A stretch of 58,606 nucleotides of DNA from Chloroflexota bacterium. GTDB lineage: Bacteria; Chloroflexota; Anaerolineae; Promineifilales; Promineifilaceae. The position numbers were made by a program, and so were the translations under genes. Position 1 is the stretch's first letter. The number at the start of each line of letters is the position of its first letter. The stretch is from NCBI GenBank assembly GCA_003696605.1, contig RFGV01000213.1, positions 1 to 58,606 on the forward strand. Reading direction: 5' to 3'. Positions 1-58,606 of the stretch are shown here, one piece after another. The notes beneath the pieces are model-generated. The model was not told where the DNA came from. It made no database searches and was given only the letters and a program-made list of their open reading frames with translations.

Positions 1-340
1 GAATCATGCGGCGCTGAGGCAGCCAGCTTTCGTAGTTTGGATTAGTCACAAGCCCGTTCCCCAGTGCCAACTCCAGCCCTTCTCTATTTGGTTCGGCCGT
101 AGGCTTGAGGAAGGTCTTTTTACCTTCCACGAAAATTTCTGCAATCATATCTGGATGTGACACCATGATCAGACGACGGGCAGGTACAGCGATAATGACC
201 AGATCGCCATATTCTTTCCAGATGTTGTAGGTTGCCTGGAGGGGATCGCGGCGCAAGGCGGGGATGTTTCCCAGCAAAAAGTTCCCGTGAGCAACCGGAA
301 TTTTGTCTGTTGTAGGTATTTCCTGGTGAGTTGTTGTCAT
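1..340 (-). CDS. Cytochrome P450, N-terminal fragment cut by the window edge
   Basis: I translated this stretch by hand because it runs off the left edge. From an ATG at 340, preceded by AAAGGAG at a good distance, it encodes about 113 residues. It begins with a short polar N-terminus, so it is probably a soluble P450. The segment LGNIPALRRDPLQ and the later run GDLVIIAV match the region before the A helix and beta-1 sheet. A W-x-x-x-R motif (in ESWLPQRRMI) near the cut end matches the C-helix of P450s, where Trp and Arg contact the heme propionates. The heme-binding Cys loop lies outside the window, so the fold call rests on the N-terminal pattern only. Its substrate cannot be told. It is transcribed in the same direction as the downstream-coded lipoprotein gene, which ends 72 bases upstream of this start. 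Confidence 0.72.
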   Translation of the reverse strand, partial: MTTTHQEIPTTDKIPVAHGNFLLGNIPALRRDPLQATYNIWKEYGDLVIIAVPARRLIMVSHPDMIAEIFVEGKKTFLKPTAEPNREGLELALGNGLVTNPNYESWLPQRRMI

Positions 341-411
341 TTTGTTACTCCTTTTTGGTGGTAAATGACAGCTTGGTTTATACATCAGAGTTAATGGATG
401 TCAATCAGGAT

Positions 412-1560
412 TTAGGGGCGACCACCAGGCCGACCGCCACCACCGGGCAGGGTGATTCCGCCACCCAGAGAACCCGGCTGCGGAATTTGTGCTTGTAGGG
501 TGTTGAGGCTGGCGCGAGCGTTTTGCAGTTCTCCTTGTGCCAGTTGTGTATTCAGGGTGTTGATGTTGTTGATAAGCATGTCTGCCTGGGGGAGTGGATT
601 GGCTTCCAGGCTGGCGATAATGTTTGCCCCTAGTTGGGCTAGAGATTGCATTTCAGTGGTGGAGATGGTGTTGTCGGTGAGGGCGTTGTTGGCAGTTGTG
701 GCGTAGTTGAGCAACATGGTGATGGTTTCTTCGGCGTTAGTGGCTATTGTGTCTGGTTGGGTATTGGTTAGCAGATTCATCAGGTCGTCCTGAACGGCCG
801 TTACATTTTCTTGAATTTGTCCGGCAGTTGCTTGGGCCAGTTCCGCCCAGGTTGAGGCTTGTGTGGCTACCTGGTTGGCAACTGTTTGGGCTTCGGTTGC
901 AGCTTGTTCCAGTTGAGCGATGGTTTCTTCGGCCAAGGTAAGCCCGGCTTCGAGGGTGGTATTGATTTCTTCCAGAACGGCCGTCATTTGTGCCAGATTT
1001 TCATTTAGCAAGGCCAATTCTTCTTCAATGGCAACCAACTCAACAAGGATGGCATCGGCCGTTTCCCCATAGAGCGCGTAGTAAGTTTCAATCATTGCAT
1101 CTAGCGCCGTTAATGTTTCTTCTGTCAGAGAAACGTATAGTTCAATTGTTTCTACTTCTTCAGCTGTTACTTCACCGTCGCTAACGGCCGTTTCTGTGGC
1201 TTCGGCATATGCTTCAGTATTCGCCTCTGCTTCTGCCGAAGTTTCTTCAATGAGTACAACCAACTCCTCTTCAGAATAAGTGGCATATTCCGGTTGTGGG
1301 GTGGCACTGGCCAGTGCTTCATTAACGGCCTCTTCAACAGCGGCATCAACTGCTTCCTCAACGGCCTCTTCAACGGCCGTATCCACCATTTCTTGCAACA
1401 TGGCTTCGGCCGTGGCTGTGGCTGCAACCGCTGCATTGACAGTTGCCTGAACATCCGGCGTTGGCGGGGGAGGGGTATTTGCTGGTGCAGAAGAACAGGC
1501 GGCCAATAAAAATGTTCCCAATAAGCTTAAAAAAGTGAAGACGATTCCGATACGATGCAT
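412..1560 (-). CDS. Ala/Glu-rich coiled-coil lipoprotein, function unknown
   Basis: 382 residues from an ATG at 1560 with GGAGG seven bases upstream; a longer frame upstream lacks such a site. The N-terminus is a lipoprotein signal: charged start, hydrophobic core, then LAAC with the acylated Cys at residue 22, followed by a Pro/Thr spacer. Residues about 45-85 contain near-perfect repeats of the type V-E/D-x-A-V-E-E-A. The middle is almost entirely Ala, Glu, Thr, Leu and Gln with heptad character, as expected for a long surface coiled coil. The C-terminus is Gly/Pro/Arg-rich. No enzymatic motif is visible. It is divergent from a TetR gene across a region carrying two similar palindromes, so it may be the TetR target. 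It could be a structural envelope or adhesion protein; this is a guess from composition. Confidence 0.8.
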   Translation of the reverse strand: MHRIGIVFTFLSLLGTFLLAACSSAPANTPPPPTPDVQATVNAAVAATATAEAMLQEMVDTAVEEAVEEAVDAAVEEAVNEALASATPQPEYATYSEEELVVLIEETSAEAEANTEAYAEATETAVSDGEVTAEEVETIELYVSLTEETLTALDAMIETYYALYGETADAILVELVAIEEELALLNENLAQMTAVLEEINTTLEAGLTLAEETIAQLEQAATEAQTVANQVATQASTWAELAQATAGQIQENVTAVQDDLMNLLTNTQPDTIATNAEETITMLLNYATTANNALTDNTISTTEMQSLAQLGANIIASLEANPLPQADMLINNINTLNTQLAQGELQNARASLNTLQAQIPQPGSLGGGITLPGGGGRPGGRP

Positions 1561-1585
1561 GATACAACCTCCAAAATTTATTTTC

Positions 1586-1600
1586 TGGACAAATTGTCTA
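1586..1600. promoter_or_regulatory. Operator-like inverted repeat 1, lipoprotein/TetR intergenic region
   Basis: TGGACA-AAT-TGTCTA: two half sites of the form TRGACA in inverted orientation, three bases apart, 25 bases upstream of the lipoprotein start. The same half sites recur at 1669-1682 next to the TetR gene start. A pair of matching palindromes in a divergent region next to a TetR gene is the usual picture of autoregulation plus control of the neighbour. The binding itself is inferred. Confidence 0.5.
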
Positions 1601-1668
1601 ATTTTGGGCACAATTTACCTGAGTTGAACCAGATAAGTCAATAGCCAATTTTTATTACTGTAAATTAA

Positions 1669-1682
1669 TAGACATCTGTCCA
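1669..1682. promoter_or_regulatory. Operator-like inverted repeat 2, next to the TetR start
   Basis: TAGACA-TC-TGTCCA: the same TRGACA half sites as at 1586-1600, here two bases apart, ending 14 bases before the TetR ATG. A repressor bound here would cover the ribosome-binding and start region of its own gene. The one-base difference in spacer between the two sites is the main reason for doubt. Confidence 0.5.
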
Positions 1683-1696
1683 GAAATGAGGCGAAC

Positions 1697-2302
1697 ATGG
1701 GGCGAAAAACAGACAGGCGGATTCAACGGACACGAAAGGCATTGTTTGATGCGTTTATGGCGTTGCTATTAGAGAAGGAATATGAGGCGATTACTGTCAC
1801 CGAAATTGCCGATCAGGCTAATGTGGGGCGGGCAACTTTTTATTTGCACTATCGAGATAAAGATGATTTGCTGGCCTCAAATATAGAAGCGTTGTTTGAG
1901 GAAGTGGCGGGGCGGATACGGCCGTTGCTCAAGCAATCTATTCTCGCCCGCGACACAATACAGGGGCGCATTTTGTTCGAAGAAGCTGCACGTAACAAAG
2001 ACCTCTATCTACTGGTATTCCGTCAGGGTGGAACACTCTTGTATGACAGACTGCAACGCCATATGGCCGATTTAATCGCCGAAACACTGGAGACGCTCAT
2101 TATGGGCGGAGATTCGCCGATTGAAATTTCCCTGTTGGCCAGTTATCTCACTGGTGCGCTCACAGCCCTCGTCAAATGGTGGCTGGAGAACGATATGCCC
2201 TGTTCGGCTGACTACATGGCGGCCGTTGCCCAACACCTGATACGGCCTGGTATGGAGCAAGTTGCTTTGCTGGAATCAGATTGGTACACACAAAAAGAAT
2301 AA
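1697..2302 (+). CDS. TetR/AcrR family transcriptional regulator
   Basis: 201 residues. The N-terminus has the classic TetR helix-turn-helix: RRIQRTRKALFDAF as helix 1, then ITVTEIADQANVGRATFYLHY at about residues 32-52, followed by KDDLLA. The rest is an all-helical ligand-binding domain of ordinary length with no recognisable ligand signature. The start ATG at 1697 has GAGG a few bases upstream. It is divergent from the lipoprotein gene and the P450 fragment, and the 85-base region between carries two matching palindromes. It is therefore likely to repress itself and the divergent gene(s). The inducer is unknown; a hydrophobic P450 substrate is possible but unsupported. Confidence 0.9.
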   Translation: MGRKTDRRIQRTRKALFDAFMALLLEKEYEAITVTEIADQANVGRATFYLHYRDKDDLLASNIEALFEEVAGRIRPLLKQSILARDTIQGRILFEEAARNKDLYLLVFRQGGTLLYDRLQRHMADLIAETLETLIMGGDSPIEISLLASYLTGALTALVKWWLENDMPCSADYMAAVAQHLIRPGMEQVALLESDWYTQKE

Positions 2303-2375
2303 TATTTGTTTGATCATTGCCGGACTAAGAGGATCAGGAAAGGTTTTTCCTGTAAGCACCGTCCTTATATCTGTA

Positions 2376-2391
2376 ACAGTTGCGCAACTGT
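2376..2391. promoter_or_regulatory. Perfect 16-bp palindrome upstream of the unknown gene at 2440
   Basis: ACAGTTGCGCAACTGT is perfectly self-complementary and lies 48 bases upstream of the ATG at 2440. It could be a dimeric regulator site or, in RNA, a short hairpin. The next upstream gene encodes a TetR protein, but this sequence does not resemble the TRGACA sites on that gene's other side, so a different regulator would be expected. Confidence 0.45.
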
Positions 2392-2439
2392 GAATGTGTA
2401 TTGGTAGATTTTGTTTATGTGTACAAAGGATGGTGTAAA

Positions 2440-3795
2440 ATGGCGCGTTCATTAATTCGTGTCGAACTGGAACTGGATCGAATTGTTGTGCATGATGAAG
2501 GAGATGGGTGGGGAGATGCCGAGCCGTATTTGTGGACAGTGTTCTTCAAAGTAGATGGAGAGACTGTTTCTGTAACAGATGCCCTTAGTTTGTCGGGTGC
2601 ACCCACTGTGGTTACGACTCCTGGCAGTCATGGTAATCTGGGCACAAGTGATGCTGATGAAGGAGATACTATTGTTATTCCGTCTGTGATTGGTGAGTGG
2701 TCAACGATTCTCAAGCCAATTCCTACACCTGATTCTTTGTCTGCCTTGGTAGAAGATGTGGGTGGTGTGGTCGGGGTTGTGGCCATTTTGATGGAAGAGG
2801 ATAACGTGTCGGATGACGGTGCTGAAGCTGGTCATCGTGCCTTGAATGAAGCTGTACGGAATGCGTTGCAGCAAATTGTGGATACGCGCAGCTTTTCGAA
2901 TCAGGATGTAAGTGATGCAGAAATTGAGGCATTTACCGATGAAATCAAGACTAAAATCAAGGATGCAATTGTAGATAACCAAAATTTTCTGGAGAATTTT
3001 TGGAGTTGGTTGAATCCTGATGACACGATTGGCACTAAGGTGTGGGTATTTAAGCACGATGATCTGGATCCAGGCACAGTGATTAATTTTTCGCAGCGAT
3101 GGCGAAATGAGGGTGATTGGGAGATTTTTGGACATATCAGCTCTACGGTGCTTTGCCCGGCTGATGCTGTGGCCAATTTCTTTGCGTCGTTGCAAGAAAC
3201 GGCCGTTCGTCAGGAGGCTATTCAGTCTGTTGCAAAAATAGATTCACAAACTATCTTGGTAAAGATCCTTCCTGAAGATTGCCACACCCCCCAGTTTGAT
3301 CTTCAGGCATTACGACGTTTTCGAGATACTGAATATCGCAAACGACCAGAACTGGCCAAGTGGTTTGCGTTAGCCGAGCGACATACTGCCCGTTTTATCT
3401 ATTTGCTGGCTACCGACCAGTCTGTGCGGAAATCGGCACATGCGTTATTAACCTGGTTGCCGCATATGACACAAGCACTGGATCAGCTACTCTCTGAAGA
3501 ACATTTGGTGCATGCGGAGCGTATTTTGCAGGCATTCTACCGGCAGAAAAGCCGCCGGGCACGTATTGATGCCAGTCGTGCATTGGCTGTGTTACCCTTG
3601 CTAAAGGGGAAGTCGGTCAAGGAAGCAATGAGTATTTTGGCGCAGATTCAACCAGCACGTCATCCGTCGGTTTCGGGAACAACGGCCGTTCGTCTTTGCC
3701 CGCCACCGAAGAATGGGAAGCCTGTGTCAGTAAAAGTAATGACAAATGAAGAAAATGAAGAACAGGACCAAGCCCGATTGGCATTGATTGAATAG
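2440..3795 (+). CDS. Protein of unknown function
   Basis: 451 residues from an ATG at 2440 with AAAGGA upstream. I do not recognise the family. The N-terminal third (MARSLIRVELELDRIVVHDE, then WTVFFKVDG and TIVIPSVIGEWST) reads as a beta-rich domain of the kind found in secreted or calcium-binding-like sandwiches, but no signal peptide is present. Residues about 170-220 are acidic and helical (DVSDAEIEAFTDEIKTKIKD). The C-terminal third (ALRRFRDTEYRKRPELAKW onward) is helical, with repeated Leu/Ala-rich helices reminiscent of HEAT or TPR-like packing. The protein ends just before a hairpin shared with the convergent aldehyde dehydrogenase gene. No partner is obvious. Any functional name would be invention. 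Confidence 0.75.
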   Translation: MARSLIRVELELDRIVVHDEGDGWGDAEPYLWTVFFKVDGETVSVTDALSLSGAPTVVTTPGSHGNLGTSDADEGDTIVIPSVIGEWSTILKPIPTPDSLSALVEDVGGVVGVVAILMEEDNVSDDGAEAGHRALNEAVRNALQQIVDTRSFSNQDVSDAEIEAFTDEIKTKIKDAIVDNQNFLENFWSWLNPDDTIGTKVWVFKHDDLDPGTVINFSQRWRNEGDWEIFGHISSTVLCPADAVANFFASLQETAVRQEAIQSVAKIDSQTILVKILPEDCHTPQFDLQALRRFRDTEYRKRPELAKWFALAERHTARFIYLLATDQSVRKSAHALLTWLPHMTQALDQLLSEEHLVHAERILQAFYRQKSRRARIDASRALAVLPLLKGKSVKEAMSILAQIQPARHPSVSGTTAVRLCPPPKNGKPVSVKVMTNEENEEQDQARLALIE

Positions 3796-3810
3796 TAGTA
3801 TGACAAGATA

Positions 3811-3847
3811 CAAGATGCCGGTATGAATTTTCCGTGCTGGCATCTTG
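3811..3847. terminator. Hairpin between convergent genes
   Basis: CAAGATGCC at 3811-3819 pairs with GGCATCTTG at 3839-3847. G-U and Watson-Crick pairs extend the stem inward to about 14 pairs around a nine-base loop. It lies between the stop of the plus-strand gene (3795) and the stop of the minus-strand aldehyde dehydrogenase (3854), where a bidirectional terminator is expected. There is no strong T run on either side, so termination efficiency is uncertain. Confidence 0.5.
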
Positions 3848-3853
3848 CTGCTT

Positions 3854-5329
3854 TCATTCGGCCGTTTTCTGCCCGTAGGGATACCAATATGGCTTTCGTT
3901 TGCCTTCTACATCCCAGTGGACGTGCTTGACTTCATAGAACTCGTCGAGTCCTTCCTGCCCCAGTTCGCGGCCACCACCGGTCATCTTCATACCGCCAAA
4001 TGGTCCGGCAAAATTGTCAGTGAGTGGATCGTTGATCCAGATTGTGCCTGCCTTTACCTCTTCAAAGAATCGCTTGACTAAACGGGCGTCGTGGGTCATG
4101 AGGGAAGCGCCGAGGCCAAATTGAGTGTCGTTAGCCAGTTGGATCGCTTCGTCAAAATCCCGGTAGGGCATAATGGGGAGGACAGGGCCAAAGGTTTCTT
4201 CGCGCATAATAGTCATGTCATGGTTGACGTTGATCAAGACAGCCGGTTCGAGGAAAAAACCGTGTGGCAGGTACGACGGCCGTTTTCCGCCTACCAACAC
4301 TTGAGCGCCACTGTTTACTGCTTCAGCAATCTGTCCTTCTACCTTTTCCCGGAAATGGTTGCGTAACATTGGGCCTACATCGGTTTGAGGGTCGAGCCCA
4401 TTTCCCAGCCGCAGACTGCCAACAAAGTCGGCTAATTCTTCGCTAAAACGGCCGTAAAGGGATTCGTGCACATATACCCGTTCGGTGCTGGTACACACCT
4501 GGCCGGCATTGATGAGGCCAGCATAAGCTACCCCGGCAACGGCCGTTTCCACCACCACATCTGGCGCAATCACCATTGGGTCTTTCCCGCCCAGCTCAAA
4601 ATGCAACTTCTTCATCATTGGTGCGGCCAGGCTGGCAATCCGCTGACCGGTAGCCACCGAACCGGTAAACGCAATCATGGGCACATCAGGGTGACGCACC
4701 AGCGGCTCACCAGTTTCTGGGCCATAGCCGGTAACAATATTCACCACTCCAGGGGGCAGATGGTCGAAAGCGACTGCCGCCAGGCGCAAAGTAGTCAATG
4801 GGGTATATTCCGAAGGTTTAATGACGACTGTATTTCCCGCGGCCAATGCTGGTGCCAGCTTCCAGGCCAGCAAGAGCAAAGGATAATTCCACGGTACAAT
4901 GCAGCCCACAACGCCATATGGCTCCTTGATGACAAAGTTGATCTGATCCGGATCGCCAGGAGGAATAAAACGGCCGCGCTCATGCCGCCCCAGTTCCGCA
5001 TAATAATGGAATGTGTCATATGTCCAAAAAACTTCTTCTTCGTTTTCGACGAACGGTTTGCCTTCTTCCTGAGTAAGCAGGCGGATTAATTCTGCGGCGT
5101 GTGCCTGAATTTTGTTGGCGACTTCGTGGAGCATACCGGCACGCTCCCAGGCGGGGATGCGTTTCCAGGTGGCAAAGGCGGTTTTGGCGGCAGTAACGGC
5201 CGTATTGATGTCTTCGGCCGTACCTCGTGGTACTTCGTCCAATATTTCTTCCGTAGCCGGATTAATGACGGAAATGGTCTCACGGGCTGCACCGGTGGTA
5301 AAACGGCCGTTAATAAACATCGGTTTCAT
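3854..5329 (-). CDS. NAD(P)-dependent aldehyde dehydrogenase (betaine/gamma-aminobutyraldehyde type)
   Basis: 491 residues, a normal length for the family. Everything needed for catalysis is visible: PWNYP with the oxyanion Asn148, the cofactor-binding Lys171 (VIKPSE), FTGS at 221-224, the general base Glu245 in FELGGKDP, and the nucleophile Cys279 in GQVCTS. It oxidises an aldehyde to its acid in the cytoplasm. Its subfamily resembles betaine aldehyde and gamma-aminobutyraldehyde/gamma-glutamyl-aminobutyraldehyde dehydrogenases. The gene is last in a minus-strand operon behind an FAD amine oxidoreductase and a class III aminotransferase, and divergent from potABCD. That makes an amino-aldehyde from polyamine breakdown the best substrate guess. 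The start at 5329 has GGAGGAAA upstream. Confidence 0.93.
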   Translation of the reverse strand: MKPMFINGRFTTGAARETISVINPATEEILDEVPRGTAEDINTAVTAAKTAFATWKRIPAWERAGMLHEVANKIQAHAAELIRLLTQEEGKPFVENEEEVFWTYDTFHYYAELGRHERGRFIPPGDPDQINFVIKEPYGVVGCIVPWNYPLLLLAWKLAPALAAGNTVVIKPSEYTPLTTLRLAAVAFDHLPPGVVNIVTGYGPETGEPLVRHPDVPMIAFTGSVATGQRIASLAAPMMKKLHFELGGKDPMVIAPDVVVETAVAGVAYAGLINAGQVCTSTERVYVHESLYGRFSEELADFVGSLRLGNGLDPQTDVGPMLRNHFREKVEGQIAEAVNSGAQVLVGGKRPSYLPHGFFLEPAVLINVNHDMTIMREETFGPVLPIMPYRDFDEAIQLANDTQFGLGASLMTHDARLVKRFFEEVKAGTIWINDPLTDNFAGPFGGMKMTGGGRELGQEGLDEFYEVKHVHWDVEGKRKPYWYPYGQKTAE

Positions 5330-5352
5330 ATTTTCCTCCTCTTAAATCTGAA

Positions 5353-6633
5353 TCAGGTCACTTTGTCTAAAAACCGATAGTACATTGCTGCCAGGGGGAT
5401 GAACCAGGGACGGTTGCGGTAGAAAAAGCGAGTTGGGTGCGGAATCTCGGCAAATGGACTACTGGACTTTTTCCCGGCCAGAATCAACCCAATTTCTGTG
5501 CCGACATATGTGGCAATTGAGACCCCATGCCCGCCATACCCCAACGCATAATGGATGCCATCAATACGGCCGATATGAGGCATCAGGTCGAATGTAATCC
5601 CCAGTTTGCCCGTCCAGCTATGGGTAATGGCTACATTGGCCAGTTGAGGAAACGTGTGAACCAATTGGCGGCGTAAGATATGTGCGCTTTCTCGCAAGTC
5701 CAGCGTCGTGCTCAGGTTGTTACGTCCACCCCAGAGCATCCGGCCATCTGGTGTCAGGCGGAAGTAGTTGATGAACCATTTGGAGTCATAGAACATGCGC
5801 TTTTTGGGGCTGAGTTCCTGTTGCAAGTCAGGTGGGAGTGGTTCGGTGACGATGATATAGCTGCCCACAGGGAAAATGCGTGGTTTTAGCTGAGGCAAGA
5901 GGCGGTCTGTGTAACCATTGGTCGCCACAATAACTTCTTTGGCAGTCAGGATTCCCTGGCTGGTGTGAAGCTGATAGCCTGTTGGGAGTTTGGTGATGCG
6001 GGAAACGGCCGTATGTTCACAGAGATATGCGCCTTGTTGGGCAACTGCACGTGCCAGGCCAAAGACATATTTAGCCGGATGAATACCGCCACTATAATCA
6101 TCTGCCAGGCCACCATAAAACAGATCGGAGCCAATTTCACCTTTCAGGTCAGAGGGGGTAAGTAATTTGGTTTTGTGGCCCAGCTCTCGTGCCATCCAGG
6201 CTGCCTTGTGGCGCATCTGCTCAAAGTGAGTGGGTTTGACAGCCAGGGCTACATGGCCGGGACGAAACCAGTCGCAATCGAGTTGTTCTTCACGCACAAT
6301 CTGGTCAATCAGGTCAATGGCCTCAAGTGAGGCTTGCCAGAATTGGCGGCCCAAAGAACGGCCGTATTGCCTGAAGATCACCTGAATGCTCTGTTTAATA
6401 CCTGGGGTGGCCATCCCCCCGTTACGAGAGCTGGCCCCCCAGCCGATCGTTTCACGTTCCAACACGGCTACCGTTGCCCCATTTTGCACCAGCACGCGGG
6501 CAGCATTCAGGCCAGTATATCCGCTGCCCACAATTGCCACATCCACCACATCGGGAACGGCCGTTGCCACCGGCAAATCTGCCGGGCGCGGAAATTGATC
6601 AGTCCACAAAGGTATCGTTTTCAATGCCGCCAT
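5353..6633 (-). CDS. FAD-dependent amine oxidoreductase (DAO family, PuuB/OrdL-like)
   Basis: 426 residues. The N-terminal Rossmann motif is clear: DVAIVGSGYTGLNAARVL, with GxGxxG at 36-41, then ERETIGWGASSRNGGM, the FAD-contact stretch typical of gamma-glutamylputrescine oxidase and related D-amino acid oxidase-fold enzymes. The C-terminal GYGGHGVS matches the second FAD contact. It would oxidise a primary or secondary amine to an imine/aldehyde with release of peroxide or transfer to a carrier. I chose the ATG at 6633, which overlaps the TGA of the upstream aminotransferase by one base (TGATG), indicating translational coupling; a TTG just upstream is less likely. No PuuA-like ligase is in the window, so whether the substrate is glutamylated is open. 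Confidence 0.85.
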   Translation of the reverse strand: MAALKTIPLWTDQFPRPADLPVATAVPDVVDVAIVGSGYTGLNAARVLVQNGATVAVLERETIGWGASSRNGGMATPGIKQSIQVIFRQYGRSLGRQFWQASLEAIDLIDQIVREEQLDCDWFRPGHVALAVKPTHFEQMRHKAAWMARELGHKTKLLTPSDLKGEIGSDLFYGGLADDYSGGIHPAKYVFGLARAVAQQGAYLCEHTAVSRITKLPTGYQLHTSQGILTAKEVIVATNGYTDRLLPQLKPRIFPVGSYIIVTEPLPPDLQQELSPKKRMFYDSKWFINYFRLTPDGRMLWGGRNNLSTTLDLRESAHILRRQLVHTFPQLANVAITHSWTGKLGITFDLMPHIGRIDGIHYALGYGGHGVSIATYVGTEIGLILAGKKSSSPFAEIPHPTRFFYRNRPWFIPLAAMYYRFLDKVT

Positions 6634-7949
6634 CAATTCTGCTTCACCAATACCTGCTTCACACCTGCTTCAAACGCCTCCAACGTTTCCGCCACATCCG
6701 CCTCCGTGTGCGCCGCCGAAAGGAAAAACGGCTCAAACCCATCCGAAGTTGGCATCACACCCCGCTCCCTCATCACCGCCACAATATCCTCATACAACTC
6801 CCAATCCGCCTTATGCAAATCACGCCAGTCAAGCGGATTCTCCTCCATAAACGTAATACCAAACATTCCCGGCGTGCCATGCAACCGATGCGGAATGCCA
6901 TATCGGCTTAGAATTTCTTCAATTCCTTGCATCAGCATTGAACCTGTCTTTTCAATCTGTGGAAATACTTTTCCAGCTTGCATCAACTCCAGAGTAGCAT
7001 CCGCAGCGGCCGTAGCCACCACATTCCCGGCATATGTCCCCCCATGGAACACCTTGCCCGGTCCAATATGCATCATAATCTCCTGCTTGCCACCAATAGC
7101 GGCAATGGGATACCCATTCCCCAGTGCCTTGGCAAACGTAGAAAGGTCTGGCAAAACACCAAAATATTCACCTGCGCCGCCGGGTGCAATGCGAAAACCG
7201 GTTTTCACCTCATCAAAAATAAGCACAATTCCATACCGGTCACATTGTTCACGCAAAAACTGCAAAAAAGCCAACTGGGGCATCAGCGCGGCGCCATTAC
7301 CCAAAATCGGCTCCAGGATAATTGCCGCAATTTCCTCTCCTTTCTCTTCCAGAATATCACCCAGAATTTCAATATCATTCCAGGGAGCTACTTCGATCAG
7401 GTTACGCAAAATTTCAGGGATGCCCAGACTTTGTTTGTAAGCTCGCGGATGATGACGGTCACCAGTTTCTTCCAGCTTGCCACTGGCCGTAGACCAAAGG
7501 ACATGATCATGGCCTCCGTGGTAGCAGCCTTCAAACTTGAGGATTTTGTCGCGCCCTGTATAAGCCCGCGCCAGACGAATTGCGTGCATAGTGGCTTCTG
7601 ATCCGCTGTTGGACAGGCGCACCATTTCGACGCCAGGACACATTTCTACAATTCGTTCGGCTACGCGCACTTCGTATTCCTGTGTGGCCGCAAATGTAAC
7701 TCCGCCTTCGATGGCTTGTTGTACCCGTTGGTTCACATAGGGGTGGGCATGTCCCAGAATGATTGGTCCGTATCCCAGGCGGTAGTCAATGTATCGTTTG
7801 CCATCAAAATCATATACGTATGCGCCTTTGGCATGGGCGACCACAGGTGTGGCATCACCATTGTAGCGGAAGTTGGAGTTTACTCCGTGGGGGATGACTT
7901 TTCGGGCGCGTTTCAGAAACGCCATTGATTTTTGACCATGTTTTGGCAT
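6633..7949 (-). CDS. Class III PLP aminotransferase, glutamate-1-semialdehyde aminomutase-like
   Basis: 438 residues. The fold is that of HemL-type and omega-aminotransferases: HGVNSNFRYN and GPIILGHAHP near the N-terminus, SGSEAT at 115-120 binding the PLP phosphate, Asp246 in IFDEV, and Schiff-base Lys274 in TFAKALGNGYP. The HemL signature is only partly kept (GVNSNFR rather than GVNSPVR), so it is probably not the heme enzyme but a paralogue acting on an amine or amino acid. It is the first gene of an operon with the FAD oxidoreductase (one-base overlap) and aldehyde dehydrogenase. GAAGGAG precedes the ATG at 7949. An amine:2-oxo acid or amine:pyruvate transaminase role in polyamine or related amine catabolism is inferred from context. 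Confidence 0.87.
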   Translation of the reverse strand: MPKHGQKSMAFLKRARKVIPHGVNSNFRYNGDATPVVAHAKGAYVYDFDGKRYIDYRLGYGPIILGHAHPYVNQRVQQAIEGGVTFAATQEYEVRVAERIVEMCPGVEMVRLSNSGSEATMHAIRLARAYTGRDKILKFEGCYHGGHDHVLWSTASGKLEETGDRHHPRAYKQSLGIPEILRNLIEVAPWNDIEILGDILEEKGEEIAAIILEPILGNGAALMPQLAFLQFLREQCDRYGIVLIFDEVKTGFRIAPGGAGEYFGVLPDLSTFAKALGNGYPIAAIGGKQEIMMHIGPGKVFHGGTYAGNVVATAAADATLELMQAGKVFPQIEKTGSMLMQGIEEILSRYGIPHRLHGTPGMFGITFMEENPLDWRDLHKADWELYEDIVAVMRERGVMPTSDGFEPFFLSAAHTEADVAETLEAFEAGVKQVLVKQN

Positions 7950-8095
7950 GATTTTCTCCTTCAGTTATAACGAACTGACTACTATATAGTTAGGTAGATG
8001 TTTTGTATTACAGGAGGGGGAGACAGACAGAGTAATAGCCCCGCTAAGTGAAGCCAACACTGCGGTTCAGGATGTTTCTTTGCCAAAAGAGGCTG

Positions 8096-8111
8096 ATATG
8101 TGCGTACATAT
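8096..8111. promoter_or_regulatory. Operator-like inverted repeat in the divergent region
   Basis: ATATGT-GCGT-ACATAT: six-base arms around a four-base centre. Its position midway between two divergent transcription units, one of which starts with an Lrp-type regulator, suits a regulator site. The sequence alone does not identify the protein. Confidence 0.4.
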
Positions 8112-8292
8112 TGTTTATTGCGGCAAGTCGTTTGTGCTTGCTGGTAATAGTCAAAAAAACGAGTGTTACATGAGATAAATGGATTGCAATGTTGCAGAGC
8201 GCAAATTCAGGGGGTGGGGGAGAAGAGGTTTGCTATTGCATCTTTGTTGTTTCTCATGTATATTTTTGCCTCACTTATAAAAAATGCCAAAT

Positions 8293-8339
8293 TCTGCGAT
8301 TTTCGTAATTACGTCGCTTTTTATTTTGATAATCGCAGA
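8293..8339. promoter_or_regulatory. Nested inverted repeats overlapping the lrp promoter
   Basis: TCTGCGATT at 8293-8301 is the exact reverse complement of AATCGCAGA at 8331-8339. Between them lies the perfect palindrome CGTAATTACG at 8304-8313. The right arm overlaps the -35 region of the promoter at 8326-8355, so a bound protein would block transcription. Autoregulation by the adjacent Lrp-type protein is the simplest reading; it is inferred. Confidence 0.45.
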
Positions 8340-8355
8340 GAATTGAGGATATAAT
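8326..8355 (+). promoter_or_regulatory. Sigma-70-type promoter of the lrp-pot operon
   Basis: TTGATA at 8326-8331, an 18-base spacer, and a perfect TATAAT at 8350-8355, followed 30 bases later by the ATG of the regulator gene. This is close to the general bacterial housekeeping consensus. It probably drives the whole regulator-potABCD transcript, since the following genes overlap or abut. Confidence 0.65.
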
Positions 8356-8385
8356 ACTAAATTATCGTAAAAGTTGCAAGAGGGA

Positions 8386-8871
8386 ATGGACGAACTAGAT
8401 CGTGCAATTTTGACGTTTTTGCAGAAAGACGGCCGTATGCGGTTTACAGAAATTGCCAAAGAGTTGGGAGTTTCTGAGGGGACGGTACGGAATCGGGTAG
8501 CCCGTTTGCAAGCGGAGCATGGTTTGCAGATTGTGGGCATGATTGATCCGCGGCAGATTGGGTATGATGCCCCGGCGATTATTGGGGTGGCGGTGCAGTC
8601 ACCTTATTTGGAATCGGCGGCGGCGGAGATTGCGACGTGGCCGGAGGTAAGTTATCTGATTATGGTGTCGGGTGAATATGATTTGATGGTTGAGGTGATG
8701 TGTCGGGATCGGGAGCATTTGTCTGAGTTTTTGCGGGAGCGTTTGCAGAAGGTGCCGGGTGTGCAGCGTACTCAGACGTTTATGATTTTGCATACGTACA
8801 AGATGGCGTCTGGGGCACGACCTGTATTAACCAAGGAAGTGGAGAAGAGTCCAGAAGATGGAAAGGTTTGA
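8386..8871 (+). CDS. Lrp/AsnC family transcriptional regulator
   Basis: 161 residues from ATG 8386 (AAGAGGG upstream; a TTG four codons earlier is less likely). Residues 1-50 are the Lrp winged helix-turn-helix: LDRAILTFLQKDGRMRFTE, then AKELGVSEGTVRNRVARL. The remainder is the alpha-beta RAM/AsnC ligand-sensing domain (VSYLIMVSGEYDLMVEVMC, GVQRTQTFMILHT). Proteins of this type sense amino acids or related small molecules and form oligomers on DNA. The gene overlaps potA by 14 bases, so it is co-transcribed with the transporter and probably controls both this operon and the divergent amine catabolic operon. The effector is unknown; a polyamine-derived amino acid such as GABA is plausible. Confidence 0.92.
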   Translation: MDELDRAILTFLQKDGRMRFTEIAKELGVSEGTVRNRVARLQAEHGLQIVGMIDPRQIGYDAPAIIGVAVQSPYLESAAAEIATWPEVSYLIMVSGEYDLMVEVMCRDREHLSEFLRERLQKVPGVQRTQTFMILHTYKMASGARPVLTKEVEKSPEDGKV

Positions 8872-9958
8872 CGTAGAGTTGCGGAAGGTGACGAAGCGGT
8901 TTGGTGAGGTAACGGCCGTTCGTGATGTTACCTTACAAATTCGGTCAGGCGAATTCTTTTCTCTGCTTGGCCCCAGTGGTTGTGGTAAAACGACTACATT
9001 GCGCATGATCGCCGGCTTTGAAATTCCCACCAGTGGCCAGATTCTTATTGGCGGTCAGGTACAAGGACATCTCCCCCCCCATAAACGCCCTGTCAATACA
9101 GTTTTTCAGCATTATGCGTTGTTTCCTCATATGACGGTATATCAGAATGTTGCCTTTGGTTTAGAGATGCAGAAGGTGGATAAGGCTGAAATTGCCGCAC
9201 GGGTGGGGCAGGCTTTGGAATTGGTGCATTTGACTGGTATGGAAAACCGCAAACCGAAACAGCTTTCTGGGGGGCAGCAACAGCGGGTGGCATTGGCACG
9301 GGCATTGGTGAACAGGCCAAAAGTGTTGTTGTTGGATGAGCCTTTGGGTGCCCTGGATTTGAAGCTGCGGAAGAATATGCAAATTGAGCTGAAAAATTTG
9401 CAAGCGGAGGTGGGAATTACCTTTATTTATGTGACGCATGACCAGGAAGAAGCCCTGACGATGTCTGACCGAATTGCTGTGATGAACAGGGGGCGGGTGT
9501 TACAGGTTGGCTCGCCAGAGGTGATTTATGAGCAGCCAGAGAACCGATTTGTGGCTGATTTTATCGGGGAGACGAATTTTGTAACGGGGGTGTTGCAACG
9601 GGCGGGCTTGCCAGTGGAAATTGAGGTGGCAGGTCAGTTGGTGCAGGCAGGCTGGTTGGCAGAGGGGGTGCGGACGGGTGAAACGGCCGTTCTCTCTATT
9701 CGTCCGGAGAAAATTCACCTGTTACCTGGTTCGGCCAACGGGGAAGCACATCAGTTTGGAACGGCCGTTTCCGGTCAGGTGGAACGCACCATCTACCTCG
9801 GCACAGACACCCGCTACCTCATTCGCCTCGATGCCGAAACCCGCCTGGTTGTTCGTATGCAAAACACCCAGGTTGGTCATAGTCACTTTGCCATTGGCGA
9901 TACCGTCTGGGCATGCTGGAATCCAGCCCATGCCCGTGTCCTCTCGGCGGAGGAATAG
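8858..9958 (+). CDS. potA: Spermidine/putrescine-type ABC transporter ATPase
   Basis: 366 residues. All ABC ATPase motifs are present: Walker A GPSGCGKT at 38-45, signature LSGGQ at 136-140, Walker B VLLLDE at 156-161, and the switch His194 in YVTHDQEEA. The C-terminal 120 residues form a TOBE-type regulatory domain (VLSIRPEKIHLLP). It powers import by the PotB/PotC permease on the inner face of the membrane. It overlaps the Lrp gene by 14 bases and is followed by potB, potC and potD. Two ACGGCCGT sites lie in the TOBE part, and base usage changes from G/T-rich to C/A-rich there. Related putrescine (PotG) or other compatible-substrate importers cannot be excluded. Confidence 0.93.
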   Translation: MERFDVELRKVTKRFGEVTAVRDVTLQIRSGEFFSLLGPSGCGKTTTLRMIAGFEIPTSGQILIGGQVQGHLPPHKRPVNTVFQHYALFPHMTVYQNVAFGLEMQKVDKAEIAARVGQALELVHLTGMENRKPKQLSGGQQQRVALARALVNRPKVLLLDEPLGALDLKLRKNMQIELKNLQAEVGITFIYVTHDQEEALTMSDRIAVMNRGRVLQVGSPEVIYEQPENRFVADFIGETNFVTGVLQRAGLPVEIEVAGQLVQAGWLAEGVRTGETAVLSIRPEKIHLLPGSANGEAHQFGTAVSGQVERTIYLGTDTRYLIRLDAETRLVVRMQNTQVGHSHFAIGDTVWACWNPAHARVLSAEE

Positions 9959-9961
9959 CTT

Positions 9962-10831
9962 ATGCAAGCCATCATCAGACGTTCTCCTGCTATCCGTGCC
10001 TGGATTTTACTGGCTCCGGCGGTCGCCTGGTTGTTCATCTTTTTCCTCGCTCCACTAGTCATTGTGCTGATCTACAGTTTTTTAGAACGAGGCACATATG
10101 GTGGTGTTGTCTGGCAGCCAACATTGGAAAACTACCGGCGTGTTTTCGATGCCCTTTACTTCAATACCTTTACCCGTTCTGTGTACATCGCCGTTGCCAC
10201 CACTGTCATTTGCCTCATTCTGGGCTTTCCGATGGCCTATTTTATTGCCACTCGTCCGCAAAAGATACGCAATAGCCTCTTATTGGCACTGATGATTCCC
10301 TTCTGGACCAATTTTCTCATCCGTACCTACGCCTGGCTAACCTTGCTTCGCACCAACACAGGGCTTATCAATGTCACCTTGCTTTCGTTGGGGATAATTG
10401 ATGAGCCATTGCCGTTATTTGGTAACGACTTCGCCATTATTTTGGGGCTGGTGTATGGCTGGCTGCCGGATATGGTTTTGCCAGTTTACGCGGCTTTGGA
10501 ACGGTTGGATCGGAGTTTGTTGGAAGCAGCCCAAGATTTGTATGCAGGTCGATGGCAGGTGTTTCGCCGTGTCATCTGGCCGCTTTCGTTGCCGGGCGTT
10601 GTGGCTGGTTCTATGTTGGTTTTTATTCCTTCGCTGGGTGCGTTTGTTACACCAGCTATTTTGGGTGGGGGGAAATCGTTGATGATTGGCAATATTATCA
10701 GTAATCAGTTTTTGGCCGCACATGATTGGCCGTTTGGATCGGCACTTTCCATGTTGATGATGGTGTTTATGCTGGTGGCTACGCTGATTTATTTCCGGGC
10801 AGTTAATCGAGAGGGAGGTGCGGGATTATGA
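9962..10831 (+). CDS. potB: Polyamine-type ABC transporter permease, PotB
   Basis: 289 residues with about six hydrophobic helices; the first is AWILLAPAVAWLFIFFLAPL. The EAA loop that contacts the ATPase is visible as EAAQDLYAGRWQVFRRVIWP near residue 180. The family's FWTNFLIRTYAWLTLLR segment is well kept. It forms half of the membrane channel with PotC. It starts three bases after the potA stop, with a GGAGG-type site inside potA, and its last four bases overlap the potC start (ATGA). Confidence 0.92.
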   Translation: MQAIIRRSPAIRAWILLAPAVAWLFIFFLAPLVIVLIYSFLERGTYGGVVWQPTLENYRRVFDALYFNTFTRSVYIAVATTVICLILGFPMAYFIATRPQKIRNSLLLALMIPFWTNFLIRTYAWLTLLRTNTGLINVTLLSLGIIDEPLPLFGNDFAIILGLVYGWLPDMVLPVYAALERLDRSLLEAAQDLYAGRWQVFRRVIWPLSLPGVVAGSMLVFIPSLGAFVTPAILGGGKSLMIGNIISNQFLAAHDWPFGSALSMLMMVFMLVATLIYFRAVNREGGAGL

Positions 10832-11733
10832 CGGCCGTTACCAAACCCACAACCACAATCCTTCCCGAAAGCCGAGCCAGTCGTCAGGAACGAATCAAAA
10901 CACAATTGGCTACATTGGGATTGACCGGGTACGGAATTCTGGCTTATCTTTTCCTGTATCTTCCTATTATTATTCTGGTTATCTTTTCTTTTAACGATTC
11001 TCGTTCCACGGCCCAATGGGCGGGATTTAGCACTGCCTGGTACGTGGAGATGATGCAGGATAATCAAATAATTATCTCGCTCTGGAACAGTTTATTTGTC
11101 GCGATTGTTTCTACTGCGATTTCCACTGTGTTGGGGACGTTGGCGGCAATGGCTATGGAACGTTATCGGTTTCGGGGGCGGCTGGTGATGGATGCAATAT
11201 TGTATTTGCCCATCATCATCCCTGATATTGCCATGGCCATTATGTTGCTGTTGTTTTTCAATATCAGTGGGATTGGATTTAATACATGGCGGATAGAACT
11301 GGCTGGGTTGCGTTTGTCTGTGCCATATTCGGTAATTATCGGGCATGTGGCGTTTAATATTTCTTTTGTGGCGGTTGTTGTACGGGCACGCCTGGCGCAT
11401 ATGGATCGCACATTGGAAGAGGCAGCCAGTGATTTGTATGCCAATGCGTGGCATACATTTTGGCGGGTGACATTGCCGATGTTGATGCCAGGGATTATTG
11501 GGGGGGCATTGCTGGCGTTTACATTGTCGCTGGATGATTTTGTGATTACTTTTTTTACCGCCGGACCTGGTTTTAATACGTTGCCGGTACGGGTGTTTGG
11601 CATGATTAAGAAGGGTGTGACTCCCAAGATTAATGCGGTTTCGTCGTTGATGTTGGCGGGTTCGCTGGCGTTGGTGCTGATTTCGATTTTTCTTCGACGT
11701 GGTGATGACAGGGGTGGGATTGAGATTGTGTAG
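10828..11733 (+). CDS. potC: Polyamine-type ABC transporter permease, PotC
   Basis: 301 residues with about six transmembrane helices (first YGILAYLFLYLPIIILVIFS). The EAA loop reads EEAASDLYANAWHTFWRVTL. It pairs with PotB. The start ATG at 10828 overlaps the potB stop by four bases and is followed at once by an ACGGCCGT site (10831-10838), so the palindrome sits in codons 2-4. Around that site the plus strand changes from 13 G and 2 C in the preceding 30 bases to 1 G and 14 C in the following 30. The N-terminal 30 residues are polar and longer than in many PotC proteins. Confidence 0.92.
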   Translation: MTAVTKPTTTILPESRASRQERIKTQLATLGLTGYGILAYLFLYLPIIILVIFSFNDSRSTAQWAGFSTAWYVEMMQDNQIIISLWNSLFVAIVSTAISTVLGTLAAMAMERYRFRGRLVMDAILYLPIIIPDIAMAIMLLLFFNISGIGFNTWRIELAGLRLSVPYSVIIGHVAFNISFVAVVVRARLAHMDRTLEEAASDLYANAWHTFWRVTLPMLMPGIIGGALLAFTLSLDDFVITFFTAGPGFNTLPVRVFGMIKKGVTPKINAVSSLMLAGSLALVLISIFLRRGDDRGGIEIV

Positions 11734-11848
11734 TCGGAATGTGTAACGGCCGTTTCCAGCCGGTACATCATTTTGTTACAGATGAATGACGGTTTGGTCT
11801 GTTCGTCTGCAATAAATTCCAACTCATTACTATTTAGGAGGAGAGAAG

Positions 11849-12997
11849 ATGAAGAAATTTGCAAGTTTGTGTACAACTCTGATGTTGTTGCTGGTCCTGG
11901 GGCTGGTGGCCTGTACCAGCGGTGGGGAATCTGCCGAGACAGAAACAGAAGTCCCGGCCTCTAACGAAGCCGTGACTGAAACAGAAAGTACTGGAGAAAC
12001 GGCCGTTGAGCCAGCCACTGAAATTGTCATGTACAACTGGTCTGAATACATTGACCCGGAAATATACACCTTGTTTGAACAAGAAACTGGCATCAGAATC
12101 GTCGAAGACAATTTTTCCAGCAACGAAGAAATGCTGGCCAAGCTCCAGGGTGGTGCAACCGGCTACGCCCTCATTGTTCCCTCTGACTATACTGTTAGTA
12201 TTATGAAGGAAGAAGGAATGCTGGCCAAACTCGACCACGCCAATATCCCCAACCTGAGCAATTTGTCTGATGAATTCAAAAATGTGCCATTCGATCCCGG
12301 CAATGAATACTGCGTACCATACCAGTGGGGCACAACTGGTATTGGTTATCTGGATGGCGTCGTTGAAACACCTACCAGTTGGTCTGTCATCTTTGAGCCA
12401 GACCCGAACGCCCCTTACTACGGCCGTTACACCATGCTCGATGACGTGCGCGAGTCATTCGCTGCTGCCCTCATCTATCTGGGTTACGACATCAACACAA
12501 CCGACGAAAAACAACTGGAAGAAGCAAGAGACCTGCTCATCAAAGCCAAAGCCGGACTGGCTGGATACGACAGCGACACCTTTGAAGACCTGTTAGCTGC
12601 CGAAGAAAATGTCCTGGCTCATGGATGGAACGGCGACTTTCTGGTAGCCCAGGAAGAAAATGAAAACATTGCCTACACCATTCCCCAGGAAGGTGGCGTT
12701 ATTTGGGTAGATAACGTGTGTATTCCAGCCACTGCCTCACCCGAAGAAAAACTGGCCGCCGAAATGTTCATCAACTTCCTACTCGATCCCGAAATCGGTG
12801 CCATGTTGTCAGAATTCAACTACTATGCCAGCCCCAACAAAGCTGCTGAAGACATTCTGGGCGAGGAGTTTTTGAGCGATCCGGCCGTTTATCCCCCGGC
12901 CGAAGTTCGGGAACGGTTGCAATTTATCAAGCCAGTCGGGGAATTCGAGTCTGTTTACCAACGCATGTGGGACGAAGTCAAATCAGCTAATCCTTAA
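11849..12997 (+). CDS. potD: Polyamine-type periplasmic/surface substrate-binding lipoprotein, PotD
   Basis: 382 residues. A lipoprotein signal ends in LVAC with the lipidated Cys at residue 22, followed by an acidic Thr/Glu linker. The mature part begins IVMYNWSEYIDPEIYTLFEQ, the usual opening of PotD/PotF proteins, and contains TGYALIVPSDYTVSIM and YQWGTTGIGY, which line the polyamine site in the family. It would capture spermidine or putrescine outside the membrane and hand it to PotBC. It lies 115 bases after potC with its own AGGAGGAG site, and is followed by a strong hairpin terminator, so it is the last gene of the transport unit before the aminotransferase gene. Confidence 0.92.
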   Translation: MKKFASLCTTLMLLLVLGLVACTSGGESAETETEVPASNEAVTETESTGETAVEPATEIVMYNWSEYIDPEIYTLFEQETGIRIVEDNFSSNEEMLAKLQGGATGYALIVPSDYTVSIMKEEGMLAKLDHANIPNLSNLSDEFKNVPFDPGNEYCVPYQWGTTGIGYLDGVVETPTSWSVIFEPDPNAPYYGRYTMLDDVRESFAAALIYLGYDINTTDEKQLEEARDLLIKAKAGLAGYDSDTFEDLLAAEENVLAHGWNGDFLVAQEENENIAYTIPQEGGVIWVDNVCIPATASPEEKLAAEMFINFLLDPEIGAMLSEFNYYASPNKAAEDILGEEFLSDPAVYPPAEVRERLQFIKPVGEFESVYQRMWDEVKSANP

Positions 12998-13026
12998 ACA
13001 TCTGTCTGTTGTGAAGGAGTTGTTTG

Positions 13027-13068
13027 GGCAGGGCGCAGGCGAGCAAAACACTGCGTCCTGCCTTTTTT
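13027..13068 (+). terminator. Rho-independent terminator or attenuator after potD
   Basis: GGCAGGGCGCAG at 13027-13038 pairs with CTGCGTCCTGCC at 13051-13062 (twelve pairs, one of them G-U), 12-base loop, then TTTTTT. This is a textbook intrinsic terminator. It sits 26 bases before the aminotransferase start, so expression of that gene must come from read-through or another promoter. Confidence 0.85.
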
Positions 13069-13093
13069 GCACCAAAATCAGGAGGCAAGCTCT

Positions 13094-14356
13094 ATGTCCA
13101 ATCAAACATTTGCGCGAATTTCACCTGTGTGGAGCCGTTCTGCCACCATCGTCGCAGACTACGGTGAAGGCATTTATTTGTATGATACAGCAGGTAACCG
13201 GTATATTGATTTTACCAGCGGGATTGGTGTGACAAACACAGGTCATGCCCACCCCCGCGTTGTGCAGGCCATTCAGGCACAGGCGGCGCGTATTTTACAT
13301 GCCCAGGCAAACATTGTGTATCATGAGCCGATGCTCCAGTTAGCTGATGCTTTGAGCGAACTGTTGCCGCCACAATTAGATACGTTTTTTTTCTCTAATT
13401 CGGGGGCAGAGGCAGTAGAAGCGGCAGTAAAGTTGGCGAAAGCAGCTACCAAACGGCCGAATATCATCGTTTTTCAGGGATCATTCCACGGCCGTACCCA
13501 TGCGACAATGGCCATGACCACCAGCAAAACAATTTATCGGGCAGGCTACCAGCCTCTTATACCCGGTATTTTCGTGGCGCCGTTCCCATATGCCTACCGG
13601 TATGGGTGGGATGAAGAGACAACGGTAGATTTTTGCCTGGCCGAATTGAAACGGTTGCTAAAAAGTCAGACCGCGCCCTCGGAAACGGCCGCTATGCTTA
13701 TTGAACCTGAGTTGGGGGAAGGCGGATATGTGCCTGCTCCCAACCGCTTTATGCAATCTTTGCGCCAATTATGTGATGAATACGATATTTTATTGATTGC
13801 CGACGAAGTACAAACCGGATTCGGCCGTACAGGTAAATGGTTTGGCATCAATCACAGTGGCATTGTGCCGGACATTGTCGTAATGGCCAAAGGATTAGCA
13901 TCCGGCATGCCACTTTCGGGCATTGCAGCCAGCCGTACCCTTATGGAAAAATGGCCACCTGGTTCACACGGAGGTACATATGGCGGCAATGCTGTTGCCT
14001 GTGCAGCGGCCGTTGCCACTATTCAGGTACTGCGTGATGAACACCTGATTACCAATGCACACGACATGGGACAGATTCTTTCTGCACGTTTGCGTCAACT
14101 TCAGCATTCATATCCGGAAATCGGGGATGTACGGGGCTGGGGACTAATGATAGCCACTGAATTCACATCACTCACAGGGGAACCCTGGCCAGAGCGGGCA
14201 GGACAGGTGGTAACAGCCTGTCGTGAAGCTGGCTTACTATTACTTACTTGCGGTACGTACAACAATACAATCCGCTGGATTCCCCCATTGATTGTAACAG
14301 AGTCAGAATTACACGAAGCCGTGAACATTTTTGCCGAAGCCTTGGCCGCAGATTAG
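13094..14356 (+). CDS. Class III aminotransferase, 4-aminobutyrate (GABA) transaminase-like
   Basis: 420 residues from ATG 13094 with AGGAGG upstream; the longer frame starting at 13067 overlaps the terminator and is rejected. Motifs: GHAHPRVVQAI, PLP-phosphate loop SGAEA at 103-107, FHGRT, Asp237 in IADEVQTGFGRTG, and Schiff-base Lys266 in VMAKGLASG. The IADEVQTGFGRTG and GGTYGGNAVA stretches are typical of GabT, PuuE and acetylornithine aminotransferases. Placed after potABCD, conversion of GABA (or putrescine) to the semialdehyde is the likely reaction, feeding the divergent aldehyde dehydrogenase. The TAG stop overlaps the first base pair of a 77-bp repeat. Acetylornithine aminotransferase is the main alternative. 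Confidence 0.85.
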   Translation: MSNQTFARISPVWSRSATIVADYGEGIYLYDTAGNRYIDFTSGIGVTNTGHAHPRVVQAIQAQAARILHAQANIVYHEPMLQLADALSELLPPQLDTFFFSNSGAEAVEAAVKLAKAATKRPNIIVFQGSFHGRTHATMAMTTSKTIYRAGYQPLIPGIFVAPFPYAYRYGWDEETTVDFCLAELKRLLKSQTAPSETAAMLIEPELGEGGYVPAPNRFMQSLRQLCDEYDILLIADEVQTGFGRTGKWFGINHSGIVPDIVVMAKGLASGMPLSGIAASRTLMEKWPPGSHGGTYGGNAVACAAAVATIQVLRDEHLITNAHDMGQILSARLRQLQHSYPEIGDVRGWGLMIATEFTSLTGEPWPERAGQVVTACREAGLLLLTCGTYNNTIRWIPPLIVTESELHEAVNIFAEALAAD

Positions 14357-14431
14357 CCGCGACATCCATGTCGCGATATGTCGCCATGATGAGCCGCGGC
14401 AAGGATGCTGCGCGTACAACAAGAATTATAT
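14355..14431. repeat. 77-bp direct repeat, copy 1, with two internal hairpins
   Basis: Starts on the last two bases of the aminotransferase stop codon. It contains CGCGACAT-CC-ATGTCGCG (14358-14375), a near-perfect inverted repeat, and then a GCGGCA-AGGA-TGCTGC hairpin further on. Copy 2 follows 27 bases later with 6 mismatches in 77. It may serve as a terminator-like or RNA-stabilising intergenic element; no T run follows. Confidence 0.8.
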
Positions 14432-14686
14432 TGCGACACCCGTATGACACAATGATGGAGCCGCGACATCCATGTCGTGATATGTCGCCATGATGAGCCA
14501 CGGCAAGGATGCCGCGCGTACAATGGGAATTATATCTGACGTGCACTTTTGTTGTCCTTCCATGAAAGGTAGCCTGTAAGAATGGAATGTTAAAACCATT
14601 ATGGGAAATCATCCCGACCCAAAACTTCATTAAATGAAATCCGGTGACTAACGGACTGCCGGACACGGAAGCAAAAAGGTGCAAAA
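14357..14686. other. Repeat-bearing intergenic region upstream of the biosynthetic locus
   Basis: 330 bases without a supported gene. Two 77-bp repeats fill the first half. The second half holds the palindrome TTCATT-A-AATGAA at 14626-14638 and TCCGG/CCGGA arms at about 14641-14665, and must contain the promoter of the formyltransferase-NRPS gene, though I see no convincing -35/-10 pair. A 153-codon minus-strand frame crosses the region but is built on the repeat hairpins and has no plausible product. Confidence 0.6.
14459..14535. repeat. 77-bp direct repeat, copy 2
   Basis: Same length and order as 14355-14431 with six substitutions, no gaps. Three changes fall in or beside the hairpin arms: one weakens the first (GTCGCG to GTCGTG), and two (GCCGCGG to GCCACGG, GATGCTG to GATGCCG) alter the second while still allowing a GGC/GCC core. 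The spacer between copies (14432-14458) is not repeated. Confidence 0.8.
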
Positions 14687-17600
14687 ATGACAAGTCACAA
14701 CCCATTTACCTGCTACATCATTGGCACGGAGTCTCTTCTAATTCAATGTGCGGAAATCTTGCAACACAAAGGACACAAAATTCTGGGGATTATTTCTGAT
14801 GAGCCACAAATTATTTCGTGGGCACAGGAACGGAGTATTTCAATTATTGCGCCAGGAGAAGGTTTGGCTTCCCGGTTGGCGGGTGAACCGTTTGATTATC
14901 TGTTCAGTATTACCAATTTGCGGATTATACCGGACGATGTATTGGCTTTGCCACGTCGGGGAGCGATTAATTTTCATGATGGGCCGTTGCCGAAGTATGC
15001 TGGCTTGTATGCTACGACATGGGCATTGCTAAATGGGGAAAAGGAACATGGTATCACGTGGCATCTGATGCATTCGGAAGTGGATAAGGGGGAGATTCTG
15101 AAGCAAAAGCTGTTTCCTGTTGCGCCAGGGGAGACGGCATTTACGCTGAATGTGAAATGTTATGAAGCCGGGATGGAAACTTTTGCGGGGCTGGTGGATG
15201 AATTGGCGAATGGTCGAGTTCAGCCACGCCCGCAAGATTTGTCGCAGCAGAGTTATTATGGCAAGTACCGGCGGCCGGAAGCTGCGGGGGTGATTTTTTG
15301 GAAGCAGCCGGCAGAGAGGATTGCGGCGCTGGTGCGGGCACTGGATTTTGGGTCGTATGCGAATCCGTTGGTTTTGCCCAAGCTGGTGATGGGGCAGGCG
15401 GTGTATGCAGTCAGGGAGGTGGCGGTTACGCCGTTGCGTTCAGGGAAGGAGCCGGGGATGATAACGGCCGTTTCTTCTGATGCTATCACTGTTGCTACTC
15501 TGACTAACGATGTGCAGATTCTCCGACTGACTACGCTAAGCGGTCAACCAGTTTCCCTTGAAGACATTATTACCAGGTTCATTTTGCAGCCTGGTTACTG
15601 CCTGCCGGAGCTTGAACCGGCAATTGCCGAAAATCTGACTGCCCTTAATAATGCTATTTGTCGCCAGGAGGGATATTGGGTGCGGCAGCTTGCTCACCTT
15701 AACCCGGTGGAATTGCCATATGCCAATCGGGTATTTCAGACAAATAGTACACACGAAACAACAATTCAATCTGTTCCGGCCGTTGTGGCTCGCCGTCCGG
15801 ATGCGGCTGATTGGGTGGCAGTTGCGGTAGCGGCCTGGCTGGCGCGTCTGAGTGGTCAGGAACTGTTTGATATTGGTTTTAGTCATCGTACTTTGCAGAG
15901 GAAGGTGGCAGGATTTGAGAGCTTTTTTGCCGATTTGGTGCCGTTTCGGGTAGCGATTGAACCAAAACGGCCGATTGGAGATACTCTGCAATCGTTGCGG
16001 GAAGCGTTACATACTTTCACACAGAAGCGTAAAACATTTGCGTGGGATGTATTAGGCCGCTATCCAGAATTGACAAATTTGCGGGAACAGAAAGATCATT
16101 TCCTCTTGCCAGTTTCTATTGTGCAGGCTGATAATCATTTTGGTTACCGTCCGACGCATAAAACAGAATTGACGTTTGTGGTTGCGGAAGATGGGTCGGC
16201 AATAGAGTGGGTTTATGACACGGCCGTTTATACCCCCGAAGCTATCAAGACAATGCAAACTCAACTCGATACCTTTTTGCGGGCCGCGATGGCGGAAAAC
16301 GGCCGTTCTTTAGCCGAAACGCCCATTCTTTCTGCCGCCGAACAACAAAAAATCCTGACTGACTGGAACAACACGTCCACACCTTATCCCGCCGATAAAT
16401 GCGTGCACGAACTCATTGCTGACCAGGCTGCGCGAACACCGGATGAAACGGCCGTTATCTTTGAAAACACCCACCTTACCTATCACCAGCTTGACCAGCG
16501 TGCCAACCAGCTTGCCCACCACCTCCAAAAACTCGGCATCACCCCCGACACCCCCGTTGGCGTATATATGGACCGTTCTGCCGAAATGATGATTGCCCTG
16601 CTAGGCATCCTCAAGGCAGGGGGGGCGTACCTACCCCTTGATCCTGCCTATCCCGCCGCCCGTATCGCCTTCATGATCGAAGATACAAACACTCCTCTCC
16701 TCATCACCCAATCACACCTGGTACATAAACTGCCGCCACATCAGGCTACAGTTATTCGTATAGACAGCGACTGGGCTACCATAGCAACGCAACCCGACAC
16801 CCCGCCCCAGCCATTAGCCACTCCCGACCATCTGGCCTACATCATCTACACATCCGGGTCTACAGGCAAACCCAAAGGCGTCATGGTGCGCCATCGCAAC
16901 GTCGTCAACTTCTTTGCGGGCATGGACGAACGCATTCCACACAATCCGCCCGGTGTATGGCTGGCTGTCACCAGTCTGTCCTTCGATATTTCTGTGTTGG
17001 AACTATTCTGGACACTGGCACGCGGCTTCAAAGTGGTCATTTATGCCGACAAGACCAAAGAACAAGCGAATATTCAGGCATTAACGTCTCCCTTCGCCAC
17101 TCGTGCCATTGATTTCAGCCTTTTCTATTTTGCCAGCGACGAAAGCGAGGAAGGGGTAGCAGATAAATATCGCCTGTTGTTGGAAGGGGCAAAATATGGC
17201 GACAAGCACGGATACGCTGCCGTCTGGACGCCAGAACGACACTTCCATGCCTTTGGTGGGCTTTATCCCAATCCCTCTGTGGCCAGTGCGGCCATTGCTG
17301 CTGTTACCGAGCGAATCCACATTCGTGCCGGTAGTTGTGTATTACCCTTGCACAGTCCCATTCGGGTAGCGGAAGAGTGGGCTTTGGTAGATAACATTTC
17401 GCGGGGGCGGGTTGGCATTTCTTTTGCCGCTGGCTGGCAGCCGAATGATTTTGTGTTGCGCCCGGAAAATTATGCTGACCGTAAGGCGATCATGTTCCGT
17501 GATATTGAGGTGGTGAAAAGGTTGTGGCGAGGTGAGTCGGTGACGTTGCCCGGTCCGCGTGGTGATGTTTCTGTGCGTACGTTGCCTCGTCCGGTGCAGG

Positions 17601-19381
17601 CGGAATTACCCATTTGGATAACGGCCGCTGGTAATCCGGAAACATTCCGCATGGCAGGGGAGGGTGGTTTTCACATCCTTACCCATTTGCTGGGGCAGAG
17701 TGTGGAGGAGCTGGCCGAGAAGGTTGCCATTTACCGTCAGGCATGGGCTGAAGCAGGGCATTTGGGTCATGGTCAGGTAACGCTGATGCTGCATACGTTT
17801 ATTGGTGAGGATGATGAACAGGTACGGGAAATTGTGCGTGAGCCGATGAAGGCGTATTTGCGAAGTTCGGTGGCGCTTATCAAGCAGGCTGCCTGGTATT
17901 TCCCCACGTTCAAGCAACGGGCGGAAGTCACTGGCAAGAGTCCGATTGAGCTTCTGGATTCGGATGATCTGACGGATGAGGATATGGAGGCGTTGCTGGA
18001 TTTTGCTTTTGAGCGGTATTTTGAGACGAGTGGGTTGTTTGGTACGCCAGAAACGGCCGTTCATATGGTGAACAAGCTGAAAGAAGTGGGTGTGGATGAA
18101 ATTGCCTGCCTCATTGATTTTGGTGTACCTTCCGAGACGGTGCTGCAACATCTGCCTTACCTGACTCGCCTGAAGGAAATGGCCAAACCGGTGACAGAAA
18201 TGACCGATTTCTCCATCCCTGCGCTCATCCACCGCCATCAGGTTACCCATTTCCAGTGCACCCCTTCAATGGCCAGTATGTTATTGCTCGACGATGACAC
18301 CCGCACAGCATTGGCACAGGTGCAGGTCATGATGGTGGGTGGTGAAGCGTTACCCCCTCACCTGGCAGAACAACTCAAGCGAATCGTGCCAGGCAAAGTG
18401 ATGAATATGTATGGCCCCACAGAAACAACAATTTGGTCTACTACCTACGAAGTGACAGGAACAGAAACGGCCGTTCCCATTGGTACACCCATCGCCAACA
18501 CCCAAATCTACATCCTCGACAAACACCGCCAACCCGTTCCCATCGGCATCCCCGGCGAACTCTACATTGGTGGCGACGGCGTCGTTCGTGGCTACCTCAA
18601 CCGCCCTGAACTGACAGCCGAGCGATTCCTCCCCGATCCCTTCAGCCACCAGCCAGACGCCAAAATGTATCGCACAGGCGATCTGGCCCGCTGGCTGCCC
18701 GATGGCTGTATAGAATTCCTGGGTCGCGCTGACTTCCAGGTAAAAATTCGCGGCTACCGTATCGAACTCGGCGAAATCGAAACCCTGCTCAACCAACATC
18801 CTGCCATTCGAGAAGCTGTCGTCATCGCCCGCGAAGATACCCCTGGCGACAAGCGACTCGTCGCCTACTACATCCCCCATGCTGGTCAACAACCCACCAC
18901 CGACGAACTACGCCAACATTTGCGCCAAACCCTGCCCGACTTCATGATACCGTCCCATTTCGTCCCCATGTCTGCCTTCCCCCTCACTCCCAACAAAAAA
19001 ACCGACCGCAAGGCATTGCCAGCCCCCGATCAGGTACTGCAACAAAAAACGGCCGATTTCATTCCCCCAGCCAGCGATCTGGAACGCACCATTGCCGAAA
19101 TCTGGCAAGAATTACTGGGCGTGCCCCAAGTCGGCCTCAACGACAACTTCTTCGATTTGGGCGGACATTCCCTGCTGACCGTGCAGGCACATCGCCGTTT
19201 GCGCCAGGTCATAGACAAAGAACTCACCATTACCGACATGTTCCGCTTCCCCACCATTCGCGCCCTGGTAGATTACATCAACGAAGCTGGTGAAAACGGA
19301 CAGATCAATGGCACCCAAAAGGGTACAGATCGAGCAGCCGCCCGTCGTCAGGCTCTCATGCGTCGTCGCCGTTCACGGTAA
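14687..19381 (+). CDS. NRPS: formyltransferase - half condensation - adenylation (with luciferase-like monooxygenase insert) - PCP
   Basis: 1564 residues, multidomain. Residues 1-300 are a methionyl-tRNA formyltransferase-like domain with its catalytic triad visible (Asn95 and His97 in INFHDGPLPKYAG, Asp133 in SEVDKGEIL), expected to N-formylate the amino acid on the carrier, as in linear gramicidin initiation. Residues about 320-550 resemble the C-terminal half of a condensation domain, without HHxxxDG. The adenylation domain starts near 555 (YIIYTSGSTGKPKG near 718; LSFDISVLELF keeps the amino-group-binding Asp), is interrupted at about 803-1163 by an FMN luciferase-like monooxygenase (FSLFYFASDESEEG, VWTPERHFHAFGG), then resumes with MYGPTETTIW near 1238 and PNKKTDRKAL. 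The carrier protein Ser is 1495 (LGGHSL). It is the probable initiating module of the locus. Confidence 0.93.
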   Translation: MTSHNPFTCYIIGTESLLIQCAEILQHKGHKILGIISDEPQIISWAQERSISIIAPGEGLASRLAGEPFDYLFSITNLRIIPDDVLALPRRGAINFHDGPLPKYAGLYATTWALLNGEKEHGITWHLMHSEVDKGEILKQKLFPVAPGETAFTLNVKCYEAGMETFAGLVDELANGRVQPRPQDLSQQSYYGKYRRPEAAGVIFWKQPAERIAALVRALDFGSYANPLVLPKLVMGQAVYAVREVAVTPLRSGKEPGMITAVSSDAITVATLTNDVQILRLTTLSGQPVSLEDIITRFILQPGYCLPELEPAIAENLTALNNAICRQEGYWVRQLAHLNPVELPYANRVFQTNSTHETTIQSVPAVVARRPDAADWVAVAVAAWLARLSGQELFDIGFSHRTLQRKVAGFESFFADLVPFRVAIEPKRPIGDTLQSLREALHTFTQKRKTFAWDVLGRYPELTNLREQKDHFLLPVSIVQADNHFGYRPTHKTELTFVVAEDGSAIEWVYDTAVYTPEAIKTMQTQLDTFLRAAMAENGRSLAETPILSAAEQQKILTDWNNTSTPYPADKCVHELIADQAARTPDETAVIFENTHLTYHQLDQRANQLAHHLQKLGITPDTPVGVYMDRSAEMMIALLGILKAGGAYLPLDPAYPAARIAFMIEDTNTPLLITQSHLVHKLPPHQATVIRIDSDWATIATQPDTPPQPLATPDHLAYIIYTSGSTGKPKGVMVRHRNVVNFFAGMDERIPHNPPGVWLAVTSLSFDISVLELFWTLARGFKVVIYADKTKEQANIQALTSPFATRAIDFSLFYFASDESEEGVADKYRLLLEGAKYGDKHGYAAVWTPERHFHAFGGLYPNPSVASAAIAAVTERIHIRAGSCVLPLHSPIRVAEEWALVDNISRGRVGISFAAGWQPNDFVLRPENYADRKAIMFRDIEVVKRLWRGESVTLPGPRGDVSVRTLPRPVQAELPIWITAAGNPETFRMAGEGGFHILTHLLGQSVEELAEKVAIYRQAWAEAGHLGHGQVTLMLHTFIGEDDEQVREIVREPMKAYLRSSVALIKQAAWYFPTFKQRAEVTGKSPIELLDSDDLTDEDMEALLDFAFERYFETSGLFGTPETAVHMVNKLKEVGVDEIACLIDFGVPSETVLQHLPYLTRLKEMAKPVTEMTDFSIPALIHRHQVTHFQCTPSMASMLLLDDDTRTALAQVQVMMVGGEALPPHLAEQLKRIVPGKVMNMYGPTETTIWSTTYEVTGTETAVPIGTPIANTQIYILDKHRQPVPIGIPGELYIGGDGVVRGYLNRPELTAERFLPDPFSHQPDAKMYRTGDLARWLPDGCIEFLGRADFQVKIRGYRIELGEIETLLNQHPAIREAVVIAREDTPGDKRLVAYYIPHAGQQPTTDELRQHLRQTLPDFMIPSHFVPMSAFPLTPNKKTDRKALPAPDQVLQQKTADFIPPASDLERTIAEIWQELLGVPQVGLNDNFFDLGGHSLLTVQAHRRLRQVIDKELTITDMFRFPTIRALVDYINEAGENGQINGTQKGTDRAAARRQALMRRRRSR

Positions 19382-19420
19382 CACAAAACAATCCATTGCA
19401 TCACAAATAAAGAGAAAACC

Positions 19421-22400
19421 ATGAGCAAAAACGATCTCGTTTTAGACAACTTAGAAGGCACCGAAATCGCAGTCGTAGGCATGGCTTGCCGCCTGCCCGG
19501 CGCCGATAATGTCGAGCAGTTCTGGGAAAACCTGCGAAATGGGGTGGAATCCATCCGCTTTTACACAGACGAAGAACTGCGCGCCGCTGGTGTCAGCGAA
19601 TCTCTGCTGAAAAACCCAAACTACGTCAAGGCAGGTGCGCCTTTGGACGAAATGGAAATGTTTGACGCGGGCTTCTTTGGTTTTGGCCCGCGTGATGCGG
19701 CCATTATGGACCCACAGCATCGTCACTTTTTGGAATGTGCCTGGGAAGCATTAGAGTACGCCGGCTATGATCCCAAGCGGTTTGACGGAGCAATTGGTGT
19801 ATTTGGCGGTTCCGGGCATAACGCCTATCTGCCGTACAACCTGCTGACAAACCCTGATTTGGTCAATACCGTTGGTTTTTTCCTGTTGCGCCACACGGGC
19901 AATGACAAAGATTTTCTGACAACGCGCGTCTCATATTTGTTTGACCTGAAAGGGCCGAGTGTGAATGTGCAGACAGCGTGTTCGACTTCGCTGGTGGCGA
20001 TTCACCTCGCTTGTCAGAGTTTGCTGAATGGTGAATGTGACATGGCCCTGGCGGGTGGTGTTACGATTGAGTTGCCACATCGACAAGGATATCTCTACCA
20101 TGAAGGGGAAATTTTGTCGCCAGATGGTCACTGCCGGGCGTTTGATGCGGATTCAGAAGGCACGGTGTTTGGTAGTGGTGTTGGGGTAGTGGTGCTGAAA
20201 CGGTTGGCTGATGCAATTGAGGATGGGGATACAATCCATGCGGTTATTTTGGCATCGGCCGTTAATAATGATGGCTCTGGTAAGGTGAATTACCTGGCTC
20301 CCAGTGTGGACGGTCAGGCAGCAGCCATTGCCGAAGCGATTTCAATGGCCAATGTGTCGGCGGATACCATTACATATGTGGAAACACATGGGACTGGTAC
20401 GCGCATTGGTGACCCGATTGAGATTACAGCCCTGACACAGGCGTTTCGTGCCAGTACCAACAAAAAGCAGTTTTGTGCGATTGGTTCGGTAAAAACCAAT
20501 ATTGGCCATCTGGATACGGCCGCTGGTGTGGCCGGCTTCATCAAGGTTGTTGAATCGCTCAAGCATAAAGAAATTCCACCCAGCCTGAATTTTCGGCGCC
20601 CCAACCCGATGATTGATTTTGAGAATAGCCCGTTTTTTGTAAATGATAGGTTACGGCCGTGGCAGACAAACGGTTTCCCACGGCGGGCAGGGGTGAGTTC
20701 GTTGGGAGTAGGGGGCACGAATGCCCATATTGTGCTGGAAGAGGCGCCCGACCTGGATTCATCGGATGAGCCAGCACGAGCGTGGCAATTGTTGGTGCTT
20801 TCGGCCAGAACAAAGAATGCGCTGGATGCAGCCACAGGGCGTCTGGCAGATTATTTGCGGCGGCACCCGGATGTGAATCTGGCAGATGTGGCTTATACGC
20901 TGCAAATGGGCCGACGGCCGTTTGAGCAGCGGCGGGTGCTGGCAGCCCGGAGTGTGGCCGAAGCGGTTTCTTTGCTGGAGAGTGGTGACCGCAAACGGGT
21001 GTTATCTGGTTCTCCGGGAGAGGCGCATCCATCGGTTGTGTTTATGTTTCCTGGTGGTGGAGCGCAGTACCCAAATATGGGGCGAGAGTTGTATGAACAA
21101 GAGCCGGTCTATCGGGAGGCAATTGATCGGTGTCTGACGGCCGTTTCCCGGTATCTGGATGTGGACTTGCGCGCGCTTATGTTTCCGCCAGCAGGAGAAG
21201 AAGAGGCGGCGGCGGTGGCCTTGCAACGGCCGTCTTGTGCCTTGCCCGCTCTGTTTATGACGGAATACGCCCAGGCCCAACTCTGGATGTCGTGGGGCAT
21301 TGAACCAGTGGCCATGACCGGACATAGCATGGGTGAGTACACGGCGGCTTGTCTGGCGGGTGTGATGTCGGTGGAAGATGCCTTGTATATCGTCACATTG
21401 CGCGGCCAGTTGTTCGAAACATTGCCAGATGGCAGTATGTTGAGTGTCTCTTTGTCCGAAGATGAATTACGGCCGTTTCTCCTGCCCGAACTCTCTATTG
21501 CCGTCATCAACAGCCCTAACCTGTGTGTTATTTCGGGCAACAATGAGGCGATTGAGCAAATGGCGCGGCTATTGGATGAAAAAGAAGTAGAATATCGCCG
21601 CATTAAAATTGATGTGGCCGCACATTCGGCCATGCTAGACCCTATTTTGGATGAGTTTGGTCGTCGCCTGGCGCAAATCCAGTTCCATCCCCCACAACGG
21701 CCGTATATTTCCAATGTAACCGGCACATGGGTACGCCCTGAAGATGCGACCAGCCCCACCTATTGGGTACGCCATTTGCGACACACCGTCCGTTTTGCCG
21801 ATGGGCTGGGTGAACTGCTCAAGGAAGCGGATCGGGTTTTCCTGGAAGTGGGGCCAGGCCAGACTTTGAGTTCATTGGTGCGTATGCATCCGGCGGCTAA
21901 TCGGACGCATACGGCCGTTTCCTCCATGCGCCACCCCCGTGAAGAAACATCCGACCTCCAACACTGCCTCACCACTTTGGGGCGGCTGTGGCTGGCTGGG
22001 GTAGAAATCGATTGGTCTCGCCTTTACACCAATGAATATCGCCGCCGTATCCCATTGCCCACTTATCCATTCGAACATCAACGATATTGGATTGAGCCTG
22101 GCCAGCAGCTTATTACTGCCGGGCAAGCCAGCCCAAAACGGCTAAGTAAACAGTCCGATCTGAATGACTGGTTCTACCAACCCGTGTGGCAACCGGCTCC
22201 CCTGCCCGAAACGGCCGAACCTGATCCCGCTGTCTGGCTCATTTTTGCGGATAGCCTGGGCGTTGGCAACCGATTGGCTGACCAACTGCAACAACAAGGG
22301 CATGATGTCACGCTGGTACATGTGGGCGAACAGTTTGCCCAAACTGCCCCGAACAGTTATACCGTCAACCCGCGTGCGGGCGTGGATTATGAAACGCTTG

Positions 22401-25400
22401 TCCGTGAACTGGGATTTTTGGGGCGGTTGCCACAGCGTGTCGTACATTTGTGGACGTTGGACCATCGTCAGCGGAATGAACAGCCCATGCGGGCATATTA
22501 CCGCACCCAGGATTTGGGTTTTTACAGCTTGTTTTTCCTGGCACAGGCATTGGGTGCTGAGGATGTGCCTTTTCACCTGACTGTGATTACCAACGGGAGT
22601 CAACGGGTGGCAAATGAGGCATTGCCCTATCCTGAAAAGGCTACATTGCTGGGGCCGTGTCGGGTGATTCCGGCGGAATTTCCGCAGGTAACCTGTCGCC
22701 TGGTGGATGTGGCCTTGCCTGAATTCGGCCGTTTCCGCAGACGGCTTTCCGGGCAGGTATTGGCCACACTGAAAGAGCAAGTGTACGCTGAGTTGATGGC
22801 TGAGGGAGAGAATGGCGTCATAGCGTGGCGGGAAAACGGCCGTTTTCGGCAAACTTACGAGCCTGCCCCCATCCCTCCTGTCAGCGCTCTCCCCAAACGC
22901 CTGCGTGCACAAGGTGTTTACCTCATTACTGGCGGTTTGGGCGGAATAGGGTTGGTCATGGCAGACTACCTGGCGCGTACCGTACAGGCGCGACTTGTTC
23001 TTGTCAGCCGTTCCGGTTTGCCGCCGCGCCCTGAATGGGACAATTGGTTAGAAACCCACAGCCCCCAAGACAAAACCAGCCGCCGTATTCTAAAAGTACG
23101 TGAATTGGAAGCAGCGGGGGCAAAGGTAATGGTGTTGGCCGCCGATGTAACCAACCGGAAGCAGATGACAACGGCCGTTTCCCAGGCTCGCCAACAATTC
23201 GGCCAGATTCACGGCCTTATCCACGCCGCTGGTACCCTGGACGATAATCTTATCCCCCTGAAAACGCCTGCCGATATTGAGCGTGTCTTGTCGCCCAAAA
23301 TACGGGGGATGCTTTTGCTAGACGAGTTATTGGCTGACGCACCGCCAGACTTTATGGTACTTTTCTCTTCTACCAGCACTGTGTTGGGGGCAGCCGGGCA
23401 GGTGGATTATGTGGCTGCCAATGCCTTCTTGAACGCATTTGCCGAGAGCAAGCGTGCTGTCGGCACTCCCTGGACGGTGGCGGTGAATTGGGGTGTGTGG
23501 CAACAGGTGGGTATGGCTGTGGAAACGGCACGCCAGTTAGGGCTGGCAGATGATGAAACGCCAGCCGGTTCAGATGTGCCGCACCCATTGCTGGATAAAT
23601 GTATTCTGGAAACCCCTAACAAAATTGTTTATGCGACTGAGTTGCGGGTAGATACACACTGGTTGCTGGATGAACACCGTATTAAAGGTAGCGAGGCATT
23701 GATTCCTGGGACGGGGTATCTGGAATTGGCGAAAGCGGCTTTGGATAGAGGGGTGTTTGCCGGGCCGGTGGTCATTGAAGATTTGTTCTTCCTTTCGCCG
23801 TTACCGGTGCGTCGCCGCGAAACGAAGCAGATGCGGGTGACGCTGGCGAAGCAGGGCGCGGGGTATGAGTTTGAGGTGACGAGTAAAACGGCCGTTTCTG
23901 GCGAAACCCGCTGGCAGGAACATGTTCGCGGACGTGTCACAAAAGCAACGGCCGTTTCCCGCCAGCCACAAAACATTACCCATATTCGCACCCGTTGCCA
24001 GCAAAAACACATCACCTTTGCCCCACTGGACCAGGAAACCCGCCAGGAAGCCTATCTCGACTTTGGCCCGCGCTGGAAAAACCTGCGTGATATTTGGTTC
24101 GGTACAGACGAGGCACTGGCGCGCCTGCAATTGGCCGATGAATTTGCCAGCGATGTCACCAGTTTTCATCTGCATCCGGCGTTAATGGACCTGGCAACCA
24201 GCTTTGCTTTGCCCTTGCTGGAAGGGTATGACACCAGCGAGGCGTTTTATGTGCCCCTCTCCTATGGGCGAGTGATGGTGCTGGATGTTGTTCCGGCCAT
24301 GATTTATAGCCATGCCCGTTTACGGCGAGCTGAATCAGGGGATGATGTGGTCGTCTTTGATGTGACGATTATGGATGAAGCGGGAATGCCTGTGGTGGAG
24401 ATTTCCCGGTTTATGCTCAAGCGAGTGGAACCGGAAGCGATGCGGGAAAGTTTGCGCCAGCTAACGGCCGTTTCCACTGCGGCTGCTGCTGACAACGATG
24501 ATGAATTTTCCCTGCTCAGGCTGGCCCTGACAGATGGTATTGCCCCCGAAGAAGGGGTGGCTGCATTAGCACGCATCTTGGGGCAAGAAACACCTCCGCA
24601 AATTATTGTTTCTTCGCTAAATCTGGACGCCTTGCGCGCAGAGATGTCTCGTGCAGCTGGTGATGATGATTCTGGCGGCATGAAGCTTTCACGCCCGCAA
24701 TTGCAGAGCGATTATGAGCCACCGCGTGATGACCTGGAGAAATCTCTGGTGGCAATTTGGGAAGATTTGTTGGGTGTGGATGAAATTGGTATTCATGATG
24801 ATTTCTTTGAACTGGGCGGACATTCGTTGATTGCTGTGCGGTTGTTTGCTCGTATTAAGAAGAAGTACGCGGTGGATTTTTCATTAGCTACCTTGTTTGA
24901 GGCGCCCACAATTGCTGAGTGTGCAGCGTTACTGCGGGCGGAGTTGGGGGAAACGGCCGTTGCCGCTGCTGCTGATGCACCGACTGAACAACCTGTTCGC
25001 CCGGCAACTGCCTCCCGCCGGGAATGGTCTGCATTGGTTCCCATTCAGCCCAAGGGAAGTCGCCCGCCTTTCTTCTGTGTGCATGGTGGTTTTGGCAATG
25101 TGATGAATTTCTATGATCTAACCCGATATTTGGGGGCAGATCAGCCGTTCTTTGGGCTTCAGGCGCGTGGCGTGGATGGCAAACAACGGCCGTTCCGCAC
25201 GTTGGAAGAAATGGCCGTTCATTATATCGAAGCCATTCGCCAGGTACAGCCTCACGGCCCATACCATTTGGGTGGCTTTTCTATGGGTGGGGAAGTGGCT
25301 TATGAAATGGCGCGTCAGCTTCAGGCTGCGGGTGAGGAAGTGGCGTTGGTGGTGTTGTTCGATACGCTTGATCCCGGGCGTGCCCGTCAGGCGCGGGCAT

Positions 25401-25975
25401 TTGCTGCCATGCCAGAGCAGATTGCCCGACAGGAACGGCCGCTTAATGGAAACGGCCGTATCTACCACAGCGAACAAAAGCCACATCACAATGGTACAAA
25501 CCACACGTACAAACAAAATGGACACCGGCAAAACGGCCGTTTCCATCGCCTGATACGCCGCTCCCCTCTCGACAATCTCAAAGCAGCCCGGCGTTGGACC
25601 CGCAGCCAATGGCGCAAATGGAGCAAGCGCGCCCGTACCCAATGGCTTATGTGGCGATGCAACACCTACATTCGGCGCGGTCAGACGCTGCCCCAATCCC
25701 TTATTAGCCCGTATTTGTGGGAAAGTCACACGCGCTTGTTGCTAAATTACCGTCCTGGCCCTTATAATGGCCGTGTGCTTCTCTTCCGTTCCAGTGAAAC
25801 CCTGCAAACCGGCAAGTCACCGACTGGTATGCGTTGGGAAGATCTTGTAGGCACAGGTTTAGAGACTTGTGTCATAGAAGGTACGCATAACCTGGTACGA
25901 GAGCCTTATGTGGGTGAAGTAGCCCGCTTGCTGCAAGAAGCATTGACCACATCCAAACAAATAGTGACACCATGA
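19421..25975 (+). CDS. Type I polyketide synthase KS-AT-KR-DH-ACP-TE
   Basis: 2184 residues. KS: VVGMACRLPG, active Cys187 in QTACSTSLVA, His in ETHGTGT and GHLDTAAG. AT: Ser636 in GHSMGEYTAA; the specificity loop reads VAAHS rather than a standard malonyl or methylmalonyl signature, so the extender is uncertain. A structural reductase half follows, then KR with GGLGGIG at 1171-1177, LDD (B-type stereochemistry) and Tyr1330. A dehydratase-like double hot dog comes after the KR (His1419 in DEHRIKGSEALIP, one residue longer than the usual HxxxGxxxxP; Asp in HPALMD). ACP Ser1802. Thioesterase Ser1954 in GFSMGG, His in EGTHN. The KR-before-DH order and the thioesterase at the end of a middle protein are unusual. 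It should extend the formyl-aminoacyl unit by two carbons, giving a hydroxy or enoyl acid. Confidence 0.93.
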   Translation: MSKNDLVLDNLEGTEIAVVGMACRLPGADNVEQFWENLRNGVESIRFYTDEELRAAGVSESLLKNPNYVKAGAPLDEMEMFDAGFFGFGPRDAAIMDPQHRHFLECAWEALEYAGYDPKRFDGAIGVFGGSGHNAYLPYNLLTNPDLVNTVGFFLLRHTGNDKDFLTTRVSYLFDLKGPSVNVQTACSTSLVAIHLACQSLLNGECDMALAGGVTIELPHRQGYLYHEGEILSPDGHCRAFDADSEGTVFGSGVGVVVLKRLADAIEDGDTIHAVILASAVNNDGSGKVNYLAPSVDGQAAAIAEAISMANVSADTITYVETHGTGTRIGDPIEITALTQAFRASTNKKQFCAIGSVKTNIGHLDTAAGVAGFIKVVESLKHKEIPPSLNFRRPNPMIDFENSPFFVNDRLRPWQTNGFPRRAGVSSLGVGGTNAHIVLEEAPDLDSSDEPARAWQLLVLSARTKNALDAATGRLADYLRRHPDVNLADVAYTLQMGRRPFEQRRVLAARSVAEAVSLLESGDRKRVLSGSPGEAHPSVVFMFPGGGAQYPNMGRELYEQEPVYREAIDRCLTAVSRYLDVDLRALMFPPAGEEEAAAVALQRPSCALPALFMTEYAQAQLWMSWGIEPVAMTGHSMGEYTAACLAGVMSVEDALYIVTLRGQLFETLPDGSMLSVSLSEDELRPFLLPELSIAVINSPNLCVISGNNEAIEQMARLLDEKEVEYRRIKIDVAAHSAMLDPILDEFGRRLAQIQFHPPQRPYISNVTGTWVRPEDATSPTYWVRHLRHTVRFADGLGELLKEADRVFLEVGPGQTLSSLVRMHPAANRTHTAVSSMRHPREETSDLQHCLTTLGRLWLAGVEIDWSRLYTNEYRRRIPLPTYPFEHQRYWIEPGQQLITAGQASPKRLSKQSDLNDWFYQPVWQPAPLPETAEPDPAVWLIFADSLGVGNRLADQLQQQGHDVTLVHVGEQFAQTAPNSYTVNPRAGVDYETLVRELGFLGRLPQRVVHLWTLDHRQRNEQPMRAYYRTQDLGFYSLFFLAQALGAEDVPFHLTVITNGSQRVANEALPYPEKATLLGPCRVIPAEFPQVTCRLVDVALPEFGRFRRRLSGQVLATLKEQVYAELMAEGENGVIAWRENGRFRQTYEPAPIPPVSALPKRLRAQGVYLITGGLGGIGLVMADYLARTVQARLVLVSRSGLPPRPEWDNWLETHSPQDKTSRRILKVRELEAAGAKVMVLAADVTNRKQMTTAVSQARQQFGQIHGLIHAAGTLDDNLIPLKTPADIERVLSPKIRGMLLLDELLADAPPDFMVLFSSTSTVLGAAGQVDYVAANAFLNAFAESKRAVGTPWTVAVNWGVWQQVGMAVETARQLGLADDETPAGSDVPHPLLDKCILETPNKIVYATELRVDTHWLLDEHRIKGSEALIPGTGYLELAKAALDRGVFAGPVVIEDLFFLSPLPVRRRETKQMRVTLAKQGAGYEFEVTSKTAVSGETRWQEHVRGRVTKATAVSRQPQNITHIRTRCQQKHITFAPLDQETRQEAYLDFGPRWKNLRDIWFGTDEALARLQLADEFASDVTSFHLHPALMDLATSFALPLLEGYDTSEAFYVPLSYGRVMVLDVVPAMIYSHARLRRAESGDDVVVFDVTIMDEAGMPVVEISRFMLKRVEPEAMRESLRQLTAVSTAAAADNDDEFSLLRLALTDGIAPEEGVAALARILGQETPPQIIVSSLNLDALRAEMSRAAGDDDSGGMKLSRPQLQSDYEPPRDDLEKSLVAIWEDLLGVDEIGIHDDFFELGGHSLIAVRLFARIKKKYAVDFSLATLFEAPTIAECAALLRAELGETAVAAAADAPTEQPVRPATASRREWSALVPIQPKGSRPPFFCVHGGFGNVMNFYDLTRYLGADQPFFGLQARGVDGKQRPFRTLEEMAVHYIEAIRQVQPHGPYHLGGFSMGGEVAYEMARQLQAAGEEVALVVLFDTLDPGRARQARAFAAMPEQIARQERPLNGNGRIYHSEQKPHHNGTNHTYKQNGHRQNGRFHRLIRRSPLDNLKAARRWTRSQWRKWSKRARTQWLMWRCNTYIRRGQTLPQSLISPYLWESHTRLLLNYRPGPYNGRVLLFRSSETLQTGKSPTGMRWEDLVGTGLETCVIEGTHNLVREPYVGEVARLLQEALTTSKQIVTP

Positions 25976-26036
25976 ACGTACAGGCTACCCCTGAATAGCC
26001 AGCGTAATTTTGTGAGATACTGGAGACTGGTAACGT

Positions 26037-26255
26037 ATGCAGTACATTGTTGTTGTAAATCATGAAGAGCAGTTTGCCATTTGGCCTGCGGACAAAGAAC
26101 TGCCGTTAGGATGGCGAGCTGTTGGGGTACGTGGTTATCGGGAAGAATGTCTGGCCTGGATTCGCGAAAACTGGACGGATATGCGTCCTTTAAGTGTCAG
26201 GCAAGATCGTGCCAGTTTGCCTGAAAATAATGATCATCACGCTCCAGGGTCTTGA
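26037..26255 (+). CDS. MbtH-like protein
   Basis: 72 residues, standard size. The family motifs are intact: [15 protein letters not shown], then LPLGWRAVG and [17 protein letters not shown], including the conserved Trp residues. MbtH proteins bind adenylation domains and are needed for their folding or activity. It lies between the PKS and the two-module NRPS and probably serves one or more of the three adenylation domains here. GGAG precedes the ATG at 26037. Confidence 0.95.
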
Positions 26256-26320
26256 TGTCAGGCCTCTTTGGTTGACAAAGTGGTTACCAAAAATGGGATT
26301 CTGTTGTGGAATAGACTTTT

Positions 26321-29300
26321 ATGAATGAATTGGAATCCGGGTTTGTCCGGGCAAACGCTGCACTGCAAACAGAATCTTTTTGGCAACAGCATTTGACAGT
26401 CGAGGCAATAGGTGCGACTTTGTCTGTGGCGAACGTTGCCCCTGAAGTGGATGGGGAGTGGTTGGAGCTGGATTGGGGGTTGTCGCCAGCAGAAACGGCC
26501 GCTTTTGAGCAATTTTGTGGTGCCTGTAACCTCTCGCCCGAAACGGTGTTGGCCGGAACATGGGCCTTGTTGCTTAGTCGTTACCACGAATGGCATTCGC
26601 CAGTACGGTTAGGCTGGGTTGTGGCCGGGTATGAGCCACTTCCCTGGTGTGTGTCCGTACCGGCAACGGCATTGGTACAGGACTGGCTGACAGAATTGCA
26701 AGGGGAATGGCTGGAGATGCACGCACGGGCGGGTGAGCCATTGGCGGAAGTGCTGAACAGTGGGGGATGGCCTGAAGAGGAATTGCCGTTTTCATCCCTG
26801 TTGGTGTTTGGACGTCACATGCCAGGTGTCCATTTACCGGGTCTTTTGCTGGCCTGGGTGGTTTCTCCCGACAATCTGGGGAAAATGGCTTTGCGGTATG
26901 TGGCTGGCCGGTTGGATACGGCCGTTGTGTCACGAATCGTTGGTCATTTGCGGACGTTGCTGATGGGGATGGTGTCGCAACCAAAACGGCCGTTACATGA
27001 CCTCCCTTGTCTCACACCAGCCGAATGGCAGCAAATACAAGCCTGGAACAAAACCACAGCCGATTATCCGGCCACAACCTGTATCCACGAACTGATTGCC
27101 GCTCAGGCAAAAGAGACACCCCAGGCAACGGCCGTTCTGACGGAAAACGGCCGTCTTGCCTATCAGCAACTTGACGAACAAGCCAGTCGTCTTGCCCACT
27201 ACCTGCAACTCCAGGGTATTGGCCCCGAAACAATCACCGCTATCTTTCTGGAGCGTTCTCCAGAGATGATCGTGGCAATTCTGGCTGTCCTCAAGGCTGG
27301 CGGTGCATACCTGCCACTCGATCCCAACTATCCAGCCGAGCGAATCACCTATATGTTGGCCGACACGCAGGCGCGCGTTATTCTCACTACCCGTCAATTG
27401 GCCGATACATTACCGCCGCTTCCGGCTACCCACATTTTCCTGGATGAATTAACAACGCTTGCCTTTTCTGATTTTCCCGATACGTCTCCCCAAACGTCAG
27501 TCACGCCGGACAATCTGGCCTGTATCATCTATACATCTGGCTCCACTGGCCAGCCCAAGGGGGTCATGCTGTCCCATCGCAATTTGGTCAATCTGGTACA
27601 TTCGTTTCAATTGAGTTATGCGCCGGGAACGGATGATCGTCTGTTGCCATTAACGGCCGTTGCTTCTGCCAGCTTTGTCGGCGAACTCCTGCCTGTTTTG
27701 TGTAGCGGTGGCGCTATTGTTTTACCCGCCGGGTACAACTTTCAGGGGCTGGATGAAGTATTGCAGCTTGTGCGTGATTACCGTGTGTCCATTATTAGCA
27801 CTGTGCCGGCATTAATACGATTGCTGAATAGCCATCATGTAGAATTCCCCCATTTACGCTTATTGTTGAGTGGTGGCGAAGCCCTTTCGTCAGATGCCAT
27901 TCATAACTTGTTGGGTAAGGTCACTATTGCCAACGGCTACGGCGTGACAGAAGCGGCCGTTTGTACAACCTGCCATCTTTTAGCCGAAGGGGATGACCAT
28001 TCCCATAAAGCCATCCCTATTGGCCGCCCCATCATCAATACCGAAGTGTACGTCCTCGACCCCTGGATGAATCCGGTTCCGGTGGGTGTGCCCGGAGAAA
28101 TGTATATTGGTGGGGTTGGTCTGGCACGTGGTTACCTGAACCGGCCGGAATTAACGGCGGAGCGATTTGTGCCACACCCATTTTCTACGCAGCCGGGCGC
28201 TCGCCTGTACCGTACAGGTGACAGGGTTTGTTATCAGGCTGATGGTACGTTGCTCTTTTTGGGGCGGGCAGATGAGCAAATCAAAATTCGCGGTTTTCGG
28301 GTGGAGCCAGGAGAAATTGAGACAGCCTTGCGTTCTCACCCAATGGTCCGGGATGCAGCCGTGCAGGTGTATGAGCATATGTCCAATGATGTGCGCCTGG
28401 TTGGCTATGTGGTTTGTCGGCAACCGGTGTCTGTAGAGGGGTTGCGGGGTTGGTTGTATGAGCGATTGCCATATTACATGATTCCAGCACAGTTTGTTTT
28501 TTTGGATGCGTTGCCATTGACACCGAATGGCAAGGTGGATCGTCGGGCTTTGCCGCTGCCTGACCAGAAACGGCCGTCTTTGGCCCAAACCTTCATCCCC
28601 CCACGAACCCCTGTCGAAAAAGTCCTGGCCAGCATGTGGGCTGACATTTTAGGCGTGCAGCAGGTGGGCATTTACGACGATTTCTTCGAGCTGGGTGGCC
28701 ATTCCCTCATGGCGGCCCAACTTATTACCCGCATTCGACAGGCATTACGTATTTCTTTGCCGATTCGGGCATTCTTTGAGACACCCACCATTGCTGAATT
28801 GGCCGAGAAAATCCTGAAGTCCGGCTCAGAGTTATTACCTTTAGCCAGTATTTCGCGTAGCGATAACGAGGATCGGGCACCTCTCTCCTATGCCCAAAAG
28901 CGAATTTGGTTCCTGGAAACACTCACACCCGGCTTGCCAGTGTACAATTTGCCTTTTGTGGTGCGGCTGAAGGGTTTTTTGCGCATCAATGTGCTCCAGC
29001 AGGCTGTACAAACCATTGTGCAACGGCATGAAATATTACGCACGACGTTTGTGGCCATAGATGGCATACCCTGGCAGCATGTTCATGCGGATATGCCTGT
29101 TCCTTTGTCAGTGACTGATGCGGCCGAATTGTCCGAAGCTGAAATACAGGCGTTGATTGATGAAGAAGTGGGGCGGGTGTTTGATTTGGCACGGGGGCCA
29201 TTGCTGCGGATGCGGTTGTTCCGCCGGGCTTCTGATGAGCATATCTTGGTGCTAACAGTGCATCACATTGTATTTGATGGCTGGTCTGGGTGGATTTTCT

Positions 29301-32300
29301 TCCAGGAATTGGCAGCAGTTTATGAAGGGTATTTGCGCGGAAAACGGCCGTCTTTGCCCGATCTGCCTATCCAGTATGGTGATTATGCTCGCTGGCAACA
29401 AGAAACCCAACAAGCAGCTCTGATGAAAGAGCAACTCACTTACTGGAAAAACAAACTGGGAGATGAACTGCCCGTTTTGCAACTGCCCACAGATCACCCC
29501 CGCCCGCCGCTCAAAACCCTGAATGGGGCCAATTTACTCACCACCCTGCCACCAGAGCTAACCAATCAATTGCGCCGTTTGAGCCATGCCGAAGGGACTA
29601 CCCTGTTTATGACGCTGCTGGCAGCCTTCAAATGCTTGCTTTACCGGTACACTGGTCAGACTGATTTGCTGGTAGGTACGCCAGTTGCCAATCGAAATCT
29701 GGTGGAGCTGGAAGGTCTGATTGGCTTTTTTGTCAATACACTGGTAATGCGGACACAAATTGCGGGGGAGATGCCGTTTCGCCAGTTTTTGGCGCAAGTA
29801 CGAGAGGTTACGTTGGCTGCGTATGATCATCAGGATGTTCCTTTTGAAAAATTGGTTGAGGTGCTTCAGCCTCAACGCAATTTGGGGCAAGATCCTGTTT
29901 TTCAGGTGATGTTTGTCATGCAAAACGCTCCCGCAGAAGATATTCGTTTGATGGGGTTGCAAAGTGAATTGTTGCCAGTGCCACACAAAACGGCACAGTT
30001 TGAGCTAACCCTTTCTGTGATGGAGCAGGGGAACAGGCTGGTTTGTGAGTTTGAGTATAACAGCGATTTGTTTGAAGCGGCTACGATTGAACGGATGGCA
30101 GGCCATTTTGAAAGGTTGTTGGCGGGGATTGTGACCGCACCGGATACGCCGGTTGCTCGTTTGCCGCTGTTGACGGAGAGGGAGTGGGAACAGTTGTTGG
30201 TGGCGTGGAATGACACGGCCGTTTCCTGTCCTGTGCTGCCTGTTCCAGAGTTGTTCGCCCGTGTTGTGGCCGAAATGGCTGAAAAAACGGCCGTTATCTG
30301 CGGCAATATCAGCCTCACCTATGCGGAGCTGAACCAACAGGCAAACCATTTGGCACATTACCTTATCGAACAGGGCGTAGGGCCGGAGACAATTGTTGGG
30401 CTATTCCTGGAACGAACACTGGAAATGGCCGTGGCTGTGTTGGCTGTGTTTAAAGCTGGCGGGGCGTATTTGCCCTTAGATACCAGTTATCCGTCAGAGC
30501 GACTGGCATACATGATAACAGATGCTGATGTATCATTGGTGCTGACGCTTACCAGATTGCGTGATCATCTGCCAGGTACAGATGCAACGGTGATTTGCCT
30601 GGATGCGCCAGAAGTAAAAACGGCCGTTGCTACTTTTCCGGATACAGACCCCGTCCAACAGCTTCATCCCGACAACCTTGCCTACATCATCTACACATCT
30701 GGTTCTACCGGCCGTCCCAAAGGTGTTGCCGTTTCCCATCGTGGCATCGGCAACCTGGCACAATCCCAACGCCGTTTTGGCAACATCCACCCCGATAGCC
30801 GTGTCTTACAATTTGCGGCCTTTGGGTTCGATGGCTCATTTTACGAGATGTTTGCTACCTGGCTCAATGGCGCGACACTGATTTTACCAGATGTGCCTCG
30901 CTTGCTGCCCGGACCTGATCTGACACGGGTTATTAATCAATACCAGGTTACCAACATTGTTTTACCCCCTTCGGCGCTGGCAGTGCTCAACCCGGCCGAC
31001 TTTCCTACTTTGCAGACAGTTCTTTCTGCTGGCGAAGCCTGTTCGGCCGAAATTGCCGCCCGCTGGTCTCCTGGCCGCCGCTTTGTAAATGCGTATGGGC
31101 CTACTGAAGGCACGGTAGCAGCCACAATGACGCTGGTAACAGATGTTTCTGTCGCTCCCCCCATTGGCAGGCCATTGGACAATGTGCGGCTTTATGTGTT
31201 GGATGAATGCCTGAATCCGGTTCCGGTGGGTGTGCCCGGCGAGTTGTACATTGCTGGAGTGGGGCTGGCACGTGGATATTTGAATCGGCCAGACCTGACA
31301 GCAGAGCGGTTTTTGCCTGATTTGTTTGCAGATGTGCCTGGCAGTCGCATGTATCGCACGGGTGATCTGGTGCGTTATCGGCCAGATGGACAGATTGAGT
31401 TTCTGGGGCGCATAGATCACCAGGTGAAGCTGCGGGGTTTTCGAATAGAGTTGGGGGAGATTGAGGCGGTTTTGCGGCAAATAACGGCCGTTCGAGATGC
31501 GCTTGTGTTGGTGCGGGAGGATGAGCCGGGGCGAAAATTGTTGGTGGCTTATTTGCTGGCGGAAAATGAGACGGAAGATGAGAAACGGCCGTCTTCTGCC
31601 CAAATTCGTCAATACCTCCAGCAAAAACTCCCCGCCTACATGATTCCCAGCCATTTTATCTGGCTGGATGCGTTTCCGTTGACGCCAAATGGCAAAATAG
31701 ACCGCCACGCCCTGCCTGCACCTGTTGCCGCAACAGACCGAAAAGATCACTTTGTGCCCCCACGTGATACATTGGAAAAGCGACTGGTCGCTATTTGGGA
31801 AGAACAGCTAGGTCATCGCCCAATAGGGGTTGAAGATGACTATTTTGCCCTGGGGGGACATTCGTTATTGGCAGTAAAGTTATTTGCCCAATTGGAAAAA
31901 GAGTTTGACATCATATTGCCTCTGACCACGCTGTTCCAGAAGCCGACTGTAGCTGGTTTGGCAGAAGCGATTCGGCAGGCCAGAAAACGGCCGTCTTTGA
32001 CCCGCTCCCTTGTGCCTATCCAGCCAGCAGGCACCCACCCCCCCTTGTTTTGCGTGCATGGTGGAATGGGGCATGTACTCCACTATCGTGATTTTGCCCG
32101 AAATTTGGGGGCCGATTATCCATTTTATGCCCTCCAGCCCAAATACTTGCCAGATGGGGTACGTTCTGCCCATTCACAAGTGACGGAAATGGCGGCACAC
32201 TATATAAAGGAAATACGTACTGTACAAACAGAAGGGCCATATTATCTTGCTGGCTTTTGTTTTGGTGGTGTCATTGCCCTAGAAATGGCACACCAGTTAC

Positions 32301-32896
32301 AGGCAATGGGGCATGAAGTGGCTTTGCTGGTTTTAATCGAGCCATCATTGCCTTCACCATCACTATTATTAACCGAGCAAGCAGAATTACTGACGCAGCG
32401 AGTGGAGCGACACCGGCAGCAAATGGAGGCGTTACCCTTTGGGCAGCGGCTTATGTATATGACACGAAGTGTCCGCAATCGGATAAGCTTCTTGCAGCAA
32501 CAACTGGATTTGGAACGACGCCGACGTATCTGGCAGATGCGTAAGATGTACATTCGTTTGCTTCTGGCATTGAAACGGCCGTTGTCAATTCAGCACCGAT
32601 CGTTGTATTATCAGGAGTTTGTAGCGGTTCCGGCGTTGCGCACGTATGAACCTCGTCCGTTTGCAGGAACGGCCGTTCTCTTTCGTGCCGACGAGGAAGG
32701 TTACTTCGACCCAACAATGGGCTGGGGAACTCTACTTCCCCAATTAAAAATCAAAGGTTTACCCACAACACATATTGAAATCTTGCGCGAGCCCCACATT
32801 CGGACGGTTGCCGACACTGTGCGGCTCTACATAGATCAATTGGCAGAAAAGAAAAATGGACATCGAAATAACAAAAATCAACAATCAGGAAAATGA
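26321..32896 (+). CDS. Two-module NRPS: half C - A1 - PCP - C - A2 - PCP - TE
   Basis: 2191 residues. Residues 1-225 look like the C-terminal half of a condensation domain without the HHxxxDG half. A1 (about 250-720) has IIYTSGSTG, GYGVTEAAV and NGKVDRRAL; its A4 region reads SASFVGELL, placing Ala450 where amino acid-activating domains have Asp. PCP1 Ser795. A full condensation domain follows with HHIVFDG at 981-987. A2 (about 1310-1770) keeps the Asp (FGFDGSFYEMF). PCP2 Ser1848. The C-terminal thioesterase has GFCFGG, so the nucleophile is Cys1980 rather than Ser; His is in THIEILREPH. Predicted: a starter acid on A1 is joined to an amino acid on A2 and released by hydrolysis, cyclisation or lactonisation. 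Substrates are not predicted beyond this. Confidence 0.93.
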   Translation: MNELESGFVRANAALQTESFWQQHLTVEAIGATLSVANVAPEVDGEWLELDWGLSPAETAAFEQFCGACNLSPETVLAGTWALLLSRYHEWHSPVRLGWVVAGYEPLPWCVSVPATALVQDWLTELQGEWLEMHARAGEPLAEVLNSGGWPEEELPFSSLLVFGRHMPGVHLPGLLLAWVVSPDNLGKMALRYVAGRLDTAVVSRIVGHLRTLLMGMVSQPKRPLHDLPCLTPAEWQQIQAWNKTTADYPATTCIHELIAAQAKETPQATAVLTENGRLAYQQLDEQASRLAHYLQLQGIGPETITAIFLERSPEMIVAILAVLKAGGAYLPLDPNYPAERITYMLADTQARVILTTRQLADTLPPLPATHIFLDELTTLAFSDFPDTSPQTSVTPDNLACIIYTSGSTGQPKGVMLSHRNLVNLVHSFQLSYAPGTDDRLLPLTAVASASFVGELLPVLCSGGAIVLPAGYNFQGLDEVLQLVRDYRVSIISTVPALIRLLNSHHVEFPHLRLLLSGGEALSSDAIHNLLGKVTIANGYGVTEAAVCTTCHLLAEGDDHSHKAIPIGRPIINTEVYVLDPWMNPVPVGVPGEMYIGGVGLARGYLNRPELTAERFVPHPFSTQPGARLYRTGDRVCYQADGTLLFLGRADEQIKIRGFRVEPGEIETALRSHPMVRDAAVQVYEHMSNDVRLVGYVVCRQPVSVEGLRGWLYERLPYYMIPAQFVFLDALPLTPNGKVDRRALPLPDQKRPSLAQTFIPPRTPVEKVLASMWADILGVQQVGIYDDFFELGGHSLMAAQLITRIRQALRISLPIRAFFETPTIAELAEKILKSGSELLPLASISRSDNEDRAPLSYAQKRIWFLETLTPGLPVYNLPFVVRLKGFLRINVLQQAVQTIVQRHEILRTTFVAIDGIPWQHVHADMPVPLSVTDAAELSEAEIQALIDEEVGRVFDLARGPLLRMRLFRRASDEHILVLTVHHIVFDGWSGWIFFQELAAVYEGYLRGKRPSLPDLPIQYGDYARWQQETQQAALMKEQLTYWKNKLGDELPVLQLPTDHPRPPLKTLNGANLLTTLPPELTNQLRRLSHAEGTTLFMTLLAAFKCLLYRYTGQTDLLVGTPVANRNLVELEGLIGFFVNTLVMRTQIAGEMPFRQFLAQVREVTLAAYDHQDVPFEKLVEVLQPQRNLGQDPVFQVMFVMQNAPAEDIRLMGLQSELLPVPHKTAQFELTLSVMEQGNRLVCEFEYNSDLFEAATIERMAGHFERLLAGIVTAPDTPVARLPLLTEREWEQLLVAWNDTAVSCPVLPVPELFARVVAEMAEKTAVICGNISLTYAELNQQANHLAHYLIEQGVGPETIVGLFLERTLEMAVAVLAVFKAGGAYLPLDTSYPSERLAYMITDADVSLVLTLTRLRDHLPGTDATVICLDAPEVKTAVATFPDTDPVQQLHPDNLAYIIYTSGSTGRPKGVAVSHRGIGNLAQSQRRFGNIHPDSRVLQFAAFGFDGSFYEMFATWLNGATLILPDVPRLLPGPDLTRVINQYQVTNIVLPPSALAVLNPADFPTLQTVLSAGEACSAEIAARWSPGRRFVNAYGPTEGTVAATMTLVTDVSVAPPIGRPLDNVRLYVLDECLNPVPVGVPGELYIAGVGLARGYLNRPDLTAERFLPDLFADVPGSRMYRTGDLVRYRPDGQIEFLGRIDHQVKLRGFRIELGEIEAVLRQITAVRDALVLVREDEPGRKLLVAYLLAENETEDEKRPSSAQIRQYLQQKLPAYMIPSHFIWLDAFPLTPNGKIDRHALPAPVAATDRKDHFVPPRDTLEKRLVAIWEEQLGHRPIGVEDDYFALGGHSLLAVKLFAQLEKEFDIILPLTTLFQKPTVAGLAEAIRQARKRPSLTRSLVPIQPAGTHPPLFCVHGGMGHVLHYRDFARNLGADYPFYALQPKYLPDGVRSAHSQVTEMAAHYIKEIRTVQTEGPYYLAGFCFGGVIALEMAHQLQAMGHEVALLVLIEPSLPSPSLLLTEQAELLTQRVERHRQQMEALPFGQRLMYMTRSVRNRISFLQQQLDLERRRRIWQMRKMYIRLLLALKRPLSIQHRSLYYQEFVAVPALRTYEPRPFAGTAVLFRADEEGYFDPTMGWGTLLPQLKIKGLPTTHIEILREPHIRTVADTVRLYIDQLAEKKNGHRNNKNQQSGK

Positions 32897-33635
32897 ACAG
32901 TTGCAGTTGCAATGGCAGACACCACCACACAGTCTGGTGTTACCGACAGAAGATTTACACCTTTGGGTAGCCGTGCTTGACCGCACTGAAGATGAATTGG
33001 AAGCATTTTGGGCAACACTTTCCGAAGAAGAACAGGAACGGGCAAGCCGCTTTTACTTTGAACGGGATCGTAACCGTTATGTGGTAGCGCGGGGACTACT
33101 CCGAGTTATTTTGGGGCGGTATTTGCGCCTGCCGCCAGCACATATCAGCTTTGCCTATGGCGAGTTTGGTAAACCAATGCTGGCAAACATGACGGAAAGT
33201 GGGATTCAATTTAATGTTTCCCACGCCCAGGAAATTGGGGTGTTTGCGTTTACTCGTAACAAGCAGGTAGGGGTAGATGTGGAGGCCATACGGCCGTTAT
33301 CAGACATAGACCAGATTGCCGAACGCTTCTTCTCCCCCTACGAAACGGCCGTATTCCGGGAAATCCCCCCCGATTACAAACCAGAAGCCTTCTTCAACTG
33401 CTGGACCCGCAAAGAAGCCTACATCAAGGCTATTGGCGAAGGTCTTTCTTGTCCGCTGGAACAATTCGACGTTACCTTGCGCCCCGGTGAACCAGCCCGC
33501 CTGCTCCGGGTTCGTACCAGCCGCGACCAGGCCAAAAACTGGTTCATGCACGCTTTCACCCCTGAGCCTGGCTATGTAGCTGCTGTCGTTGCCGAACAAC
33601 CTGTCGCTCGCCTGCAAGGTTGGCGTTGGCCATAA
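32856..33635 (+). CDS. Sfp-type 4'-phosphopantetheinyl transferase
   Basis: 259 residues. Motifs: FNVSHAQ, GVDVE at 139-143 (Mg-binding Asp141 and Glu143) and WTRKEAYIKAIGEG from 183. These are the two hallmark motifs of Sfp-type enzymes, which move phosphopantetheine from CoA to the Ser of carrier domains; here the four carrier Ser residues of the neighbouring synthases are the obvious targets. The start at 32856 overlaps the NRPS end by 41 bases, so the genes are translationally coupled and belong to one transcript. A strong terminator follows 67 bases after the stop. Confidence 0.95.
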   Translation: MDIEITKINNQENEQLQLQWQTPPHSLVLPTEDLHLWVAVLDRTEDELEAFWATLSEEEQERASRFYFERDRNRYVVARGLLRVILGRYLRLPPAHISFAYGEFGKPMLANMTESGIQFNVSHAQEIGVFAFTRNKQVGVDVEAIRPLSDIDQIAERFFSPYETAVFREIPPDYKPEAFFNCWTRKEAYIKAIGEGLSCPLEQFDVTLRPGEPARLLRVRTSRDQAKNWFMHAFTPEPGYVAAVVAEQPVARLQGWRWP

Positions 33636-33670
33636 CCATAAAACGTCTGACATTTCTGATAGTAAATATG

Positions 33671-33686
33671 CCAGCAAGAATGCTGG
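33671..33686. other. Short perfect hairpin after the PPTase gene
   Basis: CCAGCA-AGAA-TGCTGG, six pairs around a four-base loop, 35 bases after the stop and just before the main terminator. It might stabilise the 3' end of the biosynthetic transcript. Confidence 0.45.
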
Positions 33687-33702
33687 TACGCTGACACAAA
33701 AG

Positions 33703-33737
33703 AAAAAACCGCCTTCCGGGGAGGAGGGCGGTTTTTT
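33703..33737. terminator. Strong intrinsic terminator closing the biosynthetic locus
   Basis: AAAAAACCGCC on the left pairs with GGCGGTTTTTT on the right, with further pairs TCC/GGA around the loop. The A run on one side and T run on the other make it usable from both directions, but no gene converges on it. It marks the end of the formyltransferase-NRPS to PPTase transcript. Confidence 0.9.
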
Positions 33738-33789
33738 CAGCCGCTCATGCATGATGAGGGTAAAGATGTAGAGCGTTGCGGGCATTGCC

Positions 33790-33909
33790 AGACTCGAAGG
33801 AGGGGGAGGGCTTTGCCCTAAGTCTGAAGGGCCGTTCCAGTCGCGTTTCTCTCGTGCCAGTTTTTTGGGGGAAAGAGTTTGTCCCTCGAGTCTTAAAGCC
33901 CTTTCAGAC
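33790..33909. other. Structured non-coding stretch with interleaved inverted repeats
   Basis: AGACTCGA (33790-33797) is the reverse complement of TCGAGTCT (33886-33893). GTCTGAAGGGC (33822-33832) pairs with GCCCTTTCAGAC (33898-33909) with one extra T. The order is a, c, a', c', so both pairings together would form a pseudoknot-like arrangement; alternatively they exclude each other. A local GGGC-TTT-GCCC hairpin at about 33808-33818 sits between. A decayed repeat element, a regulatory leader or a small RNA are all possible. The gene downstream starts at 34091. Confidence 0.4.
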
Positions 33910-33993
33910 CTGCCAGCATTGTAGCTCTTTTTTGTTGTTTTCTCATTGGGAAAATGGTCACGGCCATTTTTCGTATAGCCATTTAGAGTTATC

Positions 33994-34021
33994 TTGTTTT
34001 TCATAAGTCATCTTTTACAAT
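33994..34021 (+). promoter_or_regulatory. Weak promoter candidate upstream of the transglutaminase-like gene
   Basis: TTGTTT, 16-base spacer, TACAAT, about 70 bases before the ATG at 34091. Both boxes deviate from consensus. A promoter is expected here because a strong terminator lies upstream. Confidence 0.3.
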
Positions 34022-34090
34022 GATGGATATTGTTGGGGAGCAAGAGTTAAGAAAAGGTAAAGGGCTATCTGGCTAGAGGAGTGTGTTGGG

Positions 34091-35266
34091 ATGTTGGCGG
34101 CGTCCAAGCTGGCTGTATATGTGGATGAAGGTGTGTTGGCACAAGTGTCTGAGTTGGGAGAGGTGATCAGGTTACCACCTCATTCAGTTTGTTATCGGCG
34201 GGGGGACACGGCCGATTTTTTGTATGTTGTTTTGGGAGGGGATATTTTTTTGGGGGAGGTGGATGCACGACCAGAAGGGGTGTGGATAGGGCCAGGTGAT
34301 CTGATTGGGGTAACTGAATTTTTGCTGGATGAAAGGCGAACGCGGGATGCCTGGGCAGGAGCTGAAGGGGTACGTTTGTGGCGGTTGTCACGCAGTTGGT
34401 TGTATACAAACGGCCGTTTTCCCCATGTGTCTGCGTTTGTTTTCTTGCTTGCTGCCCTGTTTCCCCATCTCCAGGCCTGGCAAGAGGCACTGACGGCTGT
34501 TTCTCCCAATGTCCAGCGTTTGGCGCGGACCCATTGCAATCATACCCACCCGGCCATTCAACAGCTTGCCCGCCAGTTCCAACAGGACGATCCATGGGAC
34601 ACAGCTCTTGCCATCTGGCGATTTATTCGCCCCATACCGTACCGATTTGGTTTGTGGCATATGTTAGCTTCAGATGTGTTACAACAGGGGTATGGTATGT
34701 GTACTACCAAGGCCATTTTGCAAACTGCACTGATGCGGGCATGTGGTCTGGAGGCCGGGTTTGCCATTTTGAAAGTGCCGTCACACTATGTCAGGAGTTT
34801 GTTGCCACCGGGATATCGGCCGCGCGTAGGGGGGCATATCAAGCATATTTTTTCGGCTGTGCGGCTGGATAATCGGTGGTATCCTTGTGATGCTTCTTTT
34901 TCTGATGGGTCGCTGGTGGTAATGGCCCGGGAAGTGCCAGAGGTGGCTGCGTCGCGGGGGTGGGTGTTTGAACGAAAACGGCCGTTTAATATTGTAGGGC
35001 AAAGTGCCGGTTGGGATCCGTTTGATTTTGAACTGGTACTGGATTTGAAGGATTTTATGGGAAAACGGCCGTTTTATAGCCATCATAATCTGGATGCCAT
35101 GAATACATTGCTGGATAAGGAACAGGGGGCTGTGCGTCAGTTACCATTTGGAGCCCGCCAGGCGCAAAAATATGTCTTGTCAGAGCCGATATTAGCCCGA
35201 CAGATGGCGTTTGCGACTTTGGTGCCATTGGCTGAAGTGGTGTACAGGTTGGAGCAGGGTGAATAG
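34091..35266 (+). CDS. cNMP-fold domain fused to a transglutaminase-like domain
   Basis: 391 residues. Residues about 10-110 look like a cyclic-nucleotide-binding (Crp-like jelly roll) fold: VIRLPPHSVCYRRGDTADFL, YVVLGGDIFLGEV and WIGPGDLIGVTEFLL. Residues about 170-300 are transglutaminase-like with the full triad: Cys204 in QGYGMCTTKA, His252 in KHIFSAV and Asp267 in RWYPCDASF, His-to-Asp spacing of 15 as in the family. The rest is helical. Bacterial proteins of the second type are often proteases, peptidases or amide-forming enzymes. It abuts a SARP-AAA gene (start immediately after the stop), so the two form an operon after the biosynthetic locus. Whether it acts on the peptide product or in regulation is unknown. 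Confidence 0.75.
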   Translation: MLAASKLAVYVDEGVLAQVSELGEVIRLPPHSVCYRRGDTADFLYVVLGGDIFLGEVDARPEGVWIGPGDLIGVTEFLLDERRTRDAWAGAEGVRLWRLSRSWLYTNGRFPHVSAFVFLLAALFPHLQAWQEALTAVSPNVQRLARTHCNHTHPAIQQLARQFQQDDPWDTALAIWRFIRPIPYRFGLWHMLASDVLQQGYGMCTTKAILQTALMRACGLEAGFAILKVPSHYVRSLLPPGYRPRVGGHIKHIFSAVRLDNRWYPCDASFSDGSLVVMAREVPEVAASRGWVFERKRPFNIVGQSAGWDPFDFELVLDLKDFMGKRPFYSHHNLDAMNTLLDKEQGAVRQLPFGARQAQKYVLSEPILARQMAFATLVPLAEVVYRLEQGE

Positions 35267-37204
35267 ATGATCCGTGGGCGTATTTTTCTGTTTGATACGT
35301 TGCGCTTGCAGCCGGTTGGGGATGAAACGGCCGTTCCTCTGGAAATTCGTTCTCCCAAACTGCAACGGATGATAGGGTATCTGGCTTTGCATGCCGGAAC
35401 GGCCGTTGAGCGGGAAGAACTGGCGCGACATTTATGGCCAGAGGCAACTGAAAAAGGGGCACGGCGCAATTTGCGTGAATACCTATATCGAGCGCGTCAA
35501 TTACTGGCAGAATTTATCCCAGAGGCAACGCTGTTACAAGCTGGTGAGCATTTTGTGTTGTTCGAGCCGGCCGACGTGTGTTGGGTTGATGTGTTGGTGT
35601 TTGAGCAGCTACTGGACGAAGCGAAAACGGCCGTTTCGCCTGCTGATCTCACCTCTCGGCTTCAGCAAGCCATTTCCCTCTACCGGGGGCCTCTATTAAG
35701 CCATATTTACGACGATTGGGTACAGGTTGCCCGTGATCGGCTTCACCGTCGGTTCCTGGAAGCATTGCAACAGCTTAGCCTCACCCAACAACAAACAGGT
35801 GATTTGGCCGGAGCCATTGCCACCACCAGTATTTTGTTGGAGCATGATCCACTGGATGAATCGGCCCACCGCCAGCTTATGATTCTTTACTACGCCAGTG
35901 GTGACCGGGCGAGGGCGTTACAGCAGTTTCGCACCTGCCAGAAAAATCTGGCTGAGCAATTGGGTGTTTCTCCCATGCCTGAAACAAATGCCCTTTATCA
36001 GGCAATGGTCGAGGGGTCATACCGGCTACAAACAGGGGAGGTGGGGTTGCCACGTGTGCCGGATAAAGTGACCCAATCGCTGATAGGGCGAAAAGAGGTG
36101 ATGCGAACATTGGATCGGCTTTGGACAGAGGTGCGGCAGGGAGAGACGCAGCTAATTTTATTGGTGGGTGAAGGGGGGATGGGTAAGACGCATACGGTTA
36201 ATAGCTGGCTGGCCAGACTGGAGGGGGAACTGGTTGTTTTGCCGGGGCGGTGTCATGCGTTTGAACAGGTGATTCCATTTCGGCCGTTGCTGGATGCCTG
36301 GCAACAGTCACTCCAACTTGTTGCCTGGGATATGTTGCCACCCGAACAAACACGAGCGTGGTTAAGTCCGCTGGCCCATTTGTTACCTGATTTGTATTAC
36401 TACTTGCCGGATATACCTGGCATGTTGCCAGCCAGTGAGGAGCTGACCAGTTACCAGGTGATGGAGGCGATGGCGCAATTATTGATGGCCGTTGGAAAGC
36501 GATGGCCAGTCGTGTTGTTTTTGGATGATTTGCATTGGGCAGATGCGGATACATGGCGCTGTTTGCTGTTTTTGTTGCGGCGAGTGATGGGAGTTTCCTT
36601 GTTGATTGTCGGTACATTTTCGCCAGTGGATGCCGGGCCTGGACAAATGCGCCGATTGCGGTTGTTGGTGCGAGAGGAGAGGGTGCATGAGCTGGTGTTG
36701 TCGCCATTGTCGCTGGCAGATTTGACAGAGTTGGTGCAAGAGATGGGAGAGACGGGAGAAACGGCCGTTAATCAGGCAAAACAACTACGGACTCTCTCCG
36801 GAGGGAATCCCTTGCTGGCAATCGCCTGGCTAAAAGCCTGCCATCAGCACGGCATTTCTTTACCCGCCCCACCAGAACAACTACCAGCCCCCCCTGATAC
36901 AGCCCTGGCATTGGTAAACAGCCGCCTGGACTTACTGACAGAAGAAAGCATGGAACTACTGGCAGTAGCAGCCATGATCGGCCGTACATTTACCTTTCAG
37001 ACTCTGCTAGAAGTGAGCGAAAAACGGCCAGACCAGTTACTAAACTGGCTGGAAGAATGGTTAGCACGGGGACTGATTTTTCCAGAGGATGCAGACAAAT
37101 TCACCCTTATTCTACCCTGGTTACGAGAACCCATACTTTCTCGAATTAGCCTGCCCCGTCAGCAATACTGGCAAACCAAAATCCAGAAAAAACTATTTCG
37201 CTAG
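35267..37204 (+). CDS. SARP/BTAD-type regulator with AAA ATPase domain
   Basis: 645 residues. Residues 1-95 form an OmpR-like winged helix (RMIGYLALHAGTAVEREELA, HLWPEATEKGARRNLREYL). Residues about 100-245 are the bacterial transcriptional activator domain of TPR-like helices (LDVLVF region, LYRGPLL, HDPLDESAHRQLM, LAEQLGVSPMPET). Then comes an AAA/STAND-type ATPase with Walker A GEGGMGKT near 300 and Walker B VLFLDDLHWAD near 418. No C-terminal LuxR helix-turn-helix is present. Such proteins activate secondary-metabolite loci in actinobacteria and are common in Chloroflexota. It starts on the base after the transglutaminase-like stop. It is a reasonable pathway-specific activator of the NRPS/PKS locus, by position only. 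A related gene is at 56448. Confidence 0.88.
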   Translation: MIRGRIFLFDTLRLQPVGDETAVPLEIRSPKLQRMIGYLALHAGTAVEREELARHLWPEATEKGARRNLREYLYRARQLLAEFIPEATLLQAGEHFVLFEPADVCWVDVLVFEQLLDEAKTAVSPADLTSRLQQAISLYRGPLLSHIYDDWVQVARDRLHRRFLEALQQLSLTQQQTGDLAGAIATTSILLEHDPLDESAHRQLMILYYASGDRARALQQFRTCQKNLAEQLGVSPMPETNALYQAMVEGSYRLQTGEVGLPRVPDKVTQSLIGRKEVMRTLDRLWTEVRQGETQLILLVGEGGMGKTHTVNSWLARLEGELVVLPGRCHAFEQVIPFRPLLDAWQQSLQLVAWDMLPPEQTRAWLSPLAHLLPDLYYYLPDIPGMLPASEELTSYQVMEAMAQLLMAVGKRWPVVLFLDDLHWADADTWRCLLFLLRRVMGVSLLIVGTFSPVDAGPGQMRRLRLLVREERVHELVLSPLSLADLTELVQEMGETGETAVNQAKQLRTLSGGNPLLAIAWLKACHQHGISLPAPPEQLPAPPDTALALVNSRLDLLTEESMELLAVAAMIGRTFTFQTLLEVSEKRPDQLLNWLEEWLARGLIFPEDADKFTLILPWLREPILSRISLPRQQYWQTKIQKKLFR

Positions 37205-37235
37205 CGGTTTCGCTGCGGTTACAATATTGGCCAAC

Positions 37236-38771
37236 CTATTTGACCCTGTAAACACGTATTTCATAACCACCATCAGTAAATATCTTTACAAGGTCAAAAC
37301 GACTAAACAGATTCTCATACTGTGATATTTCATTCTTATATTGTTCTGGCGCCCGATAAAATCGCCCATACATACCTTCACTAAAGACCAAGTAATCGAA
37401 ACCTTGCTCAACATACCACTTTGGCACATGGTCTGTTATTCGCTTAAAACCTTGCACTGAGAACCGAGAAGGATCTATAAATGGAGAATATGACTCGATA
37501 GCAATTTTGGCTTCTGCGGGTAAGTTATTGTTTATCCAGACCCTTGCAGTTTCGCGGCTATTCACCGTCGTCAGTCGGACAGTATCAGCAATAGTCTTTG
37601 AAATGGGCAAGGCAAAACCAGCAATCGAAAGACAAGCAACCACCGTGATAGCCAACTGGCGCAGCCCCTTCGATTGCAATTCTCTGACCCAACTGATTAA
37701 ATGTATCAAAAATGAAGCAGATAACAAAAATAAAAAGGGTGTCAAAGGAAGAAACGTACGGTCATTTCTCACCACAAAGCTGCTAATAAACGCAAAATAA
37801 ACAACAGGGAAAATAGATAGCAAAATTACTTCCTTGGAGCGAGAGTAAATCCCACGCAAGATTTCCAACACAGCAAAAATATAGAGAATTCCTGCTGTCT
37901 TTCCCATGTACTGCAAATACCAATTAAGCGTGTTGCCTTCCATACCAGGATGGCCTGTGGCGTAATGTTGCGCTTCAAATTTTAAGTCTTTCCAGAACTC
38001 TGTTGAATCTAGTAAAGCGTAGGGAGTCGTTACAAGAAAACTCACCACACACAAAAATAAAGCCAGGTAAAGTTTAGGTTGCGTGAATGATTTCTTACCA
38101 TAACGAAAGATGTGCGCCAAAATTAAAGGCAGTACAACTATCCCTCCATTGTATTTAGTCGAGGCGGTAAGCCCCACGCATATCCCAGCTATGCTGTACT
38201 GCCAATTCTTGCCTTGCCGATATACTAGCAATGAAGCCAGGAATGCGGCTATTGCAAAAAATGTTACGAATGTGTCTGGCGTTATTAGGCGACTATGCCA
38301 GACGTTCGTAGGTGAAATAGCCAACATCAGCCCAGCTAATACGCCTGCTACTGTTCTATTTGTAATCTGTTTACCAGTGAAATAAGTCAGTAATACAGTC
38401 CCTGTCCCAAAGAGAATAGTTACAGCCCGTCCCAGCAAAACAGTGGTAGGCATCTGAGCTTTTGTAACTCCCATTGCCAGCGAGATGGGGGGGAGTATGT
38501 TATTGGGGGCATCAAAGACGCCAATAAGTTTTCCGAAGAGGTAATAGGGTATATAAGCAAGGGCGTTAATATAGAAAAACAATGAAGGATAATTAAAGAA
38601 ATGAGGATTCAAGTCACCATTCTTGAATATGTTTTGGCTAATAATTATGTAGACTGGTTCATCGGGGTGGTATACATATGGTAAATCATAATTTATTCCC
38701 CACATTCTCACCGAGATGGCTATGAGGAGGATGATAGCAATTGTTATTGACTCTCTATTAACTTTCTTCAT
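37236..38771 (-). CDS. GT39-type membrane glycosyltransferase (PMT/ArnT-like)
   Basis: 511 residues with about ten or more hydrophobic helices. The opening is typical of the lipid-phosphate-sugar-dependent superfamily: a first helix, then YHPDEPVYIIISQNIFKNGD with the acidic loop residues, then FFNYPSLFFYINALAYIPYY. The C-terminal 100 residues are soluble (ARVWINNNLPAEAKIAIES). It would transfer a sugar from a polyprenyl-phosphate donor to a protein or lipid at the membrane. It differs from its neighbours: it is A+T-richer, has no ACGGCCGT site, and sits on the opposite strand between two long plus-strand blocks. That suggests acquisition apart from them. It converges on the SARP gene with only 31 bases between. 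Confidence 0.85.
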   Translation of the reverse strand: MKKVNRESITIAIILLIAISVRMWGINYDLPYVYHPDEPVYIIISQNIFKNGDLNPHFFNYPSLFFYINALAYIPYYLFGKLIGVFDAPNNILPPISLAMGVTKAQMPTTVLLGRAVTILFGTGTVLLTYFTGKQITNRTVAGVLAGLMLAISPTNVWHSRLITPDTFVTFFAIAAFLASLLVYRQGKNWQYSIAGICVGLTASTKYNGGIVVLPLILAHIFRYGKKSFTQPKLYLALFLCVVSFLVTTPYALLDSTEFWKDLKFEAQHYATGHPGMEGNTLNWYLQYMGKTAGILYIFAVLEILRGIYSRSKEVILLSIFPVVYFAFISSFVVRNDRTFLPLTPFLFLLSASFLIHLISWVRELQSKGLRQLAITVVACLSIAGFALPISKTIADTVRLTTVNSRETARVWINNNLPAEAKIAIESYSPFIDPSRFSVQGFKRITDHVPKWYVEQGFDYLVFSEGMYGRFYRAPEQYKNEISQYENLFSRFDLVKIFTDGGYEIRVYRVK

Positions 38772-39272
38772 TTAGTTGCACTCCCATAATTTTTCTTCCT
38801 CACCAACATACACACCTAGTGTAAACAGCGGAAAGTGGTTCGATATAAGTTGTTAGAGTTGGGTGTAATTGCTGCCAAATGTTTGGGATAAGCTGATTTT
38901 CTTGGGGGGTGGAATTCTTTCGGCATAAGATTCTTTGTGACCGGTAAAGCTGACTTAAACAAGTGTATAAAAACAATTGTTTTTTTCAAGGGAAGTATGG
39001 GTTGCTGTCAAAATTGGCTGGCGGCCTGGTTTCCGTGGCGTGGTATTGTGTCTGCGAGTTTACTCTGCTTTGCCTTTCTGAAGAAGTGTAACATCAGGGC
39101 GGGCAACTTTGTCAAATTGGGACTAAGTTGTGCTAGCTCACCCTTTTTTCCTGGTTGACAAGGAAAATTGTTGATTTTTATACTGTCATCATTACCGGCC
39201 TGGTATATGGCGAGGTGGGTATGGTTTGGTAATTTGCCAGGGGAACTGAAATGCAAGGATGGGGTAAGTGAG
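38772..39272. other. Gene-free stretch between the glycosyltransferase and a small membrane protein
   Basis: 501 bases. The left part must hold the control region of the minus-strand glycosyltransferase (GGGAG lies 9 bases before its ATG). The right part holds a near-consensus promoter at 39155-39184. A 73-codon frame at 38937-39158 has no initiation signal I trust. I see no repeats or RNA motif. Confidence 0.55.
39155..39184 (+). promoter_or_regulatory. Sigma-70-type promoter for the small membrane protein
   Basis: TTGACA at 39155-39160, an 18-base spacer and TATACT at 39179-39184. The -35 box is a perfect match and the -10 differs by one base. Transcription would start about 80 bases before the ATG at 39273. 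Confidence 0.6.
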
Positions 39273-39719
39273 ATGAACGAAAAAAGAGGCAAAAGGTATA
39301 TTGTTGGTGCTATATTGGTCATTGCGTTTGCTGGTTATGTTGTTGGGGGGGCAATGTCGGTGTTTGGGGTTGTATTAGCGCCACCTAATACAAATCTGAC
39401 TTTTCCATTGCTCTATTTGCCTGTGTCGTGTCTGGGTGTGCCTGTTGGAATTGTGGCCCTTTTGACGAAAAGGATTAAAGTGCAACATTTGTTCATTGCG
39501 TTGGTGGTTATGGTTTTGGGTTTTGTTGTGTATCTGACATTTCTTGGCCCTTCGCTTCCTGGGGGGATGACGAATTGTCAGTTGATGGATTCTTCATCAG
39601 CCACGGTTCAATATACTTGTGTGGCGACTTCGAGTGATAATCCGAGCTATCGGCGTGAATTTATTGTAAAAGGTCGGAGTGGGTGGCCGGTGATGCGCCA
39701 GATACCGGTGCAACCGTGA
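39273..39719 (+). CDS. Small membrane protein of unknown function
   Basis: 148 residues from ATG 39273. Three hydrophobic helices are visible: about 10-30 (VGAILVIAFAGYVVGGAMSV), 42-62 (FPLLYLPVSCLGVPVGIVAL) and 68-90 (HLFIALVVMVLGFVVYLTFL). A C-terminal extramembrane tail of about 50 residues contains two Cys (NCQLMD, QYTCVATS) that could form a disulphide outside the cell. I do not recognise the family. A longer frame from 39168 would start upstream of the predicted promoter's -10 box, which argues for the later ATG. Its strong promoter and lack of an ACGGCCGT site match the neighbouring glycosyltransferase segment. Confidence 0.65.
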   Translation: MNEKRGKRYIVGAILVIAFAGYVVGGAMSVFGVVLAPPNTNLTFPLLYLPVSCLGVPVGIVALLTKRIKVQHLFIALVVMVLGFVVYLTFLGPSLPGGMTNCQLMDSSSATVQYTCVATSSDNPSYRREFIVKGRSGWPVMRQIPVQP

Positions 39720-39760
39720 GATTGGATATGTGAAGGGGGGACTGTTTGGTTGGAGGATGG

Positions 39761-40198
39761 ATGGACGAGCAGGAAAGAAGTGAGAGGATTGCGGCACATA
39801 TTCAAACGGATGCGTATTTGCATTATTTGGGGGCCAGAATAGAGGAGATTCGACCGGGATATAGTCGTGTGTCGCTGGTGGTTCGGGCGGAGATGTGTAA
39901 TTTTCATGGTATGGTTCATGGGGGGATTGTATTTGGTTTAGGGGATATTGCGTTTGCGGCGGCGAGTAATTCGCATGGACAAACGGCCGTTGCCCTTAAC
40001 GTGAGTATCAGTTATCTGAGCCCTGCCTGGCCGGGGGAGTGTCTGGTGGCTGAAGCGCAGGAACGGCATCGGGAGGGGCGAATTGGGTTGTATGATATTG
40101 TGGTAACGGCAAAGGAAAACGGCCGTTTGGTAGCACAAAGCCAGGCAATGGTATATCGTAAAAAAGAATGGTTCATCCCGCCGCCCCCCAACACATAA
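39761..40198 (+). CDS. paaI: PaaI-type hot-dog acyl-CoA thioesterase
   Basis: 145 residues. The core motif of PaaI thioesterases is intact: NFHGMVHGGIVFGLGD with the active Asp, then FAAASNSHG, LNVSISYLSPA and a C-terminal VVTAKENGRLVAQSQAMVY. PaaI hydrolyses ring-hydroxylated phenylacetyl-CoA and other dead-end thioesters, freeing CoA. It lies at the head of the aromatic catabolism block, with paaK and paaABC about 12 kb downstream. I took the ATG at 39761 (GGAGG just upstream); a TTG five codons earlier is possible. Confidence 0.85.
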   Translation: MDEQERSERIAAHIQTDAYLHYLGARIEEIRPGYSRVSLVVRAEMCNFHGMVHGGIVFGLGDIAFAAASNSHGQTAVALNVSISYLSPAWPGECLVAEAQERHREGRIGLYDIVVTAKENGRLVAQSQAMVYRKKEWFIPPPPNT

Positions 40199-40284
40199 CC
40201 ACCCACCCTCTTCTCTTAAACCACCGTTCAATCATTGACGCCCTAGATGATAACCTGTTGACGGCCTTGTCATACCCTTGAAGC

Positions 40285-40304
40285 GTGTTGCCTCCTCGCA
40301 ACAC
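40285..40304. other. Hairpin between paaI and the ABC binding-protein gene
   Basis: GTGTTGC-CTCCTC-GCAACAC: seven perfect pairs around a six-base loop, without a T run. Together with the following hairpin at 40345-40360 it precedes the binding-protein gene. It may be an mRNA processing or stability element. Confidence 0.45.
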
Positions 40305-40344
40305 ACATCCACTTGCGGCAATCAGGCAACACACTGGATTACCC

Positions 40345-40360
40345 GATCCCTATCGGGATC
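40345..40360. other. Hairpin upstream of the ABC binding-protein gene
   Basis: GATCCC-TATC-GGGATC: six perfect pairs around a four-base loop, 36 bases before the ATG at 40396. It could be the 5' end structure of the transporter mRNA or an operator. Confidence 0.45.
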
Positions 40361-40395
40361 AAGCCGAGTTATTCCCACAAATAAGGAGGAGAGGT

Positions 40396-41724
40396 ATGAA
40401 GGCAAAAAACAGGTTATTACTTGTCATAGCACTAATCACTATGGCACTTTTGTTGGTAGCTTGTGGTGGCGAAACGGCCACACCCACCCCAGAACCCCCC
40501 GCCGAAGAACCGACTGCGGCACCTGAAGAACCAACTGCAGCACCCGAAGAACAGCCTGCCGAAGAAGCCACCGAAGCCCCGGCCGAAATGGTTGAGGGCA
40601 CTCCTTACAAAATTGGATTTGTGGCTGCCATCACTGGCCCGGGTTCCAGCCTGGGTGTACCTGAGCGCAATACAGCCCAAATGCTGGCGGAACAATGGAA
40701 AGATGGCATCATTGGTCCAGACGGTGTCCATCATGATGTGGAAGTAATCATTCTCGATAGTGAATCCAATCCAGACACGGCCGCTTCCGCTGTTAGTCGC
40801 CTTATCAACGAAGAACAAGTGGACGTGCTGGTAGCCGGTACACTTAGCGGCAACTCTCTGGCAATGGTGCCCCTGGCTACAGAAGCGCAAGTCCCAATGA
40901 TTTCCATGGCCTCTGCTCGCTCCATTATCCAAGACCCGGAAACAGGTGAAACGCGAGCGTGGATTTTCAAGACACCACAAGAAAATGGGCATAGTGCCCG
41001 GTGGCAGGCCGAATACCTGAAGAATCTGGGGGTTAGCACTGTCTGCTATTTATATGAAAACAGCGGTTACGGACAGGACACCCTGGCCAATGGTGAGGCA
41101 GCCTTCTCTGAAGCCGGCATCGAAATCGTCTATTCCGATACTTTTGAGCGTACTGACACGGAATTCCCACAAATGTCTTCTGTGCAAAGCTCTGGCTGCG
41201 AGGCAGTTGTGGTGGGTGCAATTCCACCCGGTGCGTCTATGGTTATGGTAGCTTTGCGAGACTTTGTGCCTGATTTGCCAGTGTTGCAAGGGCATGGTGT
41301 CTGTAACAGTACGTTTATTGAGTTGGCGCCGGAAGCCGTCGAAGGCACGCCTCTGCCCTGTGGTCGTTTGTTGGTAGCGTCCGATTTGCCTGATGATGAC
41401 CCACAAAAACCGGTTTTGCTGAAATACATTGAAGATTACACAAGCTTTACGAATGGTGAGCCGGTTAGCACTTTTGGCGGCCATGCCTATGATGCGTTGT
41501 TGTGGGCACATGAGGCGTTGAGCAGCCTGGAAGATGGTATGTCGTTGGCAGAACGGCGGGCAGCTGTTCGGGATTACATTGAAAACAACATTAAAGATTG
41601 GCCAGGGACAGGTGGTGTATTCAATATTACGCCTGAGGATCATTTGGGGCTTGAATATACCGGCCTGACGTTTGTGAAGGTGGAGAATGGACAGTTTGTC
41701 TATTTCCCACCAGAGCAATGGTGA
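40396..41724 (+). CDS. livK: Liv-type ABC transporter substrate-binding lipoprotein
   Basis: 442 residues from ATG 40396 (AAGGAGGAGAGG upstream). A lipoprotein signal ends LLVAC with Cys23. A linker of repeated Ala/Pro/Glu (EEPTAAPEEPTAAPEE) ties it to the surface. The mature domain starts YKIGFVAAITGPGSSLGVPE, the typical opening of periplasmic-binding-protein type I (LivJ/LivK) proteins, with two Rossmann-like lobes. It is the receptor of the following livHMGF. The surrounding genes degrade aromatic acids, so phenylacetate, 4-hydroxyphenylacetate or a related compound is more likely than leucine; that is inference. Confidence 0.9.
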   Translation: MKAKNRLLLVIALITMALLLVACGGETATPTPEPPAEEPTAAPEEPTAAPEEQPAEEATEAPAEMVEGTPYKIGFVAAITGPGSSLGVPERNTAQMLAEQWKDGIIGPDGVHHDVEVIILDSESNPDTAASAVSRLINEEQVDVLVAGTLSGNSLAMVPLATEAQVPMISMASARSIIQDPETGETRAWIFKTPQENGHSARWQAEYLKNLGVSTVCYLYENSGYGQDTLANGEAAFSEAGIEIVYSDTFERTDTEFPQMSSVQSSGCEAVVVGAIPPGASMVMVALRDFVPDLPVLQGHGVCNSTFIELAPEAVEGTPLPCGRLLVASDLPDDDPQKPVLLKYIEDYTSFTNGEPVSTFGGHAYDALLWAHEALSSLEDGMSLAERRAAVRDYIENNIKDWPGTGGVFNITPEDHLGLEYTGLTFVKVENGQFVYFPPEQW

Positions 41725-41745
41725 TGGTTGATTGATTAGCGGTTT

Positions 41746-41779
41746 GTGCCTGGCGCAGGGTGGATGCTGTGCCAGGCAC
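41746..41779. other. Hairpin between the binding-protein and permease genes
   Basis: GTGCCTGGC at 41746-41754 pairs exactly with GCCAGGCAC at 41771-41779, loop of 16 bases, no T run. Hairpins in this position commonly protect the upstream binding-protein mRNA and reduce read-through into permease genes, giving excess receptor. The role is inferred from position. Confidence 0.55.
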
Positions 41780-41806
41780 TTGCCTGACAAGGTGGGTGTG
41801 CCGTAT

Positions 41807-42817
41807 ATGGCTGAACAAAGGAAGTTGTGGATTAAGCGTGTGGTAAATGTTGGTGTGCCTCTGCTTCTGGTGGCACTGGTGTTTTATTTGGGTAACCAGA
41901 AGGGATTTACCTGGCAGCAGTATGCTCAGTTGGTGGTGGATGGGGTGCGTGGTGGCGCTATTTATGCGCTGATTGCTCTGGGGTTTGTGACGGTTTATAA
42001 CGTGACGGGGATTATTAATTTTGCTCAGGGGGCGTTTGTGATGTTGGGGGCGATGCTGGCAGCGACGGTTTATGAGTTGCCGCTGCCTTTTGGGGATGGT
42101 TGGAGGTTGGTGGTAGCGTTTGTAACGGCCGTTTTACTTACTACTCTTGTTGGTGTCCTCATCGAACGTCTGACTATCTACCCCGCACGCCATTCAACGC
42201 CTCTCACACTCATTATTATCACGGTAGGCGTTTATATCGCCATTCAGGGTATTGCTTTGTTGGTTTGGGGAACTAACGCCCTGTCGTTTCCGGCATTCAC
42301 CACTCTGGGGACTGTGGACAAAACCATTCGTGTGGGCGGGGTGGTGTTGAAGGCACAGAGCTTTTGGATTTGGGGCACAACGGCCGTTATTCTTGTCCTG
42401 CTTGCCTGGTTTTTTGACCGCACCATGTTAGGCAAAGGGTTACGCGCCTGTGCCATCAATCGACAGGCAGCACGACTAATGGGCATCAGCACACATCGCA
42501 TGTCCATGCTGTCATTTGCCCTGGCGGCTGCTTTGGGAGCAATTGGTGGCATTGTTCTGGCCCCGGTTACGCGCCCAATTTACGACATGGGATTACGGTT
42601 AGGTCTCAAGGGATTTGTGGCTGCCATTATGGGTGGGTTGGTTAGTTCACCAGCGGCTGTGTTAGGTGGGTTGTTGTTGGGTGTGGTGGAAAATGTGGCG
42701 GCTGGTGTGACCAAGTCGGGAATTAAGGACATTTTTGCGTTTATCATTCTGATTTTGATTTTGTTGTTCCGGCCACAGGGGATTTTGAGCAAGGCGCAAG
42801 AAACGGAAAAGGTGTAA
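41807..42817 (+). CDS. livH: Liv-type ABC transporter permease, LivH family
   Basis: 336 residues from ATG 41807; the longer upstream frame runs through the hairpin and is rejected. The family signature GGAIYALIALGFVTVYNVTGIINFAQGAFVMLGA is recognisable (given here in parts: GGAIYALIALG, NVTGIINFAQGAFVM). About eight hydrophobic helices follow, with ACAINRQAARLMGIS as the ATPase-contact loop. It forms the channel with LivM. Two ACGGCCGT sites (about 42124 and 42380) coincide with clear changes from G/T-rich to C/A-rich codons. Confidence 0.9.
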   Translation: MAEQRKLWIKRVVNVGVPLLLVALVFYLGNQKGFTWQQYAQLVVDGVRGGAIYALIALGFVTVYNVTGIINFAQGAFVMLGAMLAATVYELPLPFGDGWRLVVAFVTAVLLTTLVGVLIERLTIYPARHSTPLTLIIITVGVYIAIQGIALLVWGTNALSFPAFTTLGTVDKTIRVGGVVLKAQSFWIWGTTAVILVLLAWFFDRTMLGKGLRACAINRQAARLMGISTHRMSMLSFALAAALGAIGGIVLAPVTRPIYDMGLRLGLKGFVAAIMGGLVSSPAAVLGGLLLGVVENVAAGVTKSGIKDIFAFIILILILLFRPQGILSKAQETEKV

Positions 42818-42821
42818 GAGG

Positions 42822-43976
42822 ATGGCAAGACGATTGTTACGGGAAAACGGCCGTAATCTTACCGGCATCATCATCTTGAGCGTAATTGTGTGGTTTATTG
42901 GCTGGTTTGAAACAACCCAGCCAGGGGGACGTGCTTTCTCCAGTCTCACCAACGGCATTGTTACATTCGATACCATCACCCGTATCGGTATCCTGACTAT
43001 CATTCTGGTTGGCCTTAATTTGCTAATGGGATATGCCGGTCAGGTCTCATTGGGTCAGGCTGCATTTTACGGTATTGGCGCATACTTCTCGGCCATTTTA
43101 ACCACGCGGGCGGCCCTGTTGGGGTTGCCAGAAACCATTACCGGGCAATGGTGGTGGCCCTGGCTGCTTATGCCAGGGGGCATGTTGTTCACTGGTGCAT
43201 TTGCATACCTGGTTGGACGGCCGATCTTACGCCTCAAAGGGCACTACCTGGCAATGGCTACACTCGGTTTGGGCATTATGGTAAACATTATTTTTCGTGA
43301 AAATTTTGGCTTTCGGTTAAATACACTTGACCTGACCGGTGGCTCGGATGGTATTCACAGTATTCCCCGCCTGGCGATAGGCAGTTTTGAAATCTGGCCC
43401 ATTCAACGCTACTACTATCTGGTCTGGTTGCTGGCCATCGGGGGGATCATTCTGGCATTAAATATTGTCAATTCCCGTGTGGGGCGGGCATTGCGCGCCA
43501 TTCACAGCAGTGAGCTGGCCGCAGAAGTAATTGGGGTTGACACGGCCAACTACAAGACAACGATTTTGGTAATTAGTGCCATGTATGCCAGTCTGGCTGG
43601 CAGTTTGTACGCGCATTTTCAGGTGGCTGTGTCGCCAGTCCCCTTTAATTTTGTTGGTTCGCTGGAGCTGGTGGTGATGGCGGCTGTTGGGGGAATGGCA
43701 TCTATTTGGGGCGCACCGTTTGGGGTGGCGGTGATTTTGATTTTGCGTGAGGTGTTGCGGGCACGTTTGCATTTGTTGATTGAAGGGGCAAGTGGTGAAC
43801 ATGAGGTCGTGGCGTTTGGCATTATTTTGGTGCTGATAATGATTTTCTTGCCAGATGGGGTTATTGCGGGGATGCGACAGGGGTGGGAAAAATGGCGTGG
43901 CAGTGGGCGTAAAACGGCCGTTTCCCCCGTCGCCACCCAACCCGCCAACACCAGCAAAGAGGTGCAACAACCATGA
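42822..43976 (+). CDS. livM: Liv-type ABC transporter permease, LivM family
   Basis: 384 residues. Family features: ILVGLNLLMGYAGQVSLGQAAFYGIGAYFSA, seen as NLLMGYAGQVSLGQAAFYGI, followed by RLKGHYLAMATLGLG, and the cytoplasmic loop RALRAIHSSELAAEVIGVD. About nine to ten membrane helices. The C-terminal 25 residues are polar and Thr/Pro/Ala-rich, created by an ACGGCCGT site at 43914 after which the plus strand turns strongly C-rich (18 C to 3 G in 30 bases). It overlaps livG by four bases. Confidence 0.9.
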   Translation: MARRLLRENGRNLTGIIILSVIVWFIGWFETTQPGGRAFSSLTNGIVTFDTITRIGILTIILVGLNLLMGYAGQVSLGQAAFYGIGAYFSAILTTRAALLGLPETITGQWWWPWLLMPGGMLFTGAFAYLVGRPILRLKGHYLAMATLGLGIMVNIIFRENFGFRLNTLDLTGGSDGIHSIPRLAIGSFEIWPIQRYYYLVWLLAIGGIILALNIVNSRVGRALRAIHSSELAAEVIGVDTANYKTTILVISAMYASLAGSLYAHFQVAVSPVPFNFVGSLELVVMAAVGGMASIWGAPFGVAVILILREVLRARLHLLIEGASGEHEVVAFGIILVLIMIFLPDGVIAGMRQGWEKWRGSGRKTAVSPVATQPANTSKEVQQP

Positions 43977-44740
43977 AACCACTACTGGAAATCGATCACG
44001 TCAGCAAATCATTTGGGGGTATTTTAGCCGTCAACAACGTTACCGCCAGCATCATGCCCGGCCAGATCAAAGGCATTATTGGCCCCAATGGTGCTGGCAA
44101 AACCACCCTGTTTAACCTGATTAGTGGCATCTATACACCAACAACCGGTGACATACGCTTTCAGGGACAGTCTATTGTAGGCCTGTCACCCAGAGAAATA
44201 GCCCATTTAGGCATCACCCGTACCTTTCAGAACATTCGCCTGTTCGACAACATGACAGTTTTGGAAAACGTCATGGTAGGGCGGCATGTCCGTACCCAAA
44301 GCGGATTTTTGGCGGCCGCGCTCCGCTTTCCGTCTGCCCGTCATGAAGAACAAGCCATCCTTGCCCGTAGCCAGGAACTATTGGAAACGGTAGGGTTGGC
44401 AGACAAAGCTCATATGCCCGCTACAGATTTGCCATTTGGCTTACAGCGCACATTGGAAATAGCCAGGGCTTTAGCTACCGAACCACGTTTATTATTGCTT
44501 GACGAACCGGCGGCTGGGCTGAATCTGACTGAACGGCAAGCCTTGATTCGGTTGATTCGCCAGATACGGGATCAGGGAATTACGGTTGTGCTGGTCGAAC
44601 ACGATATGGATTTGGTGATGGGTTTGGTGGATGAAGTGCTGGTGCTGGATTATGGCAGTGTGATTGCCGATGGTACGCCTGTTGATGTGCAACAAGATCC
44701 ACGAGTTATTGCTGCGTATTTGGGAGAGGAAAGTGTCTGA
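43973..44740 (+). CDS. livG: Liv-type ABC transporter ATPase, LivG family
   Basis: 255 residues. Walker A GPNGAGKT, the LivG-specific signature LPFGLQRTLEIARAL in place of LSGGQ, Walker B LLLLDEPAAGLN, and EHDMDLVMGLVDEVLVLDYG at the end. It energises uptake with LivF. The start overlaps livM (ATGA) and livF begins one base after its stop, so the cassette is tightly coupled. Confidence 0.93.
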   Translation: MKPLLEIDHVSKSFGGILAVNNVTASIMPGQIKGIIGPNGAGKTTLFNLISGIYTPTTGDIRFQGQSIVGLSPREIAHLGITRTFQNIRLFDNMTVLENVMVGRHVRTQSGFLAAALRFPSARHEEQAILARSQELLETVGLADKAHMPATDLPFGLQRTLEIARALATEPRLLLLDEPAAGLNLTERQALIRLIRQIRDQGITVVLVEHDMDLVMGLVDEVLVLDYGSVIADGTPVDVQQDPRVIAAYLGEESV

Positions 44741-44741
44741 T

Positions 44742-45479
44742 ATGTTGCTGGAATTACGCGGTGTTAGCAGTTACTATGGGCAAATTCAGGCTTTGAAAGA
44801 GGTGTCTCTGCATGTGAATGCAGGGGAGATTGTGGCCTTGATTGGGGCCAATGGGGCTGGCAAGACAACTTTGCTGAATACGATTAGTGGTTTGCTTCAG
44901 CCTCGTGAGGGTACGATTTGGTTTGCTGGTCGGAATATTTCCCGTTTGAGTCCGGCGCAAATTGTGAGCCTGGGTATCAGTCATGTGCCGGAGCATCGCC
45001 AGATTTTCGGGACGATGACGGTGTATGATAACTTGTTGTTGGGGGCGTATCATCGTTATCGGCGGGATGGAAAACAGGCGGTGTTGCGGGATATGGAGTG
45101 GGTGTTTGAGATTTTTCCAGTGTTGCGGGAGCGGCGGGAGCAGTTGGCGGGGACGATGAGTGGTGGGGAGCAGCAGATGTTGGCAGTGGCGCGGGGGTTG
45201 ATGGCACGTCCTCGCTTGATGTTGTTGGATGAGCCTTCGTTGGGGTTGGCGCCATTGATTGTGCGGGAGTTGTTTCGGGTGGTTGCTGAATTGCGTGAGG
45301 AGGGGCAGACGATTTTGTTGGTGGAACAGAATGCACGGGCGGCTTTGCGGTTGGCTGACCGGGGGTATGTGCTGGAAAACGGCCGTATTGCTCTGGAGGG
45401 GACTGCAGAGTCGTTGCTTCATAACAGCGATGTGCAGATGGCTTATTTGGGTGGACGGAGAACGGCCGTTTCTCCGTAA
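44742..45479 (+). CDS. livF: Liv-type ABC transporter ATPase, LivF family
   Basis: 245 residues from ATG 44742. Walker A GANGAGKTT, signature MSGGEQQMLAVARGL, Walker B LMLLDEPSLGLAP, and the LivF hallmark SHVPEHRQIFGTMTVYDNL. The last codons are made by an ACGGCCGT site, and the stop lies inside a near-palindrome (45455-45477). It is the last gene of the transporter set; 62 bases separate it from the DapA-family gene. Confidence 0.93.
   Translation: MLLELRGVSSYYGQIQALKEVSLHVNAGEIVALIGANGAGKTTLLNTISGLLQPREGTIWFAGRNISRLSPAQIVSLGISHVPEHRQIFGTMTVYDNLLLGAYHRYRRDGKQAVLRDMEWVFEIFPVLRERREQLAGTMSGGEQQMLAVARGLMARPRLMLLDEPSLGLAPLIVRELFRVVAELREEGQTILLVEQNARAALRLADRGYVLENGRIALEGTAESLLHNSDVQMAYLGGRRTAVSP
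45455..45477. repeat. Extended palindrome around an ACGGCCGT site at the livF end
   Basis: ACGGAG, then AACGGCCGTT, then TCTCCGT: the octamer is flanked by further complementary arms (one extra T), giving an 11-pair inverted repeat that reaches to within two bases of the stop codon region. In RNA it could be a hairpin at the 3' end of livF; there is no T run. Confidence 0.5.
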
Positions 45480-45541
45480 CCCGCCTCACGGCCATTTCCG
45501 TTTGGTGCTTATATGATGTTATCTAAATAAATGAGGTGTGT

Positions 45542-46423
45542 ATGTTTCGAGGATCAATCGTTCCGGTAGTTACACCATTCAAAAATGGTGAAGTTGATTT
45601 GGATGGCCTGGCCAGTTTGATTGAGTGGCAAATTGAAAGCGGGTCTCATGGTATTTCTGTAACAGGAACAACCGGTGAACCCAGTTCCCTGACATTGGCA
45701 GAACGTAAACTGGTGATTCGTACGGCAGCTGAGGTGGTAAACGGCCGTGTGCCATTTGTCGCCGGCACGGGTTCTACCAACCACGCGGAAACATTGGCTC
45801 TGTCCCGCTATGCCCAATCGGTAGGGGCAGATGCGTTGCTGGTTATTACGCCATACTACAACCGTCCCAGTCAGGAAGGTTTGTTCCGCCATTTTGACGC
45901 TGTTGCCAAGAGTGTGGATATCCCCGTGATTCTTTACAACATTCCCGGCAGAACGGCCGTTAACCTGGAAATAGACACCGTTGCCCGTCTCAAAGAAGCC
46001 AACGACAACATCATCGGCGTCAAAGAATCCAACAAAGACTTTGAACATATCAATCGGTTGTTGCTTCGGATGGGACGAGACTTTCTGGTGTATTCCGGCA
46101 TCGAACTGCTTTGTTTTCCCATCCTGGCAATTGGAGGGGCTGGCTATGTCAGTGCTACTGGCAACCTGATGCCACGGGAAGTCGCCGAACTATACAATCT
46201 CGTTGCTGCCGGAAAGTGGCAGGAAGCCCAAGACCTGCATTACCACCTGATGCCCTTGAATGACGCCATTTTCCTGGAAATCAATCCCGTACCCGTTAAA
46301 ACAGCATTGGGTATGATGGGCAAAATTAGCCCGGAAGTCCGTTTACCCCTTAGCCCTCTTTCCGACACCAATCGAGAGAAATTACGACAAATCTTGTTGT
46401 CTTATGGGCTTATTAGTGAATAG
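45542..46423 (+). CDS. DapA/NAL family lyase
   Basis: 293 residues from ATG 45542. The full DapA-family active site is visible: TGTTGE with Thr43/Thr44, Tyr132 in LYNIPGRT and Schiff-base Lys161 in GVKESN. The TIM barrel length is normal. Genuine dihydrodipicolinate synthase is possible, since the motifs fit. However, it lies between the transporter and the homoprotocatechuate genes, where the last step requires an aldolase that splits 4-hydroxy-2-oxoheptanedioate to pyruvate and succinate semialdehyde. No HpaI-type aldolase is in the window. A pyruvate-forming aldolase role is therefore a reasonable alternative; it is inference. Confidence 0.88.
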   Translation: MFRGSIVPVVTPFKNGEVDLDGLASLIEWQIESGSHGISVTGTTGEPSSLTLAERKLVIRTAAEVVNGRVPFVAGTGSTNHAETLALSRYAQSVGADALLVITPYYNRPSQEGLFRHFDAVAKSVDIPVILYNIPGRTAVNLEIDTVARLKEANDNIIGVKESNKDFEHINRLLLRMGRDFLVYSGIELLCFPILAIGGAGYVSATGNLMPREVAELYNLVAAGKWQEAQDLHYHLMPLNDAIFLEINPVPVKTALGMMGKISPEVRLPLSPLSDTNREKLRQILLSYGLISE

Positions 46424-46453
46424 CAAAGCAATCAATATGAATATGGAGCGTGT

Positions 46454-47200
46454 ATGAAATTAGCGAGATTTATCCATAACGGCCGTGTTCTTCATGGCGA
46501 ATATCGCCATGGTCAACTCTGGGCAGGCAACATCCCCTTCGACCCCGACGACGTAACCTGGCTCCCCCCGGTAGCACACACCAGCAAAGCCATCGGCCTC
46601 GCGCTGAGCTATGCCGACCACGCCGCCGAGTTAGAATTGCAATTACCACCCGAACCCATTCTCTTCCACAAAGTTCCCAGCACCTTTATTGGGCACAAAG
46701 CCAAAATCATCGCCCCAGCCAACATCGAATACATGCATTACGAATGTGAATTAGTCGTCGTAATCGGCCGTACTGCCCGCAAAATCAAAGCCGCCCACGC
46801 CTACGACTACATTCAAGGCTACACCATTGGCAACGATGTCACAATCCGCGACTTTGTCGGTAACTACTACCGCCCGCCCGTCAAAGCCAAGGGATTCGAC
46901 ACCTTTGGTCCCATTGGCCCCTGGCTGGTAACGGCCGATGAGATCTCCGAACCAGACAATCTAAACCTGCGCACTTACGTCAACGGTGAATTACGCCAAC
47001 AAGGTAACACCCGCCACCTGCGCCATACCATTCCCGAACTCATTGAATACATCACCGAATTTATGACCCTCGAACCAGGTGACATGATTTGGACCGGCAC
47101 ACCAAAAGGCATTTCCCACATCTATCCTGGCGACATTGTCCGATTGGAAATAGACCAAATCGGTGTATTAGAAAACGAAGTCATCGCTGAATCAGCATAA
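46454..47200 (+). CDS. FAH-family isomerase/decarboxylase (HpcE/HpaG-like)
   Basis: 248 residues. The fumarylacetoacetate hydrolase fold is clear: KAIGLALSYADHAAELELQLP, FHKVPSTFIGH, the metal-binding ExE in MHYECELVVVIG (Glu97, Glu99), GNDVTIRDF, KGFDTFGPIGPWLV and the C-terminal GDMIWTGTPKGI. In the homoprotocatechuate pathway HpcE/HpaG decarboxylates 5-oxo-pent-3-ene-1,2,5-tricarboxylate and isomerises 2-hydroxyhepta-2,4-diene-1,7-dioate. The enteric enzyme is double-length; this is one domain, so it may do one or both steps. It is followed directly by the semialdehyde dehydrogenase gene. Confidence 0.85.
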   Translation: MKLARFIHNGRVLHGEYRHGQLWAGNIPFDPDDVTWLPPVAHTSKAIGLALSYADHAAELELQLPPEPILFHKVPSTFIGHKAKIIAPANIEYMHYECELVVVIGRTARKIKAAHAYDYIQGYTIGNDVTIRDFVGNYYRPPVKAKGFDTFGPIGPWLVTADEISEPDNLNLRTYVNGELRQQGNTRHLRHTIPELIEYITEFMTLEPGDMIWTGTPKGISHIYPGDIVRLEIDQIGVLENEVIAESA

Positions 47201-47255
47201 CGACACACACATGGCAAACACAACCCGTTTGTCACGTATATTTGGAGGTAAATCC

Positions 47256-48740
47256 ATGACCCAGCTAAAAAAAGTGCAACACTTCATCAACAACGAGTTT
47301 GTTGATTCCCTTTCCGGAGGTACTTTTGAAACACTCAACCCGGCCACGAACAAGCCCATTGCGCGTGTTGCCGACGGTCAACCAGAAGACATCGATCGGG
47401 CAGTCAAGGCTGCCCGCCAGGCTTTTGATGAAGGTCCCTGGCGCAAAATGTCGGCCAAAGATCGGGCCAAAGCCTTGCGCCGTATCGGCGATCTAATTGA
47501 AAAGTATGCTGACGAAATTGCCGATGTGGAAATAGATGATACAGGCGTTCCCGCACGCATGATCAAAAAAGGAGCTATTCCTCGTGCTGCCTACAATTTC
47601 CACTATTTTGCCGAAATGACCCATCGCATTGGTGGTGAAAGCTTTCCGGTAGATGACAAATTTATTAATTACAGCATCCGACGACCAGTAGGAGTGGCCG
47701 GATTAATTACACCCTGGAATGTGCCTTTTATGCTGGAAACATGGAAAGTGGCTCCATGTCTGGCATTCGGAAATACCTGCATTCTGAAACCGGCAGAGTG
47801 GTCACCACTTTCGGCCGATTTTCTGGCACACATTATTCAAGAAGCAGATCTGCCGCCAGGAGTATTCAATGTGGTACATGGTTTTGGCGAAACGGCCGGT
47901 GCGCCTCTGGTGGCCCATCCCGGCGTTCAGGTGATTTCATTTACGGGTGAAACCACAACAGGCATGGAAATTATGCGTAATGGGGCGGCCACTTTAAAAC
48001 GCTTTTCCATGGAGTTGGGTGGCAAGTCACCCACAATTGTGTTTGAAGATGCAGACTTGTCCCGGGCACTTGATGGGGCTATTTATCAGGTTTATTCGTT
48101 AAATGGGGAGCGATGCACGGCTGGTTCGCGTTTGCTTTTGCAAAAATCTATACACGATGAATTTTTGGGTCGTTTGGCTGAGCGAGTCGCCAGTATTCGG
48201 GTGGGTGATCCGCATGATATGGCGACAGAGGTGGGGCCCCTGATTCATCCAGAGCATTGGCAGAAGGTGCGTGGGTATATGGACGTTGCCCGGGAGGAGG
48301 GGGCGACGATTATGGTAGGTGGCGATCGGCCATCCAATTTGCCGGAAGGGAATTATTTTAGCCCGACGTTGATTACAAATGTGCGTAATGAGATGCGAAT
48401 TGCCCAAGAGGAGATTTTTGGGCCGGTGTTGGTGGTGATTCCGTTTGAAGATGAGGCAGAGGCTATTCGTATAGCGAATGACGTGCGTTACGGATTGGCT
48501 GGTTACGTTTGGACGCGCGACTTGCAAAAAGGGCATCGTGTCGCACAAGCTATTGAATCTGGAATGGTATGGATCAATTCGCATAATGTCCGGGATTTGC
48601 GGATGCCGTTTGGTGGTTCAAAGTATAGCGGTATTGGTCGTGAAGGAGATCATTATAGCCTGGAGTTGTATACAGAATTGCAGGCGATTCATGTTGCGCT
48701 AGGGACGCATCATATTCCTCAGCTGGGAATGAAGGGGTAG
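47256..48740 (+). CDS. hpaE: 5-carboxymethyl-2-hydroxymuconate semialdehyde dehydrogenase
   Basis: 494 residues from ATG 47256, which has TGGAGG upstream; an ATG at 47211 lacks such a site. Aldehyde dehydrogenase residues: Asn155 in TPWNVPF, Lys178 in ILKPAEWSP, Glu253 in MELGGKSP and Cys287 in GERCTAG. The HpaE/HpcC subfamily is suggested by NGERCTAGSR and by the flanking FAH-family, HpaB and HpaD genes. It oxidises the ring-cleavage product of homoprotocatechuate with NAD. A general aldehyde dehydrogenase cannot be excluded by sequence alone. Confidence 0.87.
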   Translation: MTQLKKVQHFINNEFVDSLSGGTFETLNPATNKPIARVADGQPEDIDRAVKAARQAFDEGPWRKMSAKDRAKALRRIGDLIEKYADEIADVEIDDTGVPARMIKKGAIPRAAYNFHYFAEMTHRIGGESFPVDDKFINYSIRRPVGVAGLITPWNVPFMLETWKVAPCLAFGNTCILKPAEWSPLSADFLAHIIQEADLPPGVFNVVHGFGETAGAPLVAHPGVQVISFTGETTTGMEIMRNGAATLKRFSMELGGKSPTIVFEDADLSRALDGAIYQVYSLNGERCTAGSRLLLQKSIHDEFLGRLAERVASIRVGDPHDMATEVGPLIHPEHWQKVRGYMDVAREEGATIMVGGDRPSNLPEGNYFSPTLITNVRNEMRIAQEEIFGPVLVVIPFEDEAEAIRIANDVRYGLAGYVWTRDLQKGHRVAQAIESGMVWINSHNVRDLRMPFGGSKYSGIGREGDHYSLELYTELQAIHVALGTHHIPQLGMKG

Positions 48741-48851
48741 GTGTTGACGCCTGTTTGACGTGACATTGACAGGGTGGGGGTATAGTTGCAGGTGTATGAT
48801 TGTTTTGTTGAGTAGGCACAGCTTTGTGCATTTTGAATGAGGAGGTTACGA

Positions 48852-50321
48852 ATGGGTGCTCGTCATGGCGCGGATGTGATACAACGGTTGCAGGAACACC
48901 CGATGGAGATTTGGCATCGGGGTCACCAGGTGCAGGATGTGACAACGGAGCCGGGATTTGCGAATGGGGTAAAGAGTCTGGCTGAGTTGTATGATGTGCA
49001 GTGGGAAGAGCCGGATTTGATGTTGTTTGATTCACCGACGACGGGGGAGAAGGTCGGCCGTTCTTTTATGATTCCCAAGACGAAAGAAGAATTGATGAGT
49101 GTGGGGCGCATGATGAAACGGTGGGCTGATCATGCGATGGGGATGATGGGGCGTGCGCCAGATTATCTGAATCGGGCTATATCGGCATTTGCCGGTGGGG
49201 CGGATTTTTTGAGCCAGCAGGATCCGCGCTTTGGCGACAATATTCGAAATTATCATGCCTATATGCGTGAGAATGATCTTTGCCTGACGCATACTCTGAT
49301 TAATCCGCAGGCAAATCGAAGTGTGGGGCCGGCCCGGCAGGCAGATCCGTTTTTGGCAGCGCGGGTGAAGGAGGAAACAGATGCGGGAATTGTGATCAAA
49401 GGAGCCAGGATGTTGGCTACTTTGCCGATTTCTGATGAGATTATGGTTTTTCCTTCGACGTTGTTGCGAAGTACGGAGGAGGATGCGCCGTATGCGTTTG
49501 CGTTTGCTATTCCGAACGCGACGCCGGGATTGAAGTTTATTTGTCGGGAGAGTGTGGATTACGGCCGTAATCATTATGACCATCCGCTGGGTTCCCGCTT
49601 CGAAGAAATGGATGCGGTGGTAATTTTTGATGATGTGTTTGTGCCCTGGGAGCGGGTGTTTATGTATCGGGACGTAGAAGCATGTAACAAGGCTTATATT
49701 GCTACCGGGGCAGTGGTGCATATGGCCCATCAGGTTGTATGCAAGAATATTGCCAAGACGGAGTTTTTATTGGGGTTGGTTTCGTTAATGATTGATGCAA
49801 TTGGTATTGAAAGATTCCAGCATATTCATGAGAAAACGGCCGAAATTTGGATCAATCTCGAAACCATGAAAGCTTTCCGGCGCGTGGCAGAAGTAGATGC
49901 CCAACTTAATGAGTTTGGGGTAATGACGCCTGCCTGGGACCCATTGGATGCTGCCCGGAATCTGTATCCCCGTCTTTACCCGCGTATGATCGAAATTGTC
50001 CAGCAAATTGGGGCCAGTGGTTTGGTGGCTATGCCGACGCTGGCCGATGTGAATGGCCCGCTGGCAGAAGAGATTAAAAAGTATTATCAGTCAGCACGAC
50101 TGGATGCACTGGAACGCATTCCGCTTTTCCGGTTAGCCTGGGATACAGCGTTATCTGCTTTTGCATCTCGCCAGGTACTGTACGAGCGGTATTTCTTTGG
50201 CGATCCGGTGCGGATGGCAACAGCACTTTTCCATAATCATGATCGTACAGAGTACATGGATAAAGTACGGGCATTTCTGAAGCGAAATATAGAGGAAGCA
50301 ATGGAGGGGGAACCGGCATAA
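48852..50321 (+). CDS. hpaB: 4-hydroxyphenylacetate 3-monooxygenase, oxygenase component
   Basis: 489 residues from ATG 48852 (GAGGAGG upstream). It matches HpaB in size and in conserved runs: DPRFGDNIRNYHAYMRENDL, HTLINPQANRS, FVPWERVFMYRD, and the acyl-CoA dehydrogenase-like helical C-terminus. It uses FADH2 from HpaC and O2 to hydroxylate 4-hydroxyphenylacetate to homoprotocatechuate. The reductase gene follows after 25 bases, and the dioxygenase after that. Related HpaB-family enzymes (4-hydroxybutyryl-CoA dehydratase fold, other phenol hydroxylases) are possible, but the context supports this call. Confidence 0.9.
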   Translation: MGARHGADVIQRLQEHPMEIWHRGHQVQDVTTEPGFANGVKSLAELYDVQWEEPDLMLFDSPTTGEKVGRSFMIPKTKEELMSVGRMMKRWADHAMGMMGRAPDYLNRAISAFAGGADFLSQQDPRFGDNIRNYHAYMRENDLCLTHTLINPQANRSVGPARQADPFLAARVKEETDAGIVIKGARMLATLPISDEIMVFPSTLLRSTEEDAPYAFAFAIPNATPGLKFICRESVDYGRNHYDHPLGSRFEEMDAVVIFDDVFVPWERVFMYRDVEACNKAYIATGAVVHMAHQVVCKNIAKTEFLLGLVSLMIDAIGIERFQHIHEKTAEIWINLETMKAFRRVAEVDAQLNEFGVMTPAWDPLDAARNLYPRLYPRMIEIVQQIGASGLVAMPTLADVNGPLAEEIKKYYQSARLDALERIPLFRLAWDTALSAFASRQVLYERYFFGDPVRMATALFHNHDRTEYMDKVRAFLKRNIEEAMEGEPA

Positions 50322-50346
50322 CGGCCGTTTCCCACACAGAATACCC

Positions 50347-50883
50347 ATGAACAAAAACCAATCCAACCTCGACACACGCACATTTCGGCATACCATCGGC
50401 CTGTTCGCCACCGGCGTCACCGTTATTGCCACTGGTCAACCCAACAGCTTCCACGCCATGACAGCCAACGCCATCACATCCCTCTCCCTCGACCCCATGC
50501 TCATCCTCTTTTGCCTGCAAAAAAAAGCCCGCATGACCGAATACTTACGCCAACACAACGGCTTCTCCGTCAACATCCTGCGACAATCCCAGCGCGACCT
50601 CTCCACCTACTTTGCTGGCGGCTGGAAACAAGACACACCCCCCCCTTTCAAATTTCTCTCCTGGCAAGGCGGCCCCCTGCTCGAAAACTGCGCTGCTGCC
50701 ATCGGCTGCCGCCTTTACCAAATACTTGAAGGAGGTGATCACTGGATTGTCATCGGGCAGGTCATTGCCCTCCATCAAGGGCAAGATCCCATCTACCCGC
50801 TCATCTTCTATCGTGGTCGCTACCGTGAACTGGCCACCGAGCCGGATTACGAAATACCGGCTATTTGGGATTTCGGCTGGTAA
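50347..50883 (+). CDS. hpaC: Flavin reductase partner of HpaB
   Basis: 178 residues. Flavin reductase-like split-barrel fold: FRHTIGLFATGVTVIATGQP, AMTANAITSLSLDPMLILFC, and GDHWIVIGQVIALHQG near the end. It supplies reduced flavin to HpaB. It starts 25 bases after hpaB; the gap contains an ACGGCCGT site, after which the codons become markedly C/A-rich compared with the G/T-rich hpaB. No strong ribosome-binding site is visible before the ATG, so translation may depend on hpaB. Confidence 0.88.
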   Translation: MNKNQSNLDTRTFRHTIGLFATGVTVIATGQPNSFHAMTANAITSLSLDPMLILFCLQKKARMTEYLRQHNGFSVNILRQSQRDLSTYFAGGWKQDTPPPFKFLSWQGGPLLENCAAAIGCRLYQILEGGDHWIVIGQVIALHQGQDPIYPLIFYRGRYRELATEPDYEIPAIWDFGW

Positions 50884-50933
50884 ACGACAGCATGTAACCG
50901 TGTGCTAGTAACACACAAAAGGAGGAGGAAACC

Positions 50934-51926
50934 ATGACCCCATTTAACATCACCCGCATCGGTCATGCAGAATACCGCGTGACCGATCTGGAAAAAGCGC
51001 GGGCTTTTTACGTGGATGCACTTGGTTTATTGGAAATAGACCGCGACGCGGAACACATCTACCTGGGTGGCCTGGAAGAGAGAGACAAATACAGCCTCGT
51101 TTTACGCAAAGCCAAATCGCCGGGTGTGGGGCATCTGGCCTTTCGTGTAGCATCACCAGATGATTTGGAAAAACTGGAAAAAATCTATACTGAACACAAC
51201 TTGCCTACACGCTGGATTGAAGCCAACACGCTGGAACCGGGGCAGGGATTGGCGTTGCGAGTACAAGACCCCAGCGGTTTGCCTGTCGAGTTCTATCACG
51301 AGATGGAACAGCGAGAGCGGTTGCTCCAACGTTTTGAACTTTATCGTGGCGCATTCATCATGCGTATAGACCATTTCAATTGTCAAGTTCCCAATGTGCA
51401 GGCTGCATATGACTGGTGGACGCAAAAAATGGGCTTCTACTGCTCCGAATATACGGTTAGCGATGACAAACCCGAACGACTGTGGGCTGCCTGGCTGCAT
51501 CGCAAACAAAATGTCCACGATCTTGCTCTGATGAACGGTATTGGGCCACGGTTACACCACGTAGGAATGTGGGTTCAGGATACCAATAGCGTGTTGCGTG
51601 CCTGTGATATTCTGGCTTCATTGGGGATGGTCGATGCAATTGAGCGAGGACCAGGACGACACGGGTTGAGTAATGCGTTTTTCCTTTATTTGCGTGATCC
51701 AGATAACAATCGAATAGAACTTTATACCAATGACTATATTATTCCTGACCCGGATTTTGAACCAATTAAATGGACGTTAAGTGATCCACGACGGGCAACA
51801 TTTTGGGGGCATTATCCGCCTCGGAGCTGGTTTGATGAAGCGTCCCATGTGGAGAATATTCTGACGGGTGAATTACTGCCTGTGCATGAACCCATGCTGG
51901 CTGGAAGGCCGGAATTTGTAACCTGA
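50934..51926 (+). CDS. hpaD: 3,4-dihydroxyphenylacetate 2,3-dioxygenase (type I extradiol)
   Basis: 330 residues of vicinal-oxygen-chelate fold with two repeated halves. The metal ligands are visible: His147 in RIDHFN, His208 or 209 in PRLHHVGM and Glu262 in NRIELYTND. The C-terminal WGHYPPRSWFDEA is typical of homoprotocatechuate 2,3-dioxygenases (Mn or Fe forms). It opens the ring to 5-carboxymethyl-2-hydroxymuconate semialdehyde, the substrate of HpaE. AAAGGAGGAGG lies just upstream of the start. The TGA stop shares its A with the ATG of the hydrolase gene. Confidence 0.92.
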   Translation: MTPFNITRIGHAEYRVTDLEKARAFYVDALGLLEIDRDAEHIYLGGLEERDKYSLVLRKAKSPGVGHLAFRVASPDDLEKLEKIYTEHNLPTRWIEANTLEPGQGLALRVQDPSGLPVEFYHEMEQRERLLQRFELYRGAFIMRIDHFNCQVPNVQAAYDWWTQKMGFYCSEYTVSDDKPERLWAAWLHRKQNVHDLALMNGIGPRLHHVGMWVQDTNSVLRACDILASLGMVDAIERGPGRHGLSNAFFLYLRDPDNNRIELYTNDYIIPDPDFEPIKWTLSDPRRATFWGHYPPRSWFDEASHVENILTGELLPVHEPMLAGRPEFVT

Positions 51927-52708
51927 TGGTGGGCAGGTGTAGGGGAATGCCAATAGCAGAGTTGTCTCAGGTGTCGCTATATTATGAATTGTATGGCGCG
52001 GAGGATGCACCGCCATTGGTGCTTTTGCATGGAGCAACGGAGACGTTTCGGACTGGTTGGTATAAGCAGATTGAGGCGTTTTCTGCGCAATATCGGATTG
52101 TTGGGCCAGATTTGCGGGGACACGGCCGTTCTTCCAACCCGGCCAACAAGCTAGACCTGCGCCAGATGGCCGACGACATACGGGAATTGCTTCACTACCT
52201 CGGCTATGAAAAAGCCCATGTCTGCGGTTTTAGTGGCGGTGCATCTGTCGCTCTCTTTCTGGCCGTACGTCATCTTTCATGTCTGGAATCCCTCATCCTT
52301 GTCAGCAACAACTTTGAACTGGACAAAGTGCGAACAGGCAACGCCCAATTTTGGAACATAGAGCGAATTCTGCGAGATCACCCCAAATGGTGGGAATCTC
52401 TGACAAAAATGCATCAGGTATCACCAGGTCAGTTACTTAAGTGGTGGGAAGAAGAAGACGTAAAACGGCCGAATTTCAAGCCTGCCGACCTGACCCACAT
52501 CACTGTTCCCACCCTGGTCATGGGCGGTGACCGCGATCCCATCATCCCTTTGGAACAAACCATCAAACTCTACCACGCCCTACCCAACGCCTACCTCAGC
52601 ATCCTGCCCGGCATGGGACACGGCGCACCACGTTACCGCCCCCACTTATTCAATCGCATTGTGCTGGATTTTTTGGAATACGTGCAAAAAAAGGAGGCCA
52701 TACCATGA
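51926..52708 (+). CDS. Alpha/beta hydrolase
   Basis: 260 residues (or 253 from the ATG at 51947). Alpha/beta hydrolase fold with LVLLHGATET (oxyanion region), GPDLRGHGRS, nucleophile Ser103 in GFSGGA, acid in GGDRDPI and His in GMGHGAP. The substrate is unknown. It sits between the ring-cleavage dioxygenase and phenylacetate-CoA ligase, coupled at both ends (one-base and four-base overlaps), so it should belong to aromatic breakdown, for example hydrolysing an ester, lactone or enol-lactone intermediate. Meta-pathway C-C hydrolases belong to this fold but would not be needed for an aldehyde ring-cleavage product. Confidence 0.85.
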   Translation: MVGRCRGMPIAELSQVSLYYELYGAEDAPPLVLLHGATETFRTGWYKQIEAFSAQYRIVGPDLRGHGRSSNPANKLDLRQMADDIRELLHYLGYEKAHVCGFSGGASVALFLAVRHLSCLESLILVSNNFELDKVRTGNAQFWNIERILRDHPKWWESLTKMHQVSPGQLLKWWEEEDVKRPNFKPADLTHITVPTLVMGGDRDPIIPLEQTIKLYHALPNAYLSILPGMGHGAPRYRPHLFNRIVLDFLEYVQKKEAIP

Positions 52709-54048
52709 TTTGGAATAAAGAAATGGAAACCATGCCACGGGCAGACATTGAAAAACTCCAGGATGAACGCCTGCGCAAACTGGTAGCTTACGTGTATGAA
52801 CGCGTTCCCTTCTATCGCCAAAAGCTTGAAGCTGCCGGCATTCACCCCGATACCTTTGGTGGTCTTGCCGAGCTGACTAGCCTTCCCTTTACCCGTAAAA
52901 ACGATCTGCGTGACAACTACCCCTTTGGCCTTTTTGCCGTCCCCTTGCCCGAAGTCATCCGAATACATGCCTCCTCTGGTACAACCGGCAAACCAACCGT
53001 TGTTGGTTATACACGTAATGACATCCAAACATGGGCAGAAGTATGTGCCCGCTGCCTTGCTCTTAGTGGTGCTGAACCAGGCGAAATGTTCCAAAATGCT
53101 TATGGCTACGGTCTGTTTACCGGCGGATTGGGAATGCACTATGGAGCTGAACTGATGGGATTAACCGTTATCCCTGTTTCCGGTGGTAATACAGCCCGCC
53201 AGATTATGATTATGCAAGATTTTGGTCCGCATATAATGGCCTGCACACCTTCTTACGCGCTCACCCTTGCTGACAAAATTTTAGAAGAGGGGATTAACCC
53301 CGAAAAACTAAACCTGAAAGTTTTCATTCTGGGCGCCGAACCCTGGACAGAGGCAATGCGCCAGGAACTGGAGAGCAAGCTAAAAGTACATGCCGTCAAT
53401 ATCTATGGCCTGAGCGAAATTATTGGGCCGGGCGTCTCCAATGAATGTGTAGAAGCAAAAGATGGCGCCCATATATTTGAAGACCATTTTATCCCCGAAG
53501 TAATTAACCCAGACACAGGGGAACCGGTGCCGGATGGAGAAGTTGGAGAGCTGGTATTTACCACGCTGACAAAAGAGGCTATTCCACTGTTGCGCTATCG
53601 TACTGGCGATTTGGCTTCAATTACTCGTGAGCCGTGTAAATGCGGCCGTACCCATGCCCGAATGAGTCGTATCATTGGGCGTGTGGATGATATGCTCATT
53701 ATCCGAGGTGTAAACGTCTTCCCCTCCCAGATCGAAGCAGCATTGGTTGGTATTCCTAATATTACGCCACATCACCGCATTATCGTTACCAGAGAAAATC
53801 GCCTAGACCAACTGGAAGTTCAGGTTGAAGTAACCGAGTCTTTCTTCCGTCAAGTTGGTGAAGAAATGTTTATGGGACATCCCGAAAGCGGAGTACAAGA
53901 TTTGAAAGAATTAGAGGGACTGTTATTTGAAGCGTTGCATGATGCATTGGGACTGAATGTGAAAGTTACATTGTTGCCACCCGGACAGGCGCCTCGGAGT
54001 GAGGGAGGTAAGCTGAAGCGAGTAGTGGACAAGCGCCAACTGCAATAG
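52705..54048 (+). CDS. paaK: Phenylacetate-CoA ligase
   Basis: 447 residues. Adenylate-forming enzyme with [11 protein letters not shown] at 88-98 (phosphate loop), [10 protein letters not shown] and YRTGDLA, and the PaaK-type C-terminal domain ([20 protein letters not shown]). It activates phenylacetate to phenylacetyl-CoA using ATP, the entry to the PaaABC epoxidase route. AAGGAGG lies within the end of the hydrolase gene, and the start overlaps its stop (ATGA). The C-terminal half shows an insert-like extension ([19 protein letters not shown]) before the final strand. Confidence 0.93.
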
Positions 54049-54170
54049 GATGGATTTTCGGATACAATATAATTGATTTTTGCCCCAAAAAGTTTAATGC
54101 CTTGTTGAGACCTTTTTGTTCAGTTGCATTATTAAGGGTTGAGGTGGAGCAAGGCAAAGGAGAATTGCCA

Positions 54171-55121
54171 ATGGATCACGATCCCGAATACGAAGAAAAG
54201 CTAAAAGAGTTTGAAGCGCGTATTGCCCGCGGCGAAAAGATTGAGCCAGGGGACTGGATGCCAGAGGAGTATCGTCGGCAGTTGATTCGGATGATTTCGC
54301 AGCATGCACATAGTGAAGTAGTGGGGATGTTGCCTGAAGGAGCATGGATTACTCGTGCGCCTAACTTGCGCCGCAAGCTAATTCTCATTGCCAAAGTGCA
54401 AGATGAGGGAGGGCACGGTCAGTATTTGTACCATGCTGCCGAAACTTTGGGCGCGACCCGTGAGGAGATGATTGAGGCATTGTTGACTGGCCGGGCTAAA
54501 TATTCAAATGTGTTTAATTACCCTACGTTGACATGGGCAGATGTAGGGGTGATTGGTTGGCTGGTAGATGGGGCAGCGATTAAGAATCAGACGATGTTGG
54601 CGCGCTGTTCTTATGGTCCTTATTCGCGGGCAATGGTGCGTATTTGTGCAGAGGAGAGTTTTCATCATAAGCAAGGAAAGGAGATGGTTATTCAGTACGC
54701 GTTGGGGACTCCTAAACAGAAGGCAATGGTACAGGATGCAATTAATCGCTGGTGGTGGCCGGCGCTGATGATGTTTGGACCTCATGATACGGATTCGCCA
54801 AATACACCGGTTTTGGTGCGGTGGGGAATTAAGACGCGTACAAATGATGAGTTGCGGCAAGAGTTTGTAAATGAGATGGTGCCGGAGTTGCATGCGGTTG
54901 GTTTGTCTGTGCCGGATCCGGATTTGTATTATGATGAGACAACGGGGAATTGGGTGCATGGAGAGATTGACTGGGATGAGTTTTGGCGAGTGATTCGAGG
55001 GAATGGTCCGTGTAATAAGGAGCGGTTGGCGGCTCGGCGTAAGGCTCATGAGGATGGTTTGTGGGTGCGGGAGGCGCTGGAGGCGTATGCCCGGAAGCGT
55101 GTGGCGGGGGTTGTGTCATGA
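54171..55121 (+). CDS. paaA: Phenylacetyl-CoA epoxidase subunit A
   Basis: 316 residues from ATG 54171 (AAAGGAG upstream; the longer frame lacks it). It is the catalytic diiron subunit: ferritin-like fold with Glu79-x-x-His82 in [10 protein letters not shown] and Glu162-x-x-His165 in [11 protein letters not shown]. The complex uses O2 and electrons to make ring-1,2-epoxyphenylacetyl-CoA. paaB follows with a four-base overlap. A 122-base gap with no clear terminator separates it from paaK. Confidence 0.94.
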
Positions 55122-55678
55122 GTGATACGCAATGGCCAAGATATGAGGTGTTTGAGCAAGAACGGCCGAATCGGCCGTTTCAGAATGTCGGTTCTGTACA
55201 CGCGCCAGATCCTGAACTTGCTTTGTTAAACGCTCGTGATGTTTTTGTTCGTCGTCCAGATTGTGCTGGCTTGTGGGTTGTGCCGGCTTCGGCCATCTTT
55301 GCCAAAACCGCTGAGGAACTGGAGGCAGATAATACCTGGAAGCAAACGCCTGTTCCTGCTGATGCTCCGTTAGAAACATGGCTTGTCTTCCAAAAGAAAA
55401 CTCAGCGTAATGTCATGACTTATGTGACTCATGTGGGTGAGGTTGAGGCACGCTCGCCAGCAGAAGCGTTGGCCAAAGCGTTGGAGGCTTATGCAACTGA
55501 AAACGTTTATGTTTGGTGGGTGGTGCCAGAACGAATGATTACCCGTTCCAGCCCTGAAGATGCTGGCCCGTGGTTTACCCCAGCCCGCTACAAGACGTAT
55601 AAGTTGCCAACGGAGTATAAAACAGTTACTCAAATTCGGCAGGCAAAAGCCCAGAAACGGAAAAGTAAACAACGATGA
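55118..55678 (+). CDS. paaB: PaaB, double-length (two tandem PaaB-like units)
   Basis: 186 residues from ATG 55118, which overlaps paaA (ATGA). PaaB is usually about 95 residues. Here two units can be seen: WPRYEVFEQ...[19 protein letters not shown]...[10 protein letters not shown] at about 5-70, and LETWLVFQK...[20 protein letters not shown]...[11 protein letters not shown] at about 84-145, followed by a Lys/Gln-rich tail. The units share the order strand - strand - PAxAL helix - W(V)VP. The second ends with the [12 protein letters not shown] stretch that single PaaB proteins have. PaaB is a small scaffold subunit of the epoxidase, so a fused dimer would alter or rigidify assembly. The duplication is read directly; its effect is inferred. 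Confidence 0.85.
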
Positions 55679-56430
55679 ACGAAGAACTGAAACAAGCAAT
55701 TGTGCAAAAGTTAATCGCATTGGCGGATGATGAACTGATTTTGGGGCATCGTGATTCCGAGTGGACAGGACATGCGCCTATTTTGGAAGAAGATATTGCC
55801 TTTGCCAATATTGCCCAGGATGAAATTGGCCATGCGGTTGTCTGGTATTCGCTGGTGCAGGAGCTGACAGGCCAGAAGCCAGACCAATTGGCGTTTTTTC
55901 GGGATGCGCCGGATTTTCGGAATGTGCAGATGGTGGAATTGCCTAAAGAGGATTGGGCGTTTACGATGATGCGTCAGTATCTTTTTGATACGGCCGAATT
56001 AATCTGGCTGGATTCGCTGGCACAAAGTAGCTACAAGCCGGTTGCCGATGCGGCTAACAAGATGCGGAATGAAGAGATTTATCATTATCGGCATACCAGC
56101 ACGTGGATTAAGCGTTTGGGGTTGGGTACAGAAGAGAGTCATCGGCGTATCCAATCGGCATTGGATGCGCTGTGGGGATATGCGTTGCAATTGTTTGTGC
56201 CGTTGCCAGCAGAGTCAACTTTGGTAACGGCCGGTGTTGTGCCTGATCCGGCTGAAGTGCAAGCTCAGTGGGAGGCACAGGTACGGCCGTTTCTTGATGC
56301 TGCCAACTTGCAAATTCCGGATATTACTACACCTGTGACGACTTCCCGCACAAATCACACGACACACCTGGTCGATCTTCTGGCTGAAATGCAATCTGTT
56401 GCCCGTCTTGAACCAGAAGCCGATTGGTAA
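55675..56430 (+). CDS. paaC: Phenylacetyl-CoA epoxidase subunit C
   Basis: 251 residues, ferritin-like. It keeps some ligand-like residues (Glu50-x-x-His53 in AQDEIGHAV; NEEIYHYRH), as PaaC proteins often do while serving as the structural partner of PaaA. It overlaps paaB by four bases. The usual paaD and paaE (iron-sulfur assembly and reductase) do not follow; a SARP-AAA regulator does, so the reductase must be encoded elsewhere. Confidence 0.93.
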   Translation: MNEELKQAIVQKLIALADDELILGHRDSEWTGHAPILEEDIAFANIAQDEIGHAVVWYSLVQELTGQKPDQLAFFRDAPDFRNVQMVELPKEDWAFTMMRQYLFDTAELIWLDSLAQSSYKPVADAANKMRNEEIYHYRHTSTWIKRLGLGTEESHRRIQSALDALWGYALQLFVPLPAESTLVTAGVVPDPAEVQAQWEAQVRPFLDAANLQIPDITTPVTTSRTNHTTHLVDLLAEMQSVARLEPEADW

Positions 56431-56447
56431 AACAGGAAATCTTGAGG

Positions 56448-58352
56448 ATGGATGATGGGGCAGGCAACTGGGGGACAATTTACGGCCGTCTTCGCTTACT
56501 GGGTGATATTACCCTGACACCTGGTCCCGATCCCCATGCTGCCCCCATCCCACTTTCTTCACAACCTACCCAAACACTTCTGGCTTATCTGGCGCTTCAT
56601 TCCAACCAGCCAGTTGATCGCCAACAACTTGCTTTTCTTTTGTGGCCTGATGTACCCGAAACGACTGCCCGCCGTAATCTGCGCCAACATCTACACCGGC
56701 TTCGGCAGATATTCAAAAGTTTGCATTTGCCTGACACAACGCTTGTGGGACGTCGTGGCTATATTACCTTCAGGCCAAACGGCCGTTTCTGGATCGATGT
56801 CCATCAGTTCCAGCAACAAATTAACGACCGCCGTTGGCAAATAGAAGCAATCGAACTCTACACAGGCGACCTCTGTCCTGCCATCCAGGCTGAATGGATT
56901 ACACCATTGCGTACGCGCCTGCGTGAACAATACCTATCTGCCTTGCGCCAACAAATCACCTGGGCCAAAATGCAACGGAATTACCCGCGCGCCCTTCACT
57001 ATGCCATGCGCCTTCTGCAAGCCAACCCGTTACGTGAAAGCTCACACCGCATTTATATGGAAGCCCTTTACTTTAATGGCCTTCGTGCCGAAGCGTTGCG
57101 TCATTACGAAACAATGCGTGAACTCTTCTGGCGAGAATTGCGTGTGCGCCCCATGCCACAAACAATTGAGTTATATCGTCAAATCAAGATGGGGACACTC
57201 CCACGCGATATCCCCCTGCTTTTTACTGAAACCCAGCAAGTGTCTCATGTGCTGACTGCAATGAACCAAATCAGCCAGTCCTTTGTTGCCCGACGGAACG
57301 AGTTGGCTCAACTGGATGAAGCTTTGGCACAAGCAATTGGAGGACGCGGGCGTGTGGTGTTGATAGAGGGGGAAATGGGTATTGGCAAAACGCGGCTGCT
57401 GCATACCTGGCAGGAAGCCCGTCGTCATCTTGTGCTGAATTTTGCAGGCACGTGTGAAATGGCTGAGTGGGGTAGGGGGGGGGCAGCTTTGTGGCAGGCA
57501 TTACGGTTCGGCCGTTTGCATATTAACTGGCAATGGTTTCCAGGTTCCTTGCCCTGGCTTTCTACCGTCCGCTATCTCATCGAAGCTCCCGACTTACCAA
57601 CTGCCCTGGATACCGTACTCACGTCTTTGACACCCACCCAAATATTAGAAATGCTCAACCAGTTCTGGCTAACACTTGTTTCTCGAACTCAGCAGCCAGT
57701 TGTATTACTATTGGACGATTTGCATTGGGCAGATGAGATAACATGGCGTGTGTTAGCTTTTCTGGGGCATCGTTCTGGCCAACTGCCCCTGTTAATTGTA
57801 GGGACAGTTCAGTCTGGCCAGATGCAGAATTATGCCCGGCAAATTGCAGGGGATTTGCGCCGCCAACGACGATTGACTGAAGTGCGTTTGTGGCCACTTT
57901 CTCCGGCAGATACAACGCGCCTTGTGCGTTTGTTGTTGCCAGGTGCTAATTTGAGTGGCGAATTTGCGCGGCGAGTATATCGGTTGACGGAGGGGAATCC
58001 ATTTTTTGTGACGGAATTGGTGCGCGCAGTGGCTGATAACCCGGAGCAGTTGTTAGACGGCCGTTACCAGTGGCCACGCTCTGTTACCACCGTTATTCAG
58101 GCGCGCCTGAATCGGCTGACTGCCGAGAGCCGGGCATTATTGGCGCAGGCAGCAAAACTGGGGAGACGATTTACCTATGAAGCACTGGTTAAAACGGCCG
58201 TGCCCCCTCATACTGAAGCCGATATACTGCACGCACTTGAGGAATGGCTGGCACACGGACTGATACGGCCGTATCAACAACAGTACGAATTTTTACACGA
58301 ACAAATACAAACCGTAGCTCGCCAAATACCCCTATATGCAAAAGAATATTGA
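56448..58352 (+). CDS. SARP/BTAD-type regulator with AAA ATPase domain, second copy
   Basis: 634 residues from ATG 56448; a TTG at 56424 inside paaC is the other option. Same architecture as the protein at 35267: winged helix (LLAYLALHSNQPVDRQQLA, LLWPDVPETTARRNLRQHL), activator domain (NPLRESSHRIYMEALY, ELRVRPMPQTIELY), then ATPase with Walker A GEMGIGKT near 306 and Walker B VLLLDDLHWADE near 420, ending without a C-terminal DNA-binding domain. The two are clearly paralogous but diverged. It lies 17 bases after paaC, so it may be expressed with the paa genes and control them. An ACGGCCGT site near its start and another near its end bracket the gene. Confidence 0.87.
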   Translation: MDDGAGNWGTIYGRLRLLGDITLTPGPDPHAAPIPLSSQPTQTLLAYLALHSNQPVDRQQLAFLLWPDVPETTARRNLRQHLHRLRQIFKSLHLPDTTLVGRRGYITFRPNGRFWIDVHQFQQQINDRRWQIEAIELYTGDLCPAIQAEWITPLRTRLREQYLSALRQQITWAKMQRNYPRALHYAMRLLQANPLRESSHRIYMEALYFNGLRAEALRHYETMRELFWRELRVRPMPQTIELYRQIKMGTLPRDIPLLFTETQQVSHVLTAMNQISQSFVARRNELAQLDEALAQAIGGRGRVVLIEGEMGIGKTRLLHTWQEARRHLVLNFAGTCEMAEWGRGGAALWQALRFGRLHINWQWFPGSLPWLSTVRYLIEAPDLPTALDTVLTSLTPTQILEMLNQFWLTLVSRTQQPVVLLLDDLHWADEITWRVLAFLGHRSGQLPLLIVGTVQSGQMQNYARQIAGDLRRQRRLTEVRLWPLSPADTTRLVRLLLPGANLSGEFARRVYRLTEGNPFFVTELVRAVADNPEQLLDGRYQWPRSVTTVIQARLNRLTAESRALLAQAAKLGRRFTYEALVKTAVPPHTEADILHALEEWLAHGLIRPYQQQYEFLHEQIQTVARQIPLYAKEY

Positions 58353-58606
58353 AATTCGTATAGTAATTATAAATTCCCCCAAAAACCAACACCCAAAAGG
58401 GTAGAGGAGCTTCCAGATTTTGCTATCGCTGCTCATATCAATTTTATTGCCCACATTTTCACATCTCTCACATCCACACAGGAACACACAGAGATAAAGA
58501 CGTTTAGTTGTTTACCTGTTACATGTTACTTTTACTAACAAATGTTGGAGCAGGGCAGGGTAACAAACAGCGTTTATACTTAAATTAAGAAATATTAATC
58601 ATTGTA
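58353..58606. other. Gene-free right end of the window
   Basis: 254 bases, A+T-rich, without a supported reading frame, hairpin terminator or repeat that I can identify. It follows the second SARP-AAA gene. Confidence 0.5.

What the first reader, a model, noticed from the sequence alone, without database searches (positions are those of the whole stretch)
794..58272. Base composition flips from G/T-rich to C/A-rich at most ACGGCCGT sites
Seen directly: reading the plus strand, the stretch before the octamer is usually rich in G and T and the stretch after it rich in C and A. Hand counts of 30 bases each side: site 10831, 13 G/2 C before and 1 G/14 C after; site 43914, 13 G/3 C before and 3 G/18 C after. 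By eye about three in four sites behave so (clear cases also near 9760, 15463, 16213, 22837, 23888, 26986, 30217, 36762, 42125, 50321, 56484); exceptions are near 8430, 12421, 18054, 20655, 31484. The return to G/T-rich occurs between sites without a motif. Because the motif is palindromic, the pattern is identical on both strands. Inference: repeated breakage or nicking at the octamer, 5' resection, and C-to-T change on the exposed 3'-ending strands would give exactly this: fewer C left of the site, fewer G right of it. Other options are a micro-terminus of repair synthesis or directional gene conversion. It also explains abrupt codon-style changes inside single genes.
Basis: partly seen in the sequence, partly recalled or inferred. 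Interest (0 to 1): 0.93.

Follow-up and report, generated by a model that had tools for sequence, protein, structure and literature searches.

The report
Palindromes where DNA strand bias flips
In an uncultured Anaerolineae bacterium and several relatives, DNA base composition switches from G-rich to C-rich at most copies of a very frequent eight-letter palindrome, likely the footprint of a DNA repair process that starts at these sites; HIP1, the long-unexplained palindrome of cyanobacteria, shows a weaker version in some species.

Summary
The window has 90 ACGGCCGT sites; at 81, G-over-C is higher in the left than in the right 200 bases (mean step 28.7; 10,000 circular shifts: 0.09 +- 2.57, none reach it). 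The skew climbs linearly between sites and resets at each, whatever the local baseline or gene direction, also at fourfold sites. In rpoB orthologues the step goes with the site. Family members with other octamers (TCGGCCGA, GCGGCCGC, TGCCGGCA) show a same-sign step; four enriched mainly for the inner hexamer do not. Cyanobacterial HIP1 shows a weaker step; E. coli GATC and Chi show none. The enzyme is unknown; MutS and MutL occur, MutH was not found, and the window genome has no C5-methyltransferase hit and no AddB/RecB-length PDDEXK_1 hit.

The parts
794..58272 (.). Array of 90 ACGGCCGT octamers (palindromic). Start positions: 794, 977, 1184, 1373, 1918, 3199, 3682, 4276, 4448, 4539, 5196, 5303, 6005, 6358, 6557, 8429, 8912, 9683, 9761, 10831, 11746, 11999, 12420, 13488, 15464, 16220, 16299, 16448, 18053, 18467, 20653, 20914, 21137, 21226, 21469, 21697, 21911, 22836, 23171, 23888, 23948, 24464, 24953, 25186, 25452, 25533, 26918, 26986, 27128, 27147, 27653, 28570, 29344, 30215, 30287, 30620, 31484, 31585, 31987, 32575, 32669, 33290, 33345, 34410, 34978, 35065, 35327, 35399, 35627, 36761, 39983, 40119, 42125, 42380, 42847, 43914, 45379, 45462, 45741, 45953, 46479, 49561, 50321, 52122, 56283, 56482, 56779, 58057, 58194, 58265
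   Evidence: exact string search and skew step
10831..10838 (.). octamer with 13G/2C before and 1G/14C after (30 bases); 200-base step +50
43914..43921 (.). octamer with 13G/3C before and 3G/18C after (30 bases); 200-base step +80, the largest of the 18 sites re-checked
36761..36768 (.). octamer; 200-base step +68
42125..42132 (.). octamer; 200-base step +70
50321..50328 (.). octamer; 200-base step +67
23888..23895 (.). octamer; 200-base step +65
52130..56282 (.). longest octamer-free interval of the window (between 52122 and 56283); long intervals as a class carry the strongest skew next to their flanking octamers
   Evidence: positions; dependence on interval length (window alone rho 0.45 over 96 site sides)
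8429..8436 (.). octamer that does not follow the rule (step -30)
20653..20660 (.). octamer that does not follow the rule (step -24)
12420..12427 (.). octamer that does not follow the rule (step -7)

Best explanation
ACGGCCGT is a highly iterated palindrome at which strand composition flips, likely because a strand-specific repair pathway nicks one strand at the octamer and then removes and resynthesises that strand 5'->3' outward, at most to about the next octamer. Shown: over-representation, strong conservation, a same-sign skew step at four different octamers in one family and (weaker) at HIP1 in some cyanobacteria, a linear sawtooth between sites, left and right deviations of opposite sign whatever the local baseline or gene strand, and a better fit of a nearest-site model than of one in which the effect runs on through further sites. 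Inferred: that a nick is made, that excision has one polarity only, that the strand left single-stranded (running 5'->3' into the site) or its copy takes the biased mutations, and that mismatches or lesions in the interval are what call for repair. In this reading the octamers mark out short repair domains, and natural selection or biased repair keeps them. The responsible enzyme is not identified; MutS and MutL are there, MutH was not found.
For: Step in the window and in 192 kb of its genome (194 of 218 sites). The motif changes within the family and the step stays, same sign: TCGGCCGA (G007 z 9.7; G045 z 6.6), GCGGCCGC (G014 z 8.6), TGCCGGCA (G011, 72 sites, z 4.8). TGCCGGCA has C in its left half, so the sign is not a by-product of the motif's own halves. 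Graded response in the window genome: CGGCCG with both flanks right 26.5 (218 sites), one flank T 14.5 (69); the eight other flank classes have 25 sites or fewer each and means from -14.8 to 12.7. Orthologous rpoB: third-position step 0.273 with site against 0.015 without, 62 of 72 site cases; 10 of 11 alignment columns positive, difference 0.178 +- 0.034. Linear sawtooth. Left deviation positive and right negative in all 32 classes of genome by baseline sign or gene strand that were printed, some of the small ones within error, so neither fork direction nor transcription sets the sign. Nearest-site model beats run-through in 6 of 6 data sets. Octamers conserved 38/39 and 18/20 against 48% and 30% for other 8-mers. 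HIP1 on other cyanobacterial contigs: 225/349 positive, z 6.5; only CGATCG of 19 hexamer palindromes steps there. MutS_I in 42/52 and MutL_C in 47/52 family genomes, window genome included. A published model already ties HIPs to mismatch repair (Elhai 2015, PMC4390886; abstract, section 2.3 and the first part of section 3.4 read).
Against: No enzyme found: MutH 0/52, Vsr 8/52 and not in the window genome. E. coli GATC, the best known mismatch-repair nick site, shows no step (875 sites, z -0.2); excision of both polarities there would explain that (recalled) but was not tested. The growth of the skew with interval length is clear only in the window genome, weaker in G001 and G054/G055, and not significant in G043, G007, G014 and cyanobacteria, and a constant process at each site predicts much the same. 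In G054/G055/G043 most of the step lies within 50 bases, which a flank preference of a binding protein could give. Fourfold divergence is not raised near sites. G002, with 6,919 octamers, shows no step in the only 13.9 kb (N-rich) read (20 sites, z 0.2). HIP1 gives no significant step in Pseudanabaena and Leptolyngbya or on two plasmid records (on one of them CGATCG as a whole has z 2.7).
Confidence: 0.4

Rival explanations
1. Programmed or accidental double-strand breaks at the octamer, with 5' resection and damage to the exposed 3' strands.
For: Same geometry and two-sidedness as observed.
Against: C>T is not the change. Breaks at thousands of sites would be costly, yet the sites are strongly conserved. 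Nearest-site behaviour is not expected of free resection. No AddB/RecB-length PDDEXK_1 reading frame in the window genome.
Confidence: 0.14
2. A palindromic Chi-like signal for a RecBCD/AddAB/AdnAB-type enzyme: the enzyme changes at the octamer and leaves a 3' tail.
For: Over-representation and conservation are typical of Chi (recalled); geometry fits.
Against: PDDEXK_1 hits in the window genome lie in frames of 289 and 190 aa only; of 18 genomes searched, only G001 and G045 have such hits in frames over 1,000 aa. E. coli Chi shows no step (50 sites, -1.2 +- 1.5 at 200 bases). The sign does not depend on the baseline strand.
Confidence: 0.07
3. Palindromic DNA-uptake or recombination signal: natural transformation favours octamer-bearing DNA and repeated integration tracts starting there leave the asymmetry and keep the sites.
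For: Density of about one to two per kb and conservation resemble DUS/USS (recalled).
Against: Known uptake signals are not palindromic (recalled); not tested on Neisseria or Haemophilus here; competence genes not examined.
Confidence: 0.12
4. Selection on composition: a protein binding at the octamer, or DNA/RNA mechanics around it, favours a G-rich strand running into the site.
For: Short purine-rich flank (about positions 1-4), a short-range component of near-constant size in G054/G055 and G043, no raised divergence.
Against: Linear ramps over hundreds of bases to the midpoint, strength at fourfold sites and presence in noncoding flanks; no word clearly beyond base composition stands out.
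Confidence: 0.17
5. Restriction-modification target or methylation hotspot: the asymmetry comes from methylated cytosines or from self-restriction.
For: In cyanobacteria HIPs go with methyltransferases of matching specificity (PMC4390886 abstract).
Against: No C5-methyltransferase hit (PF00145) in the window genome or 27 others of 52; PF01555 hits in the window genome are weak and include a DUF1156-like protein with DPPY, whose split hit layout also occurs in G003 and G023, which lack the octamer step; restriction targets are avoided, not enriched (recalled).
Confidence: 0.06

Closest known systems
HIP1 (GCGATCGC) and alternate HIPs of cyanobacteria (Elhai 2015, PMC4390886)
   Same: Palindromic octamers at one to two per kb here, far above expectation, strongly conserved, with relatives that carry a different palindrome; HIP1 also shows the step, more weakly.
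   Different: Other phylum and other octamers; step several times larger (26.4 against 5.6 per 200 bases); no C5-methyltransferase hit in the window genome. Strand asymmetry around HIPs was not seen in the searches made (some lists were capped).
Methyl-directed mismatch repair at GATC (MutH, E. coli)
   Same: Works like the proposed mechanism: palindromic site, nick, excision tract of up to about 1 kb (recalled); MutS and MutL present.
   Different: No MutH hit in 52 genomes; GATC in E. coli leaves no skew step.
Chi sites of RecBCD/AddAB
   Same: Over-represented short signals that set where a 3' single strand begins (recalled).
   Different: Chi is not palindromic (recalled); no nuclease hit of the right length in the window genome; no step at E. 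coli Chi.
Replication and transcription strand asymmetry
   Same: The strand entering the site is G/T-rich, as recalled for lagging-strand template.
   Different: Period of hundreds of bases, anchored to a palindrome, same sign for both baselines and both gene strands.

Membership tests
Highly iterated palindrome (HIP) | palindromic octamer massively over-represented genome-wide | tested here: met
   5,641 copies in 4.92 Mb, reversed-string control 201; 90 in the window
Highly iterated palindrome (HIP) | conserved beyond its surroundings | tested here: met
   38/39 vs 48% (G021-G042) and 18/20 vs 30% (G021-G043); 38/44 counted from G042
Highly iterated palindrome (HIP) | alternate palindromes replace it in relatives | tested here: met
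   TCGGCCGA, GCGGCCGC, TGCCGGCA in G007/G045, G014, G011
Highly iterated palindrome (HIP) | methyltransferase of matching specificity in the genome | tested here: inconclusive
   no PF00145 hit in the window genome; weak PF01555 hits of unknown specificity; PF02086 not searched
MutH-type methyl-directed mismatch repair | MutH nickase | tested here: not met
   PF02976 0 of 52 genomes; E. coli control rings
MutH-type methyl-directed mismatch repair | MutS and MutL | tested here: met
   42/52 and 47/52 genomes, window genome in both
Mismatch repair with entry at a palindrome | strand nick at the site and polar excision | not testable with these tools
   needs nick mapping
Chi / RecBCD-AddAB-AdnAB | enzyme complex present | tested here: not met
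   PDDEXK_1 only in frames of 289 and 190 aa in the window genome; RecC/RecD models not searched; the genome is in 705 contigs
Vsr short-patch repair | Vsr endonuclease | tested here: not met
   PF03852 in 8 of 52 genomes, not the window genome
Replichore skew | sign set by replication direction | tested here: not met
   left and right deviations keep their sign for positive and negative baselines; replication direction itself is not known for these contigs
DNA uptake sequence | preferential uptake of DNA that carries it | not tested
   no experiment or comparison genome at hand

The most novel reading that the evidence does not exclude
Highly iterated palindromes in two phyla are the start and end points of a MutH-free, one-polarity repair system: each interval between neighbouring octamers is a self-contained repair domain, and the sawtooth of strand bias is its record. 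The octamer can be exchanged for another palindrome while the system stays. This would give HIP1 its missing function and explain why thousands of sites are kept at one or two per kilobase.
Probability: 0.33. Interest if true: 0.95.

Novelty: new variant of a known kind. Interest (0 to 1): 0.88.

Why it matters
HIP1 has been known for decades without a settled function (recalled). A strand-bias step that follows the palindrome through motif changes and into a second phylum is a direct, cheap readout of what happens at these sites: it can be measured in any genome, compared with repair-gene content, and tested in culturable cyanobacteria. It also shows a kind of strand asymmetry whose sign depends neither on the regional baseline nor on gene direction, which matters for codon-usage, skew-based origin finding and horizontal-transfer inference in such genomes.

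Tried and rejected
Reverse causality (octamers arise where skew happens to flip because ACGG|CCGT is itself G then C): rejected by TGCCGGCA, whose halves are the other way round yet whose step has the same sign (with the first 25 bases left out it is weaker, 5.8 +- 2.7), and by the orthologue test. Extended palindromes or hairpins: no base-by-base complementarity across the site. Frequent palindromes in general: of 27 hexamer palindromes in the window genome only CGGCCG steps, of 19 in cyanobacteria only CGATCG; the 14 hexamers tested in E. coli give z -1.9 to 2.3. Frequent palindromes of eight non-HIP loci (mostly Actinobacteria): steps from -9.1 to +7.5, no consistent sign. The E. coli Dcm site gave -0.6 (CCAGG, z -0.8) and +2.7 (CCTGG, z 3.5) at 200 bases, small and not pursued. 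Okazaki-start model: predicts the opposite sign for damage to exposed template (inference). A first look at two plasmids suggested that HIP1 has no step; chromosomal loci then showed one, so I changed that view. Polarised substitutions (only positions with agreeing outgroup bases and at least two ingroup bases were counted) hint at A>G over T>C within 100 bases (33 of 1471 vs 19 of 1606), but the numbers are too small after six comparisons; C>G was 7 vs G>C 10. One search shows more G<>C differences within 100 bases in one pair (G043) but not clearly in the closer one. I read interval-length dependence as proof of lesion-directed tracts at first; the algebra of a nearest-site exponential gives the same curve, so I claim only the nearest-site fit (20-base bins are not independent, so likelihood gains are inflated). 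Structure prediction, homologous-protein search, viral-contig scans and Rfam were not used.


Full report
What was checked. The window carries 90 ACGGCCGT octamers. G minus C falls across the site in 74, 77, 80 and 81 of 90 sites for flanks of 30, 60, 100 and 200 bases. The mean 200-base step is 28.7; 10,000 circular shifts of the site positions give 0.09 +- 2.57 and none reaches it. Octamers with one mismatch (56 places) average 5.2, and the other hexamer palindromes with ten or more copies lie between -5.2 and 9.4.

Where it comes from. The window is contig C448 of a 4.92 Mb, 705-contig genome. Its family as held has 52 genomes of 22 genera. The best rpoB match in the named collection is CALEAD010000035.1, 'uncultured Anaerolineae bacterium', whose contig length equals that of family member G018:C35, so the group is Anaerolineae (Chloroflexota). 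ACGGCCGT occurs 5,641 times in the window genome (reversed-string control 201). Among the 24 family genomes, 14 have 2,984 to 12,611 copies, G017 1,727 and G005 1,189, the other eight 14 to 646; the 16 genomes outside the family have 10 to 287.

The motif changes, the step stays. G001 (ACGGCCGT, 116 sites): z 9.6. G007 and G045: TCGGCCGA, observed/expected 62 and 68, z 9.7 and 6.6. G014: GCGGCCGC, 77-fold, z 8.6. G011: TGCCGGCA, 72 sites, z 4.8. G018 through its named record L164: 19 of 22 octamers positive. Members enriched mainly for the inner hexamer CGGCCG show no step at it: G005 (9.7-fold, z -1.1), G019 (8.9-fold, z 0.2), G003 (5.3-fold, z 0.1), G023 (3.6-fold, z 1.7). Mixed cases: G017 (15.6-fold, 9.6 kb) has z 3.0, and G064 (15 kb) has z -0.2 at CGGCCG but 7 of 7 positive at ACGGCCGT (z 2.4). 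Samples from G009, G048, G063, G020 and G060 (7 to 20 kb each) show no dominant octamer and no positive step. One octamer-rich genome, G002, gave no step in 13.9 kb with many N (20 sites, z 0.2). In the window genome CGGCCG with the right base on both sides steps by 26.5, with one flank T by 14.5; the other flank classes are small and scatter around zero.

It is tied to the site, not to the gene. In an rpoB alignment of 30 genomes the third-position step is 0.273 at the site against 0.015 at the same place in genomes without a site within about 300 bases, 62 of 72 site cases positive. The cases share ancestry; by alignment column the difference is 0.178 +- 0.034 with 10 of 11 columns positive.

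Shape. Between neighbours 600 to 3,000 bases apart the window genome's GC skew climbs in a straight line from -0.22 after one site to +0.29 before the next (r 1.00 over ten bins); G054/G055, G043, G007, G014 and cyanobacteria show the same with r 0.93 to 0.98. On sides with no other site within 1,500 bases the skew falls from 0.32 to 0.04 by 800 to 1,000 bases. In G054/G055 and G043 most of it lies within 50 bases with a weak tail. Left deviations are positive and right ones negative in all 32 printed classes of genome by regional baseline sign or gene strand, several small classes within error, and noncoding flanks show the skew too. Spacing is random (CV 0.9 to 1.1). Next to a site in the window genome the skew grows with the empty interval on that side (rho 0.38, 239 sides; opposite interval -0.17); this holds more weakly in G001 and G054/G055 and not significantly in G043, G007, G014 or cyanobacteria. 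A model with the nearest site on each side fits better than one in which effects run on through further sites, in 6 of 6 data sets (window genome: gain 564 against 527).

Spectrum. At fourfold sites of the window genome, 100-150 bases from the octamer, C is 0.20 and G 0.37 against 0.25 and 0.30 to 0.31 beyond 600 bases, with G+C 0.57 against 0.56 and T 0.22 against 0.23. This is a G-for-C exchange, not C-to-T. Polarised substitutions in genus g22 show no C>T excess (ratio 0.97 within 100 bases, 169 substitutions), and fourfold divergence is not raised near the site. The chemical source stays open.

Conservation. G021 octamers are kept at 38 of 39 places in G042, while other 8-mers are kept at 48% and phase-matched flanking 8-mers at 45%; in G043 18 of 20, others 30%; in the more distant G040 7 of 17, others 12%. 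Counted from G042 it is 38 of 44. CGGCCG outside the octamer is kept at 5 of 10.

HIP1. On cyanobacterial rpoB loci the 200-base step is 6.7 +- 1.4 (95 of 140 sites). On other contigs of six cyanobacterial genomes it is 5.6 (225 of 349, z 6.5): clear in Spirulinaceae SM2_1_0 (z 5.1) and Desmonostoc (z 4.4), z 2.6 in Nostoc, not significant in Pseudanabaena (1.2) and Leptolyngbya (1.4), with a single usable site in Lyngbya. CGATCG outside HIP1 does nothing (0.7 +- 2.4). HIP1 on stretches of two plasmid records showed no step. So the step is a property of some highly iterated palindromes in two phyla.

What could do it. MutS_I is found in 42 and MutL_C in 47 of 52 family genomes, MutH in none, Vsr in 8, not in the window genome, C5-methyltransferases in 24, not in the window genome. 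The N6/N4-methyltransferase hits of the window genome are weak: a 667-aa DUF1156-like protein with DPPY, a protein beside a phage terminase gene, and an RlmL-like protein. PDDEXK_1 frames in the window genome are 289 and 190 aa; frames over 1,000 aa occur only in G001 and G045 of the 18 genomes searched. In 200 kb of E. coli K-12, GATC (875 sites) and Chi (50 sites) leave no step.

Mechanism. A nick at the palindrome, removal of the nicked strand 5'->3' away from it, and resynthesis would leave the strand that runs 5'->3' into the site repeatedly single-stranded or serving as repair template, on both sides, fading with distance and bounded by the next site. That gives the sign, the two-sidedness, the ramp and the nearest-site behaviour. 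Excision of both polarities, as recalled for E. coli, would cancel, in line with the GATC result. Elhai (2015) proposed a methyl-directed mismatch repair origin of HIPs from motif counts and methyltransferases; his main text has no occurrence of 'skew' or 'strand asymmetry'. The present data add a directional footprint, and they do not support a 5-methylcytosine version in this family. Breaks, Chi, uptake and compositional selection remain as rivals.

Prior reports. Searches in the open library for highly iterated palindromes with GC skew (0 papers), HIP1 with flank or strand terms, HIP1 alone (15 of 2,297 listed), palindromes with local skew, recombination hotspots with skew and uptake sequences with skew (8 of 297 listed) showed no paper, by title and start of abstract, that reports this; lists were capped, and most subscription journals and all preprints are not covered.

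Noticed in passing
window 14687-32896: Three large genes form a mixed peptide/polyketide synthesis cluster: a formyltransferase-condensation-adenylation-luciferase-like monooxygenase protein, a polyketide synthase with thioesterase, and an NRPS with thioesterase (Pfam).
   Followed up: partly
window 48837-51926: HpaB-type 4-hydroxyphenylacetate hydroxylase and an extradiol-dioxygenase-like protein suggest aromatic degradation; an AMP-binding protein with the AMP-binding_C_2 domain follows at 52705-54048.
   Followed up: no
window 35267-37204 and 56424-58352: Two BTAD/AAA_16 regulators of similar architecture.
   Followed up: no
L264:637-2640: 667-aa DUF1156-like methyltransferase-type protein with a DPPY motif; PF01555 hits of the same split layout occur in frames of 651-728 aa in 12 of the 18 genomes searched, and there was no hit at all in G005 and G009.
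   Followed up: partly
L265:1148-3463: Small stand-alone PDDEXK_1 nuclease next to a CHAT protein with an effector-associated domain (EAD7); PDDEXK_1 frames of 271-306 aa occur in 17 of the 18 genomes searched.
   Followed up: no
G054/G055 and G043 loci, 0-50 bases from the octamer: A short-range component of near-constant size, separate from the long ramp, with G at -3 and -4 in G054/G055; it could be an extended recognition flank.
   Followed up: partly
rpoB alignment columns 339, 362, 1056: Octamers sit at the same codons in many genera, for example in the conserved YGR motif, so codon choice seems to keep the site.
   Followed up: no
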